Notes under the pieces: model-generated
What the model was told of the DNA's origin: nothing
The model's database searches: none
The model's input: only the letters and a program-made list of their open reading frames with translations
Made by a program: the position numbers and the translations under genes
Shown here: piece after piece, positions 1 through 40,657 of the stretch
Layout: every line of letters starts with the position of its first letter
How positions within the stretch are numbered: position 1 is the stretch's first letter
Source: a virus
Length of the DNA stretch: 40,657 nt
Strand: one strand, 5' to 3'
Virus record (IMG/VR): IMGVR_UViG_3300006165_000016
Location: 1-40,657 of that record

Positions 1-93
1 ATAAAGGTTATTGGAATAGCGCAAGGTTATTCAATAAAGTCTTAAATGAAGAGAGCATTCAACTAAGCAAATTAAACAAAGAGAGGAAAATTT
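1..93 (+). other. left-edge leader, possible tail of an upstream gene
   Basis: No complete gene fits here. Frame 1 is open from the window edge to a TAA at 43-45 and could be the last 14 codons of an upstream gene. Frame 3 is also open but runs into the next gene, where its translation becomes implausible. A 9-base direct repeat, AAGGTTATT, occurs at 4-12 and 23-31. A purine-rich ribosome binding site (GAGAGGAAAA) precedes the ATG at 94. I see no TATTTATA motif like those in front of later units, so a promoter for 94-819 is either a different type or lies outside the window. Confidence 0.3.
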
Positions 94-528
94 ATGAGAA
101 AAACAATTTTAACAGTAGCACTGTGCATGGCAGCAATATTCGCATCAGCACAGAATTTTATGGTAGTCACAACTTACACTGCAGCAGAAGAAGGCGCAGA
201 GTGGGAAATGTCTAGCTTAACCGACAACATGGGTATTGGTTACAAGGTAAACGATACTTGGACAGTTGGTTTAATCACAGCTGGAGAGGATTCATTAGGT
301 GACAAAAATTACGACCTTTTTGGTCGTTATAACTGGAATACAGATGTATATATTTCAGTACAAGCACCAACTGAAGAAATGATGGACAACTTAACAATAG
401 GATTAGGTTATTCATTCGTAGTATGGAAAGGGTTAGCAGTAGAACCTAACTACACAATGGGTCTTAAAGAAGACGCAAACGGAGATAGAGAGGGTACGTT
501 CAACTTAGGGTTGGCTTACCGTTTCTAG
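94..528 (+). CDS. small secreted outer-membrane beta-barrel-like protein
   Basis: This 144-residue protein begins with a clear Sec signal peptide: Arg-Lys at 2-3, a hydrophobic core at about 5-16, and Ala17-Ser18-Ala19 before Gln20 as the likely signal peptidase I site. Gln as the first mature residue is common in exported Bacteroidota proteins. The mature part alternates polar and aromatic residues in short strands and ends in Tyr-Arg-Phe, the C-terminal aromatic typical of outer membrane barrels. At about 125 mature residues it could form a small barrel of roughly eight strands. That fold is inferred from sequence pattern, not from recognised homology. A strong GAGAGG ribosome binding site fixes the start. 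It lies upstream of a small membrane protein gene and shares the terminator at 845-874. It might alter the host surface during infection, for example in superinfection exclusion, or take part in lysis; neither role is shown. Confidence 0.72.
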   Translation: MRKTILTVALCMAAIFASAQNFMVVTTYTAAEEGAEWEMSSLTDNMGIGYKVNDTWTVGLITAGEDSLGDKNYDLFGRYNWNTDVYISVQAPTEEMMDNLTIGLGYSFVVWKGLAVEPNYTMGLKEDANGDREGTFNLGLAYRF

Positions 529-594
529 TAATTAAATAATTAACCGAGATGCTCTCTCAACTTAGTATTAACAATTAAAAAACGGAGAAACAAC

Positions 595-819
595 ATGGAA
601 AATGTAATTAAATACGTAACAGGATTCTTTGGTGGACTATTATCAGTAATGATGGCAGTATTACCAGTAACAATCTTATGGACAATCTTAACAGGTGGTT
701 CAGTATTTGGAATGGATGTAATTACTAACTTAACTGCTCTAGTAAATTCACTTGGACAAGGTGGATTTGTAGGACTAGTAGTTTTGATAGTAGTAATGTC
801 ATTTTTTGTCAAAAAGTAG
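595..819 (+). CDS. small membrane protein with two transmembrane helices, holin candidate
   Basis: The 74-residue product has two strongly hydrophobic stretches, at about residues 9-35 and 55-71, separated by a short segment containing Asp and Asn. It ends in Val-Lys-Lys. Length, two-helix layout and the charged tail fit a class II holin, which would permeabilise the inner membrane at lysis. Many unrelated small phage membrane proteins look the same, so holin is a candidate role only. An ACGGAG ribosome binding site lies about 8 bases upstream of the ATG. The gene follows the outer-membrane-like protein by 66 bases and is followed 25 bases later by a strong terminator, so the two probably share a transcript. 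No lysozyme or spanin gene is next to it, which weakens the lysis reading. Confidence 0.65.
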   Translation: MENVIKYVTGFFGGLLSVMMAVLPVTILWTILTGGSVFGMDVITNLTALVNSLGQGGFVGLVVLIVVMSFFVKK

Positions 820-844
820 TATATTTTAATACATACTGATTAAG

Positions 845-874
845 AAGCCTGGAGTTTATTCTCCAGGCTTTTTT
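845..874 (+). terminator. intrinsic transcription terminator
   Basis: A perfect 10-base stem (AAGCCTGGAG at 845-854 pairing with CTCCAGGCTT at 861-870) encloses a 6-base loop, and a run of six T residues covers 869-874. This is a textbook rho-independent terminator. It closes the 94-819 unit and insulates it from the baseplate unit that starts at 920. It is the only strong hairpin terminator I found in the window. Confidence 0.93.
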
Positions 875-892
875 ATTTTCCATTGACTCTGA

Positions 893-900
893 TATTTATA
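893..900 (+). promoter_or_regulatory. TATTTATA boundary motif, candidate late promoter
   Basis: The sequence GATATTTATA ends 19 bases before the ATG at 920, directly after the terminator, with an ACGGAG ribosome binding site between. It is the first of seven identical TATTTATA copies that precede unit-starting genes. The position fits a promoter -10 type element with a leader of about a dozen bases. T4 late promoters use TATAAATA, the reverse complement, so assignment as a sense promoter rests on position alone. Confidence 0.55.
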
Positions 901-919
901 GTAAAGACGGAGAAAAATT

Positions 920-1291
920 ATGTTTGAAAATGAAATATTCGAAGGAAAGAACTTTTCGGATCTATTAAAAGAAATACACACAAATTCTAAAAAAAAGGAT
1001 AAACAAATAACTTCCTTAATTGCCCAATTGCAACCACTTGTTAAAAACATAACAGATGCAACAATACTTGTACCATTGATAAAAGACTATTTAGATGTGG
1101 GTGTTAAAAATGACGACCAACTAATCAAAATGGCCAGCATAGTACAAAGAGCCATGACTAGGACAACTGAAGAGGGAACAGATTTTAGTCTTTCAGATGA
1201 TGAAAAAAGGCAGTTATTAGACACCGTAAAAGAAACAGCTAATGTAAAATGGGAAAAAGAAGTACACAACGATGGGAAAAAGGTCAAGTAG
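920..1291 (+). CDS. conserved-type phage protein of unknown function next to hub genes
   Basis: The product is 123 residues, mostly helical in pattern and rich in Lys, Asp and Glu, without signal peptide or membrane segment. A basic Lys-Lys-Lys stretch lies near residue 25. I do not recognise a catalytic motif. My recollection is that small helical proteins of this kind sit beside baseplate hub genes in T4-like marine phages, but this is unverified. The start is supported by the ACGGAG ribosome binding site and by the TATTTATA motif upstream. The last 20 bases overlap the first hub paralog in another frame, which suggests translational coupling. The likely job is a baseplate or tail-assembly factor, inferred from context only. 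Confidence 0.75.
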   Translation: MFENEIFEGKNFSDLLKEIHTNSKKKDKQITSLIAQLQPLVKNITDATILVPLIKDYLDVGVKNDDQLIKMASIVQRAMTRTTEEGTDFSLSDDEKRQLLDTVKETANVKWEKEVHNDGKKVK

Positions 1292-3704
1292 TAATACAAC
1301 GACGTTTAGTAAATCAACGTCAACAACTAAAGCGGCTAATACAGCCTTAGGGGGTATAGCTACCTCTGCTGAGGTTGTAGATATTATATTAGACCCAGGA
1401 CATCCTGCCTGGAGCCCCCAAACAAACCTTATAATCGGATCAGTAAAGGCTCGCCCATTAAAATCCTTTAATGCAAAAACGGACGACTTACAATGGTATC
1501 AACCACTACTAGCTAATTTTTATACTGCATATCCTTTAATTGGCGAAATAATTTTACTAATTGATGCAATAGGACAAGATGGTGAACAATCAACAAGAAG
1601 CACTGAAAAATATTATTTACCACCAATAAATGTTTTCCAAGACCAAAATAATAACCAGCTACCAGCTTCAAGTTTTGATATAAATCTGGGCTTAGCATCC
1701 CAAGCAGGAACAGATACAACTGCATGTGATCCATCAGGACAATACTCCTCAAATGTTGATGCAAAAAACGAACCAGTAGATTTAACCCCTCAATTAGGTA
1801 GAACATTTCAAGAAGCAAATATAGCAACACTAATACCATATGAAGGAGACGTTTTCTTTAATGGTCGAGCCGGCCAAAGTATTAGATTTGGAAGTACAAA
1901 TATTGGTGCAGCTACTCCAAATTATTGGTCAGGCGCTGGTACTGTTGGCGATCCTATAATAATAATGAGTAATGGACACAACAGACCAGAAGGAAGCGAC
2001 TTTCATATAGAAGATATAAATCACGATGCAGGTACCATGTTTATATGTGGTGGACAAGCTGTTGAAATTGCAGTAGCCACAGATCCTAACTGGGATTCCT
2101 ATGAAGTAGAATATGAAAAAGCCTCAGAAGAGGAAAGAATATTTGATTTTATGAATGATAAAGAAATAGAAAAGATAGGTCCAGCAAAACCATTTGAACC
2201 ACCAAATATATCTGAAGAAAATGATGAACCAGTAGAAGTTACACCTGAGGATATTAAAGATATTAAAGATATTAAAACAACTGAAGCATTAGAGGTAAAT
2301 AAAACAAAAAATGCCCATACATGTGGAACAGAATCAGATTTTAATGAAGATGCATGTATGGAAATAGTTCTTAATACAATTGCTGGTGGTGGTTCTAAAA
2401 AATATGACCATTTAGGTTGGATGGGTAAAAATGATGGAAAAAGTGGACCAAATTGGAAAACTGACAAGGGAGGATTTAATTCAGGTGGAGGTGAATGTTG
2501 GGTTGGTATATTACATTGGACAGGTAGATCCACAGCAACATTATATGCCGGTATGAAATCAACAGGTATGATCCGTAAATACTGGCCAGACAAGGTAACC
2601 ATACCAAACGAAGACCCTAGTAAGGGATACTACTATGATGGTAAATATGCAGGAAAAACTTTAACAGTTACTGAAGATGTATTAAATGATTTTTGTAAAA
2701 ATGCAAACTACAAAGAATTACTTTATGACTGGTGGGCAAAACCAATGAAACGGTTTGTTGAAAGTGGTAGTGACTCTGAAAAAGCACAAAAGAAAGCTGT
2801 ATGGCTTAAGTTTGGTAAGAAGGTAGCAACATATAAAGGAAAGGGTGGTTGGAAAACCAAACGAGAATATGCAATTGCAATGTTCTTCCTTAATTCATAT
2901 GGTGCACCACTATATACATTTAATTGGTATGGGTCTGAAGGAACAACCTATGAAAATAGAAAGGTCCTTAACCGAGGAACTACTAAAATGGTAGATTCAA
3001 TGGTTGGTGAAAATTGTATGCCTGTTGGTGACTGTTTGGAATGGGACGCAGAAGCACTTATGAAATATTACTGTGGAGGAATGATAAAAGACTATAATGG
3101 TCCAAGAGGAGATAAGGATGCACGAACAGGTCCTGGAGAACAGCAGGTATCTTGTTGTAGAAGTAGGTGTTTACACGTTAACAAACACTACCCACCATGC
3201 TGCTGTAGGTTTGACGAAACCAATGAATTATATAGGGAATTTGTTTTTGGTGGATGTGGTAAAACTCAAAGAGGTGATGGAAGTCTTGATGGAACAGGAG
3301 ATGTACCAGCAACATGCTATGTAAAAGAATGGAGAGAACAAACTGACTATGGTCCAGAAAAAGGTGTTGGAACATGTGAAGCCCCTCCTATTCCAACTCC
3401 ACAACCAAAGACAAACCCACCATCAACTGATGGCATTACCCCAATTGGAACTGGAGAACCATGTCAATGTCAATCTAGGTGTGACAATAATTTCTCACCA
3501 ATGATGGGTAAGAAAACAGATACCGGTGAATGTGACTGTAGATTCTTCTTGAATAGTGGTGCTGAGATTCTAAATCAAGCTGGTTGTGATCCTCCAAGAA
3601 AGATGAATGGTAATTGTGATTGTATCTGTTCAAATGGCGAATTTTGGGACGAATTAAATCAGGTTTGTATTAGTCAAGCAGAAAAAACATATAGAGGCTT
3701 ATAA
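1272..3704 (+). CDS. gp5-like baseplate hub/spike paralog 1, with divergent lysozyme-like and Cys-rich domains
   Basis: This 810-residue protein is the first of three tandem paralogs. Residues about 30-290 match the other two: an OB-fold-like start (Ala-Glu-Val-Val-Asp-Ile, later Gln-Trp-Tyr-Gln-Pro-Leu), the block Gln-Asp-x-Asn-Asn-Asn-Gln, then Gly-Gln-Ser-Ile-Arg-Phe-Gly-Ser-Thr and an Asp-Pro-Ile-Ile-Ile segment. This resembles hub proteins that trimerise as the central spike. A Glu/Pro-rich linker follows. Residues about 360-480 hold a domain with GILHWTGR at 412-419, related to GLAQWTGSR of paralog 2. The Glu that would match its catalytic Glu is not obvious, although Glu364 is conserved in paralog 3. 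CCRSRC at 628-633 and a tail rich in Cys (about 740-800) are striking. The basic Ser/Thr-rich N-terminus matches paralog 2, supporting this start despite the 20-base overlap upstream. Confidence 0.8.
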   Translation: MGKRSSSNTTTFSKSTSTTKAANTALGGIATSAEVVDIILDPGHPAWSPQTNLIIGSVKARPLKSFNAKTDDLQWYQPLLANFYTAYPLIGEIILLIDAIGQDGEQSTRSTEKYYLPPINVFQDQNNNQLPASSFDINLGLASQAGTDTTACDPSGQYSSNVDAKNEPVDLTPQLGRTFQEANIATLIPYEGDVFFNGRAGQSIRFGSTNIGAATPNYWSGAGTVGDPIIIMSNGHNRPEGSDFHIEDINHDAGTMFICGGQAVEIAVATDPNWDSYEVEYEKASEEERIFDFMNDKEIEKIGPAKPFEPPNISEENDEPVEVTPEDIKDIKDIKTTEALEVNKTKNAHTCGTESDFNEDACMEIVLNTIAGGGSKKYDHLGWMGKNDGKSGPNWKTDKGGFNSGGGECWVGILHWTGRSTATLYAGMKSTGMIRKYWPDKVTIPNEDPSKGYYYDGKYAGKTLTVTEDVLNDFCKNANYKELLYDWWAKPMKRFVESGSDSEKAQKKAVWLKFGKKVATYKGKGGWKTKREYAIAMFFLNSYGAPLYTFNWYGSEGTTYENRKVLNRGTTKMVDSMVGENCMPVGDCLEWDAEALMKYYCGGMIKDYNGPRGDKDARTGPGEQQVSCCRSRCLHVNKHYPPCCCRFDETNELYREFVFGGCGKTQRGDGSLDGTGDVPATCYVKEWREQTDYGPEKGVGTCEAPPIPTPQPKTNPPSTDGITPIGTGEPCQCQSRCDNNFSPMMGKKTDTGECDCRFFLNSGAEILNQAGCDPPRKMNGNCDCICSNGEFWDELNQVCISQAEKTYRGL
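2250..2276 (+). repeat. three tandem copies of a 9-base repeat in a linker
   Basis: GATATTAAA occurs three times in a row, encoding Asp-Ile-Lys three times in the acidic linker between the hub domain and the lysozyme-like domain of paralog 1. A 9-base unit keeps frame, so copy number could vary without damage to the protein. Confidence 0.85.
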
Positions 3705-3706
3705 AC

Positions 3707-5950
3707 ATGGCAAGAAAAAATTCATCATATTCTAAAACAACATTTACTAAGCAGACCACAGTAGGTAAGTCAAATAGATCTTTGCAGCAGGGAAAAATTG
3801 TTTCTGCTGAGGTTATGGATATTATATTAGACGCAAACCATCCTCAATGGAACCCCCAGCAAGGACTAATGCAGGGTTCCATAAAGGCTCGACCCCTAAG
3901 CAGATTTAATGCTAGACCAGATACATTGGAATGGTATCAACCTCTATTCCCAAATTTTTCAACTGGATATCCATTGTTAAGGGAAAACGTATTATTAGTA
4001 CGTGCTGCAAATAAAGGAGCCCAATCTCAAAAAACATCAACTGAATTTTATTATATTGCTCCAATAAATATTTGGCAAGATGCAAATAATAACCAAATGG
4101 CTGCCTCTAGTTATCAAATTGATGTAGCTAATTCTGCAATGAATCCTCCTATCTGTGATCCTGCAGGAGTATATCCTACTGCAGCAGATGGTGATGTAAA
4201 GACCGAGGAAGAACAAGTGTTTCCTTTGGGTGAATATTTTATTGATGAAGTAATTCCTAAGATTTTTCCATATGAAGGAGATGTAATATTAGAAGGAAGA
4301 TTTGGCCAAAGTATAAGGTTCGGTAGTACAGTTTCATGGGCAGATACACCAAATAATTGGTCAAAATCTGGAGAAAATGGCGACCCAATAGCAATACTAA
4401 GTAATGGCCACAGACCCCCTCCAGGAGCAGATTACCATTTAGAAGATATAAATTATGATGATGCTGTAATATTTTTCTGTGACGGCCAAAGTATACCAAT
4501 TATTCTTGCATCAACCCTATGGGATAGTTATGAAACATCTTTTGAGAATGCAAAACAGGTCCAACTTGATTTTGATTTTACGAATGATAAGGAACTGAAA
4601 AAACACGAAACAAATTTAACAAAAGAAGATCGCCCACTAGAAGATTTAGAAGAAAATAAAGATACATCAACAGAAGAATTAAACGAGCAAAAAGCAGAAG
4701 AGTTATTAGCTGATGATGCCCAACCAGAAAAAAATGGACAACTAATAACATATAGAGGCAAGGCCATAGAAAAGCACGGAAATTCAAAAATAATAGCTGA
4801 TTGTGTTCAATTATTGGTATCTCTCGGAGCAACCCCTGCTGGAGGAGCAGGAATAGTTGGAAATTTAATTCATGAAGGAATGGGCCCACTAGCAAGAGCG
4901 GGAAATCCTCTTTCGGCCTGCAGCAATTTAGAATTGTATGTTAAACCATCTCCAGGTACTGACGGAGTTGTAGGTACCCCAAAGAATGCATACCACAAAG
5001 CAGTTCCACCTCTACCAGAAGGATGGGTAGGTGTTGGTGCATATGAAAAACATCATGTTGTTGTAAAAACCAGAAATGGTAAGAGAAAAGAATATCATTA
5101 CTATAAAGGAGACTATTCAAATTGGTCTGGAGGCGTTGGATTAGCTCAATGGACTGGTAGTAGGAGAAAAGACCTTGAACAAATCTTAATTGGTAATTTG
5201 CGATTTTGGGATGGTGGTGGTGGCCCACCATATGGTAGTATACCAGCAGAAAAATATAATAGGAACCAATATAATAGAGCCTTAAGGAATGCATTATATA
5301 AAGGACACTCTGGAATACTGGCTCAAGTAAGATATTTATGGGATGAAATGGGAAATAGTAGTACATATCGCATATCACAGAAAACTGCAATTGCAAGTAA
5401 TGACGTATTTGAAGTAGCTTGGAAAGTTGTTGCAAACTTTGAAGTACCATCTTCATATAAATATGGTTCACCAACCAATGCATATGGAAATGCTAATAAA
5501 AATTATAAACCAAACAAATATAAAACAAGAAACGGTAAAAAAGAGTACTATAAAGATGCTTGGCCAAAAACACAAAAAGAAAGAGGTGATTCAGGACAAG
5601 ATGCTTTAACTGTTTGGGAGTGGTATTATAAAAGTGGAGATAAAGGTAATGAAATAATAGAGCCACCAGTTAATGCAGCAACAGAAGCACAAACAGAAGT
5701 AGGAAATGAACAAGGATTTAAGATAATGGAAAATAATTTACCTAATGCTCGTAATGAGAAATTCTTAAATATTAACCATCCAGAAGAAGATGTTGCTGGA
5801 TCTCTAGGAGAATATGTTGTACAGAACGTTGATTCAGGATTGGCTAGTTCGTCAAATGACGGCCATGGTGGTACTGCATTAACCATGTATATAAAGGATA
5901 TTAAAAATGCAATAATAGAATATAATGCCGGCCAAAGGATGGAATTCTAG
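3707..5950 (+). CDS. gp5-like baseplate hub/spike paralog 2 with tail lysozyme domain
   Basis: The 747-residue product starts 2 bases after paralog 1 stops. Residues about 30-285 carry the same hub module (Ser-Ala-Glu-Val-Met-Asp-Ile, Glu-Trp-Tyr-Gln-Pro-Leu, Gly-Gln-Ser-Ile-Arg-Phe-Gly-Ser-Thr). A Glu/Lys-rich linker runs to about 345. Residues about 365-610 look like the phage tail lysozyme family: GNLIHEG at 385-391, with Glu390 the probable catalytic acid, followed by GLAQWTGSR at 478-486. Such domains cut peptidoglycan locally so that the tail tube can pass. The C-terminal part after about 640 is unassigned. It lacks the CCRSRC element of its two neighbours. Among the three paralogs it is the one I expect to be an active muramidase. 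A GAGG ribosome binding site precedes the ATG. Confidence 0.85.
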   Translation: MARKNSSYSKTTFTKQTTVGKSNRSLQQGKIVSAEVMDIILDANHPQWNPQQGLMQGSIKARPLSRFNARPDTLEWYQPLFPNFSTGYPLLRENVLLVRAANKGAQSQKTSTEFYYIAPINIWQDANNNQMAASSYQIDVANSAMNPPICDPAGVYPTAADGDVKTEEEQVFPLGEYFIDEVIPKIFPYEGDVILEGRFGQSIRFGSTVSWADTPNNWSKSGENGDPIAILSNGHRPPPGADYHLEDINYDDAVIFFCDGQSIPIILASTLWDSYETSFENAKQVQLDFDFTNDKELKKHETNLTKEDRPLEDLEENKDTSTEELNEQKAEELLADDAQPEKNGQLITYRGKAIEKHGNSKIIADCVQLLVSLGATPAGGAGIVGNLIHEGMGPLARAGNPLSACSNLELYVKPSPGTDGVVGTPKNAYHKAVPPLPEGWVGVGAYEKHHVVVKTRNGKRKEYHYYKGDYSNWSGGVGLAQWTGSRRKDLEQILIGNLRFWDGGGGPPYGSIPAEKYNRNQYNRALRNALYKGHSGILAQVRYLWDEMGNSSTYRISQKTAIASNDVFEVAWKVVANFEVPSSYKYGSPTNAYGNANKNYKPNKYKTRNGKKEYYKDAWPKTQKERGDSGQDALTVWEWYYKSGDKGNEIIEPPVNAATEAQTEVGNEQGFKIMENNLPNARNEKFLNINHPEEDVAGSLGEYVVQNVDSGLASSSNDGHGGTALTMYIKDIKNAIIEYNAGQRMEF

Positions 5951-5961
5951 AAGATTAAATT

Positions 5962-8211
5962 ATGGGAAGATTAAAAAATTTATTTAAGAGAAAAAAGCCT
6001 AAAAAGCCAATGGCTGCCAAGAAGGTAAGTACAGCAATTGGAAACCAAACTTTCGTCTCAGCTGAAGTTACCGATATAGTTATGGATCCAACCCATAAAC
6101 TATTTAATCCTGCTCAATCTATAACTATTGGTGCCATTAGAGCTAGAATATTAACAACACAATTTAATGCTGCAGAAGCTGATCTATTATGGTATCACCC
6201 AATATTTGGAACAGGTGTATATCAACCCCCACTAATTGGAGAGGTTGTATTGTTGATCCAAGCAATAGGCAGCAGGGGACAAGTAGACCAAAATGCTGGA
6301 GAACTATATTACCTACCTCCTATAAATGTATGGCAAGATGTAAATAATAATCAATTACCAGCTTCAAGTTTCCATGCAAATATAAAATTAGCAGAATCAG
6401 ACGATTCAGAGGAAAAAGCATGTAACCCATCAGGACAGTATTCATCCGCAACAGGAAATCCAAAGGATAGAGAAGATGTATCTGTTGTTAGATTTGGTGA
6501 ATATTTTCAACATGAAGATATACCTAAAATATTTAGATATGAGGGAGATCAAGTCATTGAAGGAAGATTTGGTAATAGTTTAAGATTTGGTGCAACACAA
6601 AAATTACCCAATAGTAAAAATTATTGGTCTGGAGCAGGTAGTGATAGCGACCCAATAACCATATTTTCTTCTGGCCACAGACCAGAAAAAGATTCAGAAT
6701 ATCATTTAGAAAGTATAAATAATGATGATGGAGTTGTTATGCTAACCTCAACACAACGAATACCTCTGGCCGTAACAGCTTTAGATGGTGATACTCTTCG
6801 TTGGGATTCATATGGAAATACCCCAACAGTTGCTAAAAAAGACGAATTTGAAATTAACCCTAAAACAGTAGAGGTAAAAGAAACAGAGGTAGAAGTATTG
6901 GAGGAGAAGGAAGATGTTAAGAAGGAAGATAATAAAAGAAAGGGAGATGAGGACGGGGAATCTAATCATGGAAACGATATAACTGAACCAGTTGTAGTTG
7001 AAGACGCAAATTCAGAAGAAGTAAAAAAAGAAAATGAACATAATTGTGATAAAACCTGCGATGCAACAGATAAAAAGGTTGTAGAAATAGCTCTTAAAAT
7101 AATCGCGGGTGGGGGTTCTAAAAAATATACTGACTTAGGTTGGATGGACAGAAGTAATAAAACGGTTTGTGGAGCAAATCCGAAGGGTGGTGAATGCTGG
7201 ACAGGAATTTTACATTGGACTGGATATCACCATAGAACATTATACGAAGCAATGGATAGTTATAAGATTGATGGAAAAACAGCAATAGAAACATTTTTTA
7301 ATTTTAATGCATATATGCCACAACCTGATCCATCAAAAGGACAATGTTATGGATTAGCACCAAAAAAATCAAAATATTCAAGAATAGATCGAGACGATTA
7401 TTCACCAAGCAATGCAGACAAATTTGGGTCTAATAAAATAAATCTTAGATTCTTAAAACATTTTTCAGAGTATGCAGATACAAAGGAACTAAATTATAGC
7501 TGGTGGGAAACAGGTATGAGAAATATGATACACTCAGATTATAATAAAAAAATACAGGATCACGCCCTCATTAGTAAATATAAATCTAGTTTAAAAAAGG
7601 TAAAAGCTAAGGGTTGGAATACTATGCGACAATTTGCAGTTATCTGTATGTATGCAAATAGTTGTCCTGGTAGAATTGATGAATATGGGGAAAAACACAA
7701 TTGGGATGCTGAAAAAATGCTTCAATCTTACTGTTCAGGAGAAGTACCAGAGGTTTCTTGTTGTAGAAGTAGGTGTAATCATATTAACGACCATTATCCT
7801 CCATGCATAGATCAAGAAGATAAAAATAACAAACACTATAGTGAATATGTTTGGGGTGGTTGTACTGAACATGGTAGTCGACCAAATAAATATTGTAAAT
7901 ATCCTGATCATGAAAGAGAAGCACCCCCACAAGAAAAAACAACTGTATTTGTTGAGGTAGGGGCTGACGGCCTAAGACTAATGTTGCGTACCATGCCCAA
8001 TGGCTGGCAAGAATATATTCTTGATGATGACCAACTAGAAACACTACCAAAAACCCCAATAAAAGATGGTGATAATTATATGGACTTTTTAGATTTTAAT
8101 TTTGGTAGTGTAAGTATGACCTCATTTTCTGATGGAATGCGGGGAATAGAATTGGCAAGACATTCACTTCAAAATTCAGTTGACGAATGGAATGAAATGG
8201 ATCCGGATTAA
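5962..8211 (+). CDS. gp5-like baseplate hub/spike paralog 3, with divergent lysozyme-like and Cys-rich domains
   Basis: The product has 749 residues. After a very basic start (Lys/Arg-rich, residues 3-22), residues about 32-285 repeat the hub module (Ser-Ala-Glu-Val-Thr-Asp-Ile, Asn-Asn-Asn-Gln-Leu-Pro, Gly-Asn-Ser-Leu-Arg-Phe-Gly). A long Glu/Lys/Asp linker spans about 295-360. The next domain is closest to paralog 1: both share IAGGGSKKY followed by a GWM motif, then GGECW and GILHWTG (415-421 here), a Trp-Trp pair and CCRSRC at 600-605. Glu375 aligns with Glu364 of paralog 1. The last 100 residues or so form a further domain absent from the other two, starting near a Thr-Thr-Val-Phe-Val-Glu segment. 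Whether the lysozyme-like part is active is unclear. The ribosome binding site is weak (AGAAG), in keeping with reinitiation from upstream. Confidence 0.8.
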   Translation: MGRLKNLFKRKKPKKPMAAKKVSTAIGNQTFVSAEVTDIVMDPTHKLFNPAQSITIGAIRARILTTQFNAAEADLLWYHPIFGTGVYQPPLIGEVVLLIQAIGSRGQVDQNAGELYYLPPINVWQDVNNNQLPASSFHANIKLAESDDSEEKACNPSGQYSSATGNPKDREDVSVVRFGEYFQHEDIPKIFRYEGDQVIEGRFGNSLRFGATQKLPNSKNYWSGAGSDSDPITIFSSGHRPEKDSEYHLESINNDDGVVMLTSTQRIPLAVTALDGDTLRWDSYGNTPTVAKKDEFEINPKTVEVKETEVEVLEEKEDVKKEDNKRKGDEDGESNHGNDITEPVVVEDANSEEVKKENEHNCDKTCDATDKKVVEIALKIIAGGGSKKYTDLGWMDRSNKTVCGANPKGGECWTGILHWTGYHHRTLYEAMDSYKIDGKTAIETFFNFNAYMPQPDPSKGQCYGLAPKKSKYSRIDRDDYSPSNADKFGSNKINLRFLKHFSEYADTKELNYSWWETGMRNMIHSDYNKKIQDHALISKYKSSLKKVKAKGWNTMRQFAVICMYANSCPGRIDEYGEKHNWDAEKMLQSYCSGEVPEVSCCRSRCNHINDHYPPCIDQEDKNNKHYSEYVWGGCTEHGSRPNKYCKYPDHEREAPPQEKTTVFVEVGADGLRLMLRTMPNGWQEYILDDDQLETLPKTPIKDGDNYMDFLDFNFGSVSMTSFSDGMRGIELARHSLQNSVDEWNEMDPD

Positions 8212-8229
8212 AAAATTGTTATATTTTGA

Positions 8230-8237
8230 TATTTATA
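8230..8237 (+). promoter_or_regulatory. TATTTATA boundary motif, candidate late promoter
   Basis: GATATTTATATAT lies in the 46-base gap after paralog 3, ending about 20 bases before the ATG at 8258. A strong AGGAGAAAA ribosome binding site follows it. The spacing nearly matches the copy before 920. Confidence 0.55.
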
Positions 8238-8257
8238 TATAACAGGAGAAAAATACA

Positions 8258-8647
8258 ATGGCATACAAACCAGAAGCACCAGATAAATACGCTGGAAAAC
8301 AAGTACTAATAAGTTCAGATAGAATATTATTTAACGCAAGAAAAGATTCTGTGTTTTTATTTTCTGATAAATCTGTAGGTATATCGACAAATGGTACATT
8401 TAATGTAGATACTGGAGAAGATACTATAATAAATAGTCCGGGAATATACTTAGGACTAGACGCAAAAGAAAAATGTGTTTTAGGAGATACTTTGGTTGCA
8501 TGGATGGAATCCCTAGCAGACGCATTAATGAGTCATAATCATTTACATGCGCAAGGACCAACAACAGGATTAGTTGATCCATCCCCATTTAACCAAGCTA
8601 AAACTAATGCAAAACAGGCACTTAGTGCACAAAATTATACTTTATAA
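8258..8647 (+). CDS. spike-tip-like protein, resembling the C-terminal needle part of gp5 hubs
   Basis: The 129-residue product opens with a stretch of short beta strands: an Ile-Ser-Ser-Asp-Arg-Ile-Leu-Phe segment, then Ser-Val-Phe-Leu-Phe-Ser, Ser-Val-Gly-Ile-Ser-Thr-Asn-Gly, and Tyr-Leu-Gly-Leu-Asp. This is the pattern seen in the triple-stranded beta-helix at the end of phage spike proteins. A helical part follows (about 80-95) with His-Asn-His-Leu-His, where the His residues could bind metal. In T4 the needle is part of gp5; here it would be a separate polypeptide next to three hub paralogs that lack it. The strong ribosome binding site and the motif upstream support the start and suggest high expression. 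The assignment rests on pattern recognition, not on a search. Confidence 0.65.
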   Translation: MAYKPEAPDKYAGKQVLISSDRILFNARKDSVFLFSDKSVGISTNGTFNVDTGEDTIINSPGIYLGLDAKEKCVLGDTLVAWMESLADALMSHNHLHAQGPTTGLVDPSPFNQAKTNAKQALSAQNYTL

Positions 8648-8652
8648 TTATT

Positions 8653-9090
8653 ATGTTTAACCCAGCCCTCTTTATAACGTCGGTTAATTCAATAGAACTA
8701 GATCCACCAAGTAGTGCTATTGCCCACGCAAATGCTTGGGCAGATGCCTTTGCTAGTGGATATGGTATACCAACCCCTCCAACACTAACATCTGAAGCTG
8801 GAAAAGCACAAATGAAAGCTTTATTTATTGCGGCATACAATACCCCAAACCAAGGAAAAACTTTAATGAATGCTGGTGTAAGTGTATTTGCAGCAACGAT
8901 GGCGCCCGGAATGCTTCCAGCATTTGCAGCAGTACCACCAATGGGATATATGGGTTTCGACCTATTAACATTAGCTAATTCAAAAACCTCTGGAACATTA
9001 GGCCCAGCATTAGCAGCAACAACAACCCCATGGTTTATGTCGGGTCTAGCAGTAAATGTATCTAGTGGTGTAACGATTCCCTGGTCGTAA
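8653..9090 (+). CDS. unknown Ala/Pro-rich hydrophobic phage protein
   Basis: The 145-residue product starts 5 bases after the spike-tip gene stops, with no obvious ribosome binding site, so it is probably translated by coupling. It is rich in Ala, Pro, Gly and Met with no charged clusters: a helical N-terminal half with many Ala, then a hydrophobic Pro/Gly-rich stretch at about 75-100, and a C-terminus ending Ile-Pro-Trp-Ser. There is no signal peptide. The hydrophobic part is broken by Pro and Gly and does not make a clean membrane helix. Its position between the spike tip and the baseplate wedge genes makes a virion or assembly role likely. I do not recognise the family, and PAAR-repeat features are absent. 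Confidence 0.7.
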   Translation: MFNPALFITSVNSIELDPPSSAIAHANAWADAFASGYGIPTPPTLTSEAGKAQMKALFIAAYNTPNQGKTLMNAGVSVFAATMAPGMLPAFAAVPPMGYMGFDLLTLANSKTSGTLGPALAATTTPWFMSGLAVNVSSGVTIPWS

Positions 9091-9111
9091 CATATAATTG
9101 TATACTCTTTA

Positions 9112-9119
9112 TATTTATA
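9112..9119 (+). promoter_or_regulatory. TATTTATA boundary motif, candidate late promoter
   Basis: TTTATATTTATATAACG sits in the 65-base gap between 9090 and 9156. The distance to the ATG (about 36 bases) is longer than at 920 or 8258. An AAAGGAGAAAA ribosome binding site lies just before the start codon. Confidence 0.5.
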
Positions 9120-9155
9120 TAACGTATAATAGTATTATACCAAAGGAGAAAAAGT

Positions 9156-9623
9156 ATGAAAAAATCTATATTAGTAAAAATTATAAAGGATGCAGTTAGA
9201 GAAGTTGTCCGAGAAGAAGTCAAAGCTGCCATAAATGAAGAGTTGGATATTAAAAAACCATCTACAACTACTGAATTTTCAAATGTTATGAGTCATGCTG
9301 AAGATTTATTTAATCCAAAAGAAACAAGTAAATCATCGTTTGCAAAAAACCCAGTATTAAATGCTGCACTAAACGAAACAGCCGATTCTTGGAAAACAAT
9401 GGGTAACAAAACACTAAAGGGGTCAGATGCTGGTGGTGGAAGGACAGGTTTAGCAGCTATAATGGGAATGCAATCTCCAGACCAAACATTTGGTGGAAAA
9501 CCAACAGCCCAACAAATGATACCAAACGATAGAAAACACATAGAAGTACCTCAAGAAGTAGAAAAAGCCTTAACAAGAGATTATAGCGATCTAATGAAGG
9601 TGATAAACAAAAAAGGTAAATAA
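9156..9623 (+). CDS. unknown phage protein with charged N-terminal helix
   Basis: The 155-residue protein begins with a strongly charged amphipathic helix (about residues 1-32, alternating Lys/Arg/Glu with Val/Ile), likely a coiled coil. A Ser/Thr/Asn/Lys-rich middle and a Gly-rich segment at about 90-110 follow. There are no Cys residues, membrane segments or catalytic motifs that I recognise. The strong AAAGGAG ribosome binding site and the TATTTATA motif upstream suggest it starts a well-expressed unit. It abuts the methyltransferase gene with no gap: its TAA is followed directly by ATG. A capsid, tail or scaffold-like role would fit but nothing proves it. Confidence 0.7.
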   Translation: MKKSILVKIIKDAVREVVREEVKAAINEELDIKKPSTTTEFSNVMSHAEDLFNPKETSKSSFAKNPVLNAALNETADSWKTMGNKTLKGSDAGGGRTGLAAIMGMQSPDQTFGGKPTAQQMIPNDRKHIEVPQEVEKALTRDYSDLMKVINKKGK

Positions 9624-10277
9624 ATGGATTTAATGACACAAATAGCAAACGATAAAGATTGTAAGACAGATAAAGTAGGTAGATATTTGAATTTTTACAA
9701 TTCAATATTTCAATCAAAAAGAACCAAATATAAAAAGGTTTGCGAAATTGGTGTCTATAAAGGACAGTCTATAAAATTATGGCTAGAATATTTTCCTGAA
9801 GCACAAGTATATGCTATTGACTGTGTTGAAAAATTTTACAAACAATTACCAAAACATGACCGCGTAACTGGTTTTTTTGGAGATTCCCGTGTAAAAACAG
9901 GTGCTGGAGAAAATAATGCATTAGGTATGGCTGAATTTGAAACTAAGTGTGGAAAAGATTTTGATTTTATTTTAGATGATGGTACCCATAAGACATGTGC
10001 AATACAACAATCACTTGCTTCACTTTTCCCACTTGTAAAATCAGGAGGATGGTATATAATTGAAGATATCGCAGCATGTATGAGAAAAGATGGTTGTGCA
10101 TCAAAAGTAGATGGTAGTGATAGAATAAATACCGCTTTAGATGTTTTGAAAGAAACCGGCAAAATGGGAAAAACAGCAATACATATGTCCCATGAAGAAA
10201 TAGAATATGTTGAAAATAATACGGATAGAGTAGTTTGGCACCCAAATAAAACTGCCTGCGCAATAAGAAAAAAATAA
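9624..10277 (+). CDS. class I SAM-dependent methyltransferase (macrocin/MycE O-methyltransferase-like)
   Basis: The 217-residue product has the Rossmann methyltransferase signature. Motif I is Glu41-Ile-Gly-Val-Tyr-Lys-Gly47 followed by Gln-Ser. Asp66 ends strand 2 and should hold the ribose of S-adenosylmethionine. The acidic motif Leu-Asp-Asp-Gly-Thr-His covers 117-122, and Gly-Gly-Trp-Tyr-Ile-Ile-Glu-Asp follows near 140-147. The DDG(T/S)H and GG-x-x-x-IED pattern is typical of sugar or small-molecule O-methyltransferases such as MycE/demethylmacrocin enzymes, not of DNA methyltransferases. There is no Asn/Asp-Pro-Pro-Tyr motif, which argues against adenine-N6 activity. It sits between a small unknown gene (0-base gap) and gp25 (6-base gap), inside the baseplate operon. 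The substrate is unknown; a virion glycan, a host cell-surface sugar or a structural protein are possible. Confidence 0.85.
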   Translation: MDLMTQIANDKDCKTDKVGRYLNFYNSIFQSKRTKYKKVCEIGVYKGQSIKLWLEYFPEAQVYAIDCVEKFYKQLPKHDRVTGFFGDSRVKTGAGENNALGMAEFETKCGKDFDFILDDGTHKTCAIQQSLASLFPLVKSGGWYIIEDIAACMRKDGCASKVDGSDRINTALDVLKETGKMGKTAIHMSHEEIEYVENNTDRVVWHPNKTACAIRKK

Positions 10278-10283
10278 TATATT

Positions 10284-10739
10284 ATGGCAAATGGAAATAG
10301 AGAATTTATATCGAGTCCAGTAATAGATGAAGAGTTAGATACAGGAATAGGCCTCACTTTACCATTTAATTCAGAAACTGGAAAGTTTGGAGAAGTAAGT
10401 TATTTTTCTATTGATCAGGCCCTTTCTAATCTAAGAAACCTTATTTTAACTAGGAAAGGCGAAAGACCAATGCATCCAAAATTTGGAACCAATCTACAAG
10501 ATTATTTGTTTGAACCAAATAATAAAGAATTAAGGGATAAGGTTGGAGGTGAAGTAAGACAAGCAATAGAAGATTGGTTGCCGTATATTATAGTAAAATC
10601 ATTGGATGTTAAAATACCCGATGCGAATCAAGGCGGTTTAACTGATAGATATCATGCAATAATGGTAGCCTTAAAATTTGGTTTACAAAATAATTCTATA
10701 GATGAATCAGAAATAGTGTTGGAAATAGGGAGCGAATAA
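10284..10739 (+). CDS. gp25: baseplate wedge protein, gp25/GpW family
   Basis: The 151-residue protein shows the hallmarks of the gp25 family: an N-terminal segment with Leu-Pro-Phe-Asn, a helix with Gln-Ala-Leu-Ser-Asn-Leu, then Gly59-Glu-Arg-Pro-Met-His-Pro65, Phe-Gly-Thr-Asn, and Leu-Phe-Glu-Pro near 75-78. T4 gp25 has 132 residues, so the length is normal. In contractile phages gp25 nucleates the sheath-like wedge ring and contacts gp6. The gp6 homolog starts one base after its stop, the usual pairing. No clear ribosome binding site precedes the ATG, so coupling to the methyltransferase gene is likely. Confidence 0.92.
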   Translation: MANGNREFISSPVIDEELDTGIGLTLPFNSETGKFGEVSYFSIDQALSNLRNLILTRKGERPMHPKFGTNLQDYLFEPNNKELRDKVGGEVRQAIEDWLPYIIVKSLDVKIPDANQGGLTDRYHAIMVALKFGLQNNSIDESEIVLEIGSE

Positions 10740-10740
10740 T

Positions 10741-12615
10741 ATGGGATTTGAAAAATTAAAAACAGATGTAAAATATTTACAAAAAGATTTTAAGGGGTAT
10801 AAGGATAGATTAAATAATTTTGCACAAACATATTTTCCAACAATACATAATGATTTTAATGAGGCTTCCCCAGCCCAAATGTTTGTTGAACTGTCTGCTT
10901 ATGTTGGAGATGTATTATCCTTTTATATAGATACACAACTACGAGAAAGTTTATTGTTGCATGCAAGAGAGCGTTCAAACGTACTAGATATAGCTAAAGG
11001 ATTAGGTTATAAATCTCCAGCTGCAGTTGCAGCAAGTGCAAAACTTGACATATACATATTATTACCAGCAAATGGCTCAGGTGCTACTACTGGTCCAGAC
11101 TGGAGATATGCTCCAGAAGTACAATCAGGATTAGAAACCTCTGCAGGAACAACAAATTACTTTTCACAAAGGCCAGTTGACTTTAGGGTATCAAGTTCAG
11201 CTGATCCAACAGATATTTCAGTTTATAAAATAGATGCAAATGGTAATCCAGAAACTTTCCTGATTAAAAAGAACGTCACTTGTAAATCTGGTAATGTAAA
11301 ATATAAAAAATATAGTTTTGCAAACCCTAAAAAATACGATAGTATTCTATTGCAAGAAAAAAATATAATTGAAATAATAGAGGCTAGAGATAGTGATCAA
11401 AATAAATGGTATGAAGTAGATTATCTTGCACAAAATCTAGTATATGAAGAAGTACAAAACACTAGATATATAGATCCTGAATTTGCAGTCCACGCAGAAG
11501 ATACCCCATATTTATTAAAATTAAGAAAAACTGGAAGAAGATTTACACAAGAACTATTGGCAAATGGAAAAACAAAGATAAATTTTGGAGCTGGAAATTC
11601 AACAGTATCTGATGAACTCATTGTGCCTAATCCAAATAATATAGGAATGCAATTACCATATGGAAACACATCAGCAATGGATAATGCATGGGATCCATCA
11701 AACACGATGTTTACTAGAGCATATGGTACCGCTCCATCAGATACAACAATAACCTTCAAGTATTTAGTAGGTGGAGGAATTAAAGCAAACGTCAGAGCCG
11801 GTGAAATTAGAGAGGTTCAAGCTTCATCTTTCTCATTAAATGTTGATGGACTATCTAGATCTACAGTTGATTTCGTTTATAAATCTTTAGCAGTTAATAA
11901 TCCATCTCCAGCAACTGGTGGAAAATCACAAGAAACTGTTGAAGAAATAAGACAAAATGCAATGGCCTTTTATGCTGCACAAAATAGAGCAGTAACTAGA
12001 GAAGATTTTTTATCTAGAGTTTATTCTATGCCTGGAAGATTTGGAAATATTGCTAAGGCTTATATTATACAAGATGAACAATTTAGTAAGGTTTCAGGAG
12101 GACCAGTACAAAACCCCCTAGCCCTAAATTTATATGTTCTGGCATACAACAATCAAGGCCAATTGACACAAGCAAACGAGGTAACAAAGGAAAATTTAAG
12201 AAATTATCTAAAAAGATATAGGATGCTTACTGATGCTATAAATATAAAGGATGGCCATGTTGTAAATCTTGGAATAGATTATTCAATAATACCGTTACCA
12301 TCATATAATAGTAAAAGTGTATTATTACAAATAAATAGAAAACTACAATCTATGTTTAATATATTACATTGGCAATTCAATGAACCAATATTTGCTGCAA
12401 ACATCGCAACAGAAATTGATAAAATTGAAGGTGTACAAACAGTACAAGACATAAATATATACTGTAAATGGGATACAGATTCAGGATATTCTGGAAACTA
12501 TTATGATATAATAGACGCAACAAAAAATAAAATAGTTTATCCATCACAAGACCCTATAATGTGGGAGGTAAAATACCCAACAGAAGATATAAGAGGAAAA
12601 GTAGTCACTTATTAG
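10741..12615 (+). CDS. gp6: baseplate wedge protein, gp6 / baseplate J-like family
   Basis: The 624-residue product is close in length to T4 gp6 (660). Near the N-terminus it has the family's typical helix (Met-Phe-Val-Glu-Leu-Ser-Ala-Tyr-Val-Gly-Asp-Val-Leu-Ser-Phe-Tyr-Ile-Asp, about 47-64), followed by the Ala-Arg-Glu-Arg-Ser-Asn element that precedes Gly-Tyr-Lys. Later segments include the Val-Thr-Arg-Glu-Asp-Phe motif near 420, common in J-like proteins. Two gp6 copies dimerise to frame each baseplate wedge. The ribosome binding site (GGGAGCG) lies within the end of gp25. The C-terminal half ends with an Asp-Pro-Ile-Met-Trp-Glu-Val segment. Confidence 0.9.
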   Translation: MGFEKLKTDVKYLQKDFKGYKDRLNNFAQTYFPTIHNDFNEASPAQMFVELSAYVGDVLSFYIDTQLRESLLLHARERSNVLDIAKGLGYKSPAAVAASAKLDIYILLPANGSGATTGPDWRYAPEVQSGLETSAGTTNYFSQRPVDFRVSSSADPTDISVYKIDANGNPETFLIKKNVTCKSGNVKYKKYSFANPKKYDSILLQEKNIIEIIEARDSDQNKWYEVDYLAQNLVYEEVQNTRYIDPEFAVHAEDTPYLLKLRKTGRRFTQELLANGKTKINFGAGNSTVSDELIVPNPNNIGMQLPYGNTSAMDNAWDPSNTMFTRAYGTAPSDTTITFKYLVGGGIKANVRAGEIREVQASSFSLNVDGLSRSTVDFVYKSLAVNNPSPATGGKSQETVEEIRQNAMAFYAAQNRAVTREDFLSRVYSMPGRFGNIAKAYIIQDEQFSKVSGGPVQNPLALNLYVLAYNNQGQLTQANEVTKENLRNYLKRYRMLTDAINIKDGHVVNLGIDYSIIPLPSYNSKSVLLQINRKLQSMFNILHWQFNEPIFAANIATEIDKIEGVQTVQDINIYCKWDTDSGYSGNYYDIIDATKNKIVYPSQDPIMWEVKYPTEDIRGKVVTY

Positions 12616-12624
12616 GAGATAATT

Positions 12625-13800
12625 ATGTATTATTCAATAACAGCAAAAAAAGATGCAACAATATATGAGAGATCCGAAAGTCTCAATGCAGGAATTGATG
12701 AAATTCTAGAAATACAAAAAACGGTATCTTCATCTAATACGGTGAACATATATAATTCTAGAATTCTTATAAAATATGACCTTTCATCTATATCAAAATC
12801 TATGGTCGATGGAAACATACCCAATATAGCTCATCCAGAATCCTCAGCCTCAGTTTTCTTAAAACTATATACTACACGAGCAGCTTCATTATCTTATAAG
12901 TATGGTATTGAAGCTTATCCAATATCTCAATCTTGGGATATGGGACAAGGAAGAGCAACTCAGAAAAAAATAACTCCTGGTGGAGCAATATCTTTTGAAG
13001 AAGAAGGAGTTAGTTGGAAATTTAGAGATGGAAAAGACTATTTTGGTAATACATGGTCAACTACTCCTGCCAATTTTTCTCCTGGTACTACTGGTTCATA
13101 TTCAACAACTCCTGGTGGAGCAACTTGGTATGTGTCTTCTTCTACTGAACAATATGTTTCAACAGAAAAATTTGATTACGAAAAAACAGATATATCTATA
13201 GATGTTAGTAAAACGGTACGTAGATGGCTAGATGGTACAATTCCAAATGAAGGATTCATAGTGCTTCGTTCCGGTTCAATATCAAACGAATATAGTGAAG
13301 AACAAAATTCAAGACCACATGGAACCTTACAATTTTATTCAACAGACTCTCATACAGTATATCAACCAAGATTAGAATTTAGATGGGATGACTCATCAGA
13401 ATCCACTGGTTCTTTGAGTCCGTTTGATGTAAATAAGAATAGTATAATATATCTTAAAGATAATGTTGGAAAATATAAAAAGGATAATAAGCATAGGTTT
13501 AGATTGGTTGGTAGAGAAAAATATCCTACTAAAACATATGATACAGTTTCTGCAGAGTTAGCTGTGAAATATTTACCACCAACAACATATTATGCCTTAA
13601 AGGATTCAAAAACTGGAGAAGTAATATTACCATTTAACACTGGAAGCACAAAACTAAGTTGTGACTCCATAGGAAATTATTTAGATTTATGGATGGACCA
13701 ATTATATGCTGGTAGAAGATATAGTTTTATGTTTAAGGTAGTTACAGGTTCAATTGAAAACATATATGATAATGATTATTCATTTAAGGTTGTGATATAG
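12625..13800 (+). CDS. baseplate-associated protein with DNRLRE-like N-terminal domain
   Basis: The 391-residue protein begins with a beta-rich domain with the pattern Asp-Ala-Thr-Ile-Tyr, Asn-Ala-Gly, Asp-Glu-Ile-Leu-Glu-Ile, then Ser-Arg-Ile-Leu-Ile-Lys-Tyr-Asp-Leu-Ser. This resembles the DNRLRE (CBM96-like) jelly roll found in surface-binding proteins. The domain probably spans about 1-260, ending in Pro-Arg-Leu-Glu-Phe-Arg-Trp. A Ser/Thr/Gly-rich insertion lies at about 150-180. A second beta-rich domain of about 120 residues closes the protein. It starts 9 bases after gp6 with a TTAGGAG ribosome binding site and probably forms an outer baseplate component or an adhesin. The DNRLRE call is by motif and needs a profile search. 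Confidence 0.68.
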   Translation: MYYSITAKKDATIYERSESLNAGIDEILEIQKTVSSSNTVNIYNSRILIKYDLSSISKSMVDGNIPNIAHPESSASVFLKLYTTRAASLSYKYGIEAYPISQSWDMGQGRATQKKITPGGAISFEEEGVSWKFRDGKDYFGNTWSTTPANFSPGTTGSYSTTPGGATWYVSSSTEQYVSTEKFDYEKTDISIDVSKTVRRWLDGTIPNEGFIVLRSGSISNEYSEEQNSRPHGTLQFYSTDSHTVYQPRLEFRWDDSSESTGSLSPFDVNKNSIIYLKDNVGKYKKDNKHRFRLVGREKYPTKTYDTVSAELAVKYLPPTTYYALKDSKTGEVILPFNTGSTKLSCDSIGNYLDLWMDQLYAGRRYSFMFKVVTGSIENIYDNDYSFKVVI

Positions 13801-13803
13801 ATT

Positions 13804-15132
13804 ATGGCATACAGTAGAAAAAAAATAAAATCTAGAAGGTTTATCTCAAGTCGATCTCGTCCAAAGGTAAAACCAGTCATCAAACCACAAAGCCAGAGAG
13901 AATATCCAACGTCTCCAATACAGGTTGAAAAAGGTAATACAATACAAGATGCTGTAGAATTTAATTCCTTTAGAGAAACACAAACTCCTTATGATGCATT
14001 AGTAGATATTATTGAATCAGTTGAAGGAGCTGGTGAAGGAGATACAGACTTTAGTGTTAATGAAACTTTAAGATATGGAGCAGGAGCATTATCCAGAACA
14101 GGCGATGGAGAATTGGTTAGTACTACTGCTGCTCAAACTAGAAATAGAATGGGAGTTTTAATTTCAGACCAGTCAAACCAAGAACATTATATTGTAGCAA
14201 ATATTAAACATATATTTCAAGCAAAATCTTATATAAAACAAGTTGATACTTCAATATCCCAATTAAGAAGAATGCCTAAAGAAGTAACAGGCCCAACAAA
14301 TATACCTGTAATAGATACAATACAATGTTATCCTGGCTTTGGTACATTAGACGGAGAATATTCTGATGGTTTCTCAATACAAATTTTACCTGAAATAGGA
14401 GAACCTTCCTTACAAATTGCAGCAAATCATACAGTTGTTCTAGCAGCTAGAGGATTTAATTATAGAAATGAATTAGGCCAAAAAATAAGAGATGGTCTTT
14501 CATGGACATGGAGATTCACAGCTGATGGTATGGGTAGATCTCAAAATCAAGTTGTTGGAACAACATCAACATTAAGACTAAGAAATGCCCAATTACAACA
14601 TAGAGGAAGATATACTTTAGAAGTATCCAATGAAGTAGGAACAGCTTTTTCTAAATCATATTTCGTTAATATATTGGGTGGCCTATTAAATGAATTAGAG
14701 GCCCAAGAAGTTGGCGAAAATACAGTATATGTACCAACTGGAAACTATGTAAGGGATGAAATGCATGATGCTGAAGTTTCTAAATTTGATACTTATTTTG
14801 ACTATATTGAAGGTGATAGCAGATGGGCCCAACTTGAATGGGTTAACGGCTCATGGATGGAAATTGAAGGAGCAATACAGTCTGTATTTGCAGAATCAGA
14901 AACAGTAAATGTACGAAAAATTGATGGTGGCATTTCATCTGCAGAAAAACTAACAAAAACTTTTGGAGGAAGATATTGGAGAAAAACACCAATGGATCCC
15001 CACGTATATTTCGACTCAGCCGGAGGAGTATCATATAAATTTGCAAGTGAAGAAGAATATTTTAACCATAGAAGACAAAGAGGATTACCATCAGATTGGT
15101 CTTCAATAGATATACTTGCAGGCGCAAGGTAA
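13804..15132 (+). CDS. baseplate/tail protein with an Ig-like domain
   Basis: The 442-residue product has a very basic N-terminus (Arg/Lys-rich to about residue 30). Residues about 200-290 form an immunoglobulin-like domain: a Trp-Thr-Trp core strand, then Thr-Leu-Arg-Leu-Arg-Asn-Ala-Gln-Leu, and the I-set signature around Gly-Arg-Tyr-Thr-Leu-Glu-Val-Ser-Asn-Glu-Val-Gly, where Tyr marks the tyrosine corner. The two Cys residues of vertebrate Ig domains are absent, as is usual for phage Ig folds. The C-terminal part contains Trp-rich motifs (Trp-Ala-Gln-Leu-Glu-Trp, Trp-Met-Glu-Ile) and is unassigned. It follows the previous gene by 3 bases. Phage Ig-like domains on virions are thought to bind surface glycans weakly. 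Confidence 0.7.
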   Translation: MAYSRKKIKSRRFISSRSRPKVKPVIKPQSQREYPTSPIQVEKGNTIQDAVEFNSFRETQTPYDALVDIIESVEGAGEGDTDFSVNETLRYGAGALSRTGDGELVSTTAAQTRNRMGVLISDQSNQEHYIVANIKHIFQAKSYIKQVDTSISQLRRMPKEVTGPTNIPVIDTIQCYPGFGTLDGEYSDGFSIQILPEIGEPSLQIAANHTVVLAARGFNYRNELGQKIRDGLSWTWRFTADGMGRSQNQVVGTTSTLRLRNAQLQHRGRYTLEVSNEVGTAFSKSYFVNILGGLLNELEAQEVGENTVYVPTGNYVRDEMHDAEVSKFDTYFDYIEGDSRWAQLEWVNGSWMEIEGAIQSVFAESETVNVRKIDGGISSAEKLTKTFGGRYWRKTPMDPHVYFDSAGGVSYKFASEEEYFNHRRQRGLPSDWSSIDILAGAR

Positions 15133-15158
15133 CTCTCGTTAAAAGTGAAAAATAAATT

Positions 15159-18100
15159 ATGGCAATAAGGTCTACACAACATAAACCGGAAGATATTAAA
15201 TTACTTCAATCTCGTCCAATATTTACCAATTTTGGCCAGGGAACGTATGATGATGTCGTAGAATTCCACGTATTAAGTGGCGACAATGTTTTAGATAGTA
15301 AATACGCTATATCCGGATGGGCAACCGAAACTTCTGAAACTAAAAATACTTCTCCATCAATAAAATTAAATATCCACCAAGATATCAGAAATGTTGGATA
15401 TAGATCAGGTGTATTTACAGTAAAATATAATTTTTTAAGAAGACTTGTTGGTAGTGACTCTGAGCTATTATATATTGATGAAATATCTGGCGATAGGACA
15501 GAAATAAGAGTATTGCCAATACAAGAAGATAATAAATTAGAAGATGATTTCAAAAACCTTGGTGAAAGAGTAGAGGGTGGCCGATTATCACGACACACTT
15601 GGTGGCCAGAAATACAATTAAATTTTGGAGAAGACAAACTAATAATGGCCGTAAACTGGGCCATGGATTATGACAAGTTTCCTGAATCTCCCCACTCACT
15701 AATTATAAAATTATATGAACCCCTTCCAGAAGAGCAAGAAGAAGGTGATGAACTTTGGATATGTCAATCCCTAGCAGAATCAATTCAAGAAGATATACAA
15801 TTAGTTGTACCAAAAATAACAAAACGACCTAGAACCCTTTCTCCACCAGACTTCACAATACAAATAGCAACAGACAGTCCATCTCCAACCGGTTGGGAAA
15901 GTGAACAAACCCTATTAGAAGATGGAGATAATACTAGAAAAGAAAAATTATTAAGTAAAATGTATAGTGGTAGTTTTGGAAAAACTAGAATAAACATAGA
16001 TTGGAGAATACAAGATTATGATTTTTCAAATATTGTTCATTTTGGATCAGTTGTTGAAAAACTTAACAATTTCCAATATAAAATAAGACAAATAGAACAT
16101 TATAATTCTAAAATAGCAGAGATAACAACTGATTTAGATGGGTTAAGTGGTTCTGATTCTACTGGTTCTTATTATTTCCAACAAAATAAATTAAAATGGG
16201 AAAAGCAAATATCATCCCTAAAGGGTGGATTTGATGATTTCGATGAACACTTATATTATTCTTCTCAATCATATTACTCTGGTTCACATGGAGTATTCTG
16301 GCCTTTCTCTTGGCCAAAAACAACAAGTGTAGAACCTTACAGTTTAGCTCCTGCAGATTCCCACCAAGCTAAAGAATGGTTTGGCCAAAATGATAATCCA
16401 ACTGGAGACTATTATTTAGGTGGAGCAATAACATCTGCCTCATGGTATGATGAAAGAAATGATAACGCTTTAATACAAAATGTACCAGCCCACATAAGAT
16501 ATTCAGAAGATAATTCAACATACAATACATTTGTTAATATGGTTGGAGATAATTATGACCAACTTTATTTATATACTAAAGGATTGTTGGATATCCATAA
16601 AAGAGATAACCCATTATATGAGGGTGTACCAAAAGAATTATTAGAACCAATATTAAAATCATTTGGTTGGCAACCCCACCAAGGATTTGCCTTTGATGAT
16701 TTGTGGAACTATAATTTAGGTACAAGTGGAACGGGAGAATACGCAACTACCCAGATCCCAATTACTGCAAACTTTACACAATCTGTTGTAATAGCTAGTA
16801 ATACACAAGTATCACAATCATTTTCAAAAGAAGATATTGGAAAAGAATTATGGAAAAGAATATTAAATAATCTTCCATATATATTAAAACATAAGGGTAG
16901 TGAAGAATCTGTTAGAGCAATAATACATGCTTATGGTTTACCATCAACAATATTAAAGATACAGGAGCATGGAGGACCCCAACAACTTCCTGGAAGACAT
17001 TCAAAAAATGCATATGATAGGTTCAGCTTCGCCCAGAAATTTGATGGTAAATCCATGGTATCTGGAGCATGGGCCCCAGCATCTGCATCGGTTGGTCCAG
17101 TAAGGTATCCAGATACAGTTCAATTTAGATTTAAGATTCCAGATAGACCAATATTAAAGAGGGATACAATTCTTTGGAACCTATATAGTGGAAGTGCTGC
17201 TATATGGACAGAACATACTGGAGGATATTCCACCAATACAAACGATGTATCTAGTCATTATGGTAGAGCTGTATTTGCATTAAGGTCTGGATCTATTGGT
17301 AGAACTAGTACATATACAACAGCATCTACAGAATGGGCTCCAATTTATGACGGACAATGGTGGAATATAATGCTTTCTAGAAGAGATCCTGGTAAAGTAA
17401 ATGAGCAATTTGAATTTACTTCATCTGCAAAAATATTTGACCAAAATAACCAAAATTTACGATATGAAATGTATCTAAAAACCATGTCAGACTATGCAAC
17501 ATTTGGAAAAATAGGTTGGGCAGTCAGTGCAAGTTTAGACGTTAGTGGTAGTTCACCATTAGCATCAACAGTAGAACAACCAAGAACAGAATTTAACGAA
17601 GCTTGGGGAGCATTTCAAGTGGGATCTGGTTCTGACCAATCCCCTTTAGTAGATTCATATCGACCAAATACATTAAAACACTTTTTAGGAGGAACAACTG
17701 GTTCAAATTATTCTGAAGATTATGGTGATGACTTCTTATATATGAGTGCAAGTAACGATCCAAATAGAAAAGCTGTACCATTTTCTGGATCTATGCAAGA
17801 ATTTAGAATATGGCACCATCCACTATCAGAATCAGCCTTTGATTTTCACGTTCAAACCCCAACGTCAATAACAACCCATAGACATGTATCTGCATCCTAT
17901 GATGACTTATTAGTTAGATGGTCTTTAGGTGCTGACTTAAATAGATATGAGGTTGGTAATGGCTTAAAAATATCTTCAAGTGCTCCAAATTATCATGCAC
18001 ATAGATTTTTCTCCAATAATCCTTCTCAACAATTAACAACTGCTGGAACAGCAATAGGATTTAATAATAACCCTGGAAAAGTAAAAGGTTATAGTGAAGA

Positions 18101-19727
18101 AGAAGAAGTTTACTTTACACTTATGCCACGAAGTATTGGACCAGCTCCATATTCTGAAAAAATAAGACTAGAAAAAACAGAACTATCAGGACAACTTTCT
18201 CCTGCTCAAAAGAGAGAAGTTAGTTCAGCAGACACAAACCCTCTAGACTCTAATAAATTAGGTGTATTCTTTTCCCCAACTGATGATATAGATATTGATA
18301 TAGCAAATGAACTTGGTGCATTTGAATTTGATGATTTTGTTGGTGATCCAAGAGATACATATACAAAAAAATATACAAACCTATTAAGATTGTCAGACCA
18401 TTATTGGAAAAAACATTCAGGAAACCCAAACTTTTTTGAATATTTAAGAGTATTAAGATATTTTGACGATTCATTATTTAGAACAGTAAAACAATTATTA
18501 CCAGCAAGAGCAAAAAAGCAGGTTGGATTATTGGTTAAACCCCATCTCTTAGAAAGACCTAGAATATTAATGTATCCTAGTGCAAGTAGAGAACATTATT
18601 ATTCAGATATAGTAGATGACCCATTAGATCAAACGGTTATAGATGGTACTTTAGATGTATATGCATCAATGTCATTTAGTGGATATGTAGCAGCTGAAGT
18701 TGGACCATTCATAACTCAAAGTGGAAAACCAAATAAACATGGTAACAGAATGGCTGGATATATGTTAACTCCTCCAGACCAAAATGCAGCAATATCAAAA
18801 GACTATCTTTTAACCCCTAATTTAACAAATGAGTTAAAGGCTAAAGCCCTAGATAATAGGACGGTAGGAGAAATAGAAGTAGATCTTGAATATGATAAAT
18901 TTGGGTACAAGATTTTCGAAAATGGTTCAAGATACATACACACAACTATAGAATTTCCAACAGGTAAACCAACTGCTGGTACAGGTCCAACTGGTGCAAG
19001 AGTTTGGAATGCATATTATAATAGAGATGCTTGGGGAATGACGGTTCATACTCCTCCTCATGCAGTAAGAAAATTAGGACAATTAAATCCAGATGGATCA
19101 CCAGACAACAGTCACCCAAATTATGATGACTATACAGCGTCATCCGCACCCGATGTAACCGATGGTTGGGTTAAATGGGGATTAAATAGAAAAAAGAATT
19201 CTGAAATCTATATTCCATTTATTAGTCAATCTAGATTTTCTTTTGAGCGATCAAAGAGACTATATTATTATGCAAATGAATTTAGCATGTCTGCAGGCAA
19301 ACCAATAGCTGAATCTTTAATATTAAGTAATGCTGTACTTAACTATGGTAGATTGTCCGGCCAAGCATTACCAAGTCATAAATTATCTGAAAAAGCAGAA
19401 TATCAAGACTTCAAACAAACCCCATTGGCAAATCTATATTGGAATGGGTGTAAATTAAATGGTTCGGATTTTAATATGGAATCATCTGAAACAGTAGATG
19501 GTGGACCAGTTGTTGAATATTATGAAATAAGTCCTTATAAATATGTTGCTGCAGATGAAAGTGCAGATGGAAGAATATTAACATCTGGTGAAGGTACTGG
19601 AGAAACATTGGCAGAAAGAGAATCTCAAGCACCTGTTGGAAGAAGATTCACTCGACCGCCAGGCCAAAGTATGAGAGGTAGCACAATTAGTCCACGTTCT
19701 CAAAACAATAGCAGACGGAATGGATAA
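15159..19727 (+). CDS. large tail/baseplate protein with tail-protein-I-like segment and LamG-like domain
   Basis: At 1522 residues this is the second largest product in the window. An N-terminal beta-rich part (about 1-250) leads to a helical segment, with residues about 457-606 including a Trp-Lys-Arg-Ile-Leu-Asn-Asn-Leu-Pro motif at 565 and Gly-Ser-Glu-Glu-Ser-Val-Arg-Ala-Ile. This is the pattern of the tail protein I / wedge family, in which a helical bundle attaches a fibre network to the baseplate. Residues about 646-925 look like a concanavalin/LamG jelly roll (Val-Gln-Phe-Arg-Phe-Lys-Ile-Pro, later Met-Gln-Glu-Phe-Arg-Ile-Trp). The rest (about 1000-1522) includes a conserved-looking stretch with Leu-Leu-Pro-Ala-Arg-Ala-Lys-Lys-Gln-Val. 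The protein may play the part of T4 gp7 or gp10, joining wedge and fibres. The C-terminus is Arg/Ser-rich and probably disordered. Confidence 0.72.
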   Translation: MAIRSTQHKPEDIKLLQSRPIFTNFGQGTYDDVVEFHVLSGDNVLDSKYAISGWATETSETKNTSPSIKLNIHQDIRNVGYRSGVFTVKYNFLRRLVGSDSELLYIDEISGDRTEIRVLPIQEDNKLEDDFKNLGERVEGGRLSRHTWWPEIQLNFGEDKLIMAVNWAMDYDKFPESPHSLIIKLYEPLPEEQEEGDELWICQSLAESIQEDIQLVVPKITKRPRTLSPPDFTIQIATDSPSPTGWESEQTLLEDGDNTRKEKLLSKMYSGSFGKTRINIDWRIQDYDFSNIVHFGSVVEKLNNFQYKIRQIEHYNSKIAEITTDLDGLSGSDSTGSYYFQQNKLKWEKQISSLKGGFDDFDEHLYYSSQSYYSGSHGVFWPFSWPKTTSVEPYSLAPADSHQAKEWFGQNDNPTGDYYLGGAITSASWYDERNDNALIQNVPAHIRYSEDNSTYNTFVNMVGDNYDQLYLYTKGLLDIHKRDNPLYEGVPKELLEPILKSFGWQPHQGFAFDDLWNYNLGTSGTGEYATTQIPITANFTQSVVIASNTQVSQSFSKEDIGKELWKRILNNLPYILKHKGSEESVRAIIHAYGLPSTILKIQEHGGPQQLPGRHSKNAYDRFSFAQKFDGKSMVSGAWAPASASVGPVRYPDTVQFRFKIPDRPILKRDTILWNLYSGSAAIWTEHTGGYSTNTNDVSSHYGRAVFALRSGSIGRTSTYTTASTEWAPIYDGQWWNIMLSRRDPGKVNEQFEFTSSAKIFDQNNQNLRYEMYLKTMSDYATFGKIGWAVSASLDVSGSSPLASTVEQPRTEFNEAWGAFQVGSGSDQSPLVDSYRPNTLKHFLGGTTGSNYSEDYGDDFLYMSASNDPNRKAVPFSGSMQEFRIWHHPLSESAFDFHVQTPTSITTHRHVSASYDDLLVRWSLGADLNRYEVGNGLKISSSAPNYHAHRFFSNNPSQQLTTAGTAIGFNNNPGKVKGYSEEEEVYFTLMPRSIGPAPYSEKIRLEKTELSGQLSPAQKREVSSADTNPLDSNKLGVFFSPTDDIDIDIANELGAFEFDDFVGDPRDTYTKKYTNLLRLSDHYWKKHSGNPNFFEYLRVLRYFDDSLFRTVKQLLPARAKKQVGLLVKPHLLERPRILMYPSASREHYYSDIVDDPLDQTVIDGTLDVYASMSFSGYVAAEVGPFITQSGKPNKHGNRMAGYMLTPPDQNAAISKDYLLTPNLTNELKAKALDNRTVGEIEVDLEYDKFGYKIFENGSRYIHTTIEFPTGKPTAGTGPTGARVWNAYYNRDAWGMTVHTPPHAVRKLGQLNPDGSPDNSHPNYDDYTASSAPDVTDGWVKWGLNRKKNSEIYIPFISQSRFSFERSKRLYYYANEFSMSAGKPIAESLILSNAVLNYGRLSGQALPSHKLSEKAEYQDFKQTPLANLYWNGCKLNGSDFNMESSETVDGGPVVEYYEISPYKYVAADESADGRILTSGEGTGETLAERESQAPVGRRFTRPPGQSMRGSTISPRSQNNSRRNG

Positions 19728-19744
19728 AATATGTCTTAAAGATA

Positions 19745-19752
19745 TATTTATA
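19745..19752 (+). promoter_or_regulatory. TATTTATA boundary motif, candidate late promoter
   Basis: GATATATTTATATATG occupies the 53-base gap before 19781, ending about 28 bases before the start codon. A GGAG ribosome binding site lies at 19769-19772. It opens the unit of three virion proteins that follow. Confidence 0.53.
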
Positions 19753-19780
19753 TATGAAATAAAATTATGGAGCAAACACA

Positions 19781-20452
19781 ATGGGATATTTAGACAAAAC
19801 AACAATTACAGTAGATGCTATCCTTACAAAAAAGGGTAGAGAACTTCTAGCAAGAGGTTCTGAATTTTTTGAAATAACACAATTTGCATTAGCAGATGAT
19901 GAAATAGATTATGGTCTTTGGGATGTTAATCATTCTTTAGGTAGTAATTATTACGGCCAAGCAATTGAAGCAATGCCTTTGGTAGAAGCAGTACCAGATG
20001 AAACACAGGTATGTAAATATAAACTTGTGACATTGCCGAAAAATATATCTAGAATGCCAACAGTAACGGCGATACCACAAGCAATCACTCTTACAGCTGG
20101 AGGCCAAAATGCAGCAATTACACCAACAACTGTAAATTTTGCAAATGGTAATGCAACATATGGCTACACCGCAATATTATCGGATACAGATGTATGTTAT
20201 CTAAATGTTGGTGCAGGTGGAGGGGTTGATAGCAGATATAACCCAACAGTTGCAGATTTTGCTGGTGATTCCACTAAATCAATTTCAATGGTAGGAAAAA
20301 CCTTCCAAGTAGTAGCAAAACCTCAACCTATTGAAACAAAAACAGCAACAATAACGCTTATTGGAAATGAAACTGGTGGAGTAGTAACAGTAACAGTTAC
20401 TGTTCAAAAAGAAAACTTATCTAGTAATGTTTTAGAATCAGCAGTATATTAG
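19781..20452 (+). CDS. virion structural protein with conserved N-terminal domain and Ig-like C-terminus
   Basis: The 223-residue protein has an N-terminal domain of about 90 residues (Gly-Tyr-Leu-Asp, Thr-Val-Asp-Ala-Ile-Leu-Thr, Lys-Gly-Arg-Glu-Leu-Leu, Ile-Thr-Gln-Phe-Ala-Leu-Ala-Asp-Asp-Glu, Met-Pro). I recall this as a recurring structural module in marine T4-like phages, but cannot confirm it here. Residues about 92-212 are beta-rich and Thr/Val/Ala-rich, like a bacterial Ig-like or BACON-type domain, ending Val-Thr-Val-Thr-Val-Gln-Lys. It starts a new unit after the TATTTATA motif. It probably decorates the tail or joins fibre proteins to the baseplate. Confidence 0.72.
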   Translation: MGYLDKTTITVDAILTKKGRELLARGSEFFEITQFALADDEIDYGLWDVNHSLGSNYYGQAIEAMPLVEAVPDETQVCKYKLVTLPKNISRMPTVTAIPQAITLTAGGQNAAITPTTVNFANGNATYGYTAILSDTDVCYLNVGAGGGVDSRYNPTVADFAGDSTKSISMVGKTFQVVAKPQPIETKTATITLIGNETGGVVTVTVTVQKENLSSNVLESAVY

Positions 20453-20463
20453 GAGATTAAATA

Positions 20464-21684
20464 ATGGCAACATACAAAGACAAATATTCACGTTCTCCAA
20501 GAAGAAATCAAGTAGAACGAGTTGGTTCAAAAAGAGACCTTCCAAGAATAAGACAGGTTAGAAGAAGACCAACTCAACCAGTTCTACAACCAATATATAC
20601 TAAATTTTCAGGACAAGATATAGTAGATTCTGCAGATACTGATGTAGTAACTGCAGCATTATGGTCAAACCAAGATGGAGTACTAACCTCAACTGATGAT
20701 GTTCATGAATTCCATACAGGCTCAATACAAAGTGCCAGTTCAGGAGAATATTATGCAGATAATTATAGAGAACCTTTATCTCAAAACTCAGATAGAGAAG
20801 TTCAATTTTCTTGCGGATATGGCCACTTTAGAGGATCTGGTTCTCAGGTACCTCAATATGCTACTGAAGGATTTACTCCAACTAAAGCTATCTATTCTCA
20901 ATACTCAAACTTGTTATTAGCTCCAGGAGATGATAAATTTAGTTTAGATAATAGATCAGGATCTTTATCTTCGGATATGGAACAATTCCACTTCATTAAT
21001 GTTCAAAGAAATAGAATGAAAGAAAGATTAGATCCAGGTAATTGGGAACTACATGTTGGTGGAGTAGGTATTGGAAACGCCCAAAACACAGGATTAGTAC
21101 CTGGTCCATCTGCTTCAGTTATTAAACTTATTGATGATTCAACAGTATCAGATGGTACAGTTTCAGAAGCTGGAAAAGTATATAAAATTGTTAGTGGAAC
21201 AATTGCCAACGGAGTACATGGTTCAACTCCATATGAAGAATTTGGTTTAGTTTATCCAGATAATGGTGTTATGATATTTGATAGTGAAGGACTAGATGGA
21301 TATGTAAATCTAAATATATCTTCTCAATCACATGCTTATTGTGCAACTCCTGTAACAATGTCAAATAATAATCCATGGTATTTCCAACAAGCTCTTGGTG
21401 GAGGTGGATATTTTGCAGCACGAAACAAAGAAACGGTTCATTCAACACATTATTTTGTGAGAGTTAGAAACCAAGATTATAATTTTAGTAATAACCCAAC
21501 CTTTACATCTGGTTCTGTGGGAACATTTTCCCACCCATCTTTCTTCAAAGATCCTAAGGTTTACGTAACAACTGTAGGTATGTATAATAATAATAACGAA
21601 TTATTAGCTGTCGCTAAATTAAGTAAACCGTTATTAAAATCATATAATAGAGAAGCACTGATAAGAATTAAGCTAGAATATTAG
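20464..21684 (+). CDS. virion structural protein sharing a C-terminal module with the next gene product
   Basis: The product has 406 residues. Its first 45 residues are basic and Pro/Arg-rich, like those of the protein at 13804. The middle is beta-rich with many Ser, Gly and Asn. The last 40 residues (about 367-406) contain Thr-Thr-Val-Gly-Met-Tyr-Asn, then Glu-Leu-Leu-Ala-Val-Ala-Lys-Leu-Ser-Lys-Pro-Leu. The same module ends the 1133-residue protein encoded next, so it probably mediates docking to a common partner. An AGGAG ribosome binding site supports the start, 11 bases after the previous stop. No enzymatic motif is visible. Confidence 0.72.
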   Translation: MATYKDKYSRSPRRNQVERVGSKRDLPRIRQVRRRPTQPVLQPIYTKFSGQDIVDSADTDVVTAALWSNQDGVLTSTDDVHEFHTGSIQSASSGEYYADNYREPLSQNSDREVQFSCGYGHFRGSGSQVPQYATEGFTPTKAIYSQYSNLLLAPGDDKFSLDNRSGSLSSDMEQFHFINVQRNRMKERLDPGNWELHVGGVGIGNAQNTGLVPGPSASVIKLIDDSTVSDGTVSEAGKVYKIVSGTIANGVHGSTPYEEFGLVYPDNGVMIFDSEGLDGYVNLNISSQSHAYCATPVTMSNNNPWYFQQALGGGGYFAARNKETVHSTHYFVRVRNQDYNFSNNPTFTSGSVGTFSHPSFFKDPKVYVTTVGMYNNNNELLAVAKLSKPLLKSYNREALIRIKLEY

Positions 21685-21702
21685 GATTAGGTTTGTGATG
21701 AT

Positions 21703-24700
21703 ATGTCAATATTCAAAAAAATTCCTAAGGACAATATAATAACTACGCCATACACGGCGCATAAAAAATATACTGTCCGACTATTAGAAAATTCAGCTTC
21801 TGTTCACGGTGATGATAACCAAAAAGATGCCGGAATATATGGATATAATAGTAAGCATGACCATGCATTTCTAAAAGATGCACATGTACCAATAACAAAA
21901 CATGAACTTGTAATACGGGGTAATGAATTTTTAGATGGTACTGAAGACACAACAACCAATAACTTTGTTCAACGATCTTTACATGCTAGCCTTAATCACA
22001 TGTATTATAGAAATGCACACAACATAGATAAGTCTTTTTGTGTAGAACCAACTAGAAATGAACGTAGAGAATTGAATGGTCAAGCACAAGTAATATCAAT
22101 TCCACAACGATTATTTGGTGACAAAATACAGGAAAGCCATAAGCATAGAGGTACCTCTATAAAAATAACAAAGGATTCATTAGATATTCGAGATGATGGG
22201 TTTGGAAACCTATATGACCTATCAGCTGGAGGATTAACTGACCCCCTTAAAGTATATCAATCAACTACTGGTAGTTTAGTTGGTTATTGGGGATTTAGTG
22301 AACATTTCCCATACCACCAGCCACATACATCCGGTCACTGCCCAGCATTTACAAATGTAATAGAAGATAGGTCTAGATATAATACACCAACATATGGTAC
22401 TTCTGTATTCTTTAATTCTGCAAGTAAACATGGTACAGGAATAATGCTTACAGGACAACAAGGAAATATATATGATAAAACCAAATGGAGTCATATTAGA
22501 ATTAAAAAACATCCTCAACTAGATTTTAGAAAAGATGAAGATTTTGCTTTAAGCTTTTGGACACATCTTCCTCAATCCCAATCAAATACTGATGGATTAT
22601 TTAATTATATATTAACATCAGGCCAAGGTGAACATTTTGATAACGATGCTAATCAATGGCACCAATCAAGATATCCATTTGATGTTGTATCATATAATCA
22701 AACAGCTAATGTTAGAGAAAGAGCAACTTTAACATTTAATCGTACTATGGAACAACATGCTAGAAAATCTATAAGAATACGAAACGAAGCTACTCACTCA
22801 TTCCAAACTGCTTCATTGGCCTATAATATATTGGGATCTGCAGGTTGCTATAATATACACCTTGAAGCACAACCACATTCTACTGGAATAAATACAGGTC
22901 ATCATGTAGGTTCGGCTTCTTTTTATATTGGTAATGGTACCGGTGAAGTTCAATTTGTATTTACTGGATCTGCACATATACAAACCCCAAAAAATACAGC
23001 CAATACAATCTTTATGCCTTCTTCCTCAACTTCGTATACTCAAGCTTGGCAACTATTCGTCGAACACTTTAATGTTAGTCGTTCACTTAATCAATATGCT
23101 AGTAGAATTGGTGCAATGAAAGCTTTCTATATAGGACAGTCTGCCGATCATGTACAAATAAACAGTGTAGACCCAACCGGTTCTGCTGGAAACCAATATT
23201 ATTTTAAGTCAGGTTCACAATCACAGGGCGCTCCCTTTTATTTACGAGGCGGAGTTGGTGCAGGAAACCCAGAAAATCCCATAAAACATGGCCCATCCCA
23301 ATCAGCATGGTTTAATCTAACAGATACATTAGGTACATATGTTAGATTTCCTGTAACAACTGAATCTGGAGATTTTACTAAACAAGCAACATACCCAACA
23401 ATAAGTTTCCATGGCGCAATAACTGCCTCCGGCCTAACAATGGCCAGTCAAGCAGCAGCAAGAATAAACCAAAGTTGGGAATTGGGATATACTACAACAG
23501 AGAATACCCACCCATTACTTATAAGTGCAAGTTATGGCGAACCATTGGATGAAGCCGGAAGTCCAGTATATAAATTATATTCTGCTCAAATATATTTATC
23601 TCAATCAATACCTGGAACCCAAGGAAACGTAGGCCAACTTGTTAGTCAAGGCCCAGGCCACGCATGGACATACAATAGTACTTTCCACTCAGCAGGAAGT
23701 TCTACATTTTCTGGCGGAACTGGAAAAAATTTACCTAATACCCACTACACCAAAAGCTTTTTTGTAGTGACAAGTAGACATGGCCCCAATACCTTTGCAG
23801 GAGAAACAGCCTTTAATACTGCAAGTTTTCATAGACATTTATTTTATTGGACAAGTGCTTCCTCAGCGATACCAGAAACAGGTAGTGAATTTGCAACAAT
23901 ACACAGTACTCCTGGAGAATCTGTTACTGCAATAGATATAGGTAGTAGTTCTGTGTACCCAAATAATGGTGCATTTAGGGGTGGTACATACACATACTAT
24001 AATATAGCTTCTCAATCTGCTGTTATTATTGATAATCACCCCTCATTTAGTGTTAACCAACAAAATTTTGATGTTCCATGGAAGACAAAAGTATATACTG
24101 AAGAAACATCTAATCAATTTAATGTTCCAAAATTTCAATGGACAAATTCGCCTGTTATTCCTTCACCAACTGGAATATCCTTTAATATTACAGCAAATAG
24201 TGATGGAATAACTCCAAATGCAACCAGTTCAACAATTACCCCAGGCCCACTATTTGGACCACTTGCTTCAACTACAACTATGAGTGTAAGTACAACAGAA
24301 GGAACAAAGGGAATGACTGGCCAAATACTAGCACGAAGACATGATGGAACAAGAACATATGAGGTTAGTTCTTCAACAATGGTTACTGGAAGTTGGAATC
24401 ACGTAATATTCCAAAAGTCAGGATCTAAATTAGAGCTATATCTTAATAATGTAAAGGAATGTGAAGTTGAAAATATAGATGACGGAAACCCTAAAAGCAA
24501 TACAGATATTTTAACATTTGGTGTTGCAACCAAAATGACTTGGTCTGGTGAATATATGAATAATGATGCTGGAGATTACTTTATAGATAAAGATGGTAAG
24601 AAGAAAAAGAAAATGGTACGAGAGTATATGCGACCAATATCTGGAGCATTTGATGAATTTAGAATTCATGACATATTCTTAAATTCAGATCAGCGAGATT

Positions 24701-25104
24701 TATTGTATAATTGTCCTAATGGTACTCCATTTGTAGGAAATGCATTTTATGAGCATGGCATATTGGCTATAACTCATCCATCTGTATCATATTCAGATAT
24801 ATCATCAGCTTGCACTCTATCATTTAAAAATACTTATGAAATAATGGAACATGAATATACTTTAGATGTAAAAGCTGGCGAATTTAATTTTACAATGAAT
24901 CCTAGTATTATAGAAAAAACAGCAACTGGTTCAAGAGAAAGTAAAGTAGCAAAATTTGTAACTGATACAGATTGGGATCCATACATATCAACTGTCGGTT
25001 TATATAATGATGCTGGACAATTATTGGTAATAGGAAAATTCTCAAAACCACTAAGAAAAGAAGACGGTTACGACACAACAATAGTATTACGTTATGACAC
25101 ATAA
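21703..25104 (+). CDS. large virion protein with LamG-like domain and shared C-terminal module
   Basis: The 1133-residue product shows LamG/concanavalin features spread over a long interval: Leu-Val-Gly-Tyr-Trp-Gly-Phe near 191, Phe-Ala-Leu-Ser-Phe-Trp near 280, Ser-Trp-Asn-His-Val-Ile-Phe near 896, a Leu-Glu-Leu-Tyr-Leu-Asn-Asn strand, and Phe-Asp-Glu-Phe-Arg-Ile near 981. The roughly 600 residues between the first and second halves seem to be an insertion of further beta-rich domains. Residues about 1094-1133 repeat the C-terminal module of the previous protein (Ser-Thr-Val-Gly-Leu-Tyr-Asn, Gly-Lys-Phe-Ser-Lys-Pro-Leu). It is likely a peripheral adhesin or baseplate appendage. The ATG at 21703 has only a weak ribosome binding site, and ATG/GTG codons just upstream make the exact start uncertain. 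Confidence 0.72.
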   Translation: MSIFKKIPKDNIITTPYTAHKKYTVRLLENSASVHGDDNQKDAGIYGYNSKHDHAFLKDAHVPITKHELVIRGNEFLDGTEDTTTNNFVQRSLHASLNHMYYRNAHNIDKSFCVEPTRNERRELNGQAQVISIPQRLFGDKIQESHKHRGTSIKITKDSLDIRDDGFGNLYDLSAGGLTDPLKVYQSTTGSLVGYWGFSEHFPYHQPHTSGHCPAFTNVIEDRSRYNTPTYGTSVFFNSASKHGTGIMLTGQQGNIYDKTKWSHIRIKKHPQLDFRKDEDFALSFWTHLPQSQSNTDGLFNYILTSGQGEHFDNDANQWHQSRYPFDVVSYNQTANVRERATLTFNRTMEQHARKSIRIRNEATHSFQTASLAYNILGSAGCYNIHLEAQPHSTGINTGHHVGSASFYIGNGTGEVQFVFTGSAHIQTPKNTANTIFMPSSSTSYTQAWQLFVEHFNVSRSLNQYASRIGAMKAFYIGQSADHVQINSVDPTGSAGNQYYFKSGSQSQGAPFYLRGGVGAGNPENPIKHGPSQSAWFNLTDTLGTYVRFPVTTESGDFTKQATYPTISFHGAITASGLTMASQAAARINQSWELGYTTTENTHPLLISASYGEPLDEAGSPVYKLYSAQIYLSQSIPGTQGNVGQLVSQGPGHAWTYNSTFHSAGSSTFSGGTGKNLPNTHYTKSFFVVTSRHGPNTFAGETAFNTASFHRHLFYWTSASSAIPETGSEFATIHSTPGESVTAIDIGSSSVYPNNGAFRGGTYTYYNIASQSAVIIDNHPSFSVNQQNFDVPWKTKVYTEETSNQFNVPKFQWTNSPVIPSPTGISFNITANSDGITPNATSSTITPGPLFGPLASTTTMSVSTTEGTKGMTGQILARRHDGTRTYEVSSSTMVTGSWNHVIFQKSGSKLELYLNNVKECEVENIDDGNPKSNTDILTFGVATKMTWSGEYMNNDAGDYFIDKDGKKKKKMVREYMRPISGAFDEFRIHDIFLNSDQRDLLYNCPNGTPFVGNAFYEHGILAITHPSVSYSDISSACTLSFKNTYEIMEHEYTLDVKAGEFNFTMNPSIIEKTATGSRESKVAKFVTDTDWDPYISTVGLYNDAGQLLVIGKFSKPLRKEDGYDTTIVLRYDT

Positions 25105-25116
25105 CTAGAGACAACA

Positions 25117-25518
25117 ATGGCTAGAAAAAAATCTAAAACCAGAGCAAACGCAATAAAGCACGGTTATAGGTCAGGTTTTGAACATACTGTATCAGAAAAA
25201 TTAACAGAATCTAAAATTGATTTTAGTTATGAAACTACAGTAATACAATACATTAAACCCCAAACCAATCACAAATATACCGTAGATTTTACACTACCAA
25301 ATGGAATTCTTATAGAAACAAAGGGTAGGTGGGTTATGGAAGATAGAAAGAAACATATTCTAATAAAAGACCAACATCCCGAATTAGATATTAGAATAGT
25401 TTTTCAAAATCCAAAGGGCAAAATCCGAAAAGGAAGTAAAACAACATATGCAGATTACTGTGATAAACATGGAATATTGTGGGCTGAAAAACAAATTCCA
25501 CAAGAATGGCTAAAATAA
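25117..25518 (+). CDS. T7 endonuclease I-like Holliday junction resolvase
   Basis: The 133-residue protein matches T7 gp3 (149 residues) along its length. The catalytic set is present: Glu22 in Arg-Ser-Gly-Phe-Glu, Asp57 in Tyr-Thr-Val-Asp-Phe, and Glu67 and Lys69 in Ile-Glu-Thr-Lys-Gly. The stretch Asp-Arg-Lys-Lys-His-Ile-Leu-Ile-Lys-Asp-Gln-His-Pro-Glu-Leu-Asp-Ile-Arg is close to T7. The enzyme forms a domain-swapped dimer that cuts four-way and branched DNA, freeing replicated DNA for packaging. T4 itself uses the unrelated endonuclease VII (gp49), so this is a different solution in a T4-like gene setting. It starts 12 bases after a structural gene, so it may be expressed late. It heads the DNA-metabolism island. 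Confidence 0.95.
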   Translation: MARKKSKTRANAIKHGYRSGFEHTVSEKLTESKIDFSYETTVIQYIKPQTNHKYTVDFTLPNGILIETKGRWVMEDRKKHILIKDQHPELDIRIVFQNPKGKIRKGSKTTYADYCDKHGILWAEKQIPQEWLK

Positions 25519-25553
25519 TTTTTTTATTTGAAATATTTTTCTTATATTAAACT

Positions 25554-26471
25554 ATGAATAAGTTAAGATTAGTCCAACTACTAGAATCAATTCTTTCTAA
25601 GGGTAGTTTTAATACCCAAAGTAGTGAAATAACATTTTATTGTCCATTCTGCACCCACCATAAGAAAAAGTTAAATATAAATTTAATAAGTGAAAAGTGG
25701 CATTGTTGGGTTTGTGGAATAGGTGGCCACAAGATATTTGGATTATTTAAGAAATTAAAGGTCCATGCAAAATATTTTAATGAATTATCAAAAATAACTG
25801 GAAAAACTAATTCCAATATTAGTAATAAAGATTATGATTTTGTAACCCTTCCTCAAGAATTTATTCAATTGTCTAAATCAAATAAAAAATTACCAGAAGT
25901 AAAAAATGCATTATATTATTTGAAAAAAAGAGGAATAGATTATATAGATATTTTGAAATACAATATTGGTATATGTGAAAAAGGAAAGTATAGTGGAATG
26001 ATTATTATACCAAGTTATGATAAAAATGGAAACTTAAATTTTTTTACTGGTCGAAGTTATTATGATGTTGCATTCAAACATTTAAATCCAACTGTATCAA
26101 AAGATATTATAGGATTTGAATTGTTTATAAATTGGAATGAACCTATTACAATAGTAGAAGGAGCCTTTGACGCAATTGCTGTAAAACGAAATGCAATTCC
26201 ATTATTTGGTAAAATAATTCCAGATTCATTAAAAATGAAAATTTTAGATGAAAAAGTTAATAGAATAAATATTGCTTTAGATAAAGATGCATTTAAGAAC
26301 GCATTAGAGATGGCAGAATATTTTATGTCCTATGGCCTATCGGTTTCTTTTATAGAATTACCAGAAAAAGACCCATCTGATTTAGGATTTGATAAAATAA
26401 CAAATATATTAAATAATTCTAATATATTAAGTAACCAAAAGATACTGGAGTATAAAATAAATGAATATTAA
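25554..26471 (+). CDS. DnaG-type DNA primase (zinc finger plus TOPRIM)
   Basis: The 305-residue product has a CHC2-like zinc-binding domain (Cys30-x2-Cys33 with nearby His35/His36, then Cys51-x2-Cys54). A linker containing Tyr-Leu-Lys-Lys-Arg-Gly-Ile follows. The TOPRIM core has Val-Glu202-Gly-Ala-Phe-Asp-Ala at 201-207 and Asp243-Lys-Asp245, the metal-binding acid and DxD pair. It lacks any helicase domain, so it acts as a stand-alone primase like T4 gp61 and needs a separate helicase partner, not seen in this window. There is no evident ribosome binding site before the ATG; the 35-base gap upstream is extremely AT-rich and has no TATTTATA copy. Its last 11 bases overlap the SbcDC fusion. 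Confidence 0.9.
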   Translation: MNKLRLVQLLESILSKGSFNTQSSEITFYCPFCTHHKKKLNINLISEKWHCWVCGIGGHKIFGLFKKLKVHAKYFNELSKITGKTNSNISNKDYDFVTLPQEFIQLSKSNKKLPEVKNALYYLKKRGIDYIDILKYNIGICEKGKYSGMIIIPSYDKNGNLNFFTGRSYYDVAFKHLNPTVSKDIIGFELFINWNEPITIVEGAFDAIAVKRNAIPLFGKIIPDSLKMKILDEKVNRINIALDKDAFKNALEMAEYFMSYGLSVSFIELPEKDPSDLGFDKITNILNNSNILSNQKILEYKINEY

Positions 26472-29400
26472 CATTGATTTTGACAAAGTAGAAAAAATTC
26501 TACATATAGCTGATATACACATTAGAAACTATAAGCGACACAAGGAATATAGGCAAGTATTTAGAAAATTATATAAGGAGGCCAGAACTCTTCCTAAAAA
26601 TAGTTTAATTTATGTTGGTGGAGATATTGTCCATACAAAAACAGATATTAGTCCAGAGCTAGTTCAAATTGTTAGCGAATTCTTAAATAGACTAGCAAAT
26701 ATTAGACCAACAATAGTTATCGCTGGAAATCACGATGCAAATCTAAATAACAAATCTAGGTTAGATGCTCTATCTCCAATAATAGAAAATTTAGCCAATG
26801 AAAACTTATATTATCTTAGAGACAGTGGAATATATAATATTGCTAATATAGACTTTATAGTATATTCAATTTTAGATGAACCAGAAGAATGGCCAAATGC
26901 AAAAGATTCATCATCAAAAAATAAAATAGGCCTATTCCACGGAGCAGTAAATAATTCTAAAACTGATGCTGGATATACTGTTCGAGATGAAAGCCTCCCA
27001 TTAAAAACCTTTAGTGGTTGTCATATGGTAATGCTTGGTGATATTCATAAATACCAATACTTAAATAAGGCTGAAACTTTTGCATATGCCGGATCAATGA
27101 TACAACAAAACTTTGGAGAAACATTTGAAAACCATGGATATGTTATTTGGGATGTTGAAACTAGAAAATCTGAATTTTTTAATATTCATAATGATTATGG
27201 GTATTATACATTAAGAGTAAAGGATGGAATACTTCCAAACATTGATAACATTCCAAAATATCCAAGGCTAAGATTCATAACAGAAAATACTACCCAGGCC
27301 CAAATAAAAGAAATGTTAATTGAAATTAGAAAAAAATGCAAGGTTCATGATTTCGTAGCAATAAAGGCAGATAAGCTTGCCAATATGTCAAACAATTCTA
27401 GGGGAAGTATAGCTATAACAAAAGATATACGAGATTCAGAGTACCAAAATAAACTTATAGAAGAACACTTAGAAAGAAACTTTCCAATAGTCGATGATGC
27501 CATATTAAAAAGAATAAGAAATATAAATAGAGACCTAAATAAACTTTTACCAGATGTAGAAATTGGTAGAAATATAAATTGGAAACCAAAGAAATTTGAA
27601 TTTTCAAACATGTTTAGTTATGGCGAAAACAATTCTATAAATTTTAATAATATGTCAGGAGCTATTGGTATATTTGCAGAAAATCATGCTGGTAAATCTG
27701 CTATTTTAGACGCTTTAGCATATTGTATTTTTGATAAATGTTCTAGAACTAAAATGGCAGCTGCTGTAATAAACAATAAGAAAAATAATTTTACTTGCAA
27801 ATTAAATTTTGAAATAGATGGGGTAGATTACTTTATTGAAAGAACAGGTAAACGAAAAAAAGATGGAGGAGCAAGGGTAGATGTTGATTTTTGGATGATT
27901 GGAGAAGATGGAAACCCAATATCCTTAAATGGAGACCAACGTGTATATACAAATAAAAATATTAGAGGTTATCTTGGAAATTATGAAGATTTCGAACTAA
28001 CAACTCTATCAGTACAAAATAACAATACAGGGTTTATAGACAAAACCCAAACAGAAAAAAAAGATTTACTAGCTCAATTTTTAGATATTAGTGTATTTGA
28101 AGAGTTATATAATTACGCAAACGAAGAAATAAAAGACGTACAGGTACTTCTAAAAGATTTTAAGAATACTGATTTTTCTCAAAAATTACATGAAGAAACA
28201 GTTTTACAGGAAGAATTAAAATCAACATATTCAACCATAGAAAAACAAAGAATTAAGTTATTAAAAAGTGAAAAAGTTGTAAATAAAAAGATTATAGAAT
28301 ATACGTCTAAGGTAATACAACTAGACCCTGAAGTACCAGATAGTGTAGAAACACTAGAATCCGATGCAAAAGTAATAATATTAGATATTAAGGCAGAATC
28401 AGAAAAATTAGAAAAATATGAAACATATACTGAAGAAAATAAAGTAGAGTTTCTCGAAATATCTAAAAATATAAAGGAATATAATAGAAAAAAAATAGAG
28501 ACTGATTCTAATAGAAATACTCAAGTAGAAACTTTATTACAAAAACTTAATCATGAAATAGAAATGATGAAGGTAAAGGTTAAGAATAAATTGGACACTG
28601 TTAATCAACTCCACTCCCATGAATATGATCCAGATTGTGAATTTTGCTGTGATAATTCTTTTGTAAAGTCAGCTGAAAAAGCCAAACAAGAATTACCAAA
28701 ATTAAAATTAGAAACTGAAAAATTATTAGAATCTAAGTTAACCTTAAAGAAAGAGTTAGAACAATTAAAAGATTCTGTTGGACAAGGATTTTTATTAACC
28801 AAGTTAGATTCAAAACTTTCTTTAATAAAACAATATCAATCTGAAATAAAAATAAAAACTATAACTAGAAAATCCAACATAACTAAAAAAGAATTAAATC
28901 AAAAACACATTAAGTCTTTAATAGAAAAATATTATCAAAACAAGCGGTCTATAATTTCAAATAATAAAATAAATGAAAATATAATTAAAAAAGATTTAGA
29001 ATTAGAAGTCATCCAACAAAATCTATCAGATATAAATTCTAAATTACAAACTGCATATAGTAATATTAGTGTTTGCCAAAAAACAATAGAAAATATTTTA
29101 GAATCTATAGAAAGAGCCCACGATTTAGAAGAAAGATTAAGGGCATATGAATATTATCTTAATGCAATACAGCGAGATGGAGTACCATATGAACTTATTT
29201 CAGAAATATTACCATATGTAGAAGAAGAAGTTAATTTAATTCTTTCACAAATAACAGATTTTTCAATACAATTCGAAACTGACGGCCGAAACATAAATAC
29301 TTTTATTGTATATGGTGAAGAAGAAAAATGGGCCCTAGAAATGACATCTGGAATGGAAAAGTTTGTTAGTTCCCTTGCAATAAGGGTTGCCCTAATAAAT

Positions 29401-29616
29401 GTTTCAAATTTACCAAGGCCAAACTTTTTAGCAATTGATGAAGGATTTGGAAACTTAGATTCTAATAATCTTAATTCAATATTTTCATTGTTTGACTATC
29501 TAAAATTGAATTTTGATTTTATGATTGTCATTTCCCATATAGATTTAATGAAAGATGCAACAGATAACCTTTTAGAGATAAATCAATCCAAAGGATATAG
29601 TCAAATAGTGTACTAA
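26461..29616 (+). CDS. single-chain SbcD-SbcC (gp47-gp46, Mre11-Rad50) recombination nuclease
   Basis: This 1051-residue protein joins two subunits that are separate in T4 (gp47, 339 residues; gp46, 560). Residues 1-340 are a calcineurin-like nuclease: Asp18-Ile-His20, Gly-Gly-Asp55, Gly-Asn90-His91-Asp92, His160 and Gly-Asp194-Ile-His196 supply the two-metal site. From about 378 the ABC ATPase begins. Its Walker A is Ala406-Glu-Asn-His-Ala-Gly411-Lys412-Ser413, with Ala where the first Gly is usual. Long coiled-coil arms flank a zinc hook Cys726-Glu-Phe-Cys729. The signature is Ser963-Gly-Met-Glu-Lys, Walker B Phe-Leu-Ala-Ile-Asp993-Glu994, D-loop near Asn-Leu-Asp1000 and switch His1026. The complex resects and processes DNA ends for recombination-dependent replication. 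The frame is unbroken from nuclease to ATPase, so this is a real fusion. It overlaps the primase gene by 11 bases. Confidence 0.95.
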   Translation: MNINIDFDKVEKILHIADIHIRNYKRHKEYRQVFRKLYKEARTLPKNSLIYVGGDIVHTKTDISPELVQIVSEFLNRLANIRPTIVIAGNHDANLNNKSRLDALSPIIENLANENLYYLRDSGIYNIANIDFIVYSILDEPEEWPNAKDSSSKNKIGLFHGAVNNSKTDAGYTVRDESLPLKTFSGCHMVMLGDIHKYQYLNKAETFAYAGSMIQQNFGETFENHGYVIWDVETRKSEFFNIHNDYGYYTLRVKDGILPNIDNIPKYPRLRFITENTTQAQIKEMLIEIRKKCKVHDFVAIKADKLANMSNNSRGSIAITKDIRDSEYQNKLIEEHLERNFPIVDDAILKRIRNINRDLNKLLPDVEIGRNINWKPKKFEFSNMFSYGENNSINFNNMSGAIGIFAENHAGKSAILDALAYCIFDKCSRTKMAAAVINNKKNNFTCKLNFEIDGVDYFIERTGKRKKDGGARVDVDFWMIGEDGNPISLNGDQRVYTNKNIRGYLGNYEDFELTTLSVQNNNTGFIDKTQTEKKDLLAQFLDISVFEELYNYANEEIKDVQVLLKDFKNTDFSQKLHEETVLQEELKSTYSTIEKQRIKLLKSEKVVNKKIIEYTSKVIQLDPEVPDSVETLESDAKVIILDIKAESEKLEKYETYTEENKVEFLEISKNIKEYNRKKIETDSNRNTQVETLLQKLNHEIEMMKVKVKNKLDTVNQLHSHEYDPDCEFCCDNSFVKSAEKAKQELPKLKLETEKLLESKLTLKKELEQLKDSVGQGFLLTKLDSKLSLIKQYQSEIKIKTITRKSNITKKELNQKHIKSLIEKYYQNKRSIISNNKINENIIKKDLELEVIQQNLSDINSKLQTAYSNISVCQKTIENILESIERAHDLEERLRAYEYYLNAIQRDGVPYELISEILPYVEEEVNLILSQITDFSIQFETDGRNINTFIVYGEEEKWALEMTSGMEKFVSSLAIRVALINVSNLPRPNFLAIDEGFGNLDSNNLNSIFSLFDYLKLNFDFMIVISHIDLMKDATDNLLEINQSKGYSQIVY

Positions 29617-29633
29617 ATCACACGTTAAACTGA

Positions 29634-29641
29634 TATTTATA
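29634..29641 (+). promoter_or_regulatory. TATTTATA boundary motif, candidate late promoter
   Basis: TGATATTTATATATTGAT fills the 50-base gap between the SbcDC fusion and the long fibre gene, ending 25 bases before the ATG at 29667. A TTAGGAG ribosome binding site follows. The position marks the return from DNA-metabolism genes to structural genes. Confidence 0.57.
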
Positions 29642-29666
29642 TATTGATAGTTTAGGAGTTTTTCAT

Positions 29667-32600
29667 ATGGCAAAAATATTAAGATTTGATGAACCATCAG
29701 AGTTCACACCACTAACATATAGGGGATTGGATACTCTTCCAGTTTACATTGTTGAAGAGGGAGGTACCTCATACGATTATTTCGGATTTACAGAAATACC
29801 AGATGAATTAAACGCTGGTAGAAATCTGTTGGCCCTAACGGGTACAAAAAATCTTGTTCCAGGTTCTGAAATTGCAATAGAGGTATTAAATGCTAATGGT
29901 GAGTTAATACCTGTTAAAACATTTGACCATATTGGATTTGGAAACCGTAGGGTATTCGCAATAGAAGTAAACGAAAAAGTACCTGAAGGAGATGCTGTAA
30001 TTACTGTTGTTGGTACAGCTAAAGGTAAGGTTGGTTTTAACTCAGAAGGAGGTAGAGACAATTCACAACCAATGCCTAGAAACTATTCTGGTCGATTTAA
30101 TATACGTTGGCAAAAAAGATTAAATTGTTATCCAAGAAAAAGAAATACTTCTGATGTTGTATTTTTCCCAAATCCAGATATAACTATAGAAGAAATAAAA
30201 AGACCCTATTGGAAATTAGATTATAATTCAAGACTAACATCATCATACACAAATTTAGAACACAATCAGGCAGCAGAATTTACGTTGGTTTCAGATTCTT
30301 CAATATCAGATACAGGGTTTCAAAATACTTCTGCAAGTTTAAGATATGAAGTAGAAGGAAATAAATACTTTATTTTTGCAAACGATGAACCAGATTTTGG
30401 TGGATTTACAGATGATATGATTGGAGGAACTATATTGTTTCCTAATCCTGTAGGAGTATATCCAAAATCAACAAATGGTCCCTATGCCCCACCAGTTTAT
30501 AATGAATTAGAAGATGGAGATGGAACAGGTGTATTGGATACTGGTTCATTATCAGCACAATATTCTAATCAAGGGGCATATAGTACATATATTATAGAAA
30601 GATTATCTCCATTACAACTTAGAGTAAATAGTCCTCACACAACAATGCAGGGCCAAGGAAGAAATAATCAAAAAGAGATTTTCCACCGTACTTTTGCACC
30701 TAGTGATTTTAGACTAGATTGGGGACAAGACCCCATATTAAAAACAGACTCTTTAATGAGTGCATCCTCAAACCCAGATGATAAGTTTTATACTTCATAT
30801 GCATATATACAATTTAATAATTTAACACCAATTGCTGGTGATATTACTAGAATAAAAACATATATTAGAAACGACCAAACAACAAATGATTTTCATTTAG
30901 TTGGTGATAATCCAGTATTTTCTCCTGAATTATTGGTACAATCTCAATCGCTAAGAACAAGGTTTCCAGCTGGAGATTTTACTGAATTTGGTGTAAGTTC
31001 ATCGTTATTTGAATATTGGGAAGGTGCAGCTAATACAGGTGCAACCATAAATAATCCTGAACTAATAATATATAAGATGAGTACTGGAAATGTTGCAACT
31101 CCAATACGAGAATCCTTACAGGTAGGCCTACTAAATACAGCAACTGGCCTACAAACAACTAGTGATTATTGGTTGGTAAAATCAACGGTTGATATTGAAT
31201 TCAGAGAAAATCAATATTACGAAATCTCATTTAAGTCTTATGCTATAAAAACCCCTCCAAATGGTCCATCCCCAGAAATGCATGTATATATGCATGGACC
31301 AGCTGTAAATTCTACTGGTGATGTTGATGGAAAACTAATAGGAACAATAAATGGTATTGAAAATAATGAATTGGTTGTTTCTGAAGACCCACTAAACTTT
31401 AATATTCAAGGTGGTAATAAATTTACTTTCAAGGCCGATGCAACTGAATTTGCAAGATTAAGATTCAAAATTATTTCAGGATTATGGTATATAGCAGATA
31501 TATCTGTTAAACCATATGACCATTTTGGATATACTCCCCATTATTTTGATACAATAATACCAACAATAAAGGGTAATGTCGGAGAAAAAGATGCATTAGA
31601 TTTTAGGTTTGAGTTTTATAATGATGACCATAGAAAAGCTGCATATACATCTGAAATTAAAAATGTAGAATTTGATAATGAATTTACATTCACAGCAACA
31701 AGTGTATTTTTTAATAGTGCTAGTATAGATACCTTTTTTGGTAATACCCCAATAGGAGATAATGATTGGGTTAAAACCCATTATAGTTCAGCCCTATTAG
31801 CACATGAAATGCCAGAATTATCTGAAAGCATTTATCACATAGGTAATGTTGGAATAGGAGAATTCTCTGCATCCTTTGTTAATTATCCGTTACAAATAAA
31901 GAAGGGTCCAGCTGAGGGTAACGCAACGATTAGACTAGACTCTTATTCCTCATCAATACTCCATTTGGCTGCAGATATTGGTGGAACAGCCCCGACAAGT
32001 AAAAGTGCACAAATATTATTTGACCATAATAATGCTGCAACTTCATCTATTATTGGTTATACCGATATAGCAGATACAGATCCTGGTGGCGCAACAATGG
32101 ATGGCGCCTCAAAGGGCGGATTCACAATACACGAAAGACACGGTAGAATAATGAATTTAGGTGTTGGTGGATATTCCAGATTTCATTTAGTTACAGGAAA
32201 AAGTTCAGACTACAGAAACGCTGGATCACATGCAACATTTATAGGTTATAGAAATCCAAAACCTGGCGATTTTGAATATGAATTACATATTTCTGGTAGT
32301 GAAATAATAAATAGTGGTTCTATTTATTTACCAGATGCCCCAATAGATAATTCAGCAACATATGCAGCAGTAATACATTCAACAAAGGGTAGAGTTGGAA
32401 AACGACTATTATCAGATTTAACTGGGGATGATGATTGGCATATAGCAGCTACATATATAACACAATCAAGAATAGGAAGTCATGGAAAAACTATATGGAT
32501 AGGTGATGGATTAGTTACTACTGGTTTAACTCCAACATCCTATATATTTCAAATTTCACAAAGTACATCTAGTCCAAAGGTTAGATTAGAAGGTATACCA

Positions 32601-35078
32601 TATGCTGCATCAATGTCAAATAATGTTTTAATAGTAGAATCATCAACAGGAAAATTGTATACTACTGGATCTTATGGTGTTGGTAGTGGTGGAGGCGGTG
32701 GAGGCGGTGATGATGGCGATTGGCATAAGTCAGGATCTTCATCTCCCCCAACAAGCATAAATGATTCTATATGGACATCTGGTAGTGTGGAGCTTGGTTG
32801 GATTAATGGAAATCCTTCCCAATCCCAATACACTCCAACATACAAGAGTATTTATAAACCAGCGTTACATGTTCGAGGAAGAATTGAACAAACCTTTAAT
32901 GGTGGTAGTGACCAAGAAAAAGCAACAATAATTGGATTATATGCTGGTATGTCTTATTCAATGTATTCCCATACTGGAGACCCAAAAGGATATGATGGTT
33001 CTACACAAAACCATTGGGGAGGTGGAATTGGTAATACTTATATTGGATACGCAGTAGGTAGAAACCGAGAACTAAACGATGATTCTGGTTGTTCAGAAAA
33101 TACTGCTGTTGGTAATGAGGCATTTATGGGCGCAACTAATCTCGGCATGGATGGTGGAAACTATAATACTTATATTGGTTCGAAGGCTGGAAAAGATGCT
33201 CTTGATGGAAATGATAATACAGGCGTAGGATCACAAGCCATGCATAACGTATCTACTGGGGAGGATAATGTAGTTTTAGGTTCACAAGCAGCTAAGGGTC
33301 TACTAACTGGAGACAAAAATACCATGTTAGGATATAATACTGGAGATGAAATAACTAGTGGAGATGGAAACATATTTATTGGAGCTTCTGCAGGTGATGG
33401 AACTGGAAATGTATCTAATACTTTTGCTATTTCTTCTAATGCTGGAACCCAACTTAACTCACCAATATGTGGTACAGGAATGAATACTAGTGCAGCTCTA
33501 ATACGAATAAATGACGCTCTTGGTATAGGAAAAGTTCCAGCATATGCATTGGATGTACTAACGAGAGCAGACGGCGCAGACCCAGTAAGAGTTGATAAAT
33601 TTACAGAGGATGGTGGTAGACAAATGGTTTGGGACCCAACAAGTAAACTCATTCATGTCACTCAAACTGTAATTAACAAAAATGGCCAACAACAAGCCTT
33701 TGTCAATACACAAAATTCTCCAAGTGTTCAAATCATATCGGGTTCTGTAATGCTAATTAGATCTGGTGCAGTATCTCAATCCAATGGTTTCTATGCAAAT
33801 GACCCAACAATCTATCTTGGAAAACTGGAAGTTGATTCAAGAGATGAAACCAGCTTTTATTTAACAGGATCATCCCAATCAGGAAGTGTTTATCTTTCTG
33901 GATCTGGAAGGATTGGATTTGGAACAGACGACCCTCAATCAGAAATGGATTTTAGAGCTGATGAAGTTAGATTTACTCAAAGAGGATCGCTAGCTGGTGT
34001 AAAAATAAATACAGAAGGAAATTTTGAATCATTCTTATCAGATACACAGGGTGGAACAACAGGTAGTGAATACATATTAAAATTTAACAGGGGTGGATCT
34101 AGTATAATTACTGGAGACTTCCTAGCGGCAAAATTAGGTATTGAGGTACCAGATGACGCTGGAGAATATTTTAACGGCCTAAGAGAAGGTCTTAAAACCG
34201 AACTACTCATGAAGGCTGAAGATGATGGTTTGATGCAGATAGCTGAACCTGGAGATATTATTGGATCTATTAGATATACAGTTGATTCAGGTAGTACTTT
34301 AGATTCAAGAGGAGCTGGAGAAGCAGCAACAATAAAGACTATTGTTAATACTGCAGGAACTTCTGGGGTAACAGCTAAATTAGTACTTAGTGTTGCTAAA
34401 TCTGAAGGATCAGCTGCAGAAGAAGTAATAACAGCTAATGTTGGAGGTATGAATGTAGTTGGACACATAACAGCCTCAGGTAATATAAGTACATTAGGTA
34501 ATATAAGTTCAAGTGGAACTATATATGGAGCAGATTTACGTGCTAACAGTTTGAAAACACCTGCAGGACAAACTCTAATAAGGTATCATGGTGGATCAGA
34601 AACTGTTAGACTTGGTGTTAACGCAAATAATAGTAATCCTCTCCAACTACAAGGACACATAACTGCATCAGGTAATATAAGTGCAAGTGGATATATTTAT
34701 ACAGGTGGAGACATACACACAACAGGAGATGTTGTAGCATCTAGTACAACCCCATCAGATTATAGGTTAAAAAAGAATATTGGTGATATATCAAATCCAT
34801 TAAAAACAATCCGCGATTTAGTAGGTAAATCATTTGACTGGAAAAATACAGATGAATCAGATTATGGTCTAATTGCACAAGAAGTTGAAAAAATACTTCC
34901 TGAATTAGTAAAGGAAAAAAATATTCTTGGAAAAGATAAACAATATAAAGTTGTAAAATATATGTCAATGATACCTATTTTAATAGAGTCAATCAAAGAA
35001 CTAGACAATAACAATAATTTATTAGAAGAAAAACTAAACAAACTTATATTTGAGGTTAATAACCTTAAAAATAATTAA
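29667..35078 (+). CDS. long tail fibre with C-terminal S74 self-cleaving chaperone domain
   Basis: At 1803 residues this is the largest product here. An N-terminal domain (about 1-150), presumably for attachment, is followed by beta-rich domains to about 700. A shaft follows with phrases such as Gly-Asn-Val-Gly-Ile-Gly. A Gly-rich hinge (seven Gly in a row) lies near 1010. Residues 1145-1243 carry trimeric-adhesin-like repeats (Asn-Thr-Ala-Val-Gly, Asn-Thr-Tyr-Ile-Gly and variants). Alternating Ala-Ser-Gly-Asn-Ile-Ser motifs lead to the S74 peptidase domain at 1697-1803, where Ser1697-Asp-Tyr-Arg-Leu-Lys1702 supplies the Ser-Lys dyad. In this family the domain folds the trimer and then cuts itself off just before the Ser. 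The TTAGGAG ribosome binding site and the upstream motif fix the start. This is the main host-binding fibre candidate. Confidence 0.9.
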   Translation: MAKILRFDEPSEFTPLTYRGLDTLPVYIVEEGGTSYDYFGFTEIPDELNAGRNLLALTGTKNLVPGSEIAIEVLNANGELIPVKTFDHIGFGNRRVFAIEVNEKVPEGDAVITVVGTAKGKVGFNSEGGRDNSQPMPRNYSGRFNIRWQKRLNCYPRKRNTSDVVFFPNPDITIEEIKRPYWKLDYNSRLTSSYTNLEHNQAAEFTLVSDSSISDTGFQNTSASLRYEVEGNKYFIFANDEPDFGGFTDDMIGGTILFPNPVGVYPKSTNGPYAPPVYNELEDGDGTGVLDTGSLSAQYSNQGAYSTYIIERLSPLQLRVNSPHTTMQGQGRNNQKEIFHRTFAPSDFRLDWGQDPILKTDSLMSASSNPDDKFYTSYAYIQFNNLTPIAGDITRIKTYIRNDQTTNDFHLVGDNPVFSPELLVQSQSLRTRFPAGDFTEFGVSSSLFEYWEGAANTGATINNPELIIYKMSTGNVATPIRESLQVGLLNTATGLQTTSDYWLVKSTVDIEFRENQYYEISFKSYAIKTPPNGPSPEMHVYMHGPAVNSTGDVDGKLIGTINGIENNELVVSEDPLNFNIQGGNKFTFKADATEFARLRFKIISGLWYIADISVKPYDHFGYTPHYFDTIIPTIKGNVGEKDALDFRFEFYNDDHRKAAYTSEIKNVEFDNEFTFTATSVFFNSASIDTFFGNTPIGDNDWVKTHYSSALLAHEMPELSESIYHIGNVGIGEFSASFVNYPLQIKKGPAEGNATIRLDSYSSSILHLAADIGGTAPTSKSAQILFDHNNAATSSIIGYTDIADTDPGGATMDGASKGGFTIHERHGRIMNLGVGGYSRFHLVTGKSSDYRNAGSHATFIGYRNPKPGDFEYELHISGSEIINSGSIYLPDAPIDNSATYAAVIHSTKGRVGKRLLSDLTGDDDWHIAATYITQSRIGSHGKTIWIGDGLVTTGLTPTSYIFQISQSTSSPKVRLEGIPYAASMSNNVLIVESSTGKLYTTGSYGVGSGGGGGGGDDGDWHKSGSSSPPTSINDSIWTSGSVELGWINGNPSQSQYTPTYKSIYKPALHVRGRIEQTFNGGSDQEKATIIGLYAGMSYSMYSHTGDPKGYDGSTQNHWGGGIGNTYIGYAVGRNRELNDDSGCSENTAVGNEAFMGATNLGMDGGNYNTYIGSKAGKDALDGNDNTGVGSQAMHNVSTGEDNVVLGSQAAKGLLTGDKNTMLGYNTGDEITSGDGNIFIGASAGDGTGNVSNTFAISSNAGTQLNSPICGTGMNTSAALIRINDALGIGKVPAYALDVLTRADGADPVRVDKFTEDGGRQMVWDPTSKLIHVTQTVINKNGQQQAFVNTQNSPSVQIISGSVMLIRSGAVSQSNGFYANDPTIYLGKLEVDSRDETSFYLTGSSQSGSVYLSGSGRIGFGTDDPQSEMDFRADEVRFTQRGSLAGVKINTEGNFESFLSDTQGGTTGSEYILKFNRGGSSIITGDFLAAKLGIEVPDDAGEYFNGLREGLKTELLMKAEDDGLMQIAEPGDIIGSIRYTVDSGSTLDSRGAGEAATIKTIVNTAGTSGVTAKLVLSVAKSEGSAAEEVITANVGGMNVVGHITASGNISTLGNISSSGTIYGADLRANSLKTPAGQTLIRYHGGSETVRLGVNANNSNPLQLQGHITASGNISASGYIYTGGDIHTTGDVVASSTTPSDYRLKKNIGDISNPLKTIRDLVGKSFDWKNTDESDYGLIAQEVEKILPELVKEKNILGKDKQYKVVKYMSMIPILIESIKELDNNNNLLEEKLNKLIFEVNNLKNN
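33099..33395 (+). repeat. trimeric-adhesin-like protein repeats in the long fibre
   Basis: The encoded segment has about six imperfect repeats of 14-25 residues with the cores Asn-Thr-Ala-Val-Gly, Asn-Thr-Tyr-Ile-Gly, Asn-Thr-Gly-Val-Gly, Asn-Val-Val-Leu-Gly, Asn-Thr-Met-Leu-Gly and Asn-Ile-Phe-Ile-Gly. Each is followed by Gly-Asp/Ser-rich turns and small residues. This is the left-handed parallel beta-roll pattern of YadA-like heads, here within a phage fibre shaft. Confidence 0.75.
34665..34771 (+). repeat. near-identical 107-base segment, copy 1 (end of long fibre)
   Basis: This segment matches 37321-37427 with about eight mismatches and no gaps by eye. It covers the last Ala-Ser-Gly-Asn-Ile-Ser repeat, the Gly-Gly-Asp-Ile-His stretch and the first residues of the S74 domain including the cleavage Ser. 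Past the Ser-Lys dyad the two genes diverge markedly at DNA level. Confidence 0.88.
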
Positions 35079-35082
35079 ATGA

Positions 35083-35090
35083 TATTTATA
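35083..35090 (+). promoter_or_regulatory. TATTTATA boundary motif touching the start codon
   Basis: GATATTTATAT ends immediately before the ATG at 35092, with a single base between the 8-mer and the start codon. There is no ribosome binding site in the 13-base gap. A promoter here would start transcription inside the gene, so either the mRNA is near-leaderless or the motif has another role at this site. Confidence 0.42.
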
Positions 35091-35091
35091 T

Positions 35092-35406
35092 ATGGCACAA
35101 GTTGTAAATCATATAAAGTGGGAAAACGCAGATTTCGAATGGAATGATAACCCGTATTTATGGAACGACGTAGCATTTATAGAGGGAATAAACAGAGCAG
35201 CTGGCAAAATCGGCCTACAAAATGCTTTAGATGTATTAAATCCTGAAAAAAAGAAAAGACTTGTACATTTAATAATGCGTAAAAAAGGTATAAAAATATA
35301 CGATAAATCTAAGTCTGTAAAAGATGTAAAAATAAACATTAAAGACGTAGAGATGATAATAAAAGAGGTGAAGGCCCAAATAGAAGCGGAGAATATACAT
35401 GTATAA
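35092..35406 (+). CDS. small unknown phage protein with Trp-Asn-Asp motifs
   Basis: The 104-residue product begins with a Trp-rich patch (Lys-Trp-Glu-Asn, Trp-Asn-Asp-Asn, Tyr-Leu-Trp-Asn-Asp-Val, residues 9-27). The rest is helical and rich in Lys, Val and Ile. No membrane segment or enzyme motif is seen. There is no other plausible Met start nearby upstream. It lies between two fibre genes and overlaps the next gene by 8 bases, so a role in fibre assembly or attachment is likely, but I do not recognise the family. Confidence 0.68.
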   Translation: MAQVVNHIKWENADFEWNDNPYLWNDVAFIEGINRAAGKIGLQNALDVLNPEKKKRLVHLIMRKKGIKIYDKSKSVKDVKINIKDVEMIIKEVKAQIEAENIHV

Positions 35407-35971
35407 ATTATTTACAGATAAAACTGAAATATTTGAATGCGACATAAATCTTACTGGGGCAAGTTTATCAAAAACAAATGCCCGATTAGTTATAGAATCA
35501 ACTGACTTTAGCATACTTTTTAATGGTAGTGTTTCAAGTTCTGGAAAATGTTCTATACCAATTAAAAAATTAAGAGGTCTCATAGATGAAAACACAAAGG
35601 GAAGTATAAAATTAGAAATTATTGCAGAAGACACATATTTTATCCCATGGGAAAGTGATTTTGAAGTAGAACAATCCAAGCGTGTAACTGTAGAAGTAAA
35701 ATCTCAAACAAATAAATCAAATATAGGTAAACCACATAGTACAAGAATAAGTGTATCGGGAATAAAGGATACTAGAATATCTCTTTCAGAAAAACAACAT
35801 GTATTAAACATCTTAAAGCTTTTGATAAAAGAAAAAATAAATATTAAAAATCTTTCTATAAAAAGAAATAAGTTAAATAATGTTATAGCAGAATATGTTA
35901 GTAAGCATCCAGTAAAAGAAACAGGAGAAGTTATAGATACGGTTGTTAAAGTACTAGCAAAAAGAAAATAG
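35399..35971 (+). CDS. unknown phage protein, beta-rich N-terminal half and helical C-terminal half
   Basis: The 190-residue product has a beta-sandwich-like N-terminal half (about 1-90) with alternating hydrophobic residues. A Ser/Thr/Lys linker follows, then a helical C-terminal half (about 125-190) with many Lys and Ile. A GGAG ribosome binding site lies in the end of the previous gene and the coding regions overlap by 8 bases, so translation is coupled. Its place between two S74 fibres suggests a fibre connector or assembly chaperone. That is inference only. Confidence 0.68.
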   Translation: MYKLFTDKTEIFECDINLTGASLSKTNARLVIESTDFSILFNGSVSSSGKCSIPIKKLRGLIDENTKGSIKLEIIAEDTYFIPWESDFEVEQSKRVTVEVKSQTNKSNIGKPHSTRISVSGIKDTRISLSEKQHVLNILKLLIKEKINIKNLSIKRNKLNNVIAEYVSKHPVKETGEVIDTVVKVLAKRK

Positions 35972-35982
35972 GGGTTATATAA

Positions 35983-37692
35983 ATGGCTGGATCAGACGAC
36001 TTCACAGGCCAAAATATTCAGGATACATATCAAAGGGTACTCCAACTATCAAGTAGTGGAGAGCTAGCAGACGGAACAGGTTCAGTGGTACCATTACTAC
36101 TCGTAACTGCATCTTATGCTATATCAGCTTCTCATGAGATAACGACAGAAATTTCATCATCCCATGCAATATCCGCGGATTCGGCTTCTTACATATTAGC
36201 AGACAATATTGACCAACCATTTAATACTATAACAGCTTCAGGTAATATAAGTTCAAGTGGTGATTTATTCGGCCATAATTTAACTCTAACAACAGCTGCA
36301 ACAGTTCTTAGATTAGTGGTTGACCAAATAGATGAATATAATTCTGGTGAGGGAATATCTATAATGCATAGTATAACAGCCTCAAATAATATAAGTGCAA
36401 GTGGGTATATTTATGCAGATCATTATTATTCAAATGGAGGACTTATTGCCCGTGATAGTGGAACAACTACCTATTATGGAAATAATAAACAAACAGAAAT
36501 AGATGGAACAAATATAAAATTAGATGCACCAGTATCAGCATCTATAATATCAGCATCAACATATATAGGTACCTCTGCAAGTATTACTAATATATATAAT
36601 ACTTCATTAACATCATCTATTATAAGTTCAAGTGGTTATATACATACACCAGAAATTCGTGGTCATGGAATAGGTACTACACAATTACATGTACAAGGCC
36701 ACATATCAGCATCTGGAGATATAAGTGCAAGTGGTATTCTTTATGCAAACAAACTAACTTCTCCATCTTCATTAATGTTGACGACATCTGATTTATATGT
36801 TAAGGGTGGTTCATTAAGGACAGATCCTTTCCATTATATTACAACAGGAAATATAACATCATCCGGTTTTAATTCTGCTCAAGGTAATATAAGTGCAAGT
36901 GGCGATATTATATCATCTAAATTTGTTCTTAATAATGATACAGTAACAGGAGTTTCTCTTACAAACCCTTCAGCTGGAACTTTTAACATAAAAGCAGGTG
37001 ATGGTGGTGCATTAGATGTTGTTGGATTTAAGTCAATAAAAACAACATTTGAAACAACTGTTCATACTCAAATATCAGCTTCAGGAAATATAAGTGCAAG
37101 CGGTGATATTATAAATACTGGAAATTTAACAACAGGACAAATAACAGCAAGTGGAGATATTGATGCTCAAGGTTATAAATCTGGTGGCAACTATGCTGCA
37201 ATTTGGAATGGTTCTTCAATGGTCTTGGGGACATACCAACAACCAGCGACAATAAGAAGTTCCGAACTAGAACTTAACCAAGGTAACCTTACATTAACAT
37301 CTACTAATGGGCATATATCAGCATCAGGAAATATAAGTGCAAGTGGATATATTTATGCAGGTGGAGATATACATGCAATAGGAGATGTCGTAGCATCTAG
37401 TACAACCCCATCAGATTATAGATTAAAGGAAAACATTAAACCGATTGATAGTCCATTAGAAAAGGTTCTTAACTTAGATGGAAAATCATTTAATTGGAAA
37501 AAAGACCAAACTCCAGACTTTGGATTGATTGCACAAGATGTAGAAAAAATAATACCTCAATTAGTAAAAAATAAAAATATACTTGGTGCAGAAGAAACAT
37601 ATAAGGTTGTAAATTATATTTCAATAATTCCATTACTTATAGAATCTATAAAAGAATTAAATAATAAAATAGAGGAGATTAAACATGGCTAA
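35983..37692 (+). CDS. short tail fibre with C-terminal S74 self-cleaving chaperone domain
   Basis: The 569-residue product is a simpler version of the long fibre. A short N-terminal domain (about 1-70) is followed by a shaft made of many copies of an Ile-Ser-Ala-Ser-Gly-Asn-Ile-Ser-Ala-Ser-Gly type motif. The S74 domain covers 477-569, with Ser477-Asp-Tyr-Arg-Leu-Lys482 as the dyad and likely self-cleavage point before Ser477. The domain is about 93 residues against 107 in the long fibre. The ribosome binding site (AGGGG) is weak. Its stop overlaps the next gene by 8 bases. It could form a second fibre or compete for the same attachment site; the two shaft ends share a near-identical 107-base segment. 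Confidence 0.88.
   Translation: MAGSDDFTGQNIQDTYQRVLQLSSSGELADGTGSVVPLLLVTASYAISASHEITTEISSSHAISADSASYILADNIDQPFNTITASGNISSSGDLFGHNLTLTTAATVLRLVVDQIDEYNSGEGISIMHSITASNNISASGYIYADHYYSNGGLIARDSGTTTYYGNNKQTEIDGTNIKLDAPVSASIISASTYIGTSASITNIYNTSLTSSIISSSGYIHTPEIRGHGIGTTQLHVQGHISASGDISASGILYANKLTSPSSLMLTTSDLYVKGGSLRTDPFHYITTGNITSSGFNSAQGNISASGDIISSKFVLNNDTVTGVSLTNPSAGTFNIKAGDGGALDVVGFKSIKTTFETTVHTQISASGNISASGDIINTGNLTTGQITASGDIDAQGYKSGGNYAAIWNGSSMVLGTYQQPATIRSSELELNQGNLTLTSTNGHISASGNISASGYIYAGGDIHAIGDVVASSTTPSDYRLKENIKPIDSPLEKVLNLDGKSFNWKKDQTPDFGLIAQDVEKIIPQLVKNKNILGAEETYKVVNYISIIPLLIESIKELNNKIEEIKHG
37321..37427 (+). repeat. near-identical 107-base segment, copy 2 (end of short fibre)
   Basis: This is the partner of 34665-34771. 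Most of the differences fall in third codon positions or conservative codons. The two copies lie about 2.7 kb apart in the same orientation, so recombination between them would delete the two small genes and fuse the fibres in frame. Confidence 0.88.
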
Positions 37693-39394
37693 TATTAGTT
37701 TATCCCAATCTATGTATAATATTTCATCATCATTTAGTGGAATGCGAGATTTATCTTTAACAACCCTTTCAACACTATCTGCTTCTATAGGAACAATATC
37801 ATACTCAGCTGAACTATCTTCTAATATATCTTTTTTTAAGGATTTTAATCCAGCAAACACAAACCACCCAGTTTCTCCTAGAGAGACAACACATAATCTT
37901 AATAATTTTAATGGGTACGACCACTATAAAAATTGGGTTTTCAGAACAGGAAGCGATTATTCTGGTAATCATAGTGTAGATGCCCCAGATATACCACTAG
38001 CAGATACGTATTATGGTGATTCTAATCTTGGCCACAACCCATATAGAAGTGCAACAGTTATTTTAAGTAGTAGTGGAGAACCAATTGTGATATCTGCATA
38101 TAGGGCGCATACATCAAACAACTGTAAAATAATTGGCCATGCAATAAAGGGTTTTGATAGTGGAGCTTTTCAAAATGGAAGTTCAGGTGGAACAGGGAGC
38201 TTTCAAAGATTAACTATTCCAGAAACAACATCAGGAGTAACAAATGTTGCTGGTGTATGGACATATCCAATAGGTTCTGGATCGGCAGCAATAGTTATGA
38301 GAAATCAATCCATTTCTGGAAAAACTTACGGCCAATTTCTAAATGCCGACGGAACATTAACTGCTCTAACAGCTGTACACACAGCAAAAAGTAATAATTT
38401 TACTTCCCCTACTTATACTAATTTTTCTGAATCAGCAGTTGCCTTTCTCACATGTCGGGGTAATATGGAATCAAAGCCTTCTGTGATAAGAAAATCTGGA
38501 ACAACTTTATATCCTCACATAGCTACTGAACCAGTTAAACCTTCAGGGTATGCTGCTTTCTCTAATGGATCCCATGGTACTCTTTTAGCATATAGAAGTG
38601 GTTCAACAGATGGTCCCACTCACAAATTCTTTTATGCTTGTTTCCATTCATATGGTGGAAACTATAAGTCAAACACCTTATTTTATGCTGATCCAACAAA
38701 GACAACTTTTAATTCTACAACCAACGCTTGGACTACTATAGGATCAGGTGATTGGACATTAGTGAACGATGATTGGAAATCTCAAACAGATGTAAAAGCT
38801 TCAAGTAATGTTGGAGATTTTGTAGGTAAGGCACCAAATGGAGATGACTGGATAGTTTGGTTTTCTTTAGTTGGTGGAGGAGACCCTAATGGATCTACGG
38901 CCAATTTAGGCCAAATGTACTGTCACAGTGCAAGAATAACCCAAGCAGATTCTGTGACAATAACAGATTTATCAAACCAGATAGGATTATCAGAGGTGAC
39001 TGGAAGTAGGCGATATATAAATGGAACAAGTGCTAATGCAGGTGGTAGATGTTGGCAACACTTTAATATTATATCAAAAAAGGACGTAACAACCGAATTC
39101 GTATTACATTGGAATACTGCAACAGCACCAAACGCGCATATAGCCCATTATAATTTTGATTGTAGAACAGGAGATTTAAGTCTTATATCCGAATTATCGG
39201 CTTCTACAAGAAATAATGATTCTGTAAATGGAGGATTGAGCGCCCGGTATCACACAATACCAAAGGGAGATTCGTGGGAGAAGCGATCTTTATTTGATGG
39301 AGAATCTAAACACTTTATACATGAATATCAAGAATACCCAACAATTGCAAGCAAGTCTGGTTGGATTAGAGGCGTACACTTAGAAACAAGTTAG
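37685..39394 (+). CDS. putative receptor-binding or fibre-tip protein
   Basis: The 569-residue product has a Ser-rich N-terminus (about 1-55) with a heptad-like pattern of Leu, Ile and Met, suited to a trimeric shaft. A large beta-rich domain follows, with repeated aromatic/Gly elements such as Thr-Val-Ile-Leu-Ser-Ser-Ser-Gly-Glu-Pro and Ala-Tyr-Arg-Ala-His, Gly-Thr-Leu-Leu-Ala-Tyr-Arg-Ser-Gly, and Asp-Trp-Ile-Val-Trp-Phe-Ser. These could be blades of a propeller. No known catalytic motif is visible. It has a strong GAGGAG ribosome binding site inside the short fibre gene and overlaps it by 8 bases, which suggests coupled synthesis at fixed ratio. The context supports a host-recognition role, but the fold is a guess. 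Confidence 0.65.
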   Translation: MANISLSQSMYNISSSFSGMRDLSLTTLSTLSASIGTISYSAELSSNISFFKDFNPANTNHPVSPRETTHNLNNFNGYDHYKNWVFRTGSDYSGNHSVDAPDIPLADTYYGDSNLGHNPYRSATVILSSSGEPIVISAYRAHTSNNCKIIGHAIKGFDSGAFQNGSSGGTGSFQRLTIPETTSGVTNVAGVWTYPIGSGSAAIVMRNQSISGKTYGQFLNADGTLTALTAVHTAKSNNFTSPTYTNFSESAVAFLTCRGNMESKPSVIRKSGTTLYPHIATEPVKPSGYAAFSNGSHGTLLAYRSGSTDGPTHKFFYACFHSYGGNYKSNTLFYADPTKTTFNSTTNAWTTIGSGDWTLVNDDWKSQTDVKASSNVGDFVGKAPNGDDWIVWFSLVGGGDPNGSTANLGQMYCHSARITQADSVTITDLSNQIGLSEVTGSRRYINGTSANAGGRCWQHFNIISKKDVTTEFVLHWNTATAPNAHIAHYNFDCRTGDLSLISELSASTRNNDSVNGGLSARYHTIPKGDSWEKRSLFDGESKHFIHEYQEYPTIASKSGWIRGVHLETS

Positions 39395-39404
39395 GAGATA
39401 AATT

Positions 39405-39875
39405 ATGGCAACATATAACGAATTAAAGGCTGAATATACTGGTAGCAAACTAATTGCTTGGAATGGTGAAAACCTTATTAAGGAATTTGGTAATTATAAA
39501 CTTTATCATTGGGATAGTGTTTTTAGATATAATGGAAAACTAATAACAAAAAATATAGCTGTAAAGGTTGTAGTTGAAGATGGAGTAGAATCAGCTGAAT
39601 TAGATGATAGTGATGCAATATTTTTTAATGAACCATTTGCAGTATTTTTATCTGCATCTCTTGCAGACTTATCAACAAAGGTTTCTAGTGGAACAATAAA
39701 AAATTATACTCGGACAGATATAGCTGGACCAACAATGATTGGATATGCAGAAATTGTAAAACCAAATGATTCATTGGGTTATTATTGTTATAATTCTGGA
39801 TCAAGTGGTTTTGAAGTAACAGAAATTTCCTCAACATCCTCTTCGTTTTGGGAAACAGAGGATCCAGAAGAATAA
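39405..39875 (+). CDS. unknown phage protein downstream of the fibre-tip gene
   Basis: The 156-residue product is soluble, acidic and beta/alpha mixed, with Trp/Tyr-rich elements (Ala-Trp-Asn-Gly, Tyr-His-Trp-Asp) near the N-terminus and a Ser/Thr-rich acidic C-terminus ending Pro-Glu-Glu. An AGGAG ribosome binding site 10 bases after the previous stop supports the start. No family is recognised. It may be a small fibre-associated or chaperone protein, on position alone. Confidence 0.65.
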   Translation: MATYNELKAEYTGSKLIAWNGENLIKEFGNYKLYHWDSVFRYNGKLITKNIAVKVVVEDGVESAELDDSDAIFFNEPFAVFLSASLADLSTKVSSGTIKNYTRTDIAGPTMIGYAEIVKPNDSLGYYCYNSGSSGFEVTEISSTSSSFWETEDPEE

Positions 39876-39878
39876 TAT

Positions 39879-40436
39879 ATGTATTACTATCAAACAGGTT
39901 TTACTGAAGTTTTTGGAGGTTATCCACAGGCCGCCAATGGTAGCCTAACGGCCATCATATCAGATGGTGGCCAATTTTATCTAGACGTAGGTAAAAATGC
40001 AGCCTATGCTAATTTAACTGTATCTAATATTCTGAATTTCCCATCTTCCACTTTTGGTTATGAGGTAACAGGTATAGAAATAGTTATCGTAGATGCCGGC
40101 ACAAGTTGCATAATTGATTCCGAATTCTCTACAAGAATATACCATCATGGTGAAAGTGCCTTTACATCCACTATAACAACTACAGTCCCTGCTGGTACTA
40201 ATCCTAGTAGTACAAATATTTTAGTTGGTGGTCCAACTGAATTATGGGGCAAAACTTGGACTTTCGGGATGATAAACGATGATTTTCGTGTAAATTTATT
40301 TGATCCCGTAGAACCAACACCCGCTATTGCCCTTATGGCAGATTATATATATGTGAAAGTATATTATAAACTTACAAATTCTATTTCTTTTAGTTCTGGA
40401 AAAATATCAATGATTAGCGGAAACATAACAATATAG
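39879..40436 (+). CDS. unknown beta-rich phage protein
   Basis: The 185-residue product starts 3 bases after the previous stop without a clear ribosome binding site. It is strand-rich, Thr/Ser/Gly-rich, with few charged residues, and includes a Tyr-Ile-Tyr-Val-Lys-Val-Tyr-Tyr strand at about 160-167 of the kind that ends jelly-roll domains. The C-terminus repeats Ser-Gly and Ile-Ser motifs. It is probably a virion surface protein or fibre accessory and closes the adhesion cluster. I do not recognise the family. Confidence 0.65.
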   Translation: MYYYQTGFTEVFGGYPQAANGSLTAIISDGGQFYLDVGKNAAYANLTVSNILNFPSSTFGYEVTGIEIVIVDAGTSCIIDSEFSTRIYHHGESAFTSTITTTVPAGTNPSSTNILVGGPTELWGKTWTFGMINDDFRVNLFDPVEPTPAIALMADYIYVKVYYKLTNSISFSSGKISMISGNITI

Positions 40437-40448
40437 AATATATCTTTA

Positions 40449-40456
40449 TATTTATA
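40449..40456 (+). promoter_or_regulatory. TATTTATA boundary motif close to the start codon
   Basis: CTTTATATTTATAATAT occupies the 24-base gap before 40461, with four bases between the 8-mer and the ATG. As at 35083, no ribosome binding site is seen and a usual promoter geometry would leave almost no leader. Confidence 0.43.
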
Positions 40457-40460
40457 ATAT

Positions 40461-40657
40461 ATGATTAAATTAGTAGACATATTAAACGAAGGAGTATATG
40501 ATCCAGGTATATTCAAAGCAATATTTACTGCTGGTGGACCAGGAAGTGGTAAGTCTTATGCTGCATCAACACTATTTGGAATGCCTGAAAAAATGCCACA
40601 TGTATCTGCTCAAGGATTAAAGTCTGTTAATAGTGATAAATACTTTGAAACATATTT
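40461..40657 (+). CDS. P-loop kinase-like protein, cut by the window end
   Basis: Only the first 65 codons are present and the frame is open to the edge. After an opening of about 20 residues comes a Walker A loop, Gly25-Gly-Pro-Gly-Ser-Gly-Lys31-Ser32, preceded by a hydrophobic strand (Ala-Ile-Phe-Thr-Ala). This form is typical of zeta-toxin/polynucleotide-kinase-like and adenylylate-kinase-like P-loop enzymes. The rest of the fold, which would separate them, lies outside the window. It begins a new unit after the fibre cluster and has no ribosome binding site. Confidence 0.75.
   Translation, partial: MIKLVDILNEGVYDPGIFKAIFTAGGPGSGKSYAASTLFGMPEKMPHVSAQGLKSVNSDKYFETY

Follow-up and report, generated by a model that had tools for sequence, protein, structure and literature searches.

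A repeated A/T-rich box as a probable late-promoter core in T4-related marine phages

The window analysed here is a 40,657-nucleotide stretch of viral DNA (IMG/VR record IMGVR_UViG_3300006165_000016, positions 1 to 40,657). It carries a repeated A/T-rich word, TATTTATA, that is very probably a switch for late genes and a sister version of the late switch of bacteriophage T4. We infer with considerable confidence that the core of this word, ATATTTATA, is a -10-type late-promoter core that is read rightward and lacks a -35 element, and that the phage itself most likely encodes the reader, a sigma-like protein. The box, its strand, its spacing and its conservation are seen directly in the window and its relatives. 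Also seen are a link to the late gene blocks of the Flavobacterium phage immuto and a conserved protein whose predicted fold is sigma-like.

Distribution of the box in the window and in related phages

Within the 18 window gaps of at least 8 nt (653 nt), TATTTATA is found seven times in sense and never in antisense, against an expectation of 0.36, and a chance origin of these copies was rejected since none of 20,000 within-gap dinucleotide shuffles attained seven (the largest count was four). An earlier note on this DNA had given the coordinates of all seven and judged them far above chance in a few hundred bases; both statements are borne out, and every copy is on the + strand. Among the 56 words with an identical base composition, seven gap copies were reached by TATTTATA and its one-base shift ATATTTAT only. 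Over the whole window and both strands, 16 copies were counted where 9.8 are expected, a total attained in 5 of 100 shuffles and therefore unremarkable, which places the enrichment in the gaps. The six antisense copies are all intragenic; the intragenic copies that had been reported at 16566 and 34694 were found, together with a sense copy at 32849 that had been overlooked. The box is present in 6 of the 10 gaps of at least 20 nt, and absent from those at 1-93, 529-594, 15133-15158 and 25519-25553.

All seven copies share the core ATATTTATA, and four of them (the words beginning at 893, 8230, 29634 and 35083) extend to GATATTTATA, in agreement with the earlier description of four longer copies. 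On the + strand, the first box (GATATTTATA form, 892..900) lies 19 nt 5' of the ATG at 920 and is retained at 45 of 65 further distinct orthologous starts; the second (GATATTTATA form, 8229..8237) lies 20 nt 5' of the ATG at 8258 and is kept at 5 of 31 others. The boxes at 9111..9119 (+; 36 nt 5' of ATG 9156) and 19744..19752 (+; 28 nt 5' of ATG 19781) are kept at 32 of 38 and 7 of 12 other orthologous starts, respectively, with TATTTATTA standing instead at three of those listed for the latter gene. A further GATATTTATA-form box (29633..29641, +) precedes by 25 nt the ATG at 29667 of a gene for a 1803-aa tail fibre protein, and is kept at 3/3 orthologous starts. The last two boxes almost abut their start codons: that at 35082..35090 (GATATTTATA form, +) is 1 nt 5' of ATG 35092 and is retained at 4 of 5 orthologous starts (spacings of 1, 1, 1 and 3 nt), whilst that at 40448..40456 (+) is 4 nt 5' of ATG 40461, in a gene that continues past the window end, and recurs at 4 of 8 matched starts (spacings of 4, 4, 4 and 5 nt). 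The claim that each box sits just upstream of a + strand gene thus holds for all seven, with the qualification that these two nearly touch the ATG. Directly 5' of the first box, a terminator-like hairpin followed by a T run was identified by eye (845..874, +).

The same pattern was found in related phages when the motif was counted on both strands and enriched upstream words were sought, as the earlier note had proposed. Across the window and 21 related records, intergenic TATTTATA occurs 83 times in sense and 9 times in antisense, and intergenic GATATTTATA 37 times and not at all, respectively. The top enriched 8-mers in 113 non-redundant gaps are TATTTATA and its one-base shift (36 gaps versus 3.6 expected), and TATTTATA also ranks first in the 50 gaps taken from three less closely related phages (8 versus 0.8 expected). 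Copies pointing toward and away from the next gene stand at 21:0, 23:5, 30:7, 21:1 and 7:1 in five long contigs, at 15:3 in Mel-JY01 and at 24:6 in immuto, and the enrichment extends to phages of both Flavobacterium and Microcystis. The spacing from box to start is mostly 19-39 nt in the window and its relatives, the conserved bases adjoining the box fit a rightward reading, and no conserved -35 element was found across 158 pooled sites, where the highest column beyond the box and its two neighbours reaches 0.21 bit. Enrichment is not clear in the gaps of LR756508 (3 copies versus 0.8 expected, in 240 of 484 kb), and neither TATTTATA nor the T4 word TATAAATA occurs in 27 gaps of S-CAM9 (first 50 of 175 kb). 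G013, with 2 gap copies against 0.5 expected, has too few late gaps for enrichment to be judged, as have G012, G014 and G015. In the literature collection searched, no paper mentions TATTTATA alongside a phage late promoter, none pairs Far-T4 with a late promoter and none names Mel-JY01; the papers that contain TATTTATA together with the term bacteriophage are, judged by title, unrelated.

Association with late genes and alternative readings

In immuto, TATTTATA stands in sense before late (structural) genes, though not exclusively. It is present in 15 of 27 gaps of the late blocks versus 6 of 67 gaps elsewhere (Fisher p 4e-6), and the late gaps that carry it include those 5' of the terminase, portal, sheath and tube genes, although the major capsid gene has no exact TATTTATA upstream. 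Of the 23 sites listed, eight fall outside these blocks, which, like the missing capsid copy, is a point against the late-promoter reading; one of the eight, at 78885, is 5' of a block's first gene. A second motif, TTG...TATTTAGG, is restricted to early blocks (12/12), and an upstream TTG accompanies 12/12 TATTTAGG sites as against 8/23 TATTTATA sites; early genes of the relatives would be served by other promoters. The near sense-only occurrence in the relatives' gaps, the late-block enrichment in immuto and the conservation at orthologous starts all favour the sense late element that the earlier note had listed among its options, and genes behind the box in the window phage may well be expressed late.

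Since the box is A/T-rich and -10-like, and the candidate phage reader is identified through its conservation and predicted fold, the box might be an ordinary -10 element or promoter part for a host sigma factor, used with no phage factor at all. This is unlikely. The 158 sites lack a -35, and the -33 element of the Bacteroidetes sigma-A promoter (TTTG-N19-TAnnTTTG) is likewise absent upstream of the box at these sites. Enrichment of this box is shared by phages of Flavobacterium and Microcystis, whose host promoters differ, and the early genes of immuto bear instead the TTG...TATTTAGG motif, which we take to be host-like in shape.

Rhodothermus phage RM378 provides a changed version of the box. 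No TATTTATA occurs in its gaps; 26 of 35 copies of TATTTAAA lie within 60 nt of a start, in sense before genes on both strands. RM378 resembles the window clade in the TATTTA core, the sense orientation and the possession of a relative of the candidate reader (p020), but TATTTAAA ends in AA where the window-clade box ends in TA, and its spacing to the ATG is mostly 5-10 nt (18/26) rather than mostly 19-39 nt. At eight genes it stands exactly 5 nt before the ATG, from which leaderless mRNAs are predicted. This tight spacing, together with the 1-3 nt at orthologues of 35092 and the 4-5 nt at those of 40461, is what an RNA-level element UAUUUAUA in the leaders, aiding translation start or marking a processing site, might produce in place of a promoter. 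Such an element is nevertheless very improbable: the box precedes just 7 genes among the 28 listed and the last partial one, mostly in the larger gaps, spacing elsewhere ranges from 19 to 39 nt, and immuto early genes have a different promoter-like motif in the same place.

T4 reads its late promoter, TATAAATA, through gp55 together with gp33 and the gp45 clamp, and PMC2988020 describes T4 late promoters as a single 8-bp A/T box with no -35, lying on both strands. The window box is likewise a single A/T box that precedes late genes in the sense direction and lacks a -35, but in its centre it has TT where the T4-type consensus has AA, 6 of 8 positions agreeing in sense. In the gaps of the window and its relatives, copies of TATAAATA in sense are far fewer than those of TATTTATA (0-8 copies per set, 0.25-2.9 expected, versus 6-28), with 1 copy against 7 in the window itself; its count modestly exceeds expectation in immuto, G022, G023 and G026, the immuto excess coming partly from the palindrome TATTTATAAATA. 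The gaps of the T4 late region, taken as a control, hold 10 TATAAATA (0.55 expected) and also 6 TATTTATA (0.42 expected), several of the latter being an other-strand promoter or a palindrome; by itself, therefore, the word is not diagnostic. In cyanophages, likewise T4-related marine phages, the late promoter (S-PM2), given as NATAAATA in PMC2984593, is also a single box before late genes, but it retains the T4 ATAAATA core, unlike the window box. The exact reverse complementarity of TATTTATA and the T4 core, which had been pointed out, is best taken as coincidence. T4-type TATAAATA promoters firing leftward out of the gaps to make antisense RNA would suit this complementarity and the two-stranded arrangement of T4, but are not supported, given that 28/28 listed window genes run rightward, that the flanking bases and the constrained start-codon spacing among orthologues fit rightward reading, and that the RM378 box is in sense before genes of both strands. 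A boundary mark of some other kind, also proposed earlier, is not needed.

A candidate reader of the box

A conserved protein of ~264 aa, annotated 'hypothetical', is the likely reader of the box. Its gene ends 45 nt left of window base 1, as seen in a 99.97%-identical contig, and its family is present in 15 of 25 records and in at least 600 IMG/VR stretches. In the predicted model (pLDDT 87.7), it has a sigma region 2 fold, a resemblance of structure and not of sequence: the model aligns with region 2 of sigma-E including the -10 strand (4lup; 2.5 A over 91 residues) with a Z of 9.6, although values of this size can, by the tool's own warning, be frequent among helical models, and the best Foldseek E is 0.31. 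That its sigma nature comes from a predicted fold counts against the reading, as does LR756508, which carries the family (43% identity) without clear box enrichment. Sigma70_r2 is found in 4 of 45 family members at E of at least 0.088, with unrelated families matching equally or better, and since Pfam has no match for T4 gp55 itself its silence carries little meaning. Neither immuto gp118 nor a profile of the family gave anything relevant when searched against PDB sequences.

Kinship of the candidate to T4 gp55 is weak. The gp55 profile matches the family by hhalign at E 0.0019 with a probability of 14%; as a finder, the gp55 profile phrog_234 matches weakly in 1 of 14 records (immuto, E 0.008, or 0.5 against the library) but also gives matches in 7 of 14 control genomes, and phrog_12791 matches none of 14 records. 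T4 gp55 is a small diverged sigma of 185 aa and the candidate looks sigma-like in its predicted fold, but the longer candidate has an extra C-terminal helical domain. This domain alone scores Z 4.8 against sigma-A region 4, level with SRP M domains, and no sigma was among the Foldseek matches listed for it. The gp45 profile phrog_223 had no match in 11 records, several of them fragments; clamp-loader genes are annotated in Mel-JY01. RM378 p020 and the candidate are related over 210 columns, and p020 matches 14 ORFs of related contigs, that of immuto not among them; the gp55 profile does not match p020. The annotated sigma factor of RM378, p144, was rejected as a common reader, since nothing related to it turned up at E <= 1 among the ORFs of the related contigs.

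The role of the candidate would be to bring host RNA polymerase to late genes, the part that gp55 plays in T4. In T4 the box lies at about -13 to -6; by analogy, transcription would start ~6 nt past the box, giving leaders of ~14-31 nt ahead of the five long-spacing starts; the box at 35083 is too near its ATG for a T4-like start to fit there. A more speculative proposal, which we regard as possible at best, is that far-T4 myoviruses, a large and mostly uncultivated group, have an 'unsplit' late sigma that combines the role of gp55 (sigma 2) with a second domain serving in place of the separate gp33 of T4 and reads TATTTATA, or TATTTAAA in the RM378 branch, with part of the late genes, and most of those in RM378, being leaderless or nearly so and starting at the ATG.

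For abundant marine phages known here almost solely from metagenomes, a probable late-promoter box and a candidate reader are now available, so that late operons become callable from sequence. The three natural pairs of box and reader (T4, the window clade and RM378) would offer a test of box choice by a -10-only sigma, and the split-sigma arrangement of T4 becomes testable against a possible unsplit relative.

The box in the window and in related phages

The window is one entire IMG/VR virus record of 40,657 bases (GC about 34%), in which all 28 listed genes lie on the + strand, with one minus ORF added by a mechanical caller. Profile matches identify baseplate wedge proteins, tail fibres, an endonuclease, a primase and an SbcC/SbcD-like protein, and no PHROG match was found for 18 of the 28 proteins. 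It represents the tail-gene region of a distant relative of T4 among the myoviruses, of a group that we take to be the 'far-T4' phages. The earlier note had placed the 8-nt word TATTTATA (the box), the reverse complement of the T4 late promoter core, ahead of seven window genes; all seven copies are present, and the proposed enrichment holds in the 18 gaps that measure 8 nt or more (653 nt in all), where there are seven sense copies and no antisense copy. Dinucleotide-preserving shuffles of each gap gave a mean of 0.36 copies, and seven were reached in 0 of 20,000. The total across the entire window is unremarkable, so the signal is one of position and not of abundance. The gap ahead of the primase gene (25519-25553) lacks the box.

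Several other features of the window were observed. A terminator-like hairpin, seen by eye at 845-874, precedes the box at 892. The ORF at 26461-29616 (1051 aa) has an SbcD-like profile at residues 11-303 and an SbcC-like profile at 371-1050, and is apparently a fused gp47-gp46 nuclease. The C-terminal ends of the fibre proteins at 29667-35078 and 35983-37692 match the same tail-fibre profiles, which suggests a common tip or processing domain.

A gp6-like protein matched 28 IMG/VR loci. Named phages with a match were Microcystis phage Mel-JY01, Flavobacterium phage immuto (four records) and the uncultured LR756508 and LR756511. From the IMG/VR loci 21 related records were taken (G004, G007 and G016 to 20 kb only), oriented to the main coding strand, with ORFs called by the longest-ORF rule. 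Counted on both strands in these records and the window, intergenic TATTTATA occurs 83 times in sense and nine times in antisense (five of the nine in G001), and GATATTTATA at any location 37 times in sense and never in antisense; the records overlap and hence are not independent, G001 being 99.97% identical to the window across 14,352 bases. With gaps sharing 24-mers removed, TATTTATA and its one-base shift are the top 8-mers, the former in 36 of 113 non-redundant gaps against 3.6 expected. TATTTATA is also the top 8-mer in 50 gaps of the Mel-JY01, immuto and LR756508 regions (8 against 0.8 expected). Split by whether they point at the next gene or away from it, intergenic copies number 21:0, 23:5, 30:7, 21:1 and 7:1 in five contigs (75-153 kb) taken from ten longer records located via the candidate reader described below, 15:3 in Mel-JY01 and 24:6 in immuto, where the palindrome TATTTATAAATA accounts for some of the 'away' copies. 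A separate gap count over the window, immuto, Mel-JY01 and the five contigs gave 6-28 copies per set against 0.3-2.1 expected. LR756508 lacks clear gap enrichment, with 3 copies in 240 kb (0.8 expected). These counts rest on mechanical gene calls and on exact words, which miss variants, and the promoter role is proposed from sequence.

Further motifs were seen in individual records. Near 57009, 57413, 67408 and 70104 of G023 a sense box is followed directly by an antisense box, forming a 16-nt palindrome; G022 and G023 carry TTTGGATAwGTC about 13-20 nt upstream of TTATATTAG ahead of genes, a second promoter-like motif; and the gaps of G013 are rich in TAGATTCTA (10 copies, 0.1 expected) and AAGCATGTAC (9, <0.1 expected).

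Late genes and the anatomy of the sites

In immuto, two late blocks were set from annotation, one with baseplate and fibres (78.9-101.83 kb) and one that runs from terminase to tail (116.5-160.4 kb). Upstream gaps carry the box in 15 of 27 cases within these blocks versus 6 of 67 elsewhere (Fisher p 4e-6). It precedes the genes for terminase (119017), portal gp20 (120621), sheath (147026), tube (149201), hub (149798) and tape measure (150801), and is absent upstream of the major capsid gene (126896). Of the 23 listed sites, 8 have positions outside the late blocks, one of them (78885) just ahead of a block's first gene, in a list from which the mechanical caller omitted a few sites, early and late. 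All 12 sites of a different motif, TATTTAGG, lie outside the late blocks and all 12 have TTG upstream, an arrangement presumably resembling the Bacteroidetes sigma-A promoter. This early-block motif, TTG...TATTTAGGTA, has a host-like promoter shape and stands, for example, at 60956, 63153 and 67633 of the record. In Mel-JY01 the box lies ahead of the tail-tube gene (34466 to 34510) and of genes after the capsid and large terminase.

Across 158 pooled non-redundant sites (Mel-JY01 left out), conservation is seen in the box, in the A preceding it (0.91 bit) and in a T or G ahead of that A (0.44 bit). No upstream element was found in these sites: the remaining columns to -45 all hold at most 0.21 bit, and the top upstream 6-mer, in 12 of 158, does not exceed shuffles (mean 12.8). 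In the window group most boxes stand 19-39 nt from the called start, and a second class stands at 1-8 nt. Leaders of 10-60 nt contain a Shine-Dalgarno-like motif in 40 of 48 cases in the window group and in 0 of 18 in immuto. At distinct orthologous starts, the window's own copy excluded, the box is kept at 45/65 for gene 920 (genes being named by start codon), 5/31 for 8258, 32/38 for 9156, 7/12 for 19781, 3/3 for 29667, 4/5 for 35092 and 4/8 for 40461; these counts are lower bounds, because TATTTATTA replaces the exact word at three listed 19781 orthologues.

A sigma-like candidate reader

The candidate reader is a protein family traced from a weak gp55-profile match in immuto (gp118, 'hypothetical protein'). 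It is present in 15 of the 25 records of the set, immuto included; the other 10, which include the window, are all fragments. In G001 its gene (26103-26894) ends 45 nt before the base matching window base 1 (26943), and at least 600 IMG/VR stretches encode relatives. A model from a 45-member alignment (pLDDT 87.7, pTM 0.58) placed sigma factor and initiation complex entries at the top of a Foldseek search of the PDB (best E 0.31). VIA-align matched it to sigma-E region 2 with its -10 strand (4lup; Z 9.6, 2.5 A, 91 residues), a Z value that, by the program's warning, helical models often reach. In a viral library the best match was an unnamed 264-residue protein (E 3e-5), equal in length to p020 of Rhodothermus phage RM378, and sigma factors made up 17 of 32 named rows among the best 50 matches. 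Support from sequence is slim: Sigma70_r2 was found in 4 of 45 family members at E 0.088 or above, with unrelated families matching equally or better; a PHROG sigma model matched 3 of 45, and profile comparison with gp55 gave E 0.0019 at 14% probability. The C-terminal domain, predicted alone, is not clearly a sigma 4 domain. The modelled fold makes the reader likely to be sigma-like, and it is plausible that it reads the box. LR756508 encodes a reader protein (43% identity) without clear box enrichment, so the pairing is not universal.

Possible leaderless starts and comparison with T4

RM378 p020 is a relative of the reader (hhalign E 1e-8, 210 columns). The RM378 gaps contain no copy of TATTTATA and are enriched in TTATTTAA (22) and TATTTAAA (19; 0.8 expected for each). 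Of the 35 copies of TATTTAAA in the genome, 26 are sense copies no more than 60 nt from an annotated start (11 on +, 15 on -); eight of these have a spacing of exactly 5, four of 7 and four of 8. Among 146 upstream stretches, 9 contain the reverse word. A T4 review gives position -13 for the T4 late box (PMC2988020). With T4-like geometry the box would occupy about -13 to -6 and a spacing of 5 would put the ATG at +1, so that leaderless mRNAs would be the simplest prediction for such RM378 late genes. The window copy at 40449 (40449-40463; spacing 4) fits this geometry within one base, and its short spacing too is preserved in diverged orthologues; that at 35083 (35083-35094; spacing 1) does not and is unexplained, its short spacing (1-3 nt) being kept in four diverged relatives. 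A T4-like start at either box would fall beyond the first ATG, and both may have a leaderless or shifted start, or a different role.

Like the T4 late promoter, the window-group promoter would be a single A/T box with no -35, ahead of late genes, and its probable reader is a small sigma encoded by the phage. By the letter it is not a T4 late promoter: two central positions of the word are different, and orthology of the reader to gp55 is not established. In T4, gp55 and gp33 are termed a split sigma in that review (PMC2988020); the candidate reader is a longer single protein, which raises the possibility that it represents an unsplit form of this sigma.

Follow-up and report, generated by a model that had tools for sequence, protein, structure and literature searches.

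The SbcDC protein encoded in a 40.7-kb stretch of viral DNA, referred to here as the window, joins the SbcD (Mre11) nuclease and the SbcC (Rad50) ATPase in one polypeptide of 1051 residues. It is a member of the already known fusions of the Mimivirus R555 type, which are widespread in large phages, and very probably constitutes a phage single-chain Mre11-Rad50 machine (SbcCD; gp47-gp46 in T4) for DNA-end processing. The covalent link between SbcD and SbcC is not obligatory, as in related phages the chain is divided again within SbcD. Compared with the description of such fusions in 2011, both this re-split branch and the breadth of the phage clade are apparently new, as far as the literature was searched.

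The fused gene occupies positions 26461..29616 of the plus strand as one unbroken frame, as the initial annotation had claimed. The ORF has an ATG start, and its product matches both subunits in Pfam and PHROG. With this single ORF, nuclease and ATPase do not lie on separate polypeptides. The Pfam Metallophos model aligns with residues 12-198 (PF00149, E 2.7e-13) and the SbcC Walker B model with residues 960-1011 (PF13558), while PHROG families assign residues 11-303 to SbcD-like (7e-29) and residues 371-1050 to SbcC-like proteins (2e-41). Searches with phmmer against solved structures match archaeal Rad50, E. coli SbcC, and Mre11. Directly upstream on the same strand, and overlapping the fused ORF by 11 bases, lies a DnaG-type primase gene (25554..26471; phrog_47, E 3.5e-35), and the same DNA-processing cluster contains a phage endonuclease I of the T7 gp3 type (25117..25518, plus strand; PF05367, E 8e-55).

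The domains follow each other on the plus strand in the order nuclease-ATPase. The phosphoesterase core of Mre11/SbcD comprises residues 10-241 (26488..27183), as delimited by the PF00149 match, the invariant columns, and a structure model, and is followed by the cap domain (residues 246-303; 27196..27369), modeled as beta-beta-alpha-beta. The Rad50-binding helix-loop-helix of Mre11 spans residues 326-361 (27436..27543), with model helices at 326-340 and 346-361 and a conserved YQNxLI pattern. A linker of 12 residues (362-373; 27544..27579), placed by the model, leads to the N-terminal half of the SbcC/Rad50 ATPase (residues 374-541; 27580..28083), which was assigned by structure alignment and holds the Walker A motif (27676-27699). 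Long model helices form the coiled coil (residues 544-903; 28090..29169), interrupted by the CxxC zinc hook (C726-E-F-C729; 28636..28647), whose C726 is invariant in the alignments. The C-terminal half of the ATPase (29182..29613) carries the PF13558 match together with SGMEK (963-967), the Walker B/D-loop region (989-1000), and the switch H1026.

The AlphaFold model of the window chain, built on an alignment of 45 relatives (mean pLDDT 82.6, pTM 0.47), is that of a single chain in which the domain layout is readable; with this low pTM, it does not show how both halves pack together. It places the core at residues 12-241 and the ATPase from residue 373 onward, with a poorly predicted segment at 305-318. 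The nuclease part matches the Mre11/SbcD chains 3thn and 6s6v_B, and the fold from residue 374 on matches PDB chains of E. coli SbcC and archaeal Rad50 (Z about 30). In VIA-align, model residue 374 pairs with the first residue of E. coli SbcC (7yzo_D, Z 31.4, rmsd 3.1, 347 aligned), and the junction therefore lies exactly at the SbcC N-terminus. This agrees with the nuclease-then-ATPase order and the junction near residues 345-380 that had been read from the DNA at the outset.

Because sbcD and sbcC are usually adjacent in this same order, one lost stop would be enough to fuse them, and the frame could reflect an assembly or sequencing artefact in which a missed stop or a frameshift joins two neighboring genes. 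The chance of this is practically nil, and an assembly artefact can be ruled out, since independent contigs carry the same unbroken fusion. The search for other single-chain SbcDC proteins, which had been recommended together with a check of the junction in independent assemblies, yielded 85 distinct fused sequences from IMG/VR and named phages. They come from many metagenomes and a complete phage genome, that of Mel-JY01, and share the same length and frame; all complete relatives are single uninterrupted frames and none is broken at the junction, the exceptions (L049 and L046) being degraded or broken elsewhere. The family motif IQ[QH]NFGE was found in at least 580 IMG/VR stretches encoding relatives, and the best 80 of them, which were inspected, are all fused. 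A primase homologue is present in 98 of the 104 fused loci and lies directly upstream in 95, again at odds with a chance joining. Purifying selection also runs continuously across the junction: when the window is compared with near relatives, dN/dS is about 0.06-0.10 for the whole protein, 0.02-0.08 in the catalytic domains (0.05-0.07 in the nuclease), and about 0.04-0.06 in residues 256-375, which include the junction, with a peak of 0.20-0.26 in the coiled coil. A scan of genome contigs returned only two cellular contigs, and a DNA-level search in phages gave no match.

By its motifs, the window protein is apparently catalytically complete. All five phosphoesterase motifs are present (D18-x-H20, G54-D55, G89-N-H-D92, H160, and D194-x-H196), and so is the whole SbcC/Rad50 set, which consists of Walker A (406-413, AENHAGKS), the signature S963-G-M-E966 (SGMEK instead of SGGE), Walker B D993-E994, the D-loop to D1000, and the switch H1026. 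Among the fused relatives, D18, H20, D55, N90, H91, D92, H160, D194, and H196 of the nuclease and G411-K412, C726, G964, D993-E994, D1000, and H1026 of the ATPase are invariant or nearly so. The initial annotation was thus right in placing Walker A, zinc hook, signature, Walker B, and switch His in one frame. Its statement that all nuclease metal ligands are present holds for the motifs but not for the identity of every ligand: Asp194, in GDIH (193-196), occupies a position that is His (GHxH) in canonical Mre11/SbcD. A second substitution lies in GDIVH (54-58), where His replaces the third Asp of GDxxD.

The GDxH form, a hallmark of the fused family at the sequence level, is found in nearly all of the 85 distinct fused proteins and in all 30 proteins compared from the re-split branch described below, whereas all six canonical phage SbcD proteins compared (T4, RaK2, CBB, X1, and two SPO1-like phages) carry GHxH. 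This position corresponds to His206 of Pf Mre11. The change could affect the polarity of the nuclease or the way it uses metal. It might even be taken to mean that the nuclease is impaired and that the fused chain serves mainly as a structural DNA tether or end-protector. Such a role is improbable, given that the remaining ligands and the catalytic His are nearly or fully invariant, that the dN/dS of the nuclease stays at 0.05-0.07, and that Asp often serves as a metal ligand. The replacement is moreover old and shared, as expected of a family variant rather than of decay.

The same two substitutions, in which His replaces the third Asp of GDxxD and Asp replaces the residue equivalent to Pf Mre11 His206, are described for Mimivirus R555 (PMC3175470). 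Only the second is diagnostic of the R555 type, because canonical phage SbcD proteins also carry the GDxxD His (GDxFH). Even though the fusion had been put forward as a departure from normally separate proteins in the initial annotation, which itself named prior description and wide occurrence as evidence to the contrary, single-chain Mre11/Rad50 proteins were reported in 2011 by Yoshida, Claverie, and Ogata in Mimivirus (R555), a Bacillus phage, plasmids, and eukaryotes including algae, and many abundant aquatic homologues were argued to be phage-borne (PMC3175470). The window protein resembles R555 in that a single unbroken chain starts with Mre11 and ends with Rad50, in the retention of cap and helix-loop-helix, in both odd active-site residues, in being virus-encoded, and in its short linker, whose 12 residues lie within the 9-12 expected for such fusions (PMC3175470). 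Giant-virus members are also its best structural matches in BFVD, which assigns it to the R555 kind: full-length repair proteins of Tupanvirus, Harvfovirus, and Yasminevirus rank first among viral structures and Catovirus fifth (E 1e-55 to 1e-71), and the Tupanvirus protein shows 26% identity to the window model (E 2.9e-71). The nearest giant-virus members share 22-26% identity with it across most of its length. Unlike R555, the window protein belongs to a form found in large tailed phages, has 1051 instead of 1351 residues, and adjoins a phage primase.

Among named phages, the same fused architecture, with a primase just upstream, is found in WWT39521.1 of the Microcystis phage Mel-JY01 (41.6% identity over 99%), which is annotated as "AAA domain containing protein" and not as a fusion. 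Single-chain SbcDC proteins are also encoded by Tenacibaculum phage PTm1, Sphingomonas phage PAU, Thermus phage phiLo, Xanthomonas phage phiXF1, and the 735-kb phage LR756501, although these are strongly diverged from the window protein and range from 866 to 1318 residues. The T4 gp47/gp46 pair and the other phage SbcD/SbcC pairs (RaK2, CBB, SPO1-like) share with the window protein the two enzymes and their order and probably play the same role in recombination-dependent replication, but they are encoded by two genes, carry GHxH rather than GDxH, and form a separate clade in the trees.

In one branch of relatives, a clade of large phages here called split-cap, the chain is again divided into two proteins. 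One search set contained 30 loci with this arrangement (20 distinct protein pairs), and about 18 more belong to a group resembling locus L041. The first protein, of 261-287 residues, corresponds to residues about 10-255 of the fused chain, that is, the nuclease core alone, and the second, of about 775-803 residues, to residues about 273-1051, comprising cap, helix-loop-helix, and SbcC. In hhalign, the first 113 residues of the second protein align with the cap and helix-loop-helix of the fused chain with a probability of 95 (E 2.8e-8), against 0.5 for a nuclease control, and its predicted model shows a strand-helix-strand, two helices, and then the ATPase, the same order as in the fused protein. 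Since the second protein begins with cap and helix-loop-helix, the division lies inside SbcD and not between SbcD and SbcC. The gap between both genes mostly measures 0.2-2 kb and is usually occupied by small unrelated genes, although it reaches 3.2 kb in L042 and shrinks to 3 bases in L185, where both parts lie in the same frame with one TAA between them. An intron or intein was considered as the cause and rejected, given that there are no Rfam intron matches, that the nuclease ORF carries no extension as long as an intein, and that the genes in between are ordinary ones. No description of this arrangement was found in the literature searched outside subscription journals.

The single chain is probably ancestral to a large phage clade, in which one lineage later re-split it into the core and a cap, helix-loop-helix, and Rad50 protein. 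Trees of the whole chain, of selected conserved columns, of the nuclease alone, and of cap plus ATPase alone place split-cap as one clade inside the fused proteins (bootstrap 95-98), next to PTm1/PAU and LR756501, with the canonical pairs outside. The joint between helix-loop-helix and ATPase and the GDxH motif are common to fused and split-cap proteins and absent from canonical pairs, which makes one fusion followed by one fission the simplest account. The reverse order, in which split-cap came first and the joining of a nuclease core to a cap-SbcC protein produced the fused form, draws on AU tests that do not reject the fused proteins as one group apart from split-cap (p 0.10 and 0.29). It is nonetheless unlikely: such an ancestor needs a prior move of the cap, because the canonical two-gene outgroups carry it on SbcD, the best trees, including the nuclease-only and ATPase-only ones, nest split-cap inside the fused proteins, and the fused phiLo and phiXF1 branch outside, albeit on long branches.

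In the proposed working of the fused protein, two identical chains probably dimerize through their nuclease cores and their ATP-sandwiched ATPase heads, giving an ordinary M2R2 head. The helix-loop-helix would grip the coiled-coil base of its own chain, and zinc hooks would join the coil tips. Binding and hydrolysis of ATP would then control whether DNA ends can reach the nuclease, and the resulting 3' single strands would feed the recombination-dependent replication of the phage genome and its repair. The resection and tethering of DNA ends would be expected by likeness to T4 gp46/47 (PMC3175470). In the complete genome of Mel-JY01, the fused gene is the only strong SbcC match and the only metallophosphatase; the fused chain therefore replaces the pair there and is not a spare copy. 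The window is a fragment, and its genome may hold additional separate SbcC or SbcD genes elsewhere. The suggestion that fusion fixes a 1:1 ratio and the order of both enzymes stands insofar as there is one chain with the nuclease first. It adds little, because the separate Mre11 and Rad50 proteins already form a 2:2 complex (M2R2), and in operons the nuclease gene usually precedes the ATPase gene.

The need for two subunits to assemble makes Mre11-Rad50 difficult to study, and a compact natural single chain offers a ready-made construct. This common phage gene is hidden by automatic annotation under names such as "AAA domain" or "endonuclease subunit". Together, the fused and re-split relatives represent natural constructs for asking which contacts need a covalent connection. 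Judging by the re-split clade, the nuclease core may well be able to form a protein of its own, with cap and clamp going with the ATPase, a cut unlike the usual one; if true, this would be a naturally shifted boundary between the Mre11 and Rad50 subunits, reached by fusion and then fission.

In the window, the gene for the single-chain SbcDC protein (26461-29616), which joins the SbcD nuclease to the SbcC ATPase, lies in a DNA-processing cluster together with endonuclease I and primase (25117-29616), and this cluster is flanked by long genes that are either unassigned or encode tail fibres. The stretch from 26001 to 30000 has a G+C content of 0.28, the lowest of the whole window.

Among the relatives with a fused protein, one sub-group (loci L027, L030, L031, L033, L034, and L035) has lost the CxxC zinc hook found at the tip of the coiled coil and carries VPCG[DS]xxxxC in its place, perhaps a different metal hook or a disulphide hook. 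A fused and a split-type member are also found on two bacterial contigs, from a deltaproteobacterial MAG (L157) and a Bacteroidales MAG (L158), though both contigs may in fact come from phages and have been placed in bacterial bins.

In split-cap relatives, the nuclease core is encoded alone, and the cap, helix-loop-helix, and SbcC form a second protein. A minimal form of this split is seen in L185 (5989-9141), where one TAA divides two parts lying in the same frame, with an ATG about 9 bases beyond it. In L044 (6734-8186) and its equivalents, the parts are separated by recurrent small genes, whose products are a coiled-coil protein that has repeats of the EVPVEK type, a membrane protein of the DUF1360 family, and an uncharacterised 179-aa protein. 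In L042 the gap additionally contains a DNA methyltransferase-like ORF (8740-9702).

Two distant relatives, L049 (5974-10196; LR756508.1, a 484-kb phage) and L190 (5995-6997), have the nuclease gene broken at the same site, immediately past the GDIH metal-ligand motif, and their tails resemble each other (EEDELEKYLNSGWKLDE and DEEELERYEKMGWVIDD). Between the L049 parts lies an ORF of 305 aa, one end of which resembles TnsA, and Rfam gave no intron match at this locus. In the split-cap phage L172 (7029-10948 of a 320,934-bp contig), the SbcC half is instead broken at the ATP-binding Walker A motif, the upstream part running from NYGGK into CIKENTNITIEY and the downstream part from GIVSHN into TTMTVDLL, with a 349-aa ORF separating them. 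The Pfam family Intein_splicing matches the C-part weakly (E 0.003), and the arrangement resembles a split intein whose N-part is short and whose endonuclease gene is free-standing.
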